Source of the DNA: Tribonema minus
Taxonomy: Eukaryota > Sar > Xanthophyceae > Tribonematales > Tribonemataceae
Length of the DNA stretch: 64,000 nt
Direction: 5' to 3'
Assembly: GCA_017506865.1 (NCBI GenBank)
Contig: JAFCMP010000024.1
Span: 806,001 to 870,000 of the forward strand
The position numbers were made by a program, and so were the translations under genes. Shown here piece after piece: positions 1-64,000 of this stretch. Below the pieces are notes generated by a model that saw only the letters and a program-made list of their open reading frames with translations, searched no databases and was not told the DNA's origin. Position 1 is the stretch's first letter. Each line of letters opens with the position of its first letter.

Positions 1-1729
1 GACGAAGCCGCCGTCGGCGTCGCAGCCCTTGAGCAGCACAAAGCGCGAGCTTGGGCGCCCTTCGGGCGTCGCCGTCGCCAGACACATGGCATTAGGGTCC
101 TGCCGCGGGGGGGGGGGGGGGGGGGGGGGGGGGGGCGTCGGGGGGGAGAACATCGCACGTCAGCACCGCCGTGGGTAAGCGTGGACTGGTGGGTGCTAAC
201 CCTAGCCCTAACCCTTACCAAAGAAGCACAGGCTCGGGCGCCCTTTGTCATCGTTGTCGCCAGGCACATATACGCGGCGTTCAGGTCGTGTGCGGGTGAG
301 GAGCGGCGAGGCGGCAAGTGTGATAAGTAGCAAAAAAGTCAAAACAACGACAACAACGCGCAGCTGCGTTGCCTCCAGGGCGCCGACAGCGCCTCACGCG
401 CGGTACGCACCGATCACCCCTGCCACACTTACTTCACTGAAGCATGATGCGCAGGCACGGTCAGGCTGCAGCTTCCGTGCAGGAGCAGTCACCAGCGTGG
501 CGCTGCGTGCCGCACGCGAACGCCGCTGGCGGTCATGAGTCATGACGCATAGTGAGCTGCACGTGCTTTGATTGTTCTGAGCGCTGTGACGCACATGCTT
601 GAAGCTGAAGTCGTGGGTCGAACCGGTTTCTCATCGATACGGGCCAGCGCGGGAGAGCCGCCGAGGAGCGCACAGTGAGCGGCACGTGCACACGCACACC
701 TGCAGCCCCGCGCACGTCGCGTCCGCCAGCCATATCTGAAACAGCTCGTGCACCACATCGCCTCAGAATGGTCAGATGCGGCGTTCCGATATCACGACAG
801 CGTCACGATGTGTCATGCACTCTGATGACGACAAGTACATACAGCTGGAAGCGACGCGCACGCACCTGCAGCCCGTCGCACATCGCGTCCCCGCTGAAAC
901 AGCTCCATCAGAGCGTGCCGCATTGACTAAGGATGTACACACACACACACACACACACACGCACGGCGTCCCAATGTTGCGACGTTGCGACGGCACACAT
1001 CCCATAACTAGTGCGTACAGCGAGCAGCGCGCGCGCGCAGACCTGCAGCCCCGCGCGCGTCGCGTCTGTGAGCCACGCCTGAAACAGCTCTTGCGCCGCA
1101 TCACCAGATATGACGGTACGATATCGCGACGGCGTCACGCCGTCATACACTGTGATGATGACAAGTACGGCGGCGAACGGCGCGCGCGCGCACCTGCAGC
1201 CCGGCGCGCATCGCGCCCGCCAGCCACGTCTGAAACAGCTCCTGCGCCGCATTGCCCCGGGCTCAGATGCGGCGCTGCGATATCGCGAGGACATCCCAGG
1301 GTCGTACATTGTGATGACCAGCGCATACAGTGAGCTGCGCGCGCGCACCTGCAGCCCGGCGCGTGTCGCGTCCGCCAGCCACGTCTGAAACAGCTCCATG
1401 GGGTCCCCCGGCGCGCAGCCCTCCTCCAGGGGGTCTGCCCTGTACTCCTCCCGCAGATCGGGCAGCGCAACCGCGCTTCCGTCCGGCGCTTGTAACGCCA
1501 TTCTAGCGCTGCCGAAACGGGCCCGCTGCTGCGCGAGCTTCAGGAGCGGCGTCCTCGCGGCAGTGCACAGGGGCGACAGTCGCACGGCGGCGGCGGCGAC
1601 GGTGCTGCAGGCGAGGGATGCCAGCATGGTGAGCACCAGCAGCAGCGGCGGAAGGGGAAGCGGCGCCTGTGGTAGCGGCGTGGCGGCGCGTGCGGTGCGG
1701 CGCGCTGCTGCCGCTGCTGCTGCGGGCAT
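1..1729 (-). CDS. PNPO: Pyridoxamine 5'-phosphate oxidase (PNPO/PdxH family), 5' part, cut by window edge
   Basis: Two exons are visible: 1349-1729 (127 codons, ATG at 1729) and 1-99, which continues beyond the window. They join in frame, CAG|GAC. The join gives [18 protein letters not shown] followed by [11 protein letters not shown], the FMN-dependent PNPO signature; just upstream lie [12 protein letters not shown] and [12 protein letters not shown], the usual start of the PNPO fold. The family oxidises pyridoxamine or pyridoxine 5'-phosphate to pyridoxal phosphate. The first 60 or so residues are Ala-rich with a hydrophobic run ([16 protein letters not shown]), so an organelle or signal presequence is likely; it lacks a clear plastid Phe motif. 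The 1249-bp intron holds several decayed copies of the exon 1 3' end and one of the exon 2 5' end. The identification is firm; the C-terminal half is off the window. Confidence 0.88.
104..136. repeat. Poly-G/C run at the PNPO intron acceptor
   Basis: An uninterrupted G run of about 29 bases on + is the C-rich pyrimidine tract just before the exon 2 acceptor on -. Similar C tracts precede acceptors across the window, for example near 12021, 26830, 32150, 46656, 48040 and 53767. Confidence 0.8.
222..278 (-). repeat. Decayed copy of PNPO exon 2 5' end
   Basis: The + strand text AGCACAGGCTCGGGCGCCCT followed by GTCGCCAGGCACAT resembles the live exon 2 segment at about 36-90 (AGCACAAAGCGCGAGCTTGG, then GCCGTCGCCAGACACATGG) with substitutions. 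It lies inside the intron upstream, in gene orientation, of the live acceptor, so it is an acceptor-side relic. Confidence 0.6.
540..1348 (-). repeat. Ladder of decayed copies of PNPO exon 1 3' end
   Basis: The live exon ends ...AGCTGTTTCAGACGTGG...CTGCAG|GTGCGC with its donor at 1348. The + strand block reading GCCAGCCACGTCTGAAACAG and CCTGCAGCCC, with varying damage, recurs with its CCTGCAG near 1193, 1042, 865 and 699, and a weaker trace lies near 551-570. Spacing is about 150-177 bp. Each copy keeps a donor-like CAG|GT but carries frame damage. Read as one frame these copies make a long spurious ORF. Confidence 0.85.
934..961. repeat. (AC)n microsatellite in PNPO intron
   Basis: About 13 AC units lie between two exon-edge relics. 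Simple sequence only. Confidence 0.9.
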
Positions 1730-3668
1730 CTGCGGAGTGATCGGGCATTGAGCGCAAGGTGTGCTAGTGAATGTGGAGGAGACGTGATATGTTACAAACT
1801 TATCTTCTACTGGAGTCAACTGGTGCAGATTGCAAGTCTTGCTCGCACCGCAATAGCATAGGGAAATTGCTTTCTTCCGCCTCTGAGGCTTGGTTTCAAT
1901 GGACTTCCGACGCAGCTGCAGCTTTCGCATCAATCTATGGATAGTTCCCGAACCTGAGCAGTAACGTGTGGGGGGAACTGAATTTAGATTATGCTCAGTG
2001 CACGTAAGCGCTGATAGGATGCCAGTAGATCTCAGTACCCTTCGCCTCGCCGCTTTTGATTTCTTTTGATTGCCGATGCTCACACATGTACAAAATGGCT
2101 TGTAGGATGCAATAGGTACCCTGCGACGTGGCTTGCTGAGAGCGCACACCGCTAGCAGTGACTGTGCAAGGTCTGACTGTGCAAGGTTTCTGCTCTGCTC
2201 GCATGAAAACCTGTGCTCCGTATTGATGTTCCTGCATGGCGCACAATAGCATGTCCGAATTACGTCCATTCACCTGCTGACAGTCGCTCTTGATCAAGTG
2301 TAGTACCAGAGCGAGCTACTGTAACAGAGTGCGGTCAGATCAACTTCTGCATGTGACCCTCCCCTCTTGAGGTTCGAATCACGGTGCTGAAGCTTCGAGA
2401 ATTTGTGTCGTTTCAAGTCTCGCACCTGCGGCGGCAAGCAGTCCGGATGCTCGTTTCGGTCGGCTTGGATCCAAAGCACACGACACCATGACCCAGAACA
2501 GGTGCCAGCCGTTAACGCAATGGCGGTGGCACCCGCTTACTTGTCTGCCGAAGCCCTCGTTCGAGCATACTGCGGTCGATGACTTTGCACGCCACGATCG
2601 ATAGTGCGCGGAAAGCCAGCCTGAAGAGTCGGCGGCGCTTTGCACGGTGTGAAACAGGTTTCAAAACACAAACACTAATGATCCGAGGATCTTTGACTCA
2701 ATCTGCTACATGTGCACTTGACAAGCAGCACCTGCCTCATGAAGTGTGCATGTCACAGCGGCGTCCAGCTCATGGTCGAAGTCAGTGTGTGGACGCGATA
2801 GCAGAGACGCTTGAGGCACCTGAGGAAGCGATTTGGGCCAGCAGCACAGACTCTCACGGACTTCAACAATTCTGAATCAAGGGCTATGCTGTCCACGTGC
2901 TGCAGTTGAAGCTGCCGCAGCATGATGTGTCGCACATCCACACACGCTGTATACTTACTCAAAGGCTGTCTTCAAGTACGTGTAGGCACTACTGCAGCAG
3001 TGGATGACTCAAGAGGCCCTGCGCTACGCTAAATACGACTGTAACAACACAGCGCACACAAACCGTTTGTTTAGGTCCGCACATCACCATAATAGAGTAC
3101 ACCGCCCCGCAAGTGAAAGCAAGTGAGACTAACTCAAAGGCATGCATAGCAGACACACGTAGCTTTTGCAGTGCGCTCAGCTGCAGCCATCACTTGAAGT
3201 TCATCATGATCAGCAGCGCAGTGACGGCATGCAACCAACCATCGCAGTTCAGTACAATGCATTTTTCATTGAACTGCCTCTCGCATGGGAAAACATGAAG
3301 TGCCACCGCCAGCAGCAAGAGCAGCAGCACAAAGCTTCATGCACTCAGCATCTATCTTTTCAGTGCCAATTACAGCGTGAGACAAAGTTACAACTGTCAA
3401 AGACAGCTTTGCTGGCAGTGCCACACGTTGTCAGTATTTGAGACCTAGACCACTCTGCGAGCAAGAACTTGCGATCGCCGCCCCACACTAAGTACACGCA
3501 ATCAATCGGATCAGTCAACCTGGGACAGTGAGGCTGGACTCGCCTTGTTTACCTGGAGCCGTCTGTGCTGGTACCGACTGGTGCGAGCCGCAGTTAGGCC
3601 AGCTGAGCCGTGCTCCGCCATACTCTCCTCTGCTCCGTTGCATGTAAGCCAGCGGCGACGATTCTGTC
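1730..3668. other. Intergenic stretch between PNPO and the armadillo-repeat gene
   Basis: I see no supportable gene. GC content is lower than in the exons. It must hold the PNPO promoter and 5' UTR and the 3' end of the armadillo-repeat gene. Short ORFs on both strands lack family motifs and splice context. Confidence 0.6.
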
Positions 3669-4844
3669 TTATTCGCGCTCCCACGCACTGAGTGCGCGCA
3701 AAGCAGCGCTGGTGACTGAATCGTCCCTGAACCCCTGCAGAGCGTCTCTGACCATGCGGAACGCACCCGCGCTGTAGAGCATGTCATGGCTTGCAGGTGC
3801 ATTCTCAGCGAGCTCAGCAATCGCAGTCACAGCTAGTGCGAGCATGGTCTCGTAGCAACGGCGTTGCTGCCAGGGATCTAGGCAAACCGCTGTCATGCGA
3901 TCCGGGTCGTCGTTATTCATGCATGAGATATTGTCGATGGCTGCAATGATCGCATCCACAGTGCCCGCAATGAGCCGAGTAGCGCCGCCGACGCCGCTGC
4001 GGCGCGCCATCGCCACCACCGCAGTCAGCGGGGCCTCCGCAAAGTACGGGTCCTCGGCCGGCATGGACATGAGCAGCTGCACAAGTGCGGCGGCGGCGCC
4101 GGCATTGAGGAGCTGCAGCGTTGTGCCGCCGCTCTCATCGCAGTCGGCGAGACTGGCAATCACCTCCGCGCCGGCGCGCTGCACGGCAGGGTGAGTAGGA
4201 TGCATTCGCATGGCGGCGATGGTCGCTTCGGCCGCGTGCGCATCCCGGAGGCGCTGCGCAGCGCCGGCAGCGTTCGATGCGCCCAGGAAGCGTAGTACAT
4301 GCAGGGCCAAGGTCTGCACATCCGTGTGGTGCATATGAGTGTGGAGCGCTGAGACCAAGACCTCGATGGCACCAGCTGTTACCAGCTCATACGCGCCGTC
4401 GTAGTGTTGCATGTCACCGGCGTCATCCGCAGTGTCGCTGCCGTACGCCAGTGCGCGCATGGCCCCAGATGCGGCAGACTGTACGTGAGCATCACCTGCG
4501 TGCACATCCATAGCCGCCACCAGCGCTGTCGCAACTCCGGCAGCACGGAGTTTGCGGCGGTTCGTAGAGCCGCTGCAGGCAAGGCTCAACACCGCGGTAC
4601 ACACAGCCGCCTGGACGGCAGCGTCAAGCCTGTGCCTGGTGAGAGCAGAGACCAAAGTCGTGCATGCCTCTGCCCATGCTGGATAGCTAACATAGGCCTT
4701 CGGAGGTATATGGCGCCTCATGACTTTTGAGAATGCGCGAGCGCCCCACACCTGGATGCTGGCGTCATCAGCGAAAGCTCGCATCAGCGCCAGCACCTGA
4801 TTCTCTCGCGTTTGAGAGGCGTGCTGCTGCTCGCCATAGTCCAT
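3669..4844 (-). CDS. Armadillo/HEAT-like repeat protein, single exon, 391 aa
   Basis: An uninterrupted ORF runs from ATG at 4844 to a TAA at 3669. The protein is mostly helical repeats of about 42-50 residues, each with a hydrophobic LVSAL/VAAM-type helix followed by a VQ..A...L helix. Examples are VATALVAAMDVHAGDAHVQS, IEVLVSALHTH.HHTDVQTLA, EATIAAMRMHPTHPAVQRAG and AAALVQLLMSMP. This periodicity is that of armadillo folds, which act as protein-protein scaffolds; the partner cannot be told. It starts MDYGEQQ with no signal peptide or membrane segment, so it is probably cytosolic or nuclear. It is the only intronless, undamaged long ORF here and carries no exon-edge relics, so it may be a retrocopy or a rapidly expanded family member. 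The real 5' end could include an upstream exon. Confidence 0.8.
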   Translation of the reverse strand: MDYGEQQHASQTRENQVLALMRAFADDASIQVWGARAFSKVMRRHIPPKAYVSYPAWAEACTTLVSALTRHRLDAAVQAAVCTAVLSLACSGSTNRRKLRAAGVATALVAAMDVHAGDAHVQSAASGAMRALAYGSDTADDAGDMQHYDGAYELVTAGAIEVLVSALHTHMHHTDVQTLALHVLRFLGASNAAGAAQRLRDAHAAEATIAAMRMHPTHPAVQRAGAEVIASLADCDESGGTTLQLLNAGAAAALVQLLMSMPAEDPYFAEAPLTAVVAMARRSGVGGATRLIAGTVDAIIAAIDNISCMNNDDPDRMTAVCLDPWQQRRCYETMLALAVTAIAELAENAPASHDMLYSAGAFRMVRDALQGFRDDSVTSAALRALSAWERE

Positions 4845-5599
4845 AGTTAATAGCCGACCCGGTTATGTGAAGCTGTCACAGGCTGCTTCGCGGCTGTCAC
4901 GACAGCCGCCCGATCAATGAAGCGTAGTGGGAGACAGGAACGGACTCGTTCGGCTTGAAAGAAGATTCAGTACACGTGATTAGGAGGAGTGAGAACAGCA
5001 CAGCGAAGTGCAGACCAGGTCACTGTTGCGCAGATGCTGCCCCACACATACTATGATACATACCGATCTGCGCACGATGTCTTTCTGCGAACGTCCGGTG
5101 CGTTTCACGTGAAAGCTGTGCGGCCACCGGCGCAGCAGCTTACCTCGACCTTCGGGCGTCGAAGCTCTGTTCTTATCCTCGAGAGCTGCTGGAAAGATCT
5201 GCTGCCAACCCCATCCGCAGGCTTGCTACCCCACATCAAACGAGACAGTTGAAGGTGAAGAGTTCATCTGCGAAACTCTCCATACCATAGCTCTTATTTA
5301 GCTCTGGCACAGTGCGATGCGGCGATAGGTGTGCCGTTGCCATCAGGGGCAATGACTGCGTTCCATTTGTTAATAACGACAGGCGTAAGCGCGTGCTGCC
5401 AGTGTATCGCGAGGGAGGTGTGGCGGCGCCAGAAGGCACGCGTTGCGCAAGATTGTAGCTGCCCTGCGAGCTCTGCTCGGCGAGTGCGTGTAGCAGCGCC
5501 GGGTGTCGCGTTACATAGCCGAAGTGGTCAAAGGCTGCGGAGAATGGTATGTGTAGTGGGGTCCAAGGCCTCTGCGACTAACATCTGTTCCTGTGAAGC
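4845..5599. other. Intergenic stretch, no gene seen
   Basis: This lies between the armadillo gene start and the retroelement remnant. Short ORFs only; nothing recognisable. It should contain the armadillo gene promoter. Confidence 0.5.
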
Positions 5600-7460
5600 C
5601 AAGTCAAGCACGCGCTGCACATCGCGCGCGCCCCCCTCAGCCTGACGGAGCTGTTCACCTGACAGTCTATGCAACAGGCTACTTCAACGCCGCCGCGCAT
5701 TCTTGTGCAACGTCCTGCCGCTATCGTTTTTGCGCTCTGCTGCATTTTCGGGACCGGGAGGCAGACCTGGTCGCTGCCGAAATTGATGTCCAAAAACTTG
5801 TTGAGTCCGTGGACGCGTAGCGTAGCGGCGGAAAGGGGCAAGGGTGTCCCAGTCGAGACCGCGGAGGTGGGCTACCTGCTTGAGCAGCTGATAGAACGAG
5901 TCGACGAGCAAGTCATGCCGCGTGACATTAAGCTCATGTGTGCAGCAGTGCAAGTGCGCTCCTGAGTCCATTGGCCTGTGGCACTTGGGCACCGCGCGGC
6001 AGCAGGGGCGGGGCGCTCCATGCCCAGGTGGTGCCGCAGCGTCTCGCGGCATTCAGGTGGCAACATGGTCTCCGCTGGGTCAGTGCTCAGCATTGCACCG
6101 AGAAACCCGTGGCCCCCTTGGAGGCGCCGCTGGGCCACGCCACAACTGCCTCTAGCGCATCTGCTACCTCCAGCCGGCGCAGCTGCGTGGCGGCGAGCAC
6201 TGCCGCATCTAGCACCTGCGAGAGCGTCACTTGATGCCGCAGTAGCACGGCGGCCGGAGGGGCCTGGGCACAGTCGGACTCGCGTGCCGCCGCTGGCGCG
6301 GCGCGGCGCGGCTCGCGTCGGCGTGAGCCCGCATTCCTGGTCCCGCAGCTCCGCCCGCCCGTTGCAGCAGGTCCCACAGCGCCTGCCATGCGCCGTCATC
6401 CTGGCGCCAGTCGCGGCACTATAATAAGGGCGGGAGCTGTGCAAGCGTCGCCGCAGTGTCACGGTCTTCGCCGCCGCTGCTGCAGGCATAGCTATGTGTG
6501 TGAAGGTGAAGCCGTAGCGGGCGTGCTCCAGGAGGCGGCTGCGCGTCGCAGGTGGAACCGCCGCCAGCGCCAGCTCCATACTATGCACCCAAGGTCGCTT
6601 GCTACATTTGCGGCACATGCACGCGGCGCTGCGTCCAGCACGCCCAAGTAACCACTCCCCAGCCGCAGATGTACACGCACCTGCTGAAGCGCTGGCAGCG
6701 CCACTGGAGCCTCGCCACCCCAGTCGGCGCGGCGTATCCATGCCACTGCCGCCACCCACGGAGGGGGGTGGCACCGCCGCTGCGTCCGCGCCGCGGCGGT
6801 CATTACCTGCCGCGTCCTCGTGGGCCGGCGGTGCAAGCCCGCGGATGGCTCCTGCGCCAGCGTGGCCATGGACGCTAGCTAGCGTGCTTATAATGGCGTC
6901 AAAGCCGTAGCTCCGGAGTCCTTGTGCGTGAGGGTCGGCGCAGTGTTGCGCGCGACCGTCCCTGTGCCTGCGGGGACGCACATCTTCCATCTGCACCAGC
7001 TCAGCAAGCACCGGCGGTTGGTGCCGGGGCACGAAGAGTCGCCGCCACGTGGGCGCGCACAAAGTCCTCAGTGCCGACCGGCGCCCCCATCAGCGCGATG
7101 CCGTCGTCACATACTGGTACGGGAACCTCCGCGGCGGCAAAGGCAGCTCTGGCGCGCTCACGAGCGCCGCCGGGCCCCGAGGCCGGCACCAGCTCCGCGC
7201 ATTTCGTGATGTTGACCTGGAAGTTCAACTCGCTCAGCGCCTGTTGTACGGAGCAGAAGGCGCGGCCGAAGTGGCCGAGTACCGGCGCGTCACAACTAGG
7301 CGTCATGATGGTGAGGTCATCGCGGTAGCCTGGAAGCGCCACTTGCAGGAACTTTGTGCAGGCAGCCACCATGGTGCCACGCAGTGCCAGCGCAAACAGC
7401 AGCGGCCCCAAGGGGTCGCTCTGCTGCACGCCCTGTTGCGGGGGGAGGATGACGGCGTCA
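5600..7460 (-). pseudogene. Decayed reverse transcriptase (non-LTR-type retroelement remnant)
   Basis: Read on the - strand from about 7460 down. The first frame has GVQQSDPLGPLLFALAL, the RT block normally reading GVQQGDPLGPLLF, then a Y-R-D-D box (GYRDDLTIM, about 7330-7310), the catalytic palm motif normally YxDD. After that the frame changes repeatedly. GFLGAMLSTDP.ETMLPPE appears near 6120-6050. A Cys/His segment ending HDLLVDSFYQLLKQV lies near 5960-5890. That order (RT palm, conserved spacer, C/H-containing C-terminal domain) fits one family of algal RT proteins. No single frame spans it and the 5' fingers region is absent, so it is dead. I give the boundaries only roughly and saw no poly-A tail or target duplication. 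Confidence 0.75.
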
Positions 7461-9086
7461 GCATGCCTATCTACGCCATTGTAGCCTTGAAGTTGAGCGC
7501 TGATTAATGTACTGGGGAATCCATGCTGACATTGTGTTCTTTAAGCGATTGCAATTATTGCTTCATGGCACCACCTTCAAAGTTTGCTCATGGCCTACAT
7601 GGCTCTCAGAGTTTCACAACCCTGCGTAAGTAGGTGCACTTGCACTCCAGCTTGGCGTGACGGGGCTAGCGAGTTGCAGTTCAAGAGGCGACATCATTCA
7701 TAAATTTGCTTCATCAGGATCTACCACTGGCAGGTAAAGAAGTGGGCTATAGAACTATAGTGCTCAGAAGGTCCCGCACGGGCTGCGTTCACATCCAAGG
7801 TATAAAGCGCAGCACAAGACTGCCCCTGTGCTGGGCAGCAGAGCTTAGAAGCACAGCATCATGTCACCATGTAGTAGTGCCGTTGTACTACATAGTATAT
7901 ATATATATATATATCCACATGTAGTTTCCAAAACGTATTGGCACCGCAATTGATGTAGGTGCACTCAACAAGCTTGACGCTGCAAACTGTAAGGCTGCAG
8001 GCCTCTCAACATATTGTATGGCAACCTGCATTGAAGGTACAGCTGCTATGTGCGCCCTGATATCCTGTGTTGCATCAGATATTCAACAACTTAAGTCAAT
8101 TGAATGCACAAGCCAGCCCGCCTGCGCTTCGCCGAGCAGTCCTTGTCCATGAGCGTCGTGATCACTTAGCCATTAGAGTTGCCGCTGCTGAGCAGTGTCC
8201 ATGCACCGCAATATTGACTTCATACTGTCATTGCTATTGATGCTGTCGCAGTGGTAGCTCGACGCCTGCAGAGATGCATGCACAAGGGATGCGCATCAAA
8301 CTATGTGTCCGACACCAGAGGACAACGATGGGGGCACTGTATGGGGTGTACACGAAGGCAACAGCATACCAGAAGGCAGCCACACAAGCAGCGCATGTTG
8401 ATGAGCCTGATCTTAGTATCGTACACTATGCGTTCATGTCAGTCATACTGCCTCTCTTGGGCAGCATACTGGGCAATCTACTTGCGATGGGGGTTTACGG
8501 CATACATAGCCCAGGTATACACATCGAAATATGTCCACAGTCCCTCATCATCTCTCAAGCTATGGATCCACGCGTTCCAAGGCGCTCAGCATCAACTGCT
8601 AGAACTCACTGCTAAGCCGGGACCTGGTTTGCTGGATTAGCACTTGGATTAGGCGCGGCTTGGCCTGCAGATGCATGCAACTCAAATGAGAGCTGTCTTG
8701 TCTGGTTGCAAACATTTCAAACCATCCTGCTGCTGCAATGCAGTCGTCCTCATGCTATGAGTTTTTTTTCCTCGTCAAGAGCATAGCATGCAAGCTGCGG
8801 CACACCGAGCTTCAAACGTTTCAATCTTGTAACCGTTGTGATGATTCTTTGATCTTTTTTGTTGTGTAGTGATGTGGTGCCTGTGCCAGTGCTATTGAGC
8901 TGCCTTCGTCAGACTTTTGAGTAATGGATAATGCATTTCTGCCATCAATATTCACTCCGACGGTGTGGTTGCTAGGCCGTGTGTGTGTGGAAGCCTGACT
9001 CAGCTCGAACATAGAAGAATTCCAAGTTTGCGAGCGATTGTTGGCTCCAAGAGCACTCTTCTGCTGCCAGCAACCCTCACTCACAG
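7461..9086. other. Intergenic stretch between retroelement remnant and SDR gene
   Basis: GC content is lower here. There is a (TA)n tract at 7896-7913. A 113-codon ATG ORF at 8274-8615 has one hydrophobic stretch but no family resemblance, so I do not call it a gene. The SDR promoter should lie in the last few hundred bases. Confidence 0.5.
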
Positions 9087-12000
9087 ATGTTCATCAAGGC
9101 CGCTAGCGTTGGACTTCTGCTTACAAGGCAAGCAACAGCTTTCAACAGCATCGCGCAGGTACGAACACGGAGCCGCGAGTTACGAGTTTTTAGTCGCGAG
9201 GATCCGTCAGGAACTGTTGTGATGAGACCTGTATGGTTCGTCACGAGGTGCTTGCGCAAGTTTTTGCTAAATGGCACGAGCACTTTTGAACCCGTCCCGG
9301 CTTTCATCGTGTGTACACATCTGAGCCAGACGCTTGTAGCCTGAGCGTGATGATTTACGTCAACGTGTGCGTGCGCGCAGGTGTTCTCCTCAAGCATCAT
9401 TTTCCATCTCAAACTTGTAACGCGTCATCTCGTGTCGTGCTTGCAGGTTTCGGCTCGTACACCAGTCAAGTCAGCAGTAGCAGCTCTCAGGATGTCTACC
9501 AGCACCGACCAGTTCACTCGCGCGGACCCCTCCGCTGGGGAGCCGGGTGCCGCCCCTACGAGCCTCAAGTACCCTGGTCTGAGCAAGGACATGGAGACAA
9601 AACCAGACTACGGAGAGGACACGTACCGCGGCACTGACAGGCTCAAGGGCAAGCGCGCGGTCATCACCGGTGGCGACTCCGGTGAGTCTGGATCTGGGTG
9701 TAGTTGCTGTACGGTATTCTACACCTTTTGCCTAAGATCCACACGAAAATTTGGAGCCGAAAGCCTGCATAGAGTGCAACAGGTTGTAGCCCGAGCTTTG
9801 CCCTGGTTGCCAGATCAGTATCCAGCCGATGCTCAACACATGAGGCTTGCATCGCGTTACAAGCAAGCATAGCAACAAATATTGTTAAGGGATGTGTGAC
9901 CCTGCAACTTTTGTATACAACCCCCCCCTTTTTTTGCCATCTACACATTCACTCATCCTTGTCATAGAGTGCAGGCAATGTTGTTGCATTCTCGCACAAA
10001 CCTGTGTGCCCAGGGCATTGTCGTTGTCAGTTGCTATTTCGAAAGTACTGCTGAGTATGTCTTTGCAATATACAGGTAGCACTTCCTAATTGGACTCACC
10101 TTTCTGAGCGCTGCAAGTAAGTGACGCCTTCGCCTGTCAGCATGAGGCGCACATGTGATCATTAGCAATATACAACAAAAAATTCACTTCTATCCATGTT
10201 CTTGGGTTTGGCACTCTTGATTTCTCGTGCTTAATCTTAAAAAATCTTCCTGAGAATTGCAGGTATTGATTATGCGATCACCTCGCTTTTTCGTACGAGA
10301 ATTCTGACAGGCGGACATCTGCCTTGCACAGTCAATCATAAAAATCCTCTAGCACGAAGCTTGAAAGTATAATTTGAGACTTTCAGTTGATAGTTGCATG
10401 TGCTGATCTCCTCACCCTCGCTAAGCGCCCATTGCAGGCATCAACCGCGCCATCTTGCTCGCGCTCGCGTGCGAGCGTGCACACATCCTTTTTCATAAAG
10501 TGAATCACCAAGCCCTACAGAATTGAAGTCTCAGATGCACCTGGAGGAGGCAAGTAGAGGGACATGTTTGCATGTGCCATGTTCTCATCTGCACTGTGCA
10601 CTGCAGGCATCGGCCGCGCCATCGCGCTCGCCTTGGTGTGCGAGGGCGCGGATGTTCTCATCACATAGTGAAATGTTATGTGTTCCTAGACAACCGAAGT
10701 TCAATCATTCGCATGGAATAGAAGTCTTGTAGAAGTGCTTGCATGCACCAGCATTTTCATCATTACTGGTCGCTGCAGGTATCGGCCGTGCTGTCGCGCT
10801 GGCCTTTGTGCAAGAGGGCATGGACATTCTCATCATATGATGACTTTTCAAGTGATCCTAAAGAAATTCAATTAAAATTAAACAATGAACACGATAAACT
10901 TTGAAGTATAGTTGCATGCATTAATGATTCCATCATATTACTGGTTGCCGCAGGCATAGGCCGCGCCACTGCACTCGCCTTCGCGCGCGAGGGTGCGGAT
11001 GTCCTCATCAGCTACCTTGAAGTAGAGGAGGAGGATGCAAAGGAGACGGAGCGCCTGGTGAAGGACGCTGGCCGCAAGATTGTCAAGGTCCCAGGTGACA
11101 TCCGCAGCATCGAGCACTGTGAGAAGATTATCAGCACAGCTGTTAAGGAGATGGGCGGTATCGACATCCTGTTCAACAACGCCGGCTTCCAGGTGCGCTG
11201 TGGGCTGTTGCATGTGGCCTGTGTTGTTTGTTGTTGCGCTTGAAGTGGCATAGGGGGGCCCTTCCCGCTCTGAATTTGTTGTCTCATGAGGCGGCTACAT
11301 GGTATATGCCTTGAAACCTTGCCATTGATTGTTCTTGGAGGATCTCATTATAGTAATGATAGGGTTTGGTTTAGAGTTAGGGTGTGCCATGGCCACTGCA
11401 CATCAACCAGCTGTACCAGGTTTTCGCCTGCAGCAGTATTGCGTCTACCTGAATAGAGAGTTGGCGAAAGCCTGCCTGGAGCGCCGCTATCGCAGCGTTG
11501 CGCTCAGGTGACTATAGGTTATACTGAATGCTGATGACACCTGGTGCATGACACTCAACACATAGCAGCATGTCAACAGCTGCGCACTTGGTCTGCTGCC
11601 CCCTTCCCCCTACACAGATGCCCCAGGAGACCCTCATGGACATCTCTCCCGAGCAGTTCGACCGCACCATGAAGACCAACATCTACGCGCCCTTCTGGCT
11701 GAGCCGCGCTGCCATCCCGCACATGAAGCCCGGGGCCACCATCATCAACACGGCCAGCGTCTTTGGCTTCCAGTCGCCTCCCCTGCTGGTAGACTACGCC
11801 ACTTCAAAGGTGAGGTCACTGATATTTAAGTTGCGTTCAGAAAAGATCGAGAGCACTACAACCAGACAAGCATGATTTCAGAGGAGGAACACGCTTGTCA
11901 GTTGGCATGCGCTCGCCCCCTTAAGTGGGGCGGTCTGAAGACCACTGTCATGTGTTTCGCACACTTGCTTTTAACCACATCTCACCACTCATGTCCATCT

Positions 12001-13241
12001 TGTCTCCCAACACATCTTACCCCCCCCCCCCCACCAGGCTGCTGTGGTCAACTTCACCAAGGCCCTCGGCCAGCAGCTCATCTCCAAGGGCATCCGCGTC
12101 AACGCCATTGCCCCCGGGCCCATCAACACCCCCATGAACCCCGCCACGATGCCCGATGAGAACATTGAGAAGCTCGGCGCTGAGTCTCCCATCCAGCGGC
12201 CGGGGCAGCCTCGTGAGATGTCGCCTGTTGTGGTGTTCCTGGCTTCGCAGGAGTCGTCGTACATCACGAGCGAGGTGAGTCACTGAGTCACTGAATCAGG
12301 CTCCTGCAGTGAGTCACTGTAGAGGTGCGTGTATTGTTTAGTCAAATTTGGGAGATGTCGCCCGTCGTGGTCTTCCTGGCTTCGCAGGAGTTGTCTTACA
12401 TCATGAGCGAGGTGACTCACTTGCATGATTGAGTTGAAGTGGTGATACTCGAATCCAGGGTGTTGGACTCGAGCACGGAATGGTGCAATCCAGCAGTTGT
12501 TGCTGTACATTGCAAGTGAGGTGAGCCATGGTGATGATGCGTGGTCCCCTATCCAGCGGTTGGGGCAGCCCCCCAATATGTTCACCGGTTGTGGTCTTCC
12601 GGAGTCTTAGTACATCACGAGCAAGGTGAGTTGTGCTGCCCAAGTTTTGTACACATAGCAAACAGTTTTGTACACATAGCAAACAGATGTTGGTTTGTTG
12701 TCTGTTGAGATCTCGGATGACCTCTTAAGATTGTGAAAGGAGACTTGCTATTGTGGTGATGCCCAGTAAGCAAGTTGACAAAACGGCAAGTTCTATGTAC
12801 ATCTGCCACCTATCTCTTTCAACTTTCATTAGTCTTGTACACATCACTTGTGGTGGGTTGGTGTGATGACACTCTTGTGGTTGGTCGCTGAAAGTGTGGT
12901 CAGTGGTTGTGCACATACTAGATGCGTGGTAGCCACGCTTGTTGAATGGCAGGTGTTGAATACTTTTCTAACTCAGAACCCTGAGTGTAAAGCTGTTTTG
13001 GCAAACATAGGCAAAGGTCCAAAAAACATTCATGTGGAACGATGTGAGCGGCTGATACATTGACATGTGCAGCTGGCTGCACATGTTGCTGCTGTGGGTT
13101 GTCTCAAGAACTATACCATGATAACTTGTCATGTATCAACAAAGCCGCGGAACCTTGCATTGACCAATGTGTTGCTGCTTGTTACTGCTTTTGTTTGTGC
13201 ATCAGGTCATTGGCGCCACCGGTGGTATGCTCATCAGCTAA
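9087..13241 (+). CDS. Plastid-targeted short-chain dehydrogenase/reductase (classical SDR), 336 aa, six exons
   Basis: Exons: 9087-9158, 9447-9681, 10954-11192, 11618-11809, 12038-12274 and 13206-13241 (TAA). All junctions keep frame and all introns are GT-AG. The first exon encodes a signal-like MFIKAASVGLLLTRQATAFN, and exon 2 continues with a basic, Ser/Ala-rich transit region (SARTPVKSAVAAL). This is a bipartite presequence with Phe after the ATA cut, as in complex red plastids. The mature part resembles bacterial SDRs of the YghA/YhxC type: a lead-in with YPGLS, LKGKRAVITGGDSGIGRA (the TGxxxGxG nucleotide motif), GDI, NNAG, the IINTASVFGF serine, a YATSK catalytic Tyr/Lys pair split by intron 4, and APGPINTPM. 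It ends GATGGMLIS. It probably uses NAD(P)H on a sugar or polyol-like substrate, but the true substrate cannot be read. Confidence 0.9.
10060..10950 (+). repeat. Ladder of decayed SDR exon 3 acceptor copies, about 173-bp period
   Basis: The live acceptor is GCAG|GCATAGGCCGCGCCAC (10954). Upstream copies start at about 10780 (GCAGGTATCGGCCGTGCTGT), 10608 (GCAGGCATCGGCCGCGCCAT), 10438 (GCAGGCATCAACCGCGCCAT) and 10261 (GCAGGTATTGATTATGCGAT), with a faint one near 10076. The intervals are about 174, 172, 170, 177 and 185 bp. Each unit also carries a similar pre-acceptor text (TGCATGTGC...CTGCAG). The nearer copies match over about 65 bp, up to GATGTTCTCATC, and then hit stop codons. Confidence 0.9.
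12275..12640 (+). repeat. Decayed copies of SDR exon 5 donor end
   Basis: The live exon ends ACATCACGAGCGAG|GTGAGT (12274). Copies follow at about 12352-12415 (GAGATGTCGCCCGTCGTGGT... ATCATGAGCGAGGTGACTC), 12508-12525 (GTACATTGCAAGTGAGGTGA) and 12550-12630 (ATCCAGCGGTTGGGGCAGCC ... GTACATCACGAGCAAGGTGA). Each retains a donor-like GAG|GTGA but has indels. Confidence 0.85.
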
Positions 13242-15549
13242 GCACATAGCTCAACCAGCTTCCACCATGGGCAGTTACCAATGGGCGAGCCGTTACCGCT
13301 CGCCGCTGCCTTTGCAGAGTCGGCCACATTTCCACAGTCTCTGCTTACATGATGCGATAGCATCTGGCACCATACAAACAGCGCACGCATGCATATACAC
13401 GATATATTACATACATATGTATACATGCTTCAAAAGTATACACATACTGCACATCCAAGGGTGTGGGGGTGGTGTACAACCAGTAGGGGGGTCAATGCGC
13501 AGCAGCTTTTGTGTCGCGGCAAGCCGTTGCAGCCAACTTCGGACTGCGGTCATATACATAAACATAGCAAAACACACATTCACATGGTGATATATTTTTC
13601 TTTTACATTGTGCTTGGGAAAAAACATGTTGTTGTAACCATGTGTTATATTGTGGTGTTGTTGTCATTGTCAGGCGTTTTGGTGTTACTAGCTCTTCAGT
13701 TTCACTGGTGGTGGCACATGGTATGGGAAGTATCTGCCGCTTAGATATTTGCAGTAGCAGGGTGTTTTGTGCATGCTCGGTATGTTGTAAAGTGTGTAGG
13801 CGTATTGACTGTATGCCTCAATTGGTGGCTGCACTCGATGTACATGTGTATACCAGGTGTCAATTGATGTGTACACCACACTTGGGAAGGTGATTTGAGC
13901 CTCACAAAGAGTGAAGTAACATCGTCAAAAGTGAACATCGCCAGCCATGTAGCTGCTCTACTGTTGTTCATGCTTCACAGGGTATACAGTGCAGGGTATA
14001 CAGTGAGCAGTAAATGTAGAACATATGTTGACCAGCAGCTGTTCAGATTGAGCGATGGTCATGCTTCACAGGGTATATGTTGAGCAGTAAATGTAGAATA
14101 AGCACGTTGACCAGCAGCTGTTCAGATTGAGCAATGTGTTTGTCACACCACGCATTATGCGGGTTTCCACCTGTGCAACTTTAAAGCACATTTTGACACC
14201 TTTTCTGCAACAGCCCTTTAGCCGTTGATTGATTGTATCTGCTGCTGCGAAAGAAATTTAAAATCTGTGTTTCAACTGTGCAATGCACTGTAATTTGCCA
14301 AACACACAAACGTATGTAATGGCAGTCATAATTTATGATAGGGTGTGGATCTCGATGCACCAATTCATTTGGTGCACAGACAAGGTCGACAAATGTCGGA
14401 CCTGTGAGAGAGTTACGTCATGAGCACCTCTTGCAATGGCAGTTTTTGCAAATCATCCACAGGTTTGAGGGCCCTGACAAATATATTGTGATTATGAACA
14501 TCTGTGTTGTGATAGTAATACATTTGGACGGCGAGTAACTTGCACTCTCCATTACATCTGCATTGTGATAATAATACATTTGCACGGCGAGTAAATTGCA
14601 CTCTCCGTTACAATCTGTGTTTAAGGGTTTCTTGATGCTCTGTATATGCATGTGACGCTGATGCTGTGGTGCAGTGCATCCAGCACAAGCCCTGGAGACA
14701 CGGCTGTGCGGCTCGCATAGTGGAGAAACGCGCCTACATGCTGATGCAACATGCGTCTAAATGCAGTGCCGCCAATGTGGCCTTGAACCCATGGAGGTGA
14801 GAACGTAATTCAAGCACGCTGTGCACCGTGACAGCAATCAGAGCATAAAGCGGTGCACCTCATCATCCTAGCATCACAATTGCAACTGTTGCACCATCAT
14901 TTTGTGGTGTGCACCACAGCAGGCTGGCGCTGTGATTGCAGGCGTGCATTCAAAGCACCCACTGTCTTGACCCTTCTCTTGTGCAGACCGAAAAATGGGA
15001 TTTGGAAGCTGAGCAGTGATGCGCTGCGCCAACGGCTGCAAGCAGTGCACCCCTTGCAGAGTCTGTCCACAGGTGGCTGTGGTGTCCTACTGATTGCTTC
15101 GTTTCGCTGACATCTGCCATGCCTCCCTCTCCCCCTCTCTCCCTTAACCTCACCCCTCAACCCGACCCCATGCTGAGTGAAGCATTCCCCCCCCCCCCCT
15201 CCCCCCCCCCTTTAATCCTTAATCAAAACCATACCGCACCAGCGGCTGCTCTCAATACTCTGCCTCAGGAGGGCAGTTGCGCGAGCCGTGAGGTGGACCA
15301 GCCCATCCACAGGCGCCGCGCCCCAACAATCAGGGACACTCCACGGATGCCCGATTCGTCGACGGAAACAAAATGAAATACTATGCGCTACTTGCTTTGC
15401 ATGTGATGCGGTCGATGCGACGTGCGCTTTGTACACATATTTTGCGGGTCATGCGCTTTGCCGCTGTGCGGCAGAAAGGCCTGCGCATCAGCGGCAGGCA
15501 ACACTCTATAGGGGGGAAACATTGCAGTTCAGGGGGGGAGGGGGGGGGG
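13242..15549. other. Intergenic stretch with two local tandem repeats
   Basis: No gene is supported. About 13978-14135 holds a roughly 90-bp tandem pair (GGGTATA...GAGCAGTAAATGTAGAA...GACCAGCAGCTGTTCAGATT). About 14498-14620 holds a pair of about 66 bp (GTGATARTAATACATTTGSACG, then GCGAGTAA). Both look like noncoding local duplications. Confidence 0.6.
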
Positions 15550-15714
15550 CTACTGGACGCTGCAGCACCCGCTGCTGTCGTACTCCGGGCAGTGATGCCG
15601 ATATTGGCGCTTGATCTTGTTCCACTTGTAGAAATTAAACTCCGCGATGACGCCACGGTTGACGGACGACGCCTTGAAGATCTGGCGCAGCCGGGACATG
15701 ATTTGCCAGCGCAG
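15550..15714 (-). CDS. Terminal exon of an unidentified gene, CaaX-like C terminus
   Basis: A GC-rich block begins after an acceptor-like GATGGACAG and runs 54 codons to a TAG. It encodes SRLRQIFKASSVNRGVIAEF, then NFYKWNKIKRQY, and ends SSGCCSVQ. The last four residues, CSVQ, fit a prenylation CaaX box. The stretch RGVI...FYKW.K.K.Q is faintly like the C terminus of PRL/PTP4A phosphatases (RRGAIN...L.YLEKY... and a CaaX end), but I could not find the upstream catalytic exon in the same orientation between here and 16451. It may belong to a gene whose other exons I failed to recognise. Confidence 0.4.
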   Translation of the reverse strand: MRWQIMSRLRQIFKASSVNRGVIAEFNFYKWNKIKRQYRHHCPEYDSSGCCSVQ

Positions 15715-15950
15715 CTGTCCATCAGTTTTTGATCGCTGTTTTACAGCAGGTGCGTAATGTGCGCTATAGGTGTCATCATTTGCAATGCATGGCAGGGCAT
15801 GGGTCTTACAAGAGACGCAGAGGTAGCTGTCTGTTGGTTTCAAGTTGCTGCTCTCAAGCACTTGTTTGTGTTGCTGAGAGAATCTGATGACATGCCAAGT
15901 TGCGGCTGTGTACTATGCATGAGCACTTGGTTGCACTCCAGTCGGGGCTG

Positions 15951-16010
15951 TGTACTTTTTATTCATTCTCGCTCAGGGCGCGAAAAAGCCCAGATGAGTG
16001 GCATCTAACT
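15951..16010 (+). repeat. Dispersed ~55-bp repeat, copy 1
   Basis: TTTTTATTCATTCTCGCTCA, then GGGCGCGAAAAAGCCCAGAT, then GA-TGGCATCTA. It is nearly the same as copies at 40188-40242 and, partly, 35275-35312, all on +. The function is unknown. Confidence 0.8.
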
Positions 16011-16450
16011 TGAAGCTTGCTGTACGGAATCTACATGTCGTGTGACAGTCTGAAAGTGTCTCATGTACTACGCATGTCGTCATTCGCAACGCATGGCTGG
16101 ATGTGGTTCTCGCGGAGAAACAGTGTCTCGCTGCTTTGAAGCAACCATCTGTGTTTTGTGTACAATGGCTGTCATCAATTGCAAGTGTGGCGGGGCGCGG
16201 CTGCCATGAGAGACGCAGCGCTGCATTCGTGGCTGGCCTCAGCAGACGCAGCCAGTAGATCGCCGTACGTCTGCACAAGGTTTAAGTGGGCCAAGGTTAG
16301 GGTGCAATTTTGCCCCCTAGGCCTACTCCTGATGTTGAGGTTACAGTAGGTCTACCGTTCAATGAGTCCTGATGTTGCAAAAAACCTAACCCTGACGCTG
16401 GCCCTGACGCTGCCCTCAAGCTCAACTGTACAATGCGAGCCACTGCTGTT

Positions 16451-18987
16451 TCATATCATACAAAGCTCGAAAAAAACTTCTAGCCGAGCGGCCTGGAGCA
16501 CTCTTACAAATTTTTCATGTTGAGCATCACCACCACGTGCCGCGTGCCGAACCGAACGCACCTCCGTCTCCATCACGGCGAGCTCGTACAGGAAGGCCTG
16601 GTTGGGGTACGCGAGGCTGCGGTGCCGCCGTATGTGCGCCAGCGCCGTGCGCAGGCAGAGACCTGCTCGCGCAGCAGCGCACACACACAGCAGATGTTAG
16701 CAGCCAGCTCTGGGAGTGGCAGTGCTCCCACCATGCAGCAACGCGCAACGCACTGCTGGAACGGCGGCCTGCAGTGTGAACATGGGGACGTCACGTATGT
16801 CAACAGGGTGGCATAGCCCATCATCTGTTGCAGTCCACGCACAGTGCTTGGCCTGCTCACGCAGCACAGGGCGCGTGCGCAGCAGCCGTTGGCGGAGCGA
16901 CGTTCCTCAGTCGTTGTTGCTGCTGCAACACATCGCTGAAGGGCAGCCCGCAGTTTGAACATGGGGATCCTGCCTGTGTGCGGCGCAGCATCTGGCAGTA
17001 GTCACGCAGCAGGGCATGTGTGCAGCCGCCATCGGCAGATTGACGTTCCTCACACCGCGCCATAGATGCACTACTGTGCAGCATTGCAGTGCTGAATGGC
17101 AACCTGCAGTGTTAACATGTGGACGCTGCCGCCGCGCGGTGCAGCAGCATCATTGCCGCACTCCGCAATTCGTCCTGCATTGAACACGTGCGCGTAAGTC
17201 CCCGCTTTTGCAAATGGGAGTTTTGCATATGATGCCGACAGTGTGGACAAAACACATGCGACAGAAGGCACTTCCTCTGGAAGCACCTCTTCTGCAGTAC
17301 AACTACCGCCGGCAATAGGCAAACGTCAACAACACTGCGGGCGAAGCAAGCATCGTACTTCAAAGTACAACGCCGCAATGCTGCGACAACAACGTGTTCA
17401 TGACGACACCGCAGTCGCCGAGCAGAGCAGCGGCGCTCCGCAACAGGGCGTGCGAGGTACTTGCCGTGGCTGACCATGAGGTGCGTGATGACGACGGAGA
17501 CGCTGCGCGAGCAGCCCGCGACGCAGTGCACCAGGACGCGCCCGCCAATGCCCTCGACGTTCCTCATGAACGCCGCCGTCTGTGGTATGGAGCGAAACCA
17601 GAAGCGCGCGGCGCGTGAGTGAGTTGAAGATGGCAAGGCAGTACATACTTTAATTCTGTGATCCAGTGCGACGCAGCGCACGAGGACGCGCCCGCTCATG
17701 CCCTCGACGTTCCTCATAAACGCCGCCGCCTGTGGTATGCAGCGGTGGCAAACGCGGGAGGCGTGGGAGCGAGCGAGCGCCGGCGGCGTAGAGCGAGTTG
17801 AAGATGCTCGGCCAGTATTTGAAGTCTGTGATCCAGTGCAATGCGGTGCACTAGGATGCGTCCACAGATGCCCTCGACGTTACTCATGAGGGCCGCCGTC
17901 TGCGCGCGCGCGCACGCGCGTGGACGGAACGGCAGCCAAGCTGGCAGCGTGTGAGCGTATGACGGCAGCGTAGAGCAAGTTGAAGATGCCAGGGCAGTAC
18001 TTGGGGTCCCGCCCGTTGGTGTGCATGACTGCGTTCCGGCGCGACGCAGTGCACCGGGACGCGCCCGCTGACGCCGTCGTCGCCTCCCATGAATGCTGCG
18101 GTGTGCGCGTGCACGGCGGAGCGGGAGCGGCAGCGAGCGTACACACACCTGCGCATCTGCAATGCTTTCAGGTGGGATGTGTCGTCCGCTGTGCCTCCAG
18201 GCATCCATTCGAGCATGCAGGGACTCAAACACGAGGTAGATCATTGGCATCGCACTGCCCGTGTTAACTGCAGTACGCGCATTCTCCTATATGATGTATA
18301 TTCTACATCCCTCTGTAAGAGCATCGCGTTGTCGGCGAATGCCTCATGAATACTGTGCTACCGGCAACCCCGAATTGCCATGCCCCTTGCAGCTGGCTCA
18401 TTGCCCCCCGCCACACCACAGCGGTTTGTACGTATGGACTTGTATTTATAAAGGCCCAAGGGAGGCCGGGTTGCCTATGCAATCGAAAAGCTTGCGTCAA
18501 CGCAGCAGCCTAGTCTGCGCTGTGGTTTGTACACTGACCGCCCCACACTCTGCACAGGAAAAGCATAAAATTGCATTACGCGGACTAGGCATAAGGTAGT
18601 AGGTATCTTTGCCACGCGCGCGTCAGCGCTCACCTGGTCACGGAACGGCCGCAGCGTCTGGTCCGCGTTGTCCAGCAGGTCCACCTGCGTGTGTGGCGTC
18701 GCGCGCGGCAGGCCAGCAAATGAAGTTGAAAAACTTCGGTTCTATATGATTGTGAAATGCATTCTTATGGCAAGAGGCGAGTGCATGCATGTCCACCAGG
18801 TCCACCTGCGGTGTGGTGTCGCGCGCGCGGCAGCGTCTAGGTCAGCAGTTGAAGTTGAAAAATTCAGTTCTACGTCAGCACATGAAGTTGACAAAGCCAG
18901 TTCTATGTAGCTTCAGAATTCTGGCAAGAGGCAAATGCATTCATAGCATTCGCCAGGTCTACCTGTTTTGTGGCGTTGCGTCCGTGG

Positions 18988-19052
<65 letters not shown>

Positions 19053-19215
19053 CGAGTGGGCGCGGGGCGAAGCACATAAAGTACGTATACCAGCATGTGT
19101 GGCGCACCTTGAGACAAAAGAACTGCGCGGGGTGCGCCAGCGGCGCCTCGCGCGCCACATTGAGCACGTGCGTCACGCCGAGCTCGCGCAGCCACTCGGC
19201 ATCCGCGGCGTCCTC
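16451..19215 (-). CDS. Dual-specificity protein phosphatase (DUSP), exons 2 to end
   Basis: Exons on -: 19108-19215 (EDAADAEWLRELGVTHVLNV, then ending FFCLK), 18634-18684 (VDLLDNADQTLRPFRDQ, carrying the general-acid Asp region), 17473-17579 (TAAFMRNVEGIGGRVLVH, then CVAGCSRSVSVVITHLMVSH) and 16451-16662 (LRTALAHIRRHRSLAYPNQA, then FLYELAVMETEV, to a stop). The active site is HCVAGCSRS, the HCx5R(S/T) cysteine phosphatase loop, and the AYPNxxFLxxL tail is diagnostic of DUSPs. Exon 3 joins exon 4 in frame only with a GC donor (CACG|GCAAGT). Family members dephosphorylate phospho-Tyr/Ser/Thr, often on MAP kinases. The N terminus is not fixed; see the candidate exon near 20.3 kb. Every intron is packed with decayed exon-edge copies. 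Confidence 0.82.
16700..17110 (-). repeat. Tandem intronic units upstream of DUSP last exon
   Basis: Three related blocks (about 16735-16795, 16915-16975 and 17070-17115) share GCAACGCAC..CTG-AA-GGC-GCCTGCAG, then GTGAACATGGGGAC. The spacing is about 160-180 bp. They appear to be copies of the intron 3' segment before the live acceptor at 16663. Confidence 0.6.
17640..18120 (-). repeat. Ladder of decayed DUSP active-site exon 5' ends
   Basis: Copies of GTGCACYRGGACGCGYCCGC, then GCCCTCGACGTTCCTCAT (+ strand view of the live exon at 17521-17579) recur at about 17665-17735, 17838-17905 and 18040-18105. Each is followed by a similar AAGATG-CA-GGCAGTA tail. They encode damaged versions such as FMRNVEGMSGRVLVRCVA and LMSNVEGICGRILVHRIA that lack the catalytic Cys-Arg loop. 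Spacing is about 150-190 bp. Confidence 0.85.
18785..18970 (-). repeat. Two decayed DUSP exon 2/3 acceptor copies
   Basis: The acceptor text around 18671-18720 (AGCAGGTCCACCTGCGTGTG, then GTCGCGCGCGGCAG) recurs at about 18797-18835 and 18950-18985 with increasing damage. Both are followed by a shared AAATGCATT...TGGCAAGAGGC block. Confidence 0.8.
18990..19051. repeat. (AGC)n trinucleotide repeat, about 20 units
   Basis: A pure AGC run in the DUSP intron, just upstream (gene sense) of a decayed acceptor copy. Encoded peptides on either strand are not coding. Confidence 0.95.
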
Positions 19216-19317
19216 CTGCGCATGCACGCAAGGAGTGGCAAGGAGTGCTTGGTTGCTTTGTGTTGAGGTTGGAAGTAACAGTAGCAGCGAGTTCAAGCAG
19301 TTGATTTTGAAGTAACA

Positions 19318-19745
19318 GCAGCACGTGCGTCACGCCGCGCTCGCGCAGCCACTCGGCGTCGGCGGCGTCCTCCTGCAAGCGCGCGCGCGGCAGCGCTCGG
19401 TCGGTTAGAGTTGAAGTTGAACTTGGAGTAACAATAGCAGAGAGTGCAAGCAGATGAAATGAGATTTTGAATCATCAGCAGCACGTGCATCACGCCGAGC
19501 ATGCGCAGCCACTCGGCGTCGGCGGCGTCCTCCTGCACGCGCGCGCAAGGCAGCAGCACTCGGCCGAGAGTTCAAGCAGATCAAGTTCAGTTTGGAGAAA
19601 GAGTAGCAGAAGTTCAGGCCAATTAGGCTCAACTAGACGCCACAATGGCACGCGCGTGTGCGTCGCACCGAGCTTGCACAGCCTCTCGGCGCACAGCGTC
19701 CCCACACACGTATAGTCCGGCAGTGCTCAGACGGTGTATTGAGAT
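19318..19745 (-). repeat. Ladder of decayed DUSP exon 2 5' ends
   Basis: The live acceptor and exon start at 19215 (GCAG|GAGGACGCCGCGGATG). Copies start near 19373 and 19538, with a worn one near 19705. Spacing is about 158-170 bp. The first two still encode EDAADAEWLRE.GVTHVL and EDAADAEWLRMLGVMHVL and keep a CAG acceptor; the third is badly damaged. Confidence 0.88.
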
Positions 19746-20278
19746 CAGTTGAAGTTGTTGCAGTTGAAGCAATGCATACATCACGCGTTCAGTCGCGCGG
19801 CGTCCATGGTGACTCGGATTTGTGGTGCTCACACAGATGGCAGCGCTCTGGCAGTGAGATACCGAGAGCGCTGAAGGGAGGTTCCGCGCGCTTGAGCAGC
19901 TGCCCCCCGCGCGCTGCGCCTTGCGGTGCGCAATACGAACCCCCGCACGCCCCCACCTTCATACCACTGCACTGACGCAGTCAGGGGGATCACGCCCTGG
20001 TTGCAGGGCGGCAAGCTCAAGCCCTAGGCGCAGCATCACCGCCACAGCTCCATCGGTGAATATACTATCGCTCTCCGTCCCAGCCACAACAGCACGCCCT
20101 GCCCGTTGCTGCGCGGCGGCCGTCGCCGCATTGCGCACCCCTTCATGAAGTTCGTCAGAGCAGCAAAGGATGTGGCGCCTGCTGTGTCCGAGAGCCCAGT
20201 ACAAGAAGCCTACGGCTGTTTGAGCGCTGCCACACGCCGAATTGAGCGCTGCCCCCCCCCCCATCTCCCCCCCCCCCC

Positions 20279-20352
20279 CGCATTCAGCCCGTCCGTCACG
20301 TACAAGCAGCGGGCCACTGCCGCGTTGAGTTTGTGCGTGGTCGTGATGCACG
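20279..20352 (-). CDS. Candidate upstream exon of the DUSP gene
   Basis: On - the open frame reads THKLNAAVARCLYVTDGLNA. The LYVTDGLNA segment, placed directly before EDAADAEWL, would give the usual DUSP start (LYLGD..NA.D...L...GITHVLN). The frame ends phase 0, which fits, but it runs into a G homopolymer with no GT donor visible. The sequence may be wrong in that run, or the resemblance may be chance. No in-frame ATG was found for it. Confidence 0.35.
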
Positions 20353-21133
20353 GGCGCCACGCAGACAGAGGAGGCAGACGCGTGCCATGATGGGCGCGCA
20401 CTGTTTACCATCTGCTTGCGCGCGTCTCGCCCCCTGCGTCTCTGCCAAACAAACGAGAAAAACACAAAAAAAGTTCCGCGCACGGGGGCTGATGCGCATC
20501 CCGCCCGCGTCTCTGCCACACGACTGGCAGTTCCACGGATGAGCGTGTGCCTGTGCTGCAGACGACTCTACGCGATCGCACTGAGCATTGGGGGGGCAAA
20601 CGCATGCACAGTGAATGCTGCCGCAGCCGCATCCGCCCGTGCGCTCTTGCGCGATGCGACAGGCTGGGCTCGAGGACGTGATATTGTCTCTGTTGGGCAC
20701 ACGTGCTTGCCGACGGACGGCAGGCAGGGAGCCTGGCTGTTCAAATTATGTCACCTCGCGTATCACACACTGCACTTTGAATTCTGCAACGTCTCTTGTC
20801 AAGTCACTCATCACACACTGCGTTTTGAATTATGAAATGACTCTTGTCAAGCACGTAGCAGTGGGGCCAAGGAAGTACTTTGAAATACTTCAACTTGAAG
20901 TACTGGCCACTGCCATGGACCCCGATGCACGTGCACGGCAACAAGCGCTGTTGCAAGCCCAATCCCCTGCGCCCACCCTGACCCTGCCCCTAACCCTAGC
21001 GCTGACTCACACCCCACCCCTAAAGTCAAGTACGCACTGTTCTGCTGTTGTACTATTGTTCTTCAACTGTTCTACCTCACACCTTGGATCCTATACATAT
21101 GCACGGCGAAACCCTAACCCTGACCCTAGTGCT
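20353..21133. other. Noncoding stretch
   Basis: No gene supported. It contains a copy (about 21005-21125) of the sequence on the other side of the MITE: AAAGTCAAGTRC and CACCTTGGATCCTATACATA match 21719-21775. Palindromic TTGAAGTAC motifs occur at 20876-20905. Confidence 0.5.
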
Positions 21134-21690
21134 CAGACATTGTCGAATACGCCCTGTTTGCCCTCCAGTAACAATATTTTGCCCAGGAATTTACACCGAG
21201 TAGAGTAGAGTGATTACTTGGTCCAGTCCAGGGCCAAATTCTTGAATACGATAAGTTCACGTTCAGGCACCGAGTAAGTACAAATTAATATTCCAAGTAT
21301 TTACTCGAGTTTTTCTGCCACTGCCACCCAGTAAATATCGAATAAAAATGAGAATACTCATGCTCAAAGTGTGCTGCACATCAAGTGGCCAACGCTACCG
21401 GCTGCGTCCATTGCGCTGAATGTGCCTCTCCGCGTGTGATATCCAGCGGACATTGATTACGGCGTTCCTGCTGGTAGAAACACTTGGGAGAACACCGGGG
21501 GAAGAGGGGGCATTTTACTCTGATTTTACTTGGAAAGCCAAGTAAAATACCAAGTCAATATGGGAGTCTCTGAGCATCACCGAGTACAGTAAGAGTAAAA
21601 ACTTGGTGCCTTCAGAAGCTACTGAGTACAGTAATTACTCAGTAATTATTCGAGAACACCGAGTAACAATCATTTATTCGACAATGTCTG
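21134..21690. mobile_element. hAT-like MITE, 557 bp
   Basis: The left end is CAGACATTGTCGAATA at 21134-21149 and the right end is its exact reverse complement at 21675-21690. The 8-bp target duplication CTAGTGCT flanks it at 21126-21133 and 21691-21698. Perfect ends starting CAG and an 8-bp duplication are hallmarks of the hAT superfamily. The interior is AT-rich, with many GAGTA/TACTC stretches and internal inverted repeats, and has no transposase frame, so it is a nonautonomous element. Intact ends suggest recent insertion. Confidence 0.93.
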
Positions 21691-21779
21691 CTAGTGCTGA
21701 CCCAAACCCCACTCCGTAAAGTCAAGTGCATGCTGTCCTACGTCAGTACCTTGGATCCTATGCATATGCACGGCGAGAC

Positions 21780-23812
21780 GAGCTGCGGCGGGCGCGCATC
21801 CTGGCCCATGTCTATGAAGCTGCTGCGCGCGCCGACGATGCAGGCGGCGGGCAGCGGCGGGCCCGGGTGACGCACCATCGCAGCCTGCGCGGCGAGGTCA
21901 GTCCAAGGTCCACATAAGAAGCAATACACCATGCAACAGCAACACCAGAATTTGACAGTTTACAACGTGAGACCACCAACAGTAGATGATTAGAGATCAT
22001 AAAAATCCACTCCAAAATGTCACGTCAGTCCGAGGTCCACATAATTAGTATCATACTGTACTAGCAACACCACAATTCGCAAGTTTTACAGGAAACAAAA
22101 TGAAAGTAGATGACGCAGGCGGCGGGCAGCGGCGGGCCCGGGAGGCGCGCCATTGCAGCCTGCACCGCCACGTCAGTCCAAGGCAAGGCGTAGCAGAGAC
22201 AATCAGCAGAGGCACGACAGCACACGACGCGTCAGTGCACCGGCGCTGTCGACAACGGGACGGCACAGGCGGTTGCCAGCTCGCGCGCTGGGTACGATGG
22301 TGGTGCGGGAGGACCACAGGGGTCGTTGCCGCATCATTCAGCCAGCACACCTGCACGCTTGCACGTGTGTCACTTCGCCACATCTATTCATTTTCTTTAT
22401 GGGAGCATATACATACATGCCCTCGCCACGTCCAGCGTCTCCTGGTCAGTCCTCGGCACCCTAAACCAGGCGTGTTTGCAATCACCTATAGACTTCTTGA
22501 AGTACATGCATACCTTCGCCATGTCAACCGCCTCCTGCTCAATCCTCAGCACTGCAAACAGGCGTGCCATACATTTATATCAATACCCTTCTTAAAGTAC
22601 ATGCATACCTTTGCCATGTCGACCGCCTCCTGCTCCGTCCTCAGCACTGTACAAAAGGCGTGATATAAATTAATACCCACATTGATGCAACGCAGAGAGC
22701 TGTTGCTCACTACCCTGTTGCTACACACTGGCAGAGGCAGACATCAAGGTGACCAATGCAACAGAAAACTGATACCAGTCTTCGTCCTGCTAAAAGTGAA
22801 TTGTATCTACGGCAAGTGTAATTGCCGTAATAGTCAAGTGTGCAAACGGCAATGAGCCTGCAACTACCATATACTCCAACACACATAATTCTTGAAGATC
22901 ATGCGTACCTTCGCCATATCGACCGCCTCCTGCTCGGGCCCCAGCACTGCAAAGCGGGCATGCTAAAAATTCAACCTTTCATCCATATGCTTCTCGAAGT
23001 ACATGCATACCTTCGCCATGTCGACCGCCTCCTGCTCCGTCCTCGGCGCGCCCTCCGGCCCGCCGCGCTGCCCACCCGTGTTGCTGTTGCGTGGGTTTGC
23101 CCGCGGCGATCCTGCAGCGCAGGCACACGTTGACGCTGCACGCGCTGAGCCCACTGCTGCTGCCCAAACTTCAACTAGTTGAGCTTGGCAGGCGGCCGCA
23201 GATCTGCGACTGAGCACTGCGGTGCAGCGCAGCGCCACTGTCCCGATACATCACGCGGCGAACGAGCGGGCGCTTGTGTATGGCGAGTATGTCAATTGCC
23301 CAGGCACGCTGCACTTGAAGCAGGCAAAAGACAGCAGCGCACTGTGACGCGCTGCGACGCGCGCTTGGGGCTGCGCTGCGCGCGTCTGCACCGCCCGTGC
23401 CCCGCCGCTCTGCCAAAGCGCGCCGACGCCAGAGGTGCGCCGCTGTTTTGATGTCTGTACTGCACTGCGCTTCTCCGAGCCCGCACTGGCATCATGCGGG
23501 CGATGCGACCGGGGGCACCCGACGCAGCGGACAGCGCAAGCGCACCGCTCCCCGATGCTGCGCGTGTTGGCGGACTGACTGCCTTGCGCCAGCGCTCAGG
23601 GGAGCGCCTCGCGCGCCACAGCGCAGCGTACCTACCCATGACGTACATGTGAAGTACCGCATCAGGACCATACCAACCTAGTGTACCCACTCTGTGCTCA
23701 AGATTCAACAGCACTGCATACCTATGGCGCCGGCGATCGCAAATGTGCCACCGCTCCACGATTTGGCATGCTCAATGCCGCGCAGCACGGGCGGGGCCAC
23801 CGCCTGCCCCAT
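21780..23812 (-). CDS. Unrecognised multi-exon gene (three exons seen)
   Basis: Exons on -: 23722-23812 (MGQAVAPPVLRGIEHAKSW, then SGGTFAIAGAI; ATG at 23812, though the frame runs upstream through a Gly/Ser run), 23011-23111 (SPRANPRNSNTGGQRGG, then RTEQEAVDMAK) and a third starting at 21884 (AAMVRHPGPPLPAACIVGA, then RSSFIDMGQDARPPQ). The junctions are in frame (phases 1 and 0). The third exon's donor is uncertain: GTCTCG at 21779 or GTGCAT at 21771. Further exons toward lower coordinates were not found, and the MITE sits there. I do not recognise the family. GC-rich coding blocks, matching phases and decayed copies of the exon ends all argue it is real. Confidence 0.5.
22085..22190 (-). repeat. 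Decayed copy of exon 3 of the unrecognised gene
   Basis: GACGCAGGCGGCGGGCAGCG, then GGCGGGCCCGGGAGGCGCGC and CCATTGCAGCCTGC match the live exon at 21836-21900 with substitutions. A CAG acceptor is retained. Confidence 0.85.
22405..22950 (-). repeat. Ladder of decayed exon 2 donor ends in the unrecognised gene
   Basis: The block GTACATGCATACCTTCGCCA, then TGTCGACCGCCTCCTGCTC (live 3000-bp-scale copy at 23001-23040) recurs at about 22905-22940, 22600-22640, 22502-22540 and, much decayed, 22418-22450. In gene sense each is EQEAVDMAK|GTATGCATG. Confidence 0.88.
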
Positions 23813-25353
23813 GCTGCTGCCGCCGCCGCCGCTTCCGCCGCCGCCGCTGCCGCCGCCGCCGCCGCTGCTGCTGCACGCCGCCGCCGCCGACGCGTGGTGG
23901 GGGTGCCCATCCTGTGCCTGTTGCGGCAGTTGGGGCAGGCTGGTATAATCAGGTGTCGCGGTACCCTAGCTGTCAAGCGGTGACAGTGCTCTAACGCCGT
24001 TGACGCGATTGCATCCGCCAAGTTCAGGCGTCATCGGGGGCGTCATCGCACTAAGTGCAATTGATGCTGACGTGGGGAGTATTGGGGTGAGCGGTGTGGC
24101 TGATTGACCGGTGGCCGAGCGTTGGGCTGAGTTCTTGGCATCAGGGGGGTCATGTATGGGTAGTACCGTGGTAGGACTACTCAGTGCATGTCCTGAACAA
24201 CGGCTTGCATACACAGGAGAGCGCGCAGCCACTGTGAATGTGTGTGTCTTGTTGCTACCGTTGCGAGGCGAACCTACAGTTAACGAGGGGCTAGTTGGCC
24301 ATATTCAGCCACACTGGCCTCACGATGTCGTACAGGTGCCGATGCGCTGCATCGAACACACCTGGGCGCACACTAAACACCCTGCATACTCGGTGTTGCG
24401 AGGGCGAGGCAGGATGCGGGGGACTCATGCGATGGCTGACAGCCACCTTGTTGGCGACGACAAGTAGTGCAGGCGATATATCAGGCATGGTCCTGGTGTG
24501 GCAAGTTGAGGCAATGCTGTAGTGCCATGCGTGCACGGCGACAGAGAGCAGCGCGGCGCAATTTGTAGCATGCATGCACACCTGCACAGTCTGCAAAGTT
24601 CAAGTTGGTGGTTGGCGTGCGTCACCAGCATGCACATGTGCTGTTGGCATTCTCTTGTGCACTGATTGCCCGTAGAATACATGAGTATCACTGATATGGT
24701 CCCTTATTTGGATCTTGCACAACTCACCTGCTTGCCGAGACGCCAATCGTAGAGTCGCGGGTCCCTCACCTGGGACTGCGCACCAGAGCAGGCAGCAGTA
24801 CATCACGATTCCGTGCAATAACTCCGACAATCAGGCAAGCAGCAGTTGGTGGTGCATCGACGACGCTACGCCTGTGCCAACTGGCAGGCCCATGCGAAAT
24901 GAACTGTCAGAAGCAGTCGTGAGCATGCTGTGTGTTTCAGGACCGCCATCTTTGTGTGACGACCCTCACCGTCAAAGTCCTCGCTTGCGCACTGGTGCCA
25001 CCAGGAACCACGCGATGGTTTCTGCGGCTGGGGTTCATCAGGGCATGCCTGCCCACCCGCTCACAACTCGGCGAGTGAGTGTTGGTGAGCGGTGCGTGTG
25101 TACCTGCCAGCAGCACTGTCCACTGCGTCGGCAACAAACCGAGCTACTGATTGTAGACACGCTCTCCGGAGGGGCGTCCGGCATATGTGAGTTGTCCAAC
25201 AGGCACGGTGCTTCTTGACGCGCTTCATATCGATGCGCCGTTGAGACACAGGCAGTTTCAGAATAATTCCAAGAAAACTTCAATGTCAACTTCAAGTCTT
25301 TCTTTAAGTTATTGTTGAGGTTGGAAAAAGCTTCAGAGTGTGTGCAGGCTGGC
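23813..25353. other. Divergent intergenic stretch before CysRS
   Basis: This lies between the - strand gene ending (5' end) near 23.8 kb and the + strand CysRS start. No motif-bearing ORF found. It may hold a shared bidirectional promoter region and 5' UTR exons. Confidence 0.45.
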
Positions 25354-28300
25354 ATGCAGTTGCTGGTGGCGTGCACGGCGGCGTTGCTGCTGCCGCCCGC
25401 TGCAGTTGGGCTGTGCAGCAGCCTGCCTCTGCAACGGTGGCAGCAGCAACAGCAGCGACACCTGAATAAACATGACAACGATCAACATGTGAGCCGCATT
25501 GTCAGTCGTATCAGCCGCAGCGGCAGGCGGCGACCGCTGGTGCGGGGGCTTTGCATGGCAGGGGACAGCGGGGAGGGAGCCAAGCTGCAGCTATATAACA
25601 CCGCTGCCAGGACCAAGGAGCCTTTGCGGCCACTGTCGGGCAAGCGGATCGCCTTCTACAGCTGTGGGCCCACAGTGTACGACCATGCCCACATCGGCAA
25701 TTTTAGGGCGTTCCTGACTTATGATGTGCTCAAGAGATGGTTAACTTACAGGGGGTTTGAGGTGAGTGCCGTCGCAGGCCGCAAGTGCTGCACGCATGCA
25801 TCCACACCGAGAAGTAAGCGCACGTGTTGACGTGGGCATCACAGAGTGCAACGTGCTCTGCGGGTGTCTCTGATGATATGCCTGCTGACGACGTCTGTGC
25901 ATGTGATCTACACAAGCAACAGTGGCTGCCGTCCAATGTGTTTTGACACAAAACGTGCACCGGCACATGATGTTGAAGTTGACACAAAGGGTACACGTCA
26001 GTTGCAAAAGCTGGTATTGATGCACTTGAGACAGGCACAAACAGCAGCTGCTGCAGGAAAACTCATTTACTTACGCTGCCCTGCTCGCTCCAACGGCAGT
26101 GTATCGTTGCTCATCGCTGTCGCAGCGAGGTGTCAGCGCGGAGAAGGCAGTTGCCATCGCAGTGAAGCACCGAAGCTTACATGCTGCCCTGTGCTTGGAT
26201 GGCGGCCAATCACTGTTTTGCAAACGGCAAAGCGCTCCAATGGCAGTGCTCGTCGCCGAGCGCTGTCGCAGGGGGTGGTGCCTTCGCTCCGACTGCCACT
26301 CGCCGATCACTGTCGCAGCGCACTATGCCAGAACCTTCCGCCGCGCGAAAGGCTGCGTGGCAAGCGCCAAGAAACCGCCTACAACTGACAATCTCAGCCG
26401 CCGGGCAGACCACACTCCCGCTTTGACAATACTAACCTCTGTGAGACCATCTGCGATCACTAGACACCGTCGCCAGTGGTGCGCACAGTCGGGCCGTGAC
26501 CGGTGCAGAAAGTGGCGGGCGCAGAAAGTGGCAAAGCTCACAATGGCATGACCAACGACTGCTGTCGCTGCTGGTGTCCATACTCGGACGCTGGCTCACA
26601 AATCGACATGCACAAGTAGTGGCAGGGTCGCTGGTCACTGCCAGTTGCTGCCGGTGACGCACCCAGAAGCGGACACGCCTCATCTGCGCTTCAACCGACC
26701 CACATGTGCGCAGCGTCGCCGCGGTAACACACGCAGGCCTCTCCCGCCTGCACTTCGGCCGAACGCAGGCATCAAAGCGGCGTGCAAGATTCCTCCGTCG
26801 CCGCCGCTGACGCCCATTGTCGCTCCCCTCCCCCCCCCCCCCCCGGCCCCCCAGGTGGACCATGTCTGCAACCTCACCGACATAGACGACAAGATCATAC
26901 GGCGCATGGCGCGCGACGGCGTGGGGCTGCGCGAGCTCACGGACCGGTACGCGGCGCTGTTCTTTGAGGACCTCGCGGCGCTCAACGTCGTCCCCGCGCG
27001 CGCGTACCCGCGCGCCACGGACCACGTCGCGGAGATCGTGGAGATGGTGCAGACGCTGCTGGAGAAGGTGACGCTCCTCGCCCCCCCCTCTCTCGCCCCC
27101 GTCATGTCGGCGGACAAGGCAGGCGTCAATGTGCTGCTGCTCCTAGGTTTGGAGGGGGGGCAGCGGAGAGCGAACGGCTGCTGTGTGCGCGGCACGGCAT
27201 GTCACACGTTGAACGTACGTGTGTACACTTTAGACGTGTAGGTGCGTGCACCTGCGTGGGTCGCGGTCCACAAAGGCTGCTTGCATCGCGCCTCAATATG
27301 GTTGCAACCTTCATTGGGGCATGCACCCAGAGCTACGAACGCAGCCATCACAGTATTTCTTGCCCATGGGTGCCTAAGAATGTGTGTGTGTTGCAGCTCA
27401 TTTGAGCTCCAATGCGGGGGCTGCTGTGCAGAAGCAGTGGCAGCAGCGTCGCGCGTGGCACTGCCCGAGTCATTAGCCGCTGCCGCAGTCCACATCAACG
27501 CTCAGCAACACGGCGCCCGCCTTGCGCTCCTTTCCGCGCGAGCCCTGCTCGCTACTGCCACGGGGCTAGCGCAGCGGTAGCGTCAACTTGAAGTTTGTGG
27601 CACTGCGGACGTTGCTGCCGTCACCTCACGCACTGTGCATCGTGCGCTGACTGGCGCTTGAGCACAATGGGAGCATCAGCTTTAAATTGTGGGGTACGGC
27701 GCCGGCATCAACGCAACGAGAGCGTCAACCTGAAGTTGACCAATGAGTGGACCTCTGTCACTGCCATATAGTTTCGCAGCGCGGCGCGCGAAGCGTGAAG
27801 TGGCGCGCTGACGCCCTCTGCGCTGATCTGCGTGCGCGTCGCTTGCAGGGGCTTGCGTACGAGAACAACGGGAGCATCTACTTCCGCGTCGCGCGGCACA
27901 GCGGCTACGGCGCGCTAGCCAACCTCAAATTCGAGGGCATGCAGGTGAGGCATCTTCAAAGGGGCGTACATCGCCTGCGCGTGGCGGCCGCTGTGCGGCG
28001 CGCTTGCCTGCACTGCCTCCCCTCGTGCATCTTGTACTCGGTTCCCCCAGATGTCACCGGTCGCACAGCGTTGGCACAGGCGCCTGTCGGGTCACCGCCC
28101 CCCTACTCCTTCGAGAGAGCGACAATCTCCTGTACTTGTACAGGACGCTCACGTGTGGCGCTTTGAAGCACGTGGCATTTGGCTACACCTGTAGACGAGT
28201 GACGTGCGCTGCCGCCAGTCGCGTCAGTTTCTGCCGAAGCGCGGAACGGCGCGAGGAACGGCGCCAGGGTGAGCGCTGATGCAGCAGCACTTCTCGCACC

Positions 28301-31300
28301 TGCAGCCCTCCGGCACCGTTTCTTATCCGCGTGTGCTGATACGTATCGCTGGCTTGGTCCGTTTTTTGTTTTAGGGTTGTATCCTGCCCATGCATTGGTA
28401 ATACATTGCGTATACACGTATATAGGATGTGCGCTGCTGGCTTGATTGTTTTAGCTAACCCTAACGTTGAGCGCAGGACGGCGCGGGGGAGGGGGGGGGG
28501 CATCAGCGACCTCGTATACATGTGTAAATGATGTGCGCCGCTGTGCTTATGAATTGCTAACCCTAATTGTGACCCTAACCCTCCTTGAGTGTAGGTTGGC
28601 TCGAGGGCGGGGGGCAGCATCAGCGACCTCGCATACATGGGTAGGTGATGTGCGCCGCTGTGCTTATGGATCAACTAACCCTAACCCTAACCCTCCTTGA
28701 GCGCAGGATGGCGCGGGGGAGGGGGGCGGCATCAGCGACCTCGATGAATACGAGACAGACAAGGAGAGCGCCAAGGACTTTGCGCTGTGGAAGGCGTACA
28801 AGCCGGAGGTGAGGCGAGGGGAGGGGGGCATCGCTCACAGTTGTTGAAGTAGTGAACTTCAAGTAAGGGACCTCGATGAGTACGAGACGGACAAGGAGAG
28901 CACCAAGGACTTTGCGCTGTGGAAGGCGTACAAGCCGGAGGTGAGGGGTGCGAGAGGAGGGGGGCGCCGCTCTTGATCCTTGAAGTCCCGAACTTGAAGT
29001 GATGGTGCTGCGGAGACGCTGCGGGGAGGCGCGGGGAGCGATGCTTCTTGCGCTGGCCTTCATATGCAAAGTGCACATCAACCGACTGTAGCTCCTGCGG
29101 AGTTGCTGAGTCGCAGGGAGGCGAGGCTCTCTGCAAATATACGCTTCACAAGTACTTTTTTATGTTGGCATCATCAGTATATTTGCCCCCTGCACGCCAA
29201 AACCTCTGCTGCCAGCGCACTGCGGCGATAGGGTGCTGCTGCAGGTTTGTGCCGCTCGTGAGGATCGGCCGGAACCCTAACCCTAACCGTAGCCGTAACC
29301 CTAACACTAAGCTGAAGCCAGAGCCTGAACTGTTGTGTTTGGGATCGAGCCGCCATGCTTCGCTCCGGCGCTTGTGCGCAATGTGTGACGCTCCGCTGGG
29401 CGCTTGCTGTGACGCGCGCTGAGCAGCGCTGCCAAGATGGAAAGACAGTTACACGACAGTTACTTGCACAGTCGGGAGGCACGCTCGTCGCACAGGAAGG
29501 CCGCCGCTGCGCTTCACTGACTCACTCGGAGCTTGCCGTCGGGTCGAGCATCCTCTCGGACACGTGTGTCTGATCTGAAGCAGCACGACAGCGTCTGATG
29601 GCGCGCGATGTTGCCTCTTGCTTCTTACCCTAACCTTAAGGCGTAGTGTCAAACACCATCTCGGCCACATGTGTCTGAATCTTAGCAGCACGACAGTGTC
29701 TGATGGCGCTCGATGGTTTGTTTTTATCCCGCAGGATGGCCCCGTATTCTGGGAGACAGCGCTCGGCAAGGGGCGGCCCGGCTGGCACATTGAGTGCTCG
29801 GCGATGGCGCGCAAGTGAGTGCCGCATTTTGCCATTGCACATTGTTTCTCAGAGTTTCGACAGTTGTCGCCCAGGATATGCTTCTATAATATGTCTATTC
29901 AAATGAGACTCATTGGTAAGATTTGCCTCAAAAAGAAGCCTCGGCGTTATCACAGTCCCAGTGTGGTTGACGGTCAACAGTTGCAACTGTTCTGTGCGCG
30001 GTGCGGCTTTTTCGTGCGCACAGCCGCGCGAGCGGCATCGCCTCGGGCAGTTGTTTCAGCGCCTAGCTGCTGCGTTGCGTACGCAGCGGACTTAATGACG
30101 GGGTCGAGCACTGCTGCCAGGCACCGTGTGCCACGATACTTGCGGCGCACTAATACTGCCGGCTTTGCGCTGGCTTGCCATGGCAGCGCTCAACTAGCGC
30201 AGACGCCTCGCTATGTCATCACGGCATGTTGCGTTGGTTTGTGCGATCTCTGCGTTTGCGCTTGTGATATGTGTGGGTGTCTGCTACCGAGCGTAGAGTG
30301 CGTGGAGGGTGCATGCCTCAGTGACCAATGTTTAACATCAAGTCCTGAGGAAACGGGTGTGCGTCGCTCCGTGCCGGGTAGTCGTATGCCTTGGCAGAAC
30401 CTGAGCTTTGCGTTCCGTGTTTGCACCAGTGTTGCTTTCTGTGCTGCTGTGTGTGGCTCTGCGAACACACTATTTTGAGCTGCCACTGTTGGCTGCAGAA
30501 CACTGATCTCGGGCCATGTGCGACTGATGTTGTTGATTGCAGGTATCTGGGTGACACCATAGACATACACGCTGGTGGCATCGATCTGGTGAGTTGAAGT
30601 CGTTTTTGAAGTATCAACAAAAGCTCGGTGGTAGTGGTTATGGTCGGGTAAGTCGAAGCAGTCTGGCGTGTACAAGCAGCAAGTGGTTATGGTCGGGTGA
30701 GTCGAAGCAGTCTGGCGTGTACAAGCAGCAGCAAAAAAATGACATGGTGCCACTTCAAGACGATGCACGAGTAGAACATGAGACGGAGTTGAAGATGGAA
30801 CGGGGCGTCGCTGAACACACATAAAAGAAACGCCTGAGTTAATCTTGTGCACGTGTCAGGTTCTGCAGCGCACCGGTTCTGCTCCGCAGCAAGCCAGGTG
30901 TTGCGCGGCGAGCGAGGACGCCGCAGTCAGAGCAGCAGCGCTCAACTGCTGGCGGGCACGCTCACCGTCATGCTCTGCGCTTCAGGGCTTGGCGCCTAGA
31001 GGCGGGCCCACTGCAGTTCCTCTGTCGAGTGCAAATTCCACGTAGGGTTAGGGTGAGGGTTAGGGTCAGGAGCAACTGGCGGCGGTCATGCAAGTCAGCG
31101 TCCTAACCTAACGTTAACCCTAACTCCGGGAGTAACATCGCCTATCACGTCCAGAGGATGGAACTAGTGACCAATCATGGTGCGCCGCGCGGCGTCACCA
31201 TCTGCTGAGGGTCCTGTACTGGCAGAGACCCTGGACGTTGGCTGTTGCACCTAAACCCAACTCTAACCTAGTCCTAACCCTAGCCCAAGAATGATCACGC

Positions 31301-34300
31301 CCTCGTGGATAGCAGCAGAACAAGCAAAGCTGGCCTCTGAACACTAAGAGGAGCAGTTATTAATCTACTTTTATACTTCCAGTTGTTGATTTCTCTTGGT
31401 GGTATTGTATTTAGGATTTGGAAAAACATCAACAAAGTTTTGATTCGTTCCAACAAGACGCAAACCAGCTAAAACAAGTTATGACAGAGGTGCGGGCTGC
31501 CGCAAAATGCGCTGCTCTACGTACTTAACCCCAGCCGTAACCCTACGCCCTGCTGTCACACGGCCGGGCGGCGCAACACCGCCGCGCGCCGTGCTCGCCT
31601 CTGCGTGCATGCCCACCTTCGTGTGCACCCATCGCAATGACGCGCGCGCGCTGCATGCGCTCGGCACATGCGATCACGCGCTCTGCGTCACCGCGACCGA
31701 CTGCGATGCGAAGTTCTATGCCATCAGGCACGGAGCCTTGCCCTTTGCGAGGGCTTTCGCGCCCTGCTCTTGCGTCCACAATCATGAGTTTACCCCCTGT
31801 GCCCCTTCCGGGCCTCTCCCCCGTTGCAGTGAGGTCGCATGGTGCGGCGGGGGTCGACAGATACGACTCTCTGCAATTCTGCAACTGCCGCCAGAACCAG
31901 TGTGTTTCCCAGACGCAGCCCCGATCCGACCTCCCTCAGCAGCGCAATCCTGCAGCTGCCGCCACAGTAACTGACGCCCCAAGCTGCATTTCCCAGGCGC
32001 TTCACCCCCCCCCCGCCCCCTTACCCCTCTTCCCCGTGTGCCCCCCCAGGTCTTCCTCCACCACGAGAACGAGGTCGCGCAGAGCGAGGGGGCGATGGAC
32101 CTTAGCTACTGACGCCCCAAACTGTATTTCCCAGGCGCTTACCCCCCCCCTTACCCCCCCCCCCCTCCCCCCCGCTTTCCCCCCTGTGCCCCCCAGGTCT
32201 TCCCCCACCACGAGAACGAGGTCGCGCAGAGCGAGGGGGCGACGGGCAAGCCCTTCTGCAACTGCTGGGTGCACAACGGCTTTGTCAACGTCGGCGGCGA
32301 GAAGATGTCCAAGAGCAAGGGCAACTTCCTCACGCTGCGCGGCGCGCTCGCGACGGCGCTCGACGTGCGCGCCTTCAGGTATATGCGTACCTACCTACCT
32401 GCCTCGATGCACGCCAGCAGCGCCGCTTTCAATATTAAAAGAATGTCCAAACGCTTTCATTCTAAAAGAATGTCTAACAGCAAGGGCAACTTCCTCACAC
32501 TGCGCGACGCGCTCGCAATGGCGCTCGACGTGCGTGCCTTCAGGTGTGTACGTACCTGCCCCCGCCTTGATGCGCAACAGTGCTCAGGTGCATGTTGGCG
32601 ACAGCGCTCGACGTACGCGCCTTCAGGTACGTAACGTACCGACCCACTTCGATGTACGCCAGCAGCACCGCCTTCCGTTCACAAGAATGTCTACTGTAAC
32701 AGCAAGGGCAACGTCCTCACGCTGAGCAGTGCGCTCGCGACAGCGCTCATTGCGCACGCCTTCAGGTACGGACAGACGTACCTACCCTTGCCTTGACGAA
32801 GGCGGCAGCGCTCAAATGCGCAACAGCGCTCAGGTGCATGCTCGCGACGGCGCTCGACGTGCGCGCCTTCAGGTTAGATGCGTACCTACCCCCGCCTTGA
32901 TGCGCGCAGCAGCGCTCAAATGTGCACCAGCGCTCAGGCGCACATTCGCGACGGCGCTCGACGTGCGCGCCTTCAGGGACGTACCTGGTTGGTTTACCTA
33001 CGCGCCGGTTGGTCAACCTGGGTGAAACCATGAAACTGCACTTTGAGTCACGCGTCTTTGTTCATGCATGGTAAACCATTGTCCGTTTCCAGTGCGTCAT
33101 CAGGCGCACGCTGGTCGACCATTGTCCGTTTCTTGCGTGTGGACATGCGCACGTACGCCGCAGTACCGCACCAGGCTCCACTCCCCCTCCAACTGCAGCG
33201 TACATCTTCAAGGCGCAATCTGAATCACGCGCTCTATCACAAGTGCACGTTCACTGAACATAGTTCGGCTGTTGCCTCTTCATTTATGTGGAAACGTGCA
33301 GGTACCAGGTTATTTGGTGGTGACGTCCCAGCCCCACACCATGCTCAACTTCACCAAATCGCAACTGAAGTCATCAGTTTGAGATTCCACTCACAAGTTC
33401 TTTGCATCCACTTCCAAACCACGTTCTGTTCGCGCAGGTACCTGGTGGTGACGTCCCAGTACCGCACCATGCTCAACTTCACGCCGGACGTCCTCGCGGG
33501 CGCCAAAAGCGCTGTCAAGCGGCTCGACAAGGCGCGTGCAGCGCTCTCCAAGGCGCTGGAGGGGGGGGGGGGCGAAGGTAAGCCCCGGAAATTTACCCTC
33601 GATCAAAGTAGCGTGCTGCGTGCGTAGCAGGCAGGTGTCAGCGCACGGCAGGCGCGGCGCGCGCTTGAGCAGCTTCCAGGTTAGAGCTAGGGCTGGAGTT
33701 AACCCGAACACTAACCGTATGTACGCCCTGCGTGGTAGGTAGGTAAGCCTTGCGAGTACAGCGCTCAGCAAGGCGCTGCAGGGCGGCGGCGCAGGTACAT
33801 CTCTGGAGCCCTCACTCGGCATTGCGGAGCTGCGTTTTGCAGCTCCTGCGGTCAGATCTGTGCGCAGTGGCGAACGCCGCTGCCAAGGCCCGGAATGGCC
33901 GCCACAGACCGATGCCCTGCGCCACCGCGCCTTGCTCAGCGCACATTGGTCAGGGTTAAGGTTAAGGTTAGGGTGAGGCACACCGCTCTCACGGCGGGCA
34001 CTGCTCTGGAGCGTCTCTTCGCTGAGTAGGCAGGCGAACCCGCTCGTTTGCACCTGCGCGCTTCGACCCTCTTGCAGTGGAGTATTTGCGCAGCAGGTGC
34101 GGCCGTGCATCCGGGCAGCTCTTCAAAGGCCCTGCATGGCTGGCGACTGACGCTCCTGCGGCTCCGTGGGCATCGCACTCGCATCGCTCGGCGCTTTGCA
34201 AGGCGTGCGGCTTACGGAATCGCTGATGGTGACGCTCCACGCCGGCGCTTGAGTTAGGGTGAGGGGTAGGGTTAGGGTGAGGCTAGGGTTAGGATCAGGT

Positions 34301-36279
34301 CAATGTTAGGGTCAGGGTCAGGCGTACTGCGGAAGAGCTCCTGTCCCTCGTGCACGCTGGCACGCGGTCCATCGTGCATGCCTGTACGGAGGATAGAGTG
34401 CCCGCAAAGTTGTCAACAAGAGGCTGGCTGTGTGACGTTGACGCTCACCGCGCACCGCTCAACGCTGCAGGCGGCGACGCTGCGGCGGCGGCGGCGGCAG
34501 CGGCGCAGCGCGCGGCGGCGGCCGCGCTCGCGCAGTTTAAGGGCGGCATGGACGACGACCTCAACGCTCCGCGCGCGGCGGCGGGGCTGTTTGCGCTGAT
34601 CAAGGCGATCGAGAAGGTGAGCGCAGCAGCAATACGCACAACACATTCACGCGACGCGTACGAGCTTGAGAGTGTGCGTGCAGTCAATTGAGGTGTTGAA
34701 GTAGTAGCGGCAAGGACGATGACATCAACGCGCCGCGCGCGGCAGCGGGGCTGTTTGCGCTGATCAAGGCGATTGAGAAGGTGAACGCGGCTGAAATGGG
34801 ACGTGTGTGCTTTGAAGCGACTGCCTCGATGTATGCAATACCACATCTTCTTGAATCGCATGACTAGTCTATTATGTCAAGTCTGTAGTGCCGTCTTCCT
34901 TGCATTGATCGGGGCGTTTGTGACAGCTCACACATGTACGACACATGCATGCGACGCATGCGAGCTTCAAGTGTGCATGCAGTCCTTTGAGGCGTTGGAG
35001 TAGTGCAGTGCAGGCTGCTATTGCGCTGATGAAGTCGGCTGAGCAGGCGCAATGCCAAGGTGGAGTACATTGCAGCACATGTTTGAAGCGCATTAATGTC
35101 AGAAGTACCTGGTGCGGTCCTGTTCTATGCTGATCAGCGGCAACAAGAGGGTGAGCGCAGCTCTGCTGTGACCATAAGGTCACATCGAAGCATGTCGTTT
35201 GAAGTGGGTGTGTTCTTCACAGTACATATGGTGCTGAAGTGTGCCAGTACTCCGAGGTATTATAGTACCCATGCATCTTTCATTGATTCTCACTCAGGGC
35301 GCGAAAAAGACAAGACGGTGGATGTCCGGCTTGCAACCAGAATCTATACATACCTTCGTGTACTTGACAAGCGCTGCTCTGGTCGTCCCGGTGCAGGAGG
35401 CGAAGGCGGGCTCGTTGAGCGCCGCTGCGGCGCACGTCTACAGCGAGGCGCTGGACAAGATGGACTCCGTCCTGGGCGTTTTCTATGAGCCGCCGGGGTA
35501 CGAGCCGGAGGGGGGGCAGGGGGGGGAAGAGGGGGGGGCTGTGGAAATACCCCCCGATGTGGCAGCGCTCATTGAAGAGGCAAGCGTCGCGCGTGTTGTC
35601 GCAGCCCTCTCCGCTGTGCTGTCGTAGGTCGAGGCAAGCGTCGCGTGTTGCCGCAGCCCTCTCCGGTGTGCTGTCGTAGGTGCGCGCAACTGGCGGCCCG
35701 CGGGCTTGGCCGCGAGTGACGACGCAATTTCAGTCGTCCCCGCGCAGATGGTCACAAAGTATATGCATTTGTACCAGATGTTTGTTAATGGATAGGAGGC
35801 GCCATGCGCGGACCGAGGCGCAGTGCCGTGATGTGTATGTCCCAGACATGTGGAGTCTTGTGACACCGAGGTAGTGGTGCCAGTGTCGTCGCAGCCGCGA
35901 TCAGCACCCGCGACATGCATTTGCGCATGAGTGCTGTCCTTGCACCATGCAGCTCACACGCAGCTGCGCACCGCCGGTGGCAACACCAGCCAGCGCGCGC
36001 AGACGAACATGACCGGCGCTTCATCATCGTTCCACCAATGCCACTAGACAGCCACAGATGACGGTCACTGCCTGTGTGAACGCTCGGCATTTACTCATTT
36101 ACTGAGCATCTGTCGCAGCGCGCTCACGTCCCGTGTCCGCCTCACTATCGCAACAGCGCGCGGCGGCGAAGGCGGCCAAGGACTGGTCGAGCGCTGACGC
36201 GGCGCGCGCGGCCATCACCGCGCGCGGGTTCGCGATCAAGGACGTCGCAGGCGGCGGCGTGGAGGTGACGCGGTTGTGA
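25354..36279 (+). CDS. CARS: Cysteinyl-tRNA synthetase, 572 aa, eleven exons
   Basis: Exons: 25354-25761, 26855-27067, 27849-27944, 28707-28808, 29735-29814, 30543-30588, 32197-32378, 33438-33577, 34471-34616, 35397-35579 and 36157-36279 (TGA). All junctions keep frame; the last intron is GC-AG (GAAGAG|GCAAGC). Class I features: [19 protein letters not shown] (HIGH box as HIGN, first Zn Cys), [20 protein letters not shown] and [18 protein letters not shown] (other Zn ligands, catalytic HHENE), [11 protein letters not shown] (KMSKS), and DDDLNAPRA in the DALR-like region. The enzyme charges tRNA-Cys. The leader [20 protein letters not shown] followed by an Arg-rich stretch suggests organelle import. 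A second ATG at 25555 (MAGDSGEG) would yield a leaderless form. Confidence 0.93.
28465..28650 (+). repeat. Two decayed CysRS exon 4 acceptor copies with CCCTAA tracts
   Basis: GAGCGCAG|GACGGCGCGGGGGA, then GGCATCAGCGACCTCG (acceptor about 28475) and GAGTGTAG|GTTGGCTCGAG, then GGCAGCATCAGCGACCTCGC (about 28594) precede the live acceptor at 28706. The units are about 112-119 bp and include GATGTGCGCCGCTGTGCTTA, then CTAACCCTAA and CCTCCTTGAG, so telomere-like tracts are copied with the exon edge. Confidence 0.9.
28866..28942 (+). repeat. Near-intact second copy of CysRS exon 4 3' part
   Basis: It encodes [18 protein letters not shown], then KAYKPE, with a good GTGAGG donor; only one residue differs (A to T). 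It lacks the N-terminal part of the exon, and the preceding text (TTCAAGTAAGG) has no canonical acceptor nearby. This is the freshest duplicate in the window. Confidence 0.92.
30589..30735 (+). repeat. Tandem repeat after CysRS exon 6
   Basis: Two copies, about 52 bp apart, of AGTGGTTATGGTCGGGTRAG, then TCGAAGCAGTCTGGCGTGTA and CAAGCAGCA. Noncoding; each has a GGGTGAGT/GGGTAAGT donor-like site. Confidence 0.85.
32041..32106 (+). repeat. Decayed CysRS exon 7 acceptor copy
   Basis: CCCCCCAG|GTCTTCCTCCACC, then ACGAGAACGAGGTCGCGCAG and AGCGAGGGGGCGATGG almost repeats the live exon start at 32197, about 146 bp upstream (acceptor about 32050). It encodes [16 protein letters not shown] and then diverges to a stop. 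The surrounding text (GACGCCCCAARCTG-ATTTCC) is also duplicated, with a further partial unit at about 31975. Confidence 0.9.
32440..32980 (+). repeat. Ladder of five decayed CysRS exon 7 donor ends
   Basis: The live end GACGTGCGCGCCTTCAG|GTATATG is at 32378. Copies end at about 32543, 32626, 32765, 32872 and 32976. The intervals are about 165, 83, 139, 107 and 104 bp. The first copy also has AGCAAGGGCAACTTCCTCAC, CGCGACGCGCTCGC. Each is followed by GTACCTACC or CGTACCTGCC text like the live intron start. Confidence 0.92.
33295..33356 (+). repeat. Decayed CysRS exon 8 acceptor copy
   Basis: GTGCAGGTACCAGGTTATTT, then GGTGGTGACGTCCCAGCCCC and ACACCATGCTCAACTTCACC copies the live exon start (33438) about 136 bp upstream, with an insertion that breaks the frame. 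Confidence 0.9.
34695..35160 (+). repeat. Ladder of decayed CysRS exon 9 donor ends
   Basis: The live donor is at 34617. Copy 1 (34704-34781) is nearly intact: GACGATGACATCAACGCGCC ... GCGATTGAGAAG|GTGAAC. More worn copies follow at about 34888-34925 (CTTGCATTGATCGGGGCGTT), 35010-35050 (GCTATTGCGCTGATGAAGTC) and 35115-35152 (GTTCTATGCTGATCAGCGGC ... AGGGTGAGCG). Decay rises with distance. Confidence 0.82.
35272..35315 (+). repeat. Dispersed ~55-bp repeat, copy 3 (partial)
   Basis: TTTCATTGATTCTCACTCAG, then GGCGCGAAAAAG. It matches the other two copies in the first two-thirds and then diverges. It lies in CysRS intron 9. Confidence 0.75.
35574..35690 (+). repeat. Tandem copy at CysRS exon 10 donor
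   Basis: GAGGCAAGCGTCGCGCGTGT, then CGCAGCCCTCTCC and GTGCTGTCGTAGGT is repeated at once about 53 bp later. The repeat keeps the GAG|GCAAGC text, which supports this GC site being the junction. Confidence 0.85.
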
Positions 36280-38603
36280 CGCGCAGCCGCTCCGCTGCGG
36301 CAGCGCGCAGCGAATCGCTGCGGCGCCGCGCGCGCACCAGCTCCGCTGCGGCAGCGCTCAGCAAAGTGCGGCATGTCGCTGGGGCGCATGCCACCAGCAA
36401 ATCGGCGGTGGCTCGGCCGCGTGAACCAGCGTACGAGGGTCTCCGCAGCAGCAGCAGCAGCAGCAGCGGCAGCGCGCCCTGCTGCGCGGCAGCTCTACTG
36501 AGCGGCGCTGCCTGCGCGCCATCCGCGGCGGCGCTGCCCAGTGCGCAGTCAGTGGCGGCGCCCGCTTGGCGAGAGCGTGCGGCACTGGCGGCGCTTTGCA
36601 CGAATGCACTGCGTTCACGCAGCTTCGTGCCGCAACTTCAAGAGCGGCGCTGCGAAGCGTCTTCGCGATGCACGCCCCCCTTCACGGCGCACACGGGCTG
36701 TTGCAGGATCGGCACCAGCAGGGCGTAATCCGCCTGTCGTGTGCCAAGTGCGAGTGCTGCACAGGAGCGGCGCACCGTGTGACGGGCGCAGGTGAAGGCG
36801 GCGATGCGCGCGATGCAGTGCAGCGCGGGACGCAACGCGCGTGTGCCCACGCGCGCATCATTGCAATGCACGCGTTCAACCTTGAGGCAAATGTGCCCCC
36901 TCTGCGTGTGGTGCGTGTCAGTCATGTCATTTGGCCTCACTCGCGCTTCGCATGTTTGTCGCTTGCGTTGTGCTTTGGTTTCCGCTTTGACACGGTATTC
37001 GAATACTGACATGTGCTCTTCAGTAGCATCAAGCACGCACACAGTTGGTGAGGAAATGGGCACCTCCCCGGAATCCAAACAATGCGACACAGCGGCTGTA
37101 ATGCCAATCTCTCAACGTGCGAAGGCTGGGTAAAATGAAATTCTTGCTGCTTTCAGCCTTCTCGGCTGATGGGCACTCGCCACAAGTTTGACTCCAGACT
37201 GGAATCAGCATCACCAGACTCCAATCACCAGATGCAAAAGTAGACAAAGGTGCGATGTCTGAGCCGGTATGTATGATGCGGACTTCAGTTGAAGTTGCCG
37301 TTTGTCGAAACTACTCAGAAGAGTCCTGAAAGCACCTTCTCAGCCGAAGCATGCTGTGCACAATTCCGTTTTCTGACACATGGAAGCTGTCATGTACTGG
37401 TGGTGTGATTGGATCAGGCCTGCACGTCACCGAGTTGAACTTGACAAGGTGAGAGCAAACACGCTCAATGAAATATTTTGCGTTGAACATGATAAGACCG
37501 ACAACCAACAAGGTACCATGACGTGCTCTGCCAATTACTTGGTGAGTTACATAGCCCAACTCCCCTACGGAGCGTCACCACTGGTGAAATGCACGCATGT
37601 GCGTGCAGAGTTGTCCTCTGCCCCCCCCCCCCCCCCCCCTCTACATCTTCGCCATAGGGGGCTGAATTGAGGGCACGCGGACGGGCCGGGGGTGGCAGCT
37701 GTGAAGGCAGTGGCGCCGGGACTTGTGACTTTACGATTGATGCATGTCACCCTCTGAGGACGGCCATCTACATCATTCACCAGCCGCGGGAGGCGCAACT
37801 TCGCGTCGGCTCAAAAGGAGAATCGCACCCCAGTGTGTGTCATCGAGGCGGCAGTGCGCTGTATGATGGAAGGCAGCCCAACTTCAACATCTAGTCAGCG
37901 TTGCTGACCTCGTCGCCCACGTGCTCTGACAGTGCTGCACCAAAGTGGCACATCAAATGGTGATGCTCCATCGGTGCTGAAGCAGGTGACACTCCACACA
38001 CACCCTGACTCATGAGGGCTGACATTGTGGATGATTGCATGATGACGCTCTATTCGTTGCCGCAAGCAGGTGACGCTGACCGCACATCACCCTTGAGCCA
38101 CGAGGGCTTGTGGATGATTTTCATTACAAGAGACCTGCCAGCGAACCAGCTCAGAGCATGATCTTCAGGTGGAAATGCCCATGTCTCAACAGAGGCTTGG
38201 CACAGGCAGCAGCGCGGGGCGCGGGGATCTGGCATAAGCGCACAGACCCCGGGGTGCAGCGTCGCAGCGAACGCGCGCTGCTCCCGGGCTCATCGCCTAG
38301 AGCGCAAACACGCAGCAGCGAGCAAGCTCGACGCGTGCACGCAGGCAAACAAACGTACATGGGGCCAGAGCCAAACCCCACCACCATCGGACAGAAATCA
38401 AAACATGCTGCGTTATCATTATGGGGTGTGCAAGGCGGCGGCGGCGCCGCGGAGAGTTCCAAATATATGTACACGGCACACCTTGCCTCTGGTGAGAGAA
38501 AATCGGCCGCCGTGGCGTGGCTCCGTTGTGAAAGCAGCAACGGCAGCGCTCAACTCCCCCTTGCCCCTCGCTGCCTCTGCCCCCCCTCCCCCCCCGTCAC
38601 ACA
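36280..38603. other. Stretch downstream of CysRS, no firm gene
   Basis: The first 100 bases hold GC-rich local duplications (TCCGCTGCGGCAGCGC twice). There is a C-homopolymer at 37619-37639. Short ORFs only; some may be exons of the gene whose terminal exon is proposed at 38604. Confidence 0.45.
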
Positions 38604-38749
38604 CAGCTCTCCAGGGCAGGCAGCGGGAAACACTGGCCCAGATGCAGACCCTCATGAATGCTAGAGCTCTCCCGCCCTCGCTCCATGCGCTCAACTGCCA
38701 GGACCCCCCCGCACTCCCCTCTCCGTGGCGGCCGCGGGCTTCCATGTGA
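38604..38749 (+). CDS. Candidate terminal exon of an unidentified + strand gene
   Basis: After a C-rich tract and CACACACAG acceptor the frame GRQRETLAQMQTLMNARALP, then PSLHALNCQDPP runs to a TGA. Codon use looks coding and the first half could form an amphipathic helix. No family recognised and no firm upstream exon. Confidence 0.28.
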
Positions 38750-38849
38750 ACAGGGTCAGGGGGGGGGGGGGTTCGTGCTAAACCTGACCCGAGCAGCAGC
38801 TCTGCTGCCTGCCCCCCTCCCCCCCCCCGGGGTCATTGGTGTGAAGCGT

Positions 38850-40055
38850 CTACTTCCGCCTCTCGTCGTACTCGCCGAAGAACTCGCCCTCCGGCTGCGT
38901 GCGCGCCCACTGGAAGAAGATGAGGTTGATGAAGACGATGACCGTCAGGGGGAGCCAGAAGCCCAGGGGGGAGTCGATGCCGAAGGCCTGAAAGGGGGGG
39001 AGGGAAGGGGGGGGGGTCAGTGGGACGACGGCGAAATGAGATGGCAGGCAGCAGGCGTCACTAGACTGCATGAGTGCAAGTGTGCACCATTCACTTCAAC
39101 TCGCATCAGCGGTGAATTTCAGGCAGCTAGCTGAGGTGGGAACCCACGCCGCTGAGGCGGCTGCGTGACACCGCGTGACGCGCACGCTGTCAGCCAGCCA
39201 CAAGGCGGACTGCTGCTGCAAACATGGCGAACTCCCTGTTGCAGGGCACACTTTCTGCATCGTCAACTGCGAGATCTGCTCTGCTGTTGCGGCATCGCAT
39301 GCAACACAGCAATGGCATGATGACCACGCTCGAGAACTCACCACATGAGCTGGAGTGCTAGAGAGTGACAGTGCTGCATTGGCACCAGCCAACATTGTGT
39401 GAACGACTGCAGGCGAGCCAGGGAAAGATCCAAAGGCTCTGACTGCCATCGGCAGCAGCACAGCACCAGCTTGACAAACATTGCCAGAACACCTATGTTG
39501 GCAACTTTAAGCTGAAAGCATGAGCTGCGTGCATTGGCATTTCGTCTGCTGCTGCTATACGAGTATGAGCGTCCACACAGATCTACTAGCCAACTGTGGC
39601 CACAATTGGTCTTCCGCTTCCTTGATGATCAGCTGCAGATACAGGCTGGCCTCAATCACCCAGAAACAGCAGACGTTTCAGGATGCCGAAGCAGCACGTA
39701 TCCATGGCGCAGCGCGCGCCCCGCATGGATCTTGCTCTCCCGTCTCAAAACATGCGTCAGACTCGCATCCTGCTGTGTCGGTGTGTAGGCACCACCAAAG
39801 ATCCGATGCACACCACGTGCCAGTCAGTCATTTGGCCGGCTTTTTGCTGCTCACCTCGCTGGTGCCCTCGGTGGCAAGCACGGGCGCGGAGGTCAGCAGC
39901 GCCGCCGAGGCAGTGGCAATGGCGCCAACCTTGGGGGCTGCGGACATGGACATGACCGTGGCGGCGCGCATGGTGGGCGCAGCGGGCGCCACGAAGGCGT
40001 TGGCGCCCATGGCAGCCACCAGCAGGCACAGCGCAGTCAGAGCCTTCTTGTACAT
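38850..40055 (-). CDS. Small single-membrane-span thylakoid protein, photosystem-subunit type, 112 aa
   Basis: Two exons: 39855-40055 (67 codons, ATG at 40055) and 38850-38987 (45 codons plus TAG), joined in phase 0. The presequence is tripartite. A signal peptide MYKKALTALCLLVAAMGANA is followed by FVAPAAP (plastid Phe motif), a short transit part with AATVMSMSAAPK, then a second hydrophobic run, AIATASAALLTSAPVLA, ending in an AxA-like thylakoid cut. The mature protein would be about 50 residues: TEGTSEAFGIDSPLG, one membrane span (FWLPLTVIVFINLIFF) and a charged tail ending FFGEYDERRK. This is the layout of nuclear-encoded low-mass photosystem subunits of red-lineage algae. I cannot assign the exact subunit. 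It should sit in the thylakoid with its N terminus in the lumen. Confidence 0.82.
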
Positions 40056-40104
40056 GGCTGCTACTGGTCTTCTGGTACTGCGGCTGAGACTTCACAGTTT
40101 GGAC

Positions 40105-40310
40105 GAGACAAGTCATTTACTCGTCACTCGTACTCGTAAAAAGCACCCGTACAGCTGTACTCGTACTGTAAGAGTACGAGTACTCGTACTTTTTATTAAT
40201 TCTCGCTCAGGGCGCGAAAAAGCCCAGATGATTGGCATCTAGCTGTAAGGCTAGTACATGAATTCTGGGGTGGTACTCGTACTCGACGAGTACTCGTACA
40301 TGATTTCACC
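40105..40310. repeat. Dispersed repeat copy 2 inside TACTCG inverted repeats, upstream of the thylakoid gene
   Basis: The 55-bp repeat (40188-40242) is flanked by palindromic GAGTACGAGTACTCGTAC-like runs at about 40117-40190 and 40273-40300. The block lies 50-250 bp upstream of the thylakoid protein ATG (gene on -), so it overlaps the likely promoter. It could be a small inserted element or part of the promoter. Confidence 0.6.
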
Positions 40311-42153
40311 AGCAGCGGCAACTGTTACAGCGGCAGCGGCGGTCGCCAGTGGAGGCGCAACCGCTCCGGCAGCGGCAACTGCATCAGCGGCAGGCCGCGC
40401 TGCCGCCCCGGCGGTGGCGACCGTTACAGAGTTGGCAGTGGCTGCAAGCGGCACAGCCGCTTCAGCCTGAGTGCCGGCCGCTGATGCCAGTGGCGCAGCC
40501 ATTCCGTCGACACACGGAGCAGCTGCCGCTGGACCAGTGGCCACGGCGGCAGCATAGGCGGCATCAGCGGCAGCAGCAGCGGCAGCGCACGGCGCAACTA
40601 CTCTGGCGGCAGCAGCAGCGGCGGCAGCAGCAGCTGCTCCAGCATCAGAGGCAGCAGCAGCGGCAGCACGTGTTGCACTTCAAGCTGCCTCGGCGGCATC
40701 ACTAGCTGCGGCATCAACAGCAGCTGCTGCGGGCATAGGCAACACAGCTGCTCCAGGCCTTAGGGCTGCTGCAGTACCTGCAACAGGAACAGCGGCAGCA
40801 GGCGGCGCCGCGACCGTGCCGGCTGCGACAGCGGCAATGGCGGTGGCTGCGGCCAATGCGGCAGGTGCTGCACCAGAACCTGTGGCAGCAGCAACACACT
40901 GGTCCACTGGCAGCAGCAGCAACGGCAGGCGGCGCAGCTGCTCCAGCGCACGCAGCAGCGGCAGCCGTCAATGCAGGCGCTGCGCGTTCCACGCCAGCAA
41001 TGCTAAAAGGCGCAGCAGCAGCAGACGTGGCGCGCCTGCCCCTCATGCGGACGATCGCCACAGCTGCCGCATCCCTGCGTGCAGCAAGAGCCTGAGGTGA
41101 CATATGCTGCCACCAGCGCTAACGCCACTGCAGCAGCAGCCACCTATGCAGCAGCCGCCGCCGCCAGCAGGTGGTGGTACCGGTGCGGATGCTGCGCGCG
41201 GTGTACTTGACGTCAAGGCTCTGCAGTTGCAGTGCAGCCTGAGGCGCCTCAATCAGAGTGCGCTTGCAGATGCCGTCGCTACCGAGCTTGCAGATAAAGT
41301 GGAGGCGGACCTGCAACAGCTGCCGCAGGGCACGCAACGCACGCAAGCACTTGCTCGAATCCAGTCGCAGCGCCACATGCGCTCGATCGGCATGGCGTTC
41401 CTCAACGTGCCGATGTACTCCACAACGGCTTCGTTCGATGGCCTATCCTGGCAGCTGGCCGTCAAACGCGCCGTCGGAGTAGAGGAGCAGACGACAGGCT
41501 GCAGGCTGTGCGGGAAGTCGCCGGGCGGCACTCTGTACGCACGGCTGTGTCAAGCGCCACGCGTCAAGGCGCACGACACCATCGTCCACAACAGCGTCAA
41601 GAGGGCCACGCAGCGCATCGTGCGGCAATACATCAAAGCAGGATTGGTCGACGAGGACTACACGCCATTTCTGGGGTCCGCCGGGCCGCCGGGGACTCGC
41701 AGGATGGACATCGTGCTGCCTGCCGACGCCTTCCCGGTCACCGGCTACGGCGATCCGACACGTCAACTACCGCTCATGGTGGATGTCACCTGCTTCGAGG
41801 CACAGGTGGCGTCGCGGGCGGCGAAGACTGCTGCAGCAGCAGACCCCGAGCGTTGCTGCCGCGACCAAGAGGCCGCCAAAAGCACCCACTAACTCTTCTG
41901 GTCATTATGATCAGAATTGCTACAAACTTGCCACTTTGGCAATCGGGTCATTTGGCAGCATCGGGGCGCAGGGGCGGAAGCTGCTGGACGCTTTGGCGAC
42001 GGACTATGCCAGCAGGATGTCAGTGCCCAGAGGAGCGCGCCCTAAAGCTCTAAGGGCATCGCCCTGGCGCGCTTGCGCTCGGCACTGTTGGCAGCGCTCC
42101 ACATGGCGTACTCGGAAAGTCACACAACGCTCAACCACAAACTAATGAGCTGA
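40300..42153 (+). pseudogene. 5'-truncated retroelement C-terminal remnant
   Basis: The best frame (41104-41892) encodes MYSTTASFDGLSWQLAVKRA, then CRLCG, HDTIVHNSVKRATQRIVRQY, then RRMDIVLPADAF and LMVDVTCFEAQVAS. This is the region after the RT domain in the same algal RT family as the 5.6-7.5 kb remnant (Cys knuckle, VH..VKRA....Y, R..DIVL, DVT). A frameshift near 41.9 kb moves it to LAIGSFGSIGAQGRKLLDAL, then another near 42.06 kb to ALHMAYSESHTTLNHKLMS and a stop at 42151-42153. No RT palm is present. The preceding 40.3-41.1 kb is a GCAGCGGC-rich Ala/Gln tract, possibly low-complexity sequence of the element. Confidence 0.78.
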
Positions 42154-42598
42154 AGCTTTGCTGACCGATTGTGATGGTGCACACAAAGCGGCATTGTGCT
42201 GATGCAAGACAACTGTCAACGACGCCTGCAGTGATGTTGGCTCTTGCATGCTGACATACTGACAGTGCTAGCTAGGACAGCAGTTGAAGGCGCATGGGAT
42301 TCACGTAGAAAAGCTTTTAAACATTGACATCTTTCGTTGAATGCTATCATGCCTGCATGAAGCATGAGTGACAAATCATATCTGGGCAGTATCCGTGTGT
42401 TGGCGGGGCGGCACATGGGTCCGCAGCAAACCTGTATACAAGTAGAAGTGTTGTCGGTCTCATGCGTGTACTGCGCCTGCGCAGCAACACGCTTGCTACA
42501 GCAGAGGGCGACTTTCGTCATCGTCCCAATGGCGCAAGCAATCACTGCCACCTCTAGAGAAAGTCGCTGAGGCACACGAACTTTAGACAGAGCTGCGT

Positions 42599-44400
42599 CT
42601 ACTTTCGTGGAGCGATGCCATCGCCGTCGCAGTGCTCGCAGGACCGCTCCAGCACCATGTGATTGTACAGCTCCTTCCTACGTGCGTCCACGGAGAGAGG
42701 CAGGAGTTGTACCAGGATTTGAAGTAGGGCTAAGCGCTGGCAGCTGGTGGCAGCATCAATGCATCGATAGCTACTTCTACGTACTGGTACAGTGACAGGT
42801 CAAGAGATCCATTTCTGGACAGAGATGAGGATACGGAATGGCTGACCAATAAATATGCACATGTAGTGATAAGGCCACAGAGTGGCTGAGTGGACCTGCG
42901 TAAAGCGGCATAACACTGAACGATGCCACATTCAGGGGCTTCTCTGCGAACAACTCTGCATTTCAGTGCCGTGACTTTCGGTGAAACGCGAGCAATGTCA
43001 GATCGGCACGTCGTTGCCATGGTGGCATGGTGGCATACAGAAGGCTGGATATCAGGGCACTGTGTGCCACTGATTGCGTACCTTGAACATCAGGAGCACC
43101 ATCACACAGCTAGCACTGATTACGTATATTGAACGTATCAGCAGTATCATCAGAACAAACACTGATTGCGTATTGTGAACATGAGCAATGTCATCAAAAC
43201 AACTACTTGGCGCACGCAGCTGGCGCAAGGATACTCACAGACGCTCCCCCTGAAAACTGTTCAATGCACACGTGCGACACTGTCATCCGGTGAATGCATG
43301 GAGAGTGCGGACCTTGAGGCTGCAGCTCATCATGAGAGCGTGATCCAAGCCCAACTGCAGCCTGCAGCCAGCCATTGGCGCAATGGGCCTTTTGACTAGA
43401 ATAGATCAGAAGCAAGCAATGATTCCTGATGTGATGCGCACACCAGATCCTTGCAGCAACGACGCGTGCTGCAACGCGACGCGCGGCTCACCTGATGCCG
43501 AGGCCGCTGCACTCCTTGCATATGACGTACTTGTCGAGCGCCGCGGTCTCTGTGCAGAGGTGCCGTTGTTGCAGTGGTGATTCTGCATGCAGTGAGTGCG
43601 CAAATGCAGAGACTCTTGTGACTATTCTACTTTGCCCGCTGGGCTGCACGTGCTGGTGCGCAACATCTTGTCACAGCCACTATGCGGTCTGGTTTCGTGC
43701 CGTCTCTTCCAGGTTGCAGCCCGGTGGCAGATTTTGTGGTCAGCACCATTTGGAAGCTTGTGAAGTTACAAAGTTGTGTGTGATGTTGACACCATCTCAT
43801 TACAAATTGCCTGTCTTCTCATGCTTCACTCAACATCTGGTCACTGAATCTTGCAGGATAGATGTTCACAGATTCTTCAAATGCGTTGATCGGCACGGCA
43901 AGCCACCTTTGTCCTGGCAGGCACCCAACGCAAAAGACTTCGTGCTACACTTTGCTCACCACTACGATTTTGCTGGCTGCCTTTGTGTGTGTCACAGCGG
44001 CTATCGCTGTGGTTTTGGTCTTGCTCCTTCTGTTGCGCCTCCACGTTTGCGGTCATGTATTTCTGCCTCAGCGCAATAAAGTCCACGCCAGTGGTGGCGT
44101 GCAGCTTTCGGGCTTCATCGTCTCGCATGTCTTGCATTGCTTTGCTTCTCTGCCGGTTTTTTCCTTCAACCTGAGGGGGAGAGTCACACACATTTTGCGT
44201 TAAGGACTCACAGTAGTAGCTAACACACGAGCGCTGAGCAACCCAAAGATTCAAGATCACCTGCGTATGCGAGGACCTCGCTGAATTGCTGCGCCTCTGC
44301 TGGGTGGGTGTGGCAGCCTGGACTGAACCCGAATATCAAGACCTTGAAGAAGGAGGTAAAAAACTCCGTCATGTGATCCGTGTATGACAAGAAGCCATGT
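42599..44400 (-). CDS. Unrecognised protein with paired CxxC zinc-ribbon-like motifs
   Basis: Exons on -: 43960-44170 (VEGKNRQRSKAMQDMRDDEA, then LHATTGVDFIALRQKYMTAN), 43492-43549 (ETAALDKYVICKECSGLGI) and 42599-42677 (KELYNHMVLERSCEHCDGDG, then IAPRK and TAG). Phases match (0/1, 1/2, 2/0) with GT-AG introns. A likely upstream exon at about 44290-44400 encodes DHMTEFFTSFFKVLIFGFSP, then HPAEAQQFSE; its donor is unsettled (GAG|GTCCTC keeps frame, CAG|GTGATC does not). CKEC...CEHC spaced by about 23 residues should bind one zinc, like half of a DnaJ-type cluster (CxxCxGxG). I do not recognise the family; the N terminus is unknown. Confidence 0.6.
43060..43200. repeat. Three ~57-bp tandem units
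   Basis: CACTGATTGCGTAYYTTGAAC, then ATCAG-AG-A-CATCA recurs near 43067, 43119 and 43160 in an intron of the CxxC gene. Noncoding. Confidence 0.7.
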
Positions 44401-44409
44401 ACGTGCAAC

Positions 44410-45511
44410 GATGATGACAGACGCAGCAGGCCGGCCAGGGAAATCGAGGATCAGCTTACATCTGTTCACTCAACCACGTTTTGTGCCTTCATTGAAAGCG
44501 CTATGTGGTCAAAAAGCTACATCGACCGAGCCCGCTGCGAATGAAGGTGTGCGTACTTGTTTTTATGAGTGTCAAAGAGTGTCAGATACCTACAGTGCAT
44601 GGGTGACTAGCTTGGTGTGATAATGTCAATAATCGCCATGTCCGCACACTGTCAGATGCCGCCTTGATTAAGTTCTCACGGACAGGAGAAGTGCCGCAGA
44701 AAGGGACCACGGTTGATTGATGCACATTGGTGGCCTCATACGCGAGTGCCAACTGCAGAGTGTGAGCGCAGCTTCTACTGTCACATACATGCAGGTTAAA
44801 ATGGCATGACTTTACTGCAGGCTGGCCTCAGCCACTACATCCAGACATACCCAGCTTTCTGCAGCGAGCCACAGATCCCTCACCAACAGCGCACAGACTC
44901 ATCGTGTGGATTCGCTGGCCCGTCCTCTACACCACTTTTGGGCGCGCACTTCTCCTATTAGTATGCCTGTGCCTCGTGTTCCTGCATGTGCAATAGGCTC
45001 CTTGCGGACGGCAGCAACACGCAGGCACTAACTGACACTGCTGCCGAGCCCATCTGCCTGCCGCTGCTGCCAACTCACCTCACCCACACAATTTCACATT
45101 TTTGAACATCACCGCCGTGGCCTTGCGGACGGCGCCGATACGATCTTGCAGATGCATATTTGCAGGGCAAGCGCACACTGCGTAAACTAGGGGACGTCGG
45201 CGGCAAATGCTGTCCGATGCCTGCCGCAGGCACAAGGCTTCCTTGACGCCGGGCCTGCGGCCGCTAACGCCGCTGCCAGCCACGCTCACTCACCATATGG
45301 ACACTTTCGTGTCGTTGACTCGAACATGATCACCGACCCAAACCCCCTCCCCCCCCTTGCTCTCCGCCTCGTTGCAGACACAGCGCTAGCGGACGCATGC
45401 GCGGCAAGCATGCTCACTCACCATAGCGACACTCTTGCGACAGTAACACGACCCCCCCTTGCCCTCCCCCTCGCCGCAGACACAGCGCTAGCGGACGCGC
45501 GCGCGGCACGC
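44410..45511. other. Divergent intergenic stretch between the CxxC gene and Hsp70-like gene
   Basis: The last part has a duplicated segment: GCAGACACAGCGCTAGCGGA at 45373 and 45476, about 103 bp apart, each after a C-rich tract, with a related CTTGCGGACGGC pair near 45000 and 45121. These look like acceptor-side relics of a 5' exon junction, so the Hsp70-like mRNA may have an upstream noncoding exon. Confidence 0.5.
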
Positions 45512-48500
45512 ATGGACCCCATGGGCGCGCGCACATCAGCCCCGGCCGCCGCCGCGGGCACCGAGACCGAGCCTGCCGCTGGCGGCGGCGGCGGCGGCGC
45601 CCCCGCGGCAGCAGCGGCGGCGGCGGCGGCGATGGACACCGGCGGCAGCAGCAGCGGCGCCGGCGCCGGCGGCGGCAGCGGCATGGCCTACATCGGCATC
45701 GACCTCGGCACGACGTGCTGCGTGGTGGGCGCGTGGGTCGAGACGGGCGTCGACAAGGGCGAGGTCAGGATACTGGAGGTGAGTGCGGCCGGCCGCGCGC
45801 GCCGCGTGCAAGTGCGACTCCGACTCTGACTCTGTGACTCTGAATCTCGGAAGGAAATGGAAGCGGCAGGATACTAGAGGTGAGTGCGGCCGGCCGAGCG
45901 CGCGTGCCGCGCGAGTGCGACTCTGACTCTTGACTCGGAGTCTCGGAAAGAGATGGAGGCGACTGCAGCGGGGCGCAGATCGTCATGATGCGAGGTCCGG
46001 GCGATGGTCAGGATACTGGAGGTGAGTGCGGTCAGCTATCCACTGTCGTCGGCACTGGGCGATGCTGTGGTTGTTACTGGCTTTCAGCGTGCTTTGGGGC
46101 AGTGCTCAGCCACGGAGCTCATCGCTGCCGTGAGCTCCCTGCTATTGCCGAGCTGTAGCGCGCCGCGTGTGAGTGCGACTCCGAATCTCTGACTCTGAGT
46201 ATTGGAAGGGAACGGAGGCGGCGCCATGGGGGGGGGGGGAAGATGATGCGAGGTCCGGGGCGGTGCGCGGGTGCGATCTGAGTGCGAGTCCGAGTCGGAG
46301 TCAATGGGATTGTATATATATATAGGCTCCGGAGCAGGCATCAGTGAACCCTGGCGGGACGGACCAGGCAGTAATTGTGGCACGTAATGATCACTTTGAC
46401 GCAGAGAGCCCTGCCTGGAGAAGCCTTGCTGCGAGCAGTGAGCGGGCCTTGCAGAGAGCCTGAGCCTGCGTTTGAGGGTGAGCTTGCTGACTGCCATACT
46501 GGAATGATGAAAGGGGCATGTGCCAAGAGCCACCGCAGCGCGCGCGCGCAATGCGGCCCCTCCATCTGGGGGCACATGAGCCATCCGCATACATTTACAC
46601 ATCTCGCTGCCTGATCAGTACATATATCATGTGGTAGCAACTCAACTCCTCCTGCCCCCCCCCCCCCCCCCCTCCGCCCCCCCCACACCCTCCCGGGCCT
46701 CCCCGTGCGCAGAACGAGGAGGGCTACCTGACGACGCCGTCGTGCGTCGTCTTCTCCGACGACGACATCCTGGTCGGCGACAATGCGCGCGCGCAGGCCG
46801 CCGCGTTCCCCGCGTCTACTGTCGTCGGGGCGAAGCGCCTGCTCGGGCGAGGGTTCGCGGATCCCGACGTGCAGGCGCTGCTGCATGCGCACCAGTGGCC
46901 GATCGCTGTCGTCGAGGGGCCTCTGGGGCAGGTAGTACGTAGGTATGGGTTTTGGGGGGTAGGGGGGGAGGGGTCCGGACCGCTGTTGTGCGCAGGCACG
47001 TAGGTATGTTTGTTTGCTTCGGGGGCGGCGCTGCGCGGACGCCGACGCGCAGGCGCTGCTGCACGCGCACCAGTGGCCGTTCGCGGTCGTCGAGGGGCCG
47101 CTGGGTCAGGTACGTAGGTATATATACTTTTTGGGACGTGGGTATGTTTGGTTTTTCTTGGGGCGGCGCTGCGCGGACCTTGGCGTGCAGGCGCTGCTGC
47201 ACGCGCACCAGTGGCCGTTCGCAGTCGTCGAGGGGTCGCTGGGTCAGGTACGTAGGTATGAAATATTTGGGGGGGGGGGGGGGGGGGAGGGCGGGGGGGG
47301 GGGGTCGCCACCGCTGATGTGCGCGCTGCTTGTTTCTGTGCGACATCTGTGTCAGATGGCCCATTCTGATCTTTCTGGGTGCGCTGCTGCACGCGCACCA
47401 GTGGCCATAACAGGTCGTGGGCCGCTGGGGCAGGGACGTAGGTATGATTGATGTTTTGTTGTTGTGGTTTTGGGGGGGCAAGGGGGACCGATATGTCGTG
47501 CGCGCTGCTGATTCCGTGCGACATCTGCGCCAAAACGGCCCTTTCAGGTCATGTTCTTCTTATATGGAGCGGGGTGGGGGCGTTCAGCACAGCTGCCGTG
47601 CGCGCTGCTTGCTTCTGTGCGCCCAATCCCTGTGCCCGATGGCCATTTCAGGGAGGCAAGCGGCCACTGGGGGAGGCACGCAGGGTTTACGAGGGGGGTA
47701 TGTGGACTGCTGCCGCAAGCGCTGCTTGTTTCCGCACGCCCAATGCATGCGTCGCGAAGTCGGCCTGCTGCTGTGTCGGCGCACTCACCCCTGGGCCTCC
47801 CCCCACGCCCCCCCCTACCTTCCCTGTGTTCTACCCATCCGCCCGGATGCCACAGTGACAGATGGCGCGGCACGGCGTGAAATGGTGCGTCTCCGTCGGA
47901 TTGATGCACACGCTTTCTCCACACCACGCTTTGATGCCGTTTCCCCATTTTAAGACTGATTTCCTACAGCTTTGCGGTCGCAAAAGGCGTGCACATCCGC
48001 GGTCTGCGATTGCAAAATTGTAACCCCCCCCTCCCCCCCCCCCCCCTGCAGGCCATGGTGACGCATTCACCTTTCGCTACTTTGAACTTTACCCCCCCCT
48101 CCCCCCTCCACACACACCTGCAGGCCATGATAAGGGTGGAGGTGCGTGGCCAGCCCAAGGACTACTCCCCCGAGGAAATCTCTGGAATGATCCTGGGGCG
48201 GCTGAAGAGACTGGCGGAGGAGGCCCTCGGCACCAGCATCGGCGGCGCCGTCATCACCGTGCCGGCACACTTCACCAGCGCTCAGCGCGAGGGGACGAAG
48301 GTGCTACTTCAACAAAAAAGTACTTTGAAGTATGAAATACAAGCATGTACGCTTTCGCTTTGGCTGCGCATGTGCATTTGAGATAATCATGATATGTGTG
48401 AGGCTGTTCTTGTATATACATTTGTTTGTGCAGACCTCATCAGCGCTCAGCGCGAGGGGACAAAGGTACTATGATTGACAAGCATGAACGCTTTGTATGT

Positions 48501-51500
48501 GTACGTGTAGTTGACGTTTTGGTACACACGAGGTTGTTCTTGAAGATACATGTATGCGCACTTCACCAGCGCTCAGCGCGAGGGGACGGAGGTGCTTTAA
48601 AGTGCTTGTATGCATGTAATGTAGTGCATGTGTTTGTTCATCTGTGTACTGTGTGTGTGTGCGCTGTTCAGCGCTCAGGGCAGATGTGGTTCAGGGCGCA
48701 TCTATACATGTATGCGCGAGGGGACAACGGCGCTCAGTAAAGCAGATACCTCCACGTATGTGCGTTATGCATGTAATTGCTAGTTGTACGTATGCATTCA
48801 TGCACACTTCAGTGCTCTGCGCAAGGCAACGAAGGGGCTCCAGAGGGCATGTACTTCGAAGTATGTACGTATGCATGCATGTGTATGCAGGGATGCAGGC
48901 ACACTTCAGCAACGCTCAGCACGAGGACCTGCGTGGGGGCGTGGCTGCCGTATGCCGGTGCAAGAACGAATGCTGTAAAGCGCGCAGCGATCAGGCAGAA
49001 CCCACTAGCACCACGACTGAAGCGCTGGCTATCGCGCAGCCTCCATGCCGCGAGAGGGCTGGTGTGCGCGCCTGTTTACTGCCTGAAGGCACTCTGACAG
49101 TACCAACAAATGGTGCACCGATGATCACAGTTGTTGCATTGCCAATCGCAGTTGAGCGCTGTGCTTGTAGAGGGCGACACAGGTGCATGATCACGCACCT
49201 GGACGGTGAGGATCACAGGTGCACTGAGCAGCGCCCGCAGCAATCACGCCTTGAGCACAGTGTCTATCGAGTGTCAGAGTTGCAGTGTCGCCCGCTGCTA
49301 TCACGCCTGGGCACTGAGTTCGCGGTCGTGCTGGCGCCGCCGCTGCCGCCGCGCAGACCGCGGCCGCGATGGCAGGGCTCAACCTGCTGCGCTTGATGGA
49401 CGAGCCCACCGCCGCGTGCATCGCTTATGGCGTCCTGACTGGCGTCAACAGGTGCGGCGCTCTGTCATACTTCTCCTTGAAGTGGTGCATGCGTACGTTC
49501 CCCACGCTGGGCCGTTGCGAAACAGTTCAGTCAGCGGAGGTGGTAGTGACTGAAGTGAACTTTGCTGGTGTGCCCTCTGTGTACATGGGATTGCTGTGGC
49601 CTGCGCTATTGGTTGTTGGCCCCATGGCTGCTCTGCGGCGTTCTGTTACCGCGCACGCGTGCTTGCGTCAGAGTGCCTAGACGCATGTTTCAGCGGCTGC
49701 TTTGTATTTATGCGCAGCATGTTGATGAGGTCTCTGCCAACAACACCTCAGGTTTAGGGGGTTGACATGAGGGTTAAGGCTAGGATTTGGGCTAGGTTTA
49801 GGGGTAGGGCAGCGCGTCAGTGACGGCTCAGTCAACAGCCGTACCTCTTGTTTCCTCTCCCTCGCGGTCTCCGCATTATCGTCCGTTCCACACATTGCCC
49901 ACTCTCATCGGTTGTTGTCCACGCGAGCAACTCAACTGGCTTGTGCAGTATCAAGCGCAATCAAAGCGTCATGGCGTCGCGGCACCATCCTCGGGTCGCC
50001 CGCATTACCAGTAGAGCACTTTCATTTCCCCTTTGCCCCCCCCGCCCCCCTTCCTTCCCCCTCAGAATGAAGCTCAGCACAGAGCGCAACATCCTGGTGG
50101 TCGACATCGGCGGCGGCACCACCGGCATCACCATCGCGTCGGTGGGCGGCGGCTTCAATGGTACAGATAGTAATGCCGCACTCACCACGTACGTTGTCAA
50201 CTGTCTCGGGCAATGGTGTACTGTTGCTACGTACAGCGCTGTGGCAGTGTGAGCTGCCTGCGCGGTGCTCACAAGGACCAGTCGATACGGTCAATATGCA
50301 TGTGCAACCGCACGCCTCATCGCGCCTGCTGCGCACACGCGCAGAGGACTCACGATGTGCGCGTTGCCGGGGGTGCGGCCGTGCTGGGTGGCGAAGACTC
50401 CGACACATGCCTCCTTGTATGTGTGCGTACCATTAGCACACGCCTTTGTGAGAAGGACCAGATGACACAGCTCATGTGTGTGTGACCTCGCAGCTCATCC
50501 CCTTCACGCGGGCCTGGCCTTGTGCGCGCAGAGTACGACGTGCTGTCCACCGCGGGCGACACCATGCTAGTCGGCGAGGACCTTGACGCGCGCCTCCTCT
50601 TCTTTCGGCATACCATTTCGGAAGCACCACTCTATGCTTTGATGACAAGGACAAGTTGACGCACTTTCTGCTGGCGCAATCTCACAGTTCTTCCTCCGCC
50701 CCTCGCGCACGCTGTGTGCGCGCACGCAGAGTACGACGTGCTGTCCACTGCGGGCGACACCATGCTGGGCGGCGAGGACTTTGACGCGCGCCTCCTGCTC
50801 CACTGCGTCGCCGCGTTCGAGAGGCAGACGGCCTACGGCGTCGACGTCAGGTGCGCGAGTCGGAGTCTGATTCCGAGTTCGGTTCTACAGCAACATCCCC
50901 GATGCCCCCCCCCCCCCCCCCCCCACCCCTTCCCTGCATGTGCAGTGTTGGTCGATTGATATTGCAGGTACTAGCGGCATGAGCGATGATGTCGTGGTCC
51001 ATGATGATATACGCCTCCAGTTGCAATGGTACATGTGCGACGGCTCTGACGTCACTCACCCCTGCGGATCAGAGTCACATGTCCTCGCTTCAATCGCTTT
51101 CCTGTGCCAGCCGACTGCAGCTTCACGCGTCCTGCGTGCTTCGCCTCAACTCCTAACCCTAACTCTAACCCCAAACCCTCAGCTGCGCGCACCGCGGCCA
51201 GCTCCATGGCGCACACTCTCCTCCCTGCACGTGCATGCTGCATAACCACCTGTCACTCGTGTCTTCACTGCCATCACGCCTATCACTCCCGAAGCGCTTG
51301 TCGAGCTCATCCATATGCGACGTTCTTGCTGCACTCCACGTCCAACCCGCGGCATGATCTCCAGTCCATCGTACACTTGCCGCCATCGTGCCGGTCACTC
51401 CCGAAGCGCTCCTTGGCCTTTGCTACTTCAAATATCTGATATATTCAACGTCGGCGCTGCGACCTCAGGTCCAACCCGCGCGCGCTGCGGCGGCTGCGCT

Positions 51501-54500
51501 CCGCGTGCGAGCGCGCGAAGATCGCGCTGTCGGGCGGCGACGTGGCAGCGGTCGCCGTGGAGGGGCTCGTCGCGGGCGTGGACTTCAACATCGCCATCGC
51601 GCGCGAGCAGTTCGAGGACATGTGAGCGCGCTCGTTTTTCGTTGAACGGTTCGGATTACGTCTTTTGTTCGTTGTTGTCCAAGCACGTGAGCGCGTGCTT
51701 TTTGTAGTAGACTATTTGGGTTCCTTCTATTGTTCGTTGTTGTCCAATCACAATCAATACTGCACCTGCCCTTCGCTTCTTGGCCGATTATTGCTTTAAG
51801 ATGTATTTGCTTTCAGGTGTACTTGCAAGTTCAATCGAAGCACTGATGTCTTCCGCTCTTCCATGCGCCGCACGTTGGACCCTCGATGTCAGCCTTATCG
51901 TGACCCTCACCGCAATCGGTTGGTGACTGAGCCCTCACCCTAACCCTACTTGAGGGCATCGGCTCCCTCCTCTTCCACCAGCACTGCGCTCTCGTGCATG
52001 CGCGCATCCAAGGAGCACAGCGAATGGCCTCTGTTGGGACGGGACCTGCATGCGCCTGCTAGTAGGGTTAGGGTTAGCCCCCTGAACTTCAGTCGGTCGC
52101 GGCGGCTTGCGCAATAAGCGAGGGCATATCTGCCTCTACCCCCACAGATCGGCGTGCGCGTGAGCTTGTGTTTCAATCACGGCGCTGTGCATCAATCTCA
52201 TTGGGTCTGTGTGTAGTCGACCTCGACCGGGACACCGGCGGCGTGTTCTGCGTAGGGCGACTCACGAGCAGCAACAGCACCGGACAATTGACATGAGATA
52301 CAAAGGCAGAAACCTTGGTTCCGCAGCTTTCAGAGATTTACGCAGGCCTGCATGAGCAGACGCAGCACTTGGCATCAAAAAATCACAGCGCGGCATTCAT
52401 GTATCACGCCCACAGGTAGGCACAGTGACCACTCCGCACAAGACACAGGTGCAGCCGCATTCTTGAAAATGCGCACAAGGCATCCATGTAACCGCGGCCC
52501 TAACCCCTGACACGCACCCTAATCGTACCCCCAATTGCTAGGCTGTGTGGCTGTCCGCAGGTTAGGCTACCCCTAACACTCACCCTAAGTGCGCGCCCGA
52601 CCGCAGGTGCATGGACCTACTTGTACTTCAAATGAAGTGTTTGTACTGGAAGCAGCTCCAATCACTAGTGCGACCTTCGATGTCACACCGACCCTGCCCA
52701 CGCCTGATGTCAATCTCACCCCTGGTTCTTACCTCAACTTCAACCCCCGCCGTGCTGTAGGTGCATGGACCTCTTCAAGCGCTGCATCGACCTCGTGATG
52801 CAGGCCATGGCGGACGCCAAGATGCAGCCGCAGCAGGTAGGGTCACCTAACCCTGCTTAAAGTGCACCCCAAACCCTTGTGCCAAAAGTGATGGTAGGGG
52901 CCCTCGCGCTCGAAGAAATGCCTCGGTGCCGCGCATAGCAAGTGCCACTGCATAGCTTCCACAGCAATCTCCCCCCCCCCTCCCCCCGCCCCGCTTGCCC
53001 TTACCCCCGCCCCCCTTGCCCTCACTCAACTCCTACCGATTCAGCAGCAGCGCGCCGTGAGCAGCAAGTGCCACTGCGCCGCTTGTACAATGCCCCCCGC
53101 CCACACACACTCTTCTCTTTTCAGTTGCTCTCTACCAGTAACAGTCACTGTGGCTCTGCTTACAGCCACTTAACAATATCATTCAAACATGAAACCACTA
53201 TCGTGACTTGGACCTGGATGGGAATTAGGCACTCGTCAACAGGTGCCACTATGCAGGCTTTGTTGTGAGCAGCCTTGTAACGTGTGGATGATAGTTCAAG
53301 CTTGCAGTGCTGATGTTGCAGTTATCCCCTTCTCCCTCAGGCTGCGACAGGGATCGTCTTGGTGCACTCAGGTTTTCGCAATACAGTCTTTGACTCCAGC
53401 TTCACCTGTGCTCCTCTTTTACCTCTCACTGGACCCCCTCGCTCCATCAGGTTCACAACATGGCTTTGCGTTTGGGGTCGTCCATGCTTACCACTACCCG
53501 TGTTGGTCGGTAAAACTTTGAGAGTCTGGGAGCCGTTACGCCCCCCCCGCAGGGCCATGAGGTTGTCCTTATGGGGGGGTTGCCCAGACTGACCGCCACT
53601 CGAGTCATACTCACTCGCTCTTCAAGTCTCCAACCCCCATGGAATCCCCCGCCCCCCCCCGGTCCACGAGATGGTGCTGATTGGGGGGTCATCCATGCTG
53701 ACCACCCAGTTCTTCAGGTTGTTATCTCAATCTAATGAGTGTGCGAGTCTCTGACCCCCTTGCCCCCCCCCCCCACAGGTCCACGAGGTGGTGCTGATGG
53801 GGGGGTCGTCGCGGGTGCCGCGCCTGCGCGAGATGGTGGCGGCGCTGTTTGTGCCCGCCGGCGCGACCATCAGCACCGCCGTTAACCCCGACGAGGGCGA
53901 GGCCATGGGCGCTACAGGCACGTTGAAGTTGAAGTTGGTGCGCTCGCCGTTCAGCGGCGGAAGCATCGCGATTGCGGACCATGTGTGCTGTCACGTCAGG
54001 CGCGCTGTGCTAAGTAGGTTAGGCGCGGATGTACTGCTGACTTCCGCAATGACCCCGCACTCGTCGCACATTCCACCACAGTTCAATGCCAGTTGCGGGA
54101 ACGCCCGAAGCGGCCTCCGCTGCTGCTAAATCCAGCCTACGCGATTCTGGCCCTATGCTAGCCTGGTTGAGCTTGTTTACGCGACTCCCATGTATATGTG
54201 AACATCTAACACAATAAACGCTCCGTGTGACGTTGCTGCTTCTAGAGCCAGCCTACATTTGTGCATGTGCTGGTGCTAACCCTAGTTACGCGCGATGTGC
54301 TATCCCCGGTGTATGCGGCCATGCTGGGGGGCATGATGTCCCCCGACCACTAAGCATACCCCTGTGCTAACCCTACTTACGTGCGATCTGCAAACCTCAG
54401 TCTACGCAGCCATGCTGGGGGGCAAGATGTCCCCCGACCTGGAGGACCTCCTCCTGCTCAACGTCACTCCCTTCTCGCTGGGCCTGGAGACGGCGGGGGG

Positions 54501-57500
54501 GCTCACGCACGTCATGCTCAACCGCAACACCAAGGTAGGTAGGCGTGCTCGTTATCAAGGTATGTAGGTATCTCAACGTCACCCCCTTCTCGCTGGAGAT
54601 GGCGGGGGGCTCAGCGCTCAGCAATAACAGGGTCTGTGCGTATGCTCAACGTCATGCATTTCTCGCTGGGGGATGGAGACGGCGGGGGGGGGGGGCTCAC
54701 GCACGTCATGCTCAACCGCAACCCCAAGGTAGATGGGCAAAATAGGCTATAGCAGGGTACAAATATGTATGCTCAAATCGACCTTGACCATGGACCCGCG
54801 TCTCGCTGCGCCTGCAGACGGCAGTGGCGCTCACACACGTAAATTTTGACGTCCGTGCCAGCACTCGCTGCTTGTCTGGCGCCCAAGCATAAGAAAACCC
54901 TGCATGCCCATTTGCTTCTTTGCACGAGAGGTGCGCTCTGAGCCTGCGCAGCATTGCCACCTGTAAACCGCCGTACCAAGCCGTACATACCGCATGCGTT
55001 GGATGCATTAGCGATCGCTTCCTACAGTGCGGCCACACATGACGACATTACGTGCGCATTGGCGTTGGCACGCCTCACCTGCTTGCCAGCTGCGCCCATC
55101 ACCATCGGCGCTCATTGGCCACTGCGCTTTCCGATGCATGCAGTCGCATCACCAGCGCGCGGGTACGCTCCCTGATGAACGCGATTGCATCAGTAGCGTG
55201 CGACTAGACGATGATGTCGCAGACCGCACTGCTCAGGTTGTTCTGCCGCTCCTGCCGTGCGTTTCTGACCAGGTTGTTCCGTCGCTCCTGCCGTGTGTTT
55301 CTGACGCGTCGCGCTGCCGCTGAGGTGTCGCGTTGCCATGCATACCTACCTACCTTCCCCATGCAGGTACCCGCGCGCCGCGTGCAGCTGTTCACCACGT
55401 GCTGCAAGGACCAAACCAGCGCCCTGCTGCAGGTGCGTTGTGTGCACAATGAACTTGAAGTTTGCACTTCAACGCTCTTTTGGCGGTGTCTTGTTTACAA
55501 TTGTACATATACGTGTATACGTGTTAAAGCTGATGTTCCCATTTACCGAATTGAAATGGATCAGGCACTCCAGACGTTAGATATGCTGCGCAGCAACCGA
55601 TTGCGTGTCCGAGCTCACAGCGCCTGCTGCTGGAAGCAGAGTACCGTGACCCACTGTACTCAGACGCCTATATTGATGAACGTGAATAGCAGCTGCAATC
55701 ACACTCGTTCGTGTGCGCCGCTGCGGGGTCCTAGGCTGGACGAGCCTTCTTCTGCGCTGTCCTGACGAAGCCGCACAAAGCCTTATCCTGCCATGCTGTT
55801 TTATCCTGACGAAGCCTTGTTTGCCATGCGCGCTGTTGACTGGACCGAAGCCTTCTGCAACAAAACGTCAACCTGACGAAGCCTCCTTTTTTGCCTACCG
55901 CGGCTTAGTAAGTGGACGAAGCCTGATTTGCCACAGTTAGTCTGACGAAGCTTTACCTGTCATGCGTTATGAACAACGATGCCTTATCGGCTATGAGGCG
56001 CGCGGTGATAGACCGACTTTACTTTTCAGCCGATGCAGCCAGTACTGCAAGTCGACGGTGGTCGGCAAAATTGCGCAAACGAGGGAGGGGCAAGGTTTCA
56101 GATAGGTTGAGCAAAGCGTGACTGACTGATCGTCGGTCCTGGACGAAGCCAGCCAGCACTGCAAGCGCAGTTGCCGAAGTGGCAGAGCGTCGGTTATCGG
56201 GTCGTAAATGGCCTTCCTCAGCTTTCCTCAGCTTTTGACCGACAGAAAGCCGAAAATCCCTAGTGTCGCTCTGGCCACAGGCGATGGCGCGAGCTCGCCA
56301 GTCGCGCATCTTAGTTTGCCCCTCATATAGGCTTAGTCTGAAGAGGGCGCCGCCTATCGCTGCCTAGTTCGTCCCATCAGGGGTAGTTGAGAAAGTCATA
56401 CATTCTCGTAAATCTGCCCCAGCGGCTAAGACCTAGGCTTTTCAAGCCTAGGAATATATGATACTTCGAAGTATCAGCAATTGTGTGCAATTCATGTATC
56501 AGACGTACAATCACTGACTTGATCGGGTCATCTGTAGTGCCGCACATGAAGCGCAAGGCACGCACGCGGCGCCAGGTGACGCGTCAAGGCGAGGCGACAA
56601 AAGTCGCGTACGCATGAGGCGGGCGTCGCCCCCTCATGTCATGCCTGTGCGCGCCATGACAGCGCGTGTCCACGCGTGCATGCACTTTACGGGCCTCTCA
56701 ACCGCAACTCCACTTTTTTAGAGTGCACCCTCGGCGCGGCTCGTCGTGCGAATGCGTAGGTGCTCTAGGGGGGGAGCGGGGCCTGCTCCCTAGGGGACGC
56801 GCGTGGCTGCAGCGCTCAGCAAATACATGCGTACGTATGTAGGTATGCGGGCCCGCACTTCGCATCGCCTCACAGCGCGACGCCACGCACTCAGAGCGCA
56901 GAGAGCGCGCGCGCCGCCGCCATGGCAGTTGCAGCATCGGTTTGTTCAACAGTTCGTGTTCGAACTCCTTTACGAAAGCACGCATGTATCTGCACGCTTC
57001 GCATGCCTCACAGTGCAACGGCGCACTCAGAGCGCACAGCGCGCACGCAGCTGCAAATGTGCAGGTGGTCGAGCGACGCGCGCCTGCTGGGGCGCGCGCG
57101 GCTGCAGCGCTCAGCAACTACGGGTGTACGCAAGTATAGTGGGTATGCACGCTCGCACTTCGCATGCGTCTCAGCGCAACAGCACACACTCAGAGCGCAC
57201 AGCGCGCGCCCCACTGCCGTGGTTATGCAGGTGGTCGAGGGCGAGGCGCGCCGCGTGTGCGACGCGCGCCTGCTCGGGCGCGTGCGGCTGCCGCTGCCGC
57301 CCGCGCCGGCGCGCGCCGCGCGCGTTGAGGTCGTCTTCGACGTCAACACGGACCGCGAACTGCGCATGCGCGCGCTGGACGTCACGCAGTGGGCCAAGCA
57401 GGCATGTCCACGGAAGGCTTGAACTCGGAGTTGAACACACGTATAGAACTATTGTTAGTTCGCTTTGTTTCGATGTCGACGCGGACCGCGAGCTGCGCGT

Positions 57501-58750
57501 GCGCGCGCCCGACGTCATGCAGCGGGCCAAGCAGGCACGTCCATGGGGCACTCTCAGAAGGCTTGAACTTGGAGTGAAAACATGGTAGGGCTGCTGTTGC
57601 TTGATGTTGAAGTTCAAATGACAAGAAAGGCGGCGAGGTGCGCTTGCGCGCACCAGAGATGTAACATAGGCGGCCAAGCAGGCACGTCGCAGGCACGTCG
57701 CAGGTTTCTCAACTTCACAAGTCAGTTTTTGGGCTGAATCGATTTGACACCATGAATGCGTTTGAAAACAATAATACAGGATCAATTGTCAGTGTTCTTG
57801 GCATCGACGCCACACTTTGTGTACGCCTGAACTGAAAGCAGCGCACTGCAGCGAAGCAGTGGGCGACATATTCGCTTGCGTTGACACAGAGTGCTGATCG
57901 TGCTGCATGTTGTGCGATGGGCAAAACAGCGAAGCAGTGGGCGACATATTCGCTTGCGTTGACACAGAGTGCTGATCGTGCTGCATGTTGTGCGATGGGC
58001 ACAGCAGAAACAGTATGCTCGCTCCTGAAAGGCCCAACACTATTTCCGACCGATGCATTTGTTCATTCACGTTCAGGATGGTAGGCGCTGGACCGCTTTA
58101 GAACATCCGGCCGAGACCTTCAAAACAGGTCCCAGCACTGCTGTTGCAGTTATGCAAGCGCCTCATGTCGTCACCAATTTCACGGAATGTTGGTGCCGCC
58201 CCTACCATGATCTTACATAGGGGGCTACAGCACCAGGGGGCAACTTTCTCATAGCATGGCAATCGTCAGCCCGAGATGCAGCAACAGTCGACAGCAGCCC
58301 TTGGCACTTTCAATTAGCACAGATGGTATGCGTGACGATCAGAATCAATGCCGCGCGTTTCACAATGCTGTGTTCATCTGCGCAATCGAACAGGCAGAGC
58401 AGGAGGGGCTCCAGCCAATGGAGGAGGAAGAAGAAGCAGCGGCGGCAGCGGCCGGGGGGGCAGGCCCTCCCACAAGCCGGGGCCCCAGCGAATCTGAGAT
58501 GCAGCACGAGGGGGAGCCCCCGGGGGTCTACCCCCCTGCTGAGGCCGAGGCGGAAACGGGCAGGAGGGCCCCCATGGAGGGGGGTTTCAACGCCGCGGGG
58601 AAGGGGGGGGGGGAGGAGGGCCCAGTGGAGAAGGGGGGGGCGGAGGTGGATCTGATGGTTAGCAGGGGGGGGACGGCATCGCTGCTGGGGCTGAGGGGTG
58701 ATGACATTGAGCCCCTCTCCGGGCAGGTCGCGGCGCCCCTGATTTAGGAA

Positions 58751-58782
<32 letters not shown>

Positions 58783-58948
58783 TGTGCAATTTCAGCGTTG
58801 CCTTCGCGGCACCCCTGATCTAGGTGGGGGGGGGGGAGGGGGGGGGATTTCAACGTCGACTTTGCTGGCGCCCCCACAGACGCTGCTTCAAGGGGCGCAA
58901 GCTGTGCAGGGGAAATGGGGACTTAGCCGGGGGGGGGAGGGGAGCTGA
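45512..58948 (+). CDS. Hsp70-like chaperone with divergent acidic C terminus, modelled 704 aa, fourteen exons
   Basis: Exons: 45512-45778, 46713-46931, 48124-48300, 49357-49451, 50066-50160, 50730-50850, 51469-51621, 52761-52836, 53779-53917, 54401-54534, 55367-55432, 57231-57401, 58394-58726 and 58880-58948. All keep frame; two donors are GC (ACAG|GCACGT and GCAG|GCATGT). ATPase motifs: [118 protein letters not shown] and [15 protein letters not shown]. The substrate domain has [20 protein letters not shown] and a late [11 protein letters not shown] strand. The helical lid and EEVD end are not seen; the modelled tail is acidic ([14 protein letters not shown]) and Gly/Pro-rich. It starts with about 55 Ala/Gly-rich residues and no signal peptide, so it is probably cytosolic or nuclear. 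An alternative start is 45683. The last two exons are the least sure. Confidence 0.85.
45840..46030 (+). repeat. Two copies of the Hsp70-like exon 1 donor end
   Basis: GTCAGGATACTGGAG|GTGAGT (live, 45778) is repeated with its donor at about 45881 (GGCAGGATACTAGAGGTGAG) and 46021 (GTCAGGATACTGGAGGTGAG, unchanged). Intron text (GCGAGTGCGACTCTGACTCT) is duplicated too. Confidence 0.92.
47005..47700 (+). repeat. Ladder of decayed Hsp70-like exon 2 donor ends
   Basis: The live end ...GCGCTGCTGCATGCGCACCA...GGGGCAG|GTAGTACG is at 46931. Copies end at 47109, 47247 and 47433, with worn ones near 47546 and 47674. The first two still encode [20 protein letters not shown]; the third has a stop. Spacing runs 178, 138, 186, about 113 and about 128 bp, and decay increases outward. 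Confidence 0.93.
48030..48060 (+). repeat. Acceptor copy before Hsp70-like exon 3
   Basis: CCCCCCTGCAG|GCCATGGTGA at 48044-48060 repeats CACACCTGCAG|GCCATGATAA at the live acceptor (48123), about 72 bp upstream. Confidence 0.75.
48425..48940 (+). repeat. Ladder of decayed Hsp70-like exon 3 donor ends
   Basis: The live end CACTTCACCAGCGCTCAGCG, then CGAGGGGACGAAG|GTGC is at 48300. Copies end near 48465, 48591, about 48728 (split), 48833 and 48935. They go from nearly perfect (CAGCGCTCAGCGCGAGGGGA) to poor. Spacing is about 100-165 bp. Confidence 0.92.
50335..50610 (+). repeat. Two decayed Hsp70-like exon 6 acceptor copies
   Basis: The near copy (50529-50600) GCGCAGAGTACGACGTGCTG, then TCCACCGCGGGCGACACCAT differs little from the live exon at 50730. 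The older one (50340-50415) reads GCGCAGAGGACTCACGATGT ... GTGCTGGGTGGCGAAGACTC. The period is about 190-200 bp. Confidence 0.92.
51325..51360 (+). repeat. Acceptor copy before Hsp70-like exon 7
   Basis: CACTCCACGTCCAACCCGCG resembles the live CTCAG|GTCCAACCCGCGCG about 128 bp downstream; the neighbouring texts (CACTCCCGAAGCGCTTG) are also repeated at 51286 and 51388. Confidence 0.65.
52595..52625 (+). repeat. Acceptor copy before Hsp70-like exon 8
   Basis: CGACCGCAGGTGCATGGACC at 52599 repeats CTGTAG|GTGCATGGACCTC at 52760, about 154 bp upstream. Confidence 0.8.
53440..53700 (+). repeat. Three decayed Hsp70-like exon 9 acceptor copies
   Basis: The live acceptor is CACAG|GTCCACGAGGTGGTGC (53778). 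Copies start at about 53451 (CAGGTTCACAACATGGCTTT), 53552 (CGCAGGGCCATGAGGTTGTC) and 53664 (CCACGAGATGGTGCTGATTG). Spacing is 100-114 bp. Each continues with GGGGGGTCGTC-like text. Confidence 0.88.
54290..54355 (+). repeat. Decayed Hsp70-like exon 10 acceptor copy
   Basis: GTGTATGCGGCCATGCTGGG, then GGGCATGATGTCCCCCGACC and CTAAG copies the live exon start (54401) about 92 bp upstream. The preceding TTACGCGCGATGTGC matches too. Confidence 0.92.
54570..54740 (+). repeat. Decayed Hsp70-like exon 10 donor copies
   Basis: CTCAACGTCACCCCCTTCTC at 54571 and CTCAACGTCATGCATTTCTC at 54643 copy the live LNVTPFS coding text. The second continues with CTCACGCACGTCATGCTCAA, CCGCAACCCCAAG|GTAGAT, a near-perfect exon end (54729). 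Confidence 0.92.
55735..55965 (+). repeat. Clustered CTGACGAAGCC motif array
   Basis: The core GACGAAGCC or a close variant recurs about seven times (near 55738, 55765, 55817, 55846, 55875, 55916 and 55944) with about 27-52 bp spacing, plus one near 56150. It is often followed by TT and a TGCC(A/T) word. It lies in a long intron of the Hsp70-like gene. Function unknown. Confidence 0.8.
57455..57705 (+). repeat. Two decayed Hsp70-like exon 12 donor copies
   Basis: The first (57463-57535) TTCGATGTCGACGCGGACCG ... GCGGGCCAAGCAG|GCACGT keeps frame [18 protein letters not shown]. The second (57627-57690) is worn. All three keep CAAGCAG|GCAYGT, supporting a GC donor. Confidence 0.9.
57849..58006 (+). 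repeat. Perfect 78-bp tandem duplication
   Basis: GCGAAGCAGTGGGCGACATA, then TTCGCTTGCGTTGACACAGA ... TGCGATGGGCA occurs at 57851 and 57929 without visible differences. It is intronic and recent. Confidence 0.93.
58749..58860. repeat. Long G homopolymers and copies around the last Hsp70-like intron
   Basis: A run of about 30 G lies at 58749-58777. The text GCGGCGCCCCTGATTTAGG (58730) recurs as GCGGCACCCCTGATCTAGG (58807) and, worn, as GCTGGCGCCCCCACAG at the acceptor. Confidence 0.8.
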
Positions 58949-60562
58949 CTGAGTGGGGCGGAATCAGTGAATGACGTGCGGCACACACGCGGTCAGCGGT
59001 GCAACAATGTGGCTTCAGGGCTTTGCAGCGCATCACGGCACGCGCCCGCAGTGCCGGCACTGCTGCATACGCAGTGTGGCGCCATGTTAAGCGCTGCTTT
59101 ACGAGCGCGAAGCATGGTAAGCAGTGCTGTAAATATAGCTCGGCGCCTTCTGGCGCCAAGCAGAGCGGTACAACTACTGTTGACAACCTGGCATGGCCGG
59201 GATAGCCTAGTTTCATACGGAAGTGCAAGTTCAAGATGCTGCAGGGGCGTGCACGAATGCTGGCAGGCGCTGCGTAGCGCAGAGTGCCAGTGCGGTTGTG
59301 GCATTGTAAAGTGCAAAGTAGCATGTATAGTAGCACATGTATGTTGATACTAGGCGCTGCAAAAAGCAGCATTGCCTGGGGTAGATGCTACAGCTGAGTG
59401 AACCATAAGTCGACAGAACGGCTACATACATTGGCGGACTCTACAGTAAATACATACCAGCTGCATGCTTTCAAGCCCATTCTCTGTTGCCAACCTCCGT
59501 GCTGGTGCGCCCGCTGAGTCGTATGACTGTCATGTGGACTTTGGCTGTCATGTGGACTTGACACTGTGCGGATGCATTGTCTCGTTTGCGCTGCAATGAA
59601 GTGAACCTTGTGCTTTTGCGGCAGCCAGGCCTGAGCGCAAACCCTTGGGCTCACAGGCTTGCTGCAGCGATCATTTACACAACAATGTGCCATGCATGCA
59701 TGAGGGCAGCACGATCATCCCCCCAATCCACATGCCAGCGCATTGGCACGCAATAGCACGTGGTAAACCGCAATGCAGGTACATGACCAACGACAAGTGC
59801 AGAAAGAGGGCTGCAGCACAACGAGCTGGCATAGTCGCATGGCTGTATTCAAGCGGCACTCTGCGCGGTGCGCGGACGCTCACAGCGGATGCGCTGCGCT
59901 GAGCGCGGCCCGGAGCTGCTCGCTGCCTGACGTTCAGGCATGCTGCGAACCCCCTCCTCCCCCCCCACCCCACCCCGCTAACCCCCCGCACGGCGTGCAA
60001 CTGCCGCTCCGGATCTCACGGCGGCGGCGCTGCAAGGCACGCGCTGTGCGTGACATGGGCGCGTGTGCCAATGTGCCAATGCGCCGCGCAGTTTGCTCAA
60101 GCGCGGGGCGTAGACCTCGTTCGCTGCTCAAAGCGCACGGCACGTTCATCTGCTTGTGAACCCCCCTCCTGCCTGCCATTTCCTGTGAACTCACCACTGC
60201 ACGCCCGTCCTACGGCGTTGGCGGAAGGCGCGGCGCAGCGCAGCAGAGGGCGGCCCGCCTGCCTTTGCAGCAGCGCTCTGCCTCGTGCACCGTGATGCAC
60301 TCGCGCGCGCGTGCGGCGCCGGAAAGACAACTACGTGCATGCATACGTGCATGCATACATACCCATGCAACCTGCTTCAGCGTCTCAACTCGTCGAGCGC
60401 GGCCCTCGCGCACACTGTTACCAGCTGCCGTCGACGCCCCCCCTCCCCCCCCCCCCCGCCCCTACCCCCTCGAAGGAAGTGTCAGCTAGCTCCTGGCTAC
60501 AGACGTATATGAATCGGGCGCATGCCGCTCGACTTCACTCTGAACGTCTGCACCAGCGCGCG
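58949..60562. other. Convergent intergenic stretch
   Basis: This lies between the 3' ends of the Hsp70-like (+) and PSMD5-like (-) genes. No coding motif found. It contains C-runs near 59955-59985 and 60438-60460. Confidence 0.5.
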
Positions 60563-63478
60563 TCACTGGGGCGCACTGAAGGGGAGCGTTATGGGGGGTC
60601 CGAAGGGTCCGTTGCGCAGTATTCGTTCGAGCAGGTCCAGTGTGGGCTGGCCGAGAACGGCCCTGTGTGGACAGCGCATGATGCTCTCCACGAGTGAGAA
60701 CTTCCACTCCATCCCCTCCTGGCCGCCGACCTGTCAAGCGAAATGAAGAATTCGTGTGGCAGTTGTTGTGTGGCGCGTCCATGGGGTTGCACGCATCTCG
60801 GTGGCACCTGTTGAAGAGACCCGAGAGATGCGGTCTCGCTCCAAGAGATGCCGGCATCGCATGATGCTCTGCCCTGAGTGAGAATTCCCACACAAGTCCA
60901 AGAGGACTAAACTAAAGTGTATCGGCAAGCGTCTGGACATCGTCGGTGCAGCTGCATGCATCCCGCTCAACGATCAAGAAGATTTCATAGTGGTGGCACC
61001 CGTTCAGAGCACATGGAATGGCTCAACGAGTCGTTTGGAAGCTGAAAAGTGCAGAAGAGGAAGTGAAAGAAGTTGACAAGTTTGATGCGTGCACACACGC
61101 ATCGTGTTCACCGCCCCAGAACTACATGGCATGGCGATAGTCGACGTCTACGACAGCGACAACACTTTCGAGTGTACTCTCTTGAGATATTTGCTACTCC
61201 TGAAGTTAAAAAGCGTACTTTAACGGGCGACTCACGTCTACGTCGGTGCCCATGCCCGATGCCAGAAAATACGCGAGGCAACCGTAGGCCGTTGCCGAAG
61301 CCCTAGACCCTAACCCTAACTCTAGCCCTGACCCTGCTGCGCGCCCCTACAGTGCAACAGCGATTTATAATGCTTCCAAAGGCACATTCTTGAGAACTTC
61401 ACAGAGAAAGTACTATTGAAGTAGTACTGCAAGAGAGGAGACTCACGTCTACGTCGGTGTCCATGCCCGACGCCAGAAACACCACGAGGCCGTCGTAGGC
61501 CATTGCTGAAGCCCCAACTCCCTAGGCGCAGACCTAATCCTGCTGCGCGACCCTACAACTGCGACAACACTTGTCTAAAGGCACACTCGTTAGTTGCTTT
61601 TATATGATTATTGAAGTAGTACTGCAACAGAAGACTTACGTCCACGTCGGTGCCCATGCCCGATGCCAGAAACTCCACGAGGCCGCCGTAGGCCATCATA
61701 TCTTGCAGCGCCCAGCCCCCTCTCTGCCGCGCGCGAAGAGAGAGCATCGGAGGGAGGAGCGGCGGGCAGCGGCACGGCGCGCAGAGATTGGTGAGGACGC
61801 TGCACGTACTTCAAAGTACAAGAGCAAACACTTGAGGTTCAGTCACCAGCCCAGCCACGTAGGGAGCGTCGCAGCAAGCAGCGGCGCAGGGCACGAAGAC
61901 CTGGTGAGACCGTGTTGCATGTAAAGAGCAAACACTTGAAGTCGCCAGCGCCCGGTTGAAGTTCAGTCACCAGCAACGCGGGGGCCACAATGATGCTGTC
62001 AGCACGAGCAAGCCGCAGCTGCGCAGTGCTGACGCGCTGCGAGACACCTGATGCGCGGCGCAGCGCAGCACTCCCATGGCATCGCTCAAAGTACGCACTT
62101 CACTTTTTCTCTTGAGGTACATACAACAACAGCTCCGGTGGCAGCGCTCCGCCCCCCCTTCCTGGTGCGCGACGCAGCGCAGCACGCCCATCGCGGCGTC
62201 TACGCCCAAAGACTTCAAGTACTTGAGGTACTACTTGAAGTTATTCAAGGCACTGGAGGCAGCACTCATCCCCCCCTCACCTGGTGCGCGGCGCAGCGCA
62301 GCACGTCCATCGCGGCGTGGCGCGTCTCGGCGACCGGCAGCCGCACGAGCGCCATCAGCAAGCCCACAGGCGACGCAGACGGCGCCGCTGCCGCTGCTGC
62401 CGGCGCCGCCGCCGCTGCTGCCGCCGCGCCCTGCTGCTGCGCGTGCGCCTGTGCGCGGTCGTTGCAGCCGCCGAGGCGCAGCCACAGGCGGTGCCGCAGC
62501 TCGCTGAGCTCCTGCGCGCGCGAGAAGTTGAAGTTGATGTTGAGGTGACGCGCACCGGTGGAGAGTGAATTTGGGCCGGTGCACTGATGAGGCAAATCGT
62601 CAGTCTCCGCCCGCGATTCGCCCCGCACCGGGGTCGAGGTTCGCCTCGCGAATCACTGACAACATAAACCGCAATGGCATTGGGCCTGGGTGGCCGTGAT
62701 CCCCCCCCCTACATCTTGAGCGCGACGCAGCGGCGACAGCGCGGGGTGTGCACGCCGATCGGCTGATCGACCTGGGGTACCCGCGCTGCGTGGAGACCAA
62801 GGGGTACGCTACACACGCCGCGTGCTGTCAATCTAGGATGATTGGTGGAAGGCTTGCGGCCAACCACTCCTTGTCACCTAGAGCTCGGCGACGTTTTGAT
62901 TCGTTTAGGGTGAGGATCAGACGAGGGTTGCGGCGTGCTGTTTCAGATCACATCGCGCGCATCGCCTGGCTCATGGTGTTCGCCGTGCCCTACCTAACCC
63001 TAACCCTAGCCCTAACCCTAACCCTAACCCTAGCCCTGCGTCCCCCGTGACGCCCCGCAAGACGAACAGGGGGGTCTGCAGGGCCCGCCTCGCCACGCGC
63101 GTCAACATTTTCAAGGACAGGGGGGGGTGGCGACCCCAGTCCTCTTCTCGCCCACGTACACATGCGTTGTTGCGTTGAATGGTGCTTGTAGTGGTCATGA
63201 ATATCGTTGATATGATTGGTACATCATCCAGCTCTCCATACCACAAAGGGGCCCACTGCGCCTGAAACTTCTGCCCGGAGAGCACCCCTAGCTAACTGTC
63301 GCACCCCCTTCTAGCACGTCATACTCGTGCTGCAGCCCCCAAGCCTGTGACTCACGGTATCCGCGGCGTCCGATCTTCCGACGCGCGCGTCGGGCGCCGG
63401 CGCTTCTTCAACTTCAACTTCAATATCCGCCGCGCTGGTCTCGCTCGCGTCGCTGATCATCTCGCCGGTGCGCTCCGC
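60563..63478 (-). CDS. PSMD5: 26S proteasome non-ATPase subunit 5-like chaperone (PSMD5/S5b), 3' exons
   Basis: Firm exons on -: 62281-62511 (ELSELRHRLWLRLGGCND, an Ala-rich loop, then VGLLMALVRLPVAETRHAAM and DVLRCAAHQ), 61640-61723 (RGGWALQDMMAYGGLVEF, then LASGMGTDVD) and 60563-60730 (GGQEGMEWKFSLVESIMRC, then ILRNGPFGPPITLPFSAPQ and TGA). All join in phase 0. The order 'VAE.R.AAM.VL.A.A.Q', 'GLVE', 'K...VE.I', 'GPF' mirrors the end of human PSMD5, a HEAT-repeat chaperone for assembly of the proteasome base. An acidic exon at 63356-63478 (GEMISDASETSAADIEVEVE) has good splice sites and may belong to it. The 5' end is unresolved or outside the window. Relics fill the introns. Confidence 0.72.
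60820..60900 (-). repeat. Decayed copy of the PSMD5-like last exon 5' part
   Basis: The + text GCATGATGCTCTGCCCTGAG, then TGAGAATTCCCAC copies GCATGATGCTCTCCACGAGT, then GAGAACTTCCACTCC of the live exon (60677-60712), about 185 bp upstream in gene sense. Confidence 0.8.
61210..61520 (-). repeat. Two decayed PSMD5-like donor ends
   Basis: Live + strand text ACGTCCACGTCGGTGCCCAT, then GCCCGATGCCAGAAACTCCA and CGAGGCCGCCGTAGGCC (61638-61693) recurs at about 61447-61502 and 61228-61285 with growing damage. Spacing is about 190-215 bp. Both keep the GACGT(G)AGT-type donor. Confidence 0.92.
62040..62205 (-). repeat. Two decayed PSMD5-like exon donor ends
   Basis: CCTGGTGCGCGACGCAGCGC, then AGCACGCCCATCGCGGCGTC (62161) and CACCTGATGCGCGGCGCAGC, then GCAGCACTCCCATGG (62047) copy the live CACCTGGTGCGCGGCGCAGC at 62278. 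The period is about 115 bp. Confidence 0.92.
62992..63040. repeat. Interstitial telomere-like tract
   Basis: About seven units of CCCTAA with a few CCCTAG. Others lie at about 190-218, 28553-28700, 29272-29312, 33950-33976, 34254-34322 (GGGTTAGGG sense), 51150-51180, 52060-52080 and 61308-61322. Confidence 0.9.
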
Positions 63479-64000
63479 CTGCGAGACACACGCGGCAGAG
63501 TTACGTGGAAACGACTCAAAGGATCGTACAGCTCTAGGTGACAACGTGCAGTTGGCCGCCAGTGCCTTCCACGAATGACCGTCGTTGCCGCTGCTGCGGC
63601 AAGCGTATCCCGTCGTCTTCGCGTGTGGTCATCGTTACAGCGTATGCCAACGCCGTCCGGAGGTGCCATCTGCGGCTTGCAACGGCACGCGTCCCGCAGT
63701 TTCTGCGTCCGCATCTCTGGGGTATCACGGTCATCCACGGCGCTCCCACGCCAACAGCGCAAGCTCATTGGAACGACGAGCACTTTTCAGGGGTTCAAAT
63801 TGGAGCGACGATCAGACCGGCATGACGGCCGACGGCGCACGGATCGCTATCACTGCGACATTGGCCGCAGGGAGGGTGAACGCCCGGGGCGCGTGACTGT
63901 GCTCACGGATCACCGCAAAATCAGGCGCGCGAGAGCTGATAGCATGCACTGTGCGTGACTTGCGCGTCCAAAGCGGCGGCCCCTGCGGAGTTGGGCCAGT
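63479..64000. other. Window end, no firm gene
   Basis: Upstream (gene sense) of the possible PSMD5-like acidic exon. Several overlapping ORFs exist on both strands but none has a motif I recognise. Confidence 0.4.

Follow-up and report, generated by a model that had tools for sequence, protein, structure and literature searches.

To our knowledge, the lengthening of introns without transposons is poorly understood. A 64 kb stretch of the Tribonema minus genome (contig JAFCMP010000024.1, positions 806,001-870,000; hereafter the window) bears on this problem, as a first-pass annotation held that its introns are built from ladders of decayed copies of the gene's own exon edges. The question is whether such copies are real, how they are arranged and decay, and which process could have produced them. 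Our literature search found no description of exon-edge copy ladders that lengthen introns.

Exon-edge copies in the window and on other contigs

The sample comprised 190 introns with 380 exon edges, including 133 introns from a purpose-trained gene finder, whose predictions supply most of the exons, and 57 introns from nine chaperonin loci. Predicted exons shorter than 30 bp or scoring below 5, chaperonin-set exons shorter than 40 bp, introns outside 120-3000 bp and gene predictions scoring below 20 were excluded before counting, and one chaperonin locus, at which just a single live exon survived gene finding, was left out. A copy was called when the adjoining intron matched the edge with a score of at least 38. 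As controls, edges were compared with introns of other genes (1,900 tests) and with the intron on the wrong side (107 tests). The far exon is doubtful for a few of the window's introns.

Exon-edge copies proved to be real and to extend beyond the window, as they were found in the adjoining intron at 94 of the 380 edges, whereas introns of other genes were matched in 2 of 1,900 tests. Within the gene-finder set, copies accompany 27/133 donor and 25/133 acceptor edges (0/665 and 1/665, respectively, in controls with other genes' introns), and they occur both in the window with its flanks (27/110 edges) and on 20 other contigs (25/156). The chaperonin set demonstrates copies at 27/57 donor and 15/57 acceptor edges (control 1/570). 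Counting by repeat families gave 112 of the 380 edges and 217 copies. The initial claim that donor-side copies always lie downstream and acceptor-side copies always upstream of the live splice site was nearly right, wrong-side matches amounting to 2/107 overall, with 2/65 in the gene-finder set and 0/42 in the chaperonin set. Correctly sided copies were also seen by eye, as neighbouring overlapping matches among the matches listed, at three or more chaperonin loci and two or more kinesin loci; no edge copies were noticed by eye at HSP70 and myosin loci among the matches listed. Two HSP70 paralogues outside the window had no internal repeat in the five predicted introns of each and, neither of them having ladders, are uninformative as a before/after comparison.

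Within the window (Table 1), the CysRS gene spans positions 25555-36276, and exons 1-8, joined by hand, match the public T. minus protein P0001 with 100% identity. The Hsp70-like gene lies at about 45.5-54.5 kb. Among the 38 queried edges of these two genes, 13 are matched by a copy in the adjoining intron at a score of at least 39, and the remaining 25 score 29 or less, four of the latter having had wrong coordinates, as is evident from the splice sites at these positions (in CysRS, the acceptor of exon 9 and the donor of exon 10; in Hsp70, the acceptor and donor of exon 8). The names Hsp70, SDR, PNPO and DUSP are presumptive, having been read from motifs.

Table 1. Live exon edges in the window and their copies (window coordinates).
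Feature	Positions	Strand	Live edge	Details
CysRS exon 4, live, own copies on both flanks	28707..28808	+		in protein P0001
CysRS exon 4 start, acceptor-side copies	28409..28631	+		pairs 28409-28631/28513-28743 (76%), 28455-28514/28687-28743 (90%)
CysRS exon 4 end, donor-side copy, full 132 bp head-to-tail unit	28866..29000	+		pair 28734-28864/28866-29000, 84%
CysRS exon 7 start, acceptor-side copy	31970..32098	+	32197	pair 31970-32098/32108-32245, 84%
CysRS exon 7 end, donor-side ladder, ~five copies	32470..32983	+	32378	spacings 165, 248, 387, 494, 598
CysRS exon 8 start, acceptor-side copy	33315..33354	+	33438	92.5% over 40 bp
CysRS exon 8 end, weak donor-side copy	33752..33789	+	33577	score 41, 82% over 38 bp
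CysRS exon 9 end, donor-side copy	34707..34797	+	34616	89% over 91 bp
Hsp70-like exon 1 end, donor-side copies	45867..46259	+	45778	spacings 101 to 391 bp
Hsp70-like exon 2, donor-side ladder	47023..47644	+	46931	spacings 178, 316, 506
Hsp70-like exon 3, donor-side ladder	48430..48926	+	48300	copies 48430-48471, 48556-48596, 48894-48926
Hsp70-like exon 6 start, acceptor-side copy	50524..50598	+	50730	93% over 75 bp; mostly unrelated on the intron side
Hsp70-like exon 9 start, acceptor-side copy	53625..53693	+	53779	81% over 69 bp
Hsp70-like exon 10 start, acceptor-side copy	54273..54348	+	54410	86% over 76 bp
Hsp70-like exon 10 end, donor-side copies	54572..54840	+	54534	
SDR exon start, acceptor-side copies	10430..10835	+	10954	
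SDR exon end, donor-side copies	12352..12631	+	12274	pairs 12215-12284/12352-12421 (90%), 12184-12280/12544-12631 (73%); outside counted introns
PNPO-like exon end, donor-side ladder	667..1242	-	1349	spacings 155, 306, 491, 649
DUSP-like exon start, acceptor-side copies	17668..18105	-	17579	
DUSP-like gene, acceptor-side copies	18765..18980	-	18684	
DUSP-like gene, acceptor-side ladder	19320..19691	-	19215	spacings 168, 317, 490
Unnamed gene, donor-side ladder	22410..22971	-	23011	spacings 102, 402, 497, 590
Unnamed gene, acceptor-side copy	22109..22183	-	21884	87% over 75 bp
Predicted exon, unnamed gene, donor-side copy	57469..57688	+	57405	71% over about 220 bp
Predicted exon, unnamed gene, donor-side copies	62045..62199	-	62281	

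An artefact of assembly or annotation is a highly improbable source of this pattern. Most exons do come from the gene finder and some introns in the window have the doubtful far exons mentioned above, but the copies are ~10% diverged from the live edge and carry frameshifts, and the pattern persists on unrelated contigs and where the exon positions are set by the public protein or by Pfam matches.

Arrangement and decay of the copies

Between one and seven copies were counted per edge, one more at the upper end than first proposed. At least three copies are present at 32/380 edges, compared with 7.7 under a Poisson distribution, and copy number rises with intron length (rho 0.34). The smallest spacing per family has quartiles of 101, 128 and 168 bp (80 families of the gene-finder set, spacings up to 300 bp), close to the 105-190 bp that the first-pass annotation gave as common. 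Edge-anchored families make up 19.0% of the sampled intron bases and are present in 86/190 introns, so that describing the introns as built from ladders is an overstatement. As had been proposed, the copy nearest the live exon tends to be the best preserved (27 of 46 ladders, against ~17 by chance), and average divergence is lower for nearer copies. Copy-to-copy distances are 1.39-1.54 times the distances between copy and live exon, where ~1.6 would be expected if all copies came from the live edge. Most copies derive from that edge, and the members of a ladder look as if each had been derived from it independently.

Frameshifts were found in 39/194 copies and stop codons in 6/194. Among single-base codon changes, 405/777 are silent and 372/777 alter the amino acid, with 130 multi-change codons set aside; in the chaperonin set the silent fraction is 0.59, above the simple neutral expectation of 0.40. 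The ratio of exon-part to intron-part divergence is 0.62 (bootstrap 0.54-0.75, 57 pairs) and 0.55 (0.45-0.61, 58 pairs), compared with ~0.625 expected for a free copy next to a constrained live exon, the chaperonin ratio being just under the neutral value. Judged from these sequence comparisons, the copies are probably dead relics left by tandem duplications that spanned the junction, because they combine frameshifts and amino-acid changes with roughly unconstrained divergence wherever they can be aligned. It is very unlikely that they function as alternative, mutually exclusive or poison exons: many copies retain their splice dinucleotides (GT in 90/113, AG in 60/66) and 28 were called as exons by the gene finder, but the frameshifts and amino-acid-altering changes argue against such a role, and the public CysRS protein P0001 contains none of the CysRS exon copies. 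The 28 copies mistaken for exons are also a warning for annotation.

The intron part of the duplicated unit is less well preserved. Near full-length head-to-tail units account for 24/224 live-copy pairs, the other 200 consisting mainly of the exon part, and in the gene-finder set the alignment crosses the junction and takes in at least 25 intron bases in 60/128 pairs. Gap columns per site are 0.115-0.131 in the intron part versus 0.018-0.038. Identity is ~0.88 in the exon and drops to 0.51-0.58 at intron bases 7-12, a steeper fall than in simulations (0.56-0.72, with lower exon identity). Among 35 copies with exon identity of at least 0.95, a fraction of 0.49 keeps homology 30 bp into the intron, compared with 0.89-0.92 simulated; among the 75 copies whose 20 exon bases are at least 95% identical, a fraction of 0.53 lies beside unrelated intron, compared with simulated fractions of 0.21 (85 cases) and 0.33 (36 cases). 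Such near-intact exon copies beside unrelated intron, being commoner than simulated, imply that simple tandem duplication followed by neutral decay is an incomplete account.

The steep fall in identity, the 200 pairs short of full length and the shortened homology into the intron would fit copying of some exon edges without their neighbouring intron, or gene conversion in which the live exon refreshes its copies, so that copies look younger than the surrounding intron. We nevertheless consider this distinctly unlikely: divergence is near neutral where the intron part aligns, full-length units exist, and intron sequence carries many more gaps and may simply vanish faster than modelled. A few pairs had also raised the suspicion that the copies are under selection or converted by the exon; pooled over pairs, the divergence ratio lies close to neutrality, yet the junction drop is steeper than simulated.

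Junction excess and the proposed course of duplication

Local repeat families are concentrated at exon-intron junctions, where 109/151 (0.72) are anchored, against 0.30-0.44 in 18 simulated settings. Families with at least three repeat pairs number 43 at edges and 5 inside introns, whereas simulations gave about equal numbers or fewer at edges, and young full-length units lie at junctions in 26/34 and 21/27 cases. The first-pass annotation had proposed checking whether matches are commoner at exon edges than elsewhere, and the outcome favoured its claim: repeats cover 21.3% of the exon sequence that lies no more than 60 bp from an internal junction, compared with 4.6% of deeper exon (introns, 16.5-21.8%; unassigned sequence, 10.2%). 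The junction excess over random duplication carries caveats, however. The strict chaperonin subset gave just 17/27 (p 0.018) and the youngest class 5/8, which is not significant. With exons masked, the near-edge share was 17/57 within 5 bp of an edge (0.24-0.27 simulated) and 28/57 within 15/25 bp (0.30-0.37 simulated).

It is fairly unlikely that random local tandem duplication operates alone, with no junction bias, duplications that span a junction being neutral and staying visible longer because selection keeps one copy. The masked counts and the chaperonin subset lean that way, and introns are repeat-rich away from edges as well, but the junction share, the families with three or more pairs and the young full-length units all speak against it. 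None of the simulated variants reached the observed edge share of 0.72. Random tandem duplication with one-sided decay gave 0.36-0.41 in four settings and 0.40 in two, and repeated events with deletions gave 0.31, 0.34 and 0.37. A ratchet model, in which homologous exchange was added and any deletion that would join a decayed copy to the live exon was selected against, was not enough by itself (0.34-0.44 in five settings), its edge-to-interior counts of families with at least three pairs being 4:4, 6:9, 6:6, 3:7 and 4:5 versus 43:5 observed. Exchange without the ratchet gave 0.31-0.42 in three settings, and a single setting with neither gave 0.30; the deletion, exchange and ratchet simulations were small, with 60 to 200 introns per run and no search of parameter space.

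The best explanation is probably serial head-to-tail duplication across exon-intron boundaries, with decay of the swallowed copies. DNA spanning a boundary, mostly about 100-170 bp long, would be duplicated head to tail, repeatedly at one boundary. After a donor-side duplication the first donor would still be used, and after an acceptor-side duplication the last acceptor, so that the protein would remain unchanged while the new edge copy is absorbed and the intron lengthens. This continued use of the first donor and the last acceptor is the presumed reason why the copies are neutral and tolerated. Being unconstrained, an absorbed copy would decay. A further duplication of the live edge would then insert a new copy closer to the live exon than all earlier copies, producing a ladder. 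Individual introns may well have grown in this way.

The excess at junctions may arise because exon edges are hotspots of duplication, or because exchange is seeded anew by a live exon that never decays. As a tentative possibility, the junctions themselves are hotspots, a junction-tied process continually copying the live edge into the intron, which would grow outward and gain decoy splice sites; transcription, splicing and exon-anchored exchange are examples of processes that might act there. Repeated duplication at one junction, as the first-pass annotation proposed, is supported by the distance ratios, the 43 versus 5 families, the rise of copy number with intron length and the splice dinucleotides still recognisable in the copies, whereas a mechanism separate from ordinary local tandem duplication is at most a possibility, since introns are repeat-rich overall and the junction excess is much smaller with exons masked.

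Under serial duplication across boundaries, the history of an intron's growth would be legible in the intron itself and could be dated. The live exon serves as an unchanging standard, against which it becomes possible to measure how fast introns lengthen and what happens to fresh splice-site copies.

Comparison with known systems

Introner elements are families in which one element is copied to many genes. Introners, treated in PMC9860276, resemble the T. minus ladders as a process altering many introns of one genome. They form one family across genes, whereas each T. minus copy comes from its own gene's exon edge, and edges matched introns of other genes in 2 of 1,900 tests, which compared edges and not intron interiors. 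Tandem exon duplication and mutually exclusive exons place exon copies side by side in direct order, as do the ladders. Unlike duplicated exons, the T. minus copies are partial edges, up to seven per edge, with the frame broken in a fifth; their frameshifts, stop codons and silent share depart from the kept frame and mostly silent changes of duplicated alternative exons.

Intron gain by tandem duplication of exon-bearing DNA is a demonstrated route in other organisms (Hellsten 2011; Gao and Lynch 2009, as cited in PMC4974935 and PMC3443670, the latter presenting it as shown). This route has in common with the T. minus ladders a local tandem duplication and a coding sequence preserved by splice-site choice; it creates a new intron with mutually copied ends, whereas in T. 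minus existing introns appear to be lengthened repeatedly and their ends are unmatched. That the introns studied here were themselves born by duplication of exon segments, or from introner elements, is scarcely plausible: the donor junction resembled the intron's own acceptor junction at a score of at least 38 in 3/188 introns (control 0/188), with a best in-register identity of 0.48.

Minisatellite-like tandem arrays share with the ladders direct repeats of ~100 bp in rows; unlike them, the ladders are anchored at live junctions, irregularly spaced and mostly copied from the live edge. Direct repeats at exon-intron borders also occur in the cases covered by PMC11782384, where short repeats of 4-30 bp between an intron's two borders are interpreted as insertion marks. 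Brown algae, which are relatives of T. minus, have introns that are unusually long given their compact genomes, with a median of 524 bp on the autosomes of Ectocarpus (PMC12477816). If junctions are indeed hotspots, the ladders would represent a way for introns to grow that differs from transposon insertion, from introners and from random duplication.

Exon-edge copies and their controls

Tribonema minus is a xanthophyte (yellow-green) alga whose assembly comprises 158.18 Mb in 554 contigs, the window being bases 806001–870000 of contig 24. Comparing the window with itself revealed numerous strong direct repeats separated by a few hundred bases. Eight exons of the window, when joined, encode a CysRS protein with 100% identity to a public T. 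minus protein, and all introns with correctly placed ends are of the GT-AG type, with one probable exception, GC-AG, in the Hsp70-like gene. Among 38 queried edges of these two genes, 13 are copied in the adjoining intron (score at least 39), and the remaining 25 score at most 29, four of them (CysRS exon 9 acceptor and exon 10 donor, Hsp70-like exon 8 acceptor and donor) having been queried with mis-set coordinates, as is evident from the printed splice sites.

Two larger sets of introns were assembled. For the gene-finder set, a predictor trained on the CysRS and Hsp70-like genes was self-trained on the window and 22 10-kb loci of the same genome; once 28 predictions duplicating a better neighbouring exon had been removed, along with very short or low-scoring exons, 201 exons remained as live, together with 133 introns 120–3000 bp long. 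The chaperonin set was built from PF00118 matches at ten loci, nine of which yielded 57 introns; the Pfam match confirms many of its exons, not all, and 26 introns have both exons confirmed. In the gene-finder set, copies scoring at least 38 were found at 27/133 donors and 25/133 acceptors, against 0/665 and 1/665 when the same edges were compared with introns of other genes, and 2/65 when an edge was compared with the intron on the other side of its exon. The chaperonin set has copies at 27 donors and 15 acceptors (control 1/570, wrong side 0/42). Thus, the first-pass annotation, which described introns built from ladders of decayed copies of the gene's own exon edges and splice sites, was right about the copies: present at 94 of the 380 pooled edges, they are a real feature of this genome, found on most sampled stretches carrying well-predicted multi-exon genes. 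By edge-anchored repeat families, 112/380 edges have copies, 217 in total and one to seven per edge. No ladder was found in either of two HSP70 paralogues, L033 and L034, each with five predicted introns.

The edge-anchored families occupy 29,196 of 153,677 intron bases (19.0%). Mean copy number is 2.28 in introns of 1,000–3,000 bp and 0.48 in those of 120–400 bp, which is only a correlation, because longer introns have more room for copies. Repeats also lie elsewhere, covering 16.5% of the intron sequence more than 200 bp away from any junction and 10.2% of unassigned sequence. Other features noted are listed below; two of the three telomere-like tracts lie within CysRS introns.

Coordinates of individual features (window positions unless a contig is named)
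Location	Strand	Observation
3669–4862	minus	397-codon open frame with armadillo-like matches; long for a single exon here
7001–7540	minus	weak RVT_1 reverse-transcriptase match (E 0.0001, below curated cut-off); perhaps a decayed retroelement
18990–19051		perfect (GCA)n, about 20 units, adjoining a ladder-bearing exon
about 28600–28700		telomere-like CCCTAA/TTAGGG, far from contig ends
34253–34293		as above
62993–63037		as above
53917/53918		probable GC-AG intron, Hsp70-like gene
57849–58001		two 78-bp tandem units in a predicted intron, 100% identical, one whole-genome match; therefore a very recent intron-interior duplication
contig 522, 954301–958200		L033; inverted HSP70 pair with L034, about 25 kb apart, 84–89% identity through aligned introns
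contig 522, 981301–985200		L034
contig 179, 221650–223642		HSP70 gene; first piece matches with a score equal to that on contig 90; perhaps a recent duplication
contig 90, 846742–848762		HSP70 gene, as above

Decay of the copies and probable growth of ladders

The ratio of exon-part to intron-part divergence, in pairs aligned through the junction, is 0.62 in the gene-finder set (57 pairs; bootstrap 0.54–0.75) and 0.55 in the chaperonin set (58 pairs; 0.45–0.61), the latter just below the (1+0.25)/2 = 0.625 expected for a free copy beside an exon accepting about 1/4 of changes. Frame-shifting gaps occur in 39/194 copies and stops in 6/194. Silent changes make up 405/777 single-base codon changes (0.48 and 0.59 in the gene-finder and chaperonin sets, respectively); the expectation of 0.40 assumes that all changes are equally likely, and the true one is higher because intron changes are skewed to transitions (956 vs 727). 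Therefore, the copies are not maintained as coding exons, though the chaperonin silent fraction is rather high. GT persists at 90/113 copied junctions and AG at 60/66, which we do not read as selection, since pairs placeable at a junction favour retained sites.

Within ladders, the ratio of copy-to-copy to copy-to-live distance is 1.39 for neighbours (94 pairs), 1.54 for copies two apart (46) and 1.53 for those three apart (16), about 1.6 being expected if each copy derived independently from the live edge. The nearer copy is the less diverged throughout (0.094 vs 0.107, 0.077 vs 0.105 and 0.070 vs 0.106, respectively), and in 27/46 ladders the most similar copy is the nearest one. Copies per edge are over-dispersed, with at least three at 32/380 edges vs 7.7 expected; certain exon edges are hot for copying. 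The best explanation for these patterns is serial tandem duplication spanning exon–intron junctions, after which the duplicated edges would decay without constraint.

Some observations are at odds with simple tandem duplication. Only 24/224 live–copy pairs are near full-length head-to-tail units. Of 75 exon copies nearly intact over 20 bp, a fraction of 0.53 adjoin unrelated intron sequence (0.45 when only the 38 nearest copies are taken); two simulations gave 0.21 (n = 85) and 0.33 (n = 36). Intron sequence may be lost more quickly than the model allows, exon copies may be refreshed through exchange with the live exon, or some of the copying may take only the exon edge.

Probable preference for junctions

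Local repeat families within introns fall into two classes, those anchored on a junction and those interior to the intron. The former account for 61/84 families in the gene-finder set and 48/67 in the chaperonin set (109/151 in total), 28/38 on 20 other contigs, and 15/19 in the CysRS, Hsp70-like and SDR genes, the last count including one family with a far "exon" (33762) that is itself a copy, and two families from a 2.7-kb intron for which the far exon (57231) may be part of another gene. Across 18 simulated settings the junction share was 0.30–0.44: random tandem duplication gave 0.36–0.41 and 0.40, deletion with repeated events 0.31–0.37, and runs in which homologous exchange and a selective ratchet (selection against deletions fusing a decayed copy to the live exon) were included or omitted 0.30–0.44. 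Families with at least three repeat pairs number 43 at edges vs 5 inside, and young full-length units, judged by their intron part, are junction-anchored in 26/34 and 21/27 cases; the youngest class (5/8) is not significant. Two results speak against a bias: junction-anchored families number 17/27 in the strict chaperonin subset, and the near-edge share with exons masked is only 28/57 vs 0.30–0.37 simulated. Of the 42 interior families, 15 reach into the junction zone as well. A preference of duplication for junctions beyond random is thus probable, not proven.

Comparison with known processes

Our library search, which covered a minority of subscription papers and not the one on the T. minus genome, turned up no published description of exon-edge ladders in introns. 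Short direct repeats of 4–30 bp near intron borders are reported in PMC11782384, and the nearest parallel found is an 83-bp tandem duplication within a potato intron that left gene structure unaltered (PMC4974935). When an exon segment bearing AGGT is tandemly duplicated, a new intron can arise whose ends are mutual copies (Rogers 1989; Hellsten 2011; Gao and Lynch 2009, as cited in PMC4974935 and PMC3443670). In T. minus, the donor junction matched the acceptor junction of its own intron in 3/188 introns, with in-register identity never above 0.48. Duplication-born introns are newly made, whereas in T. minus existing introns would be lengthened.
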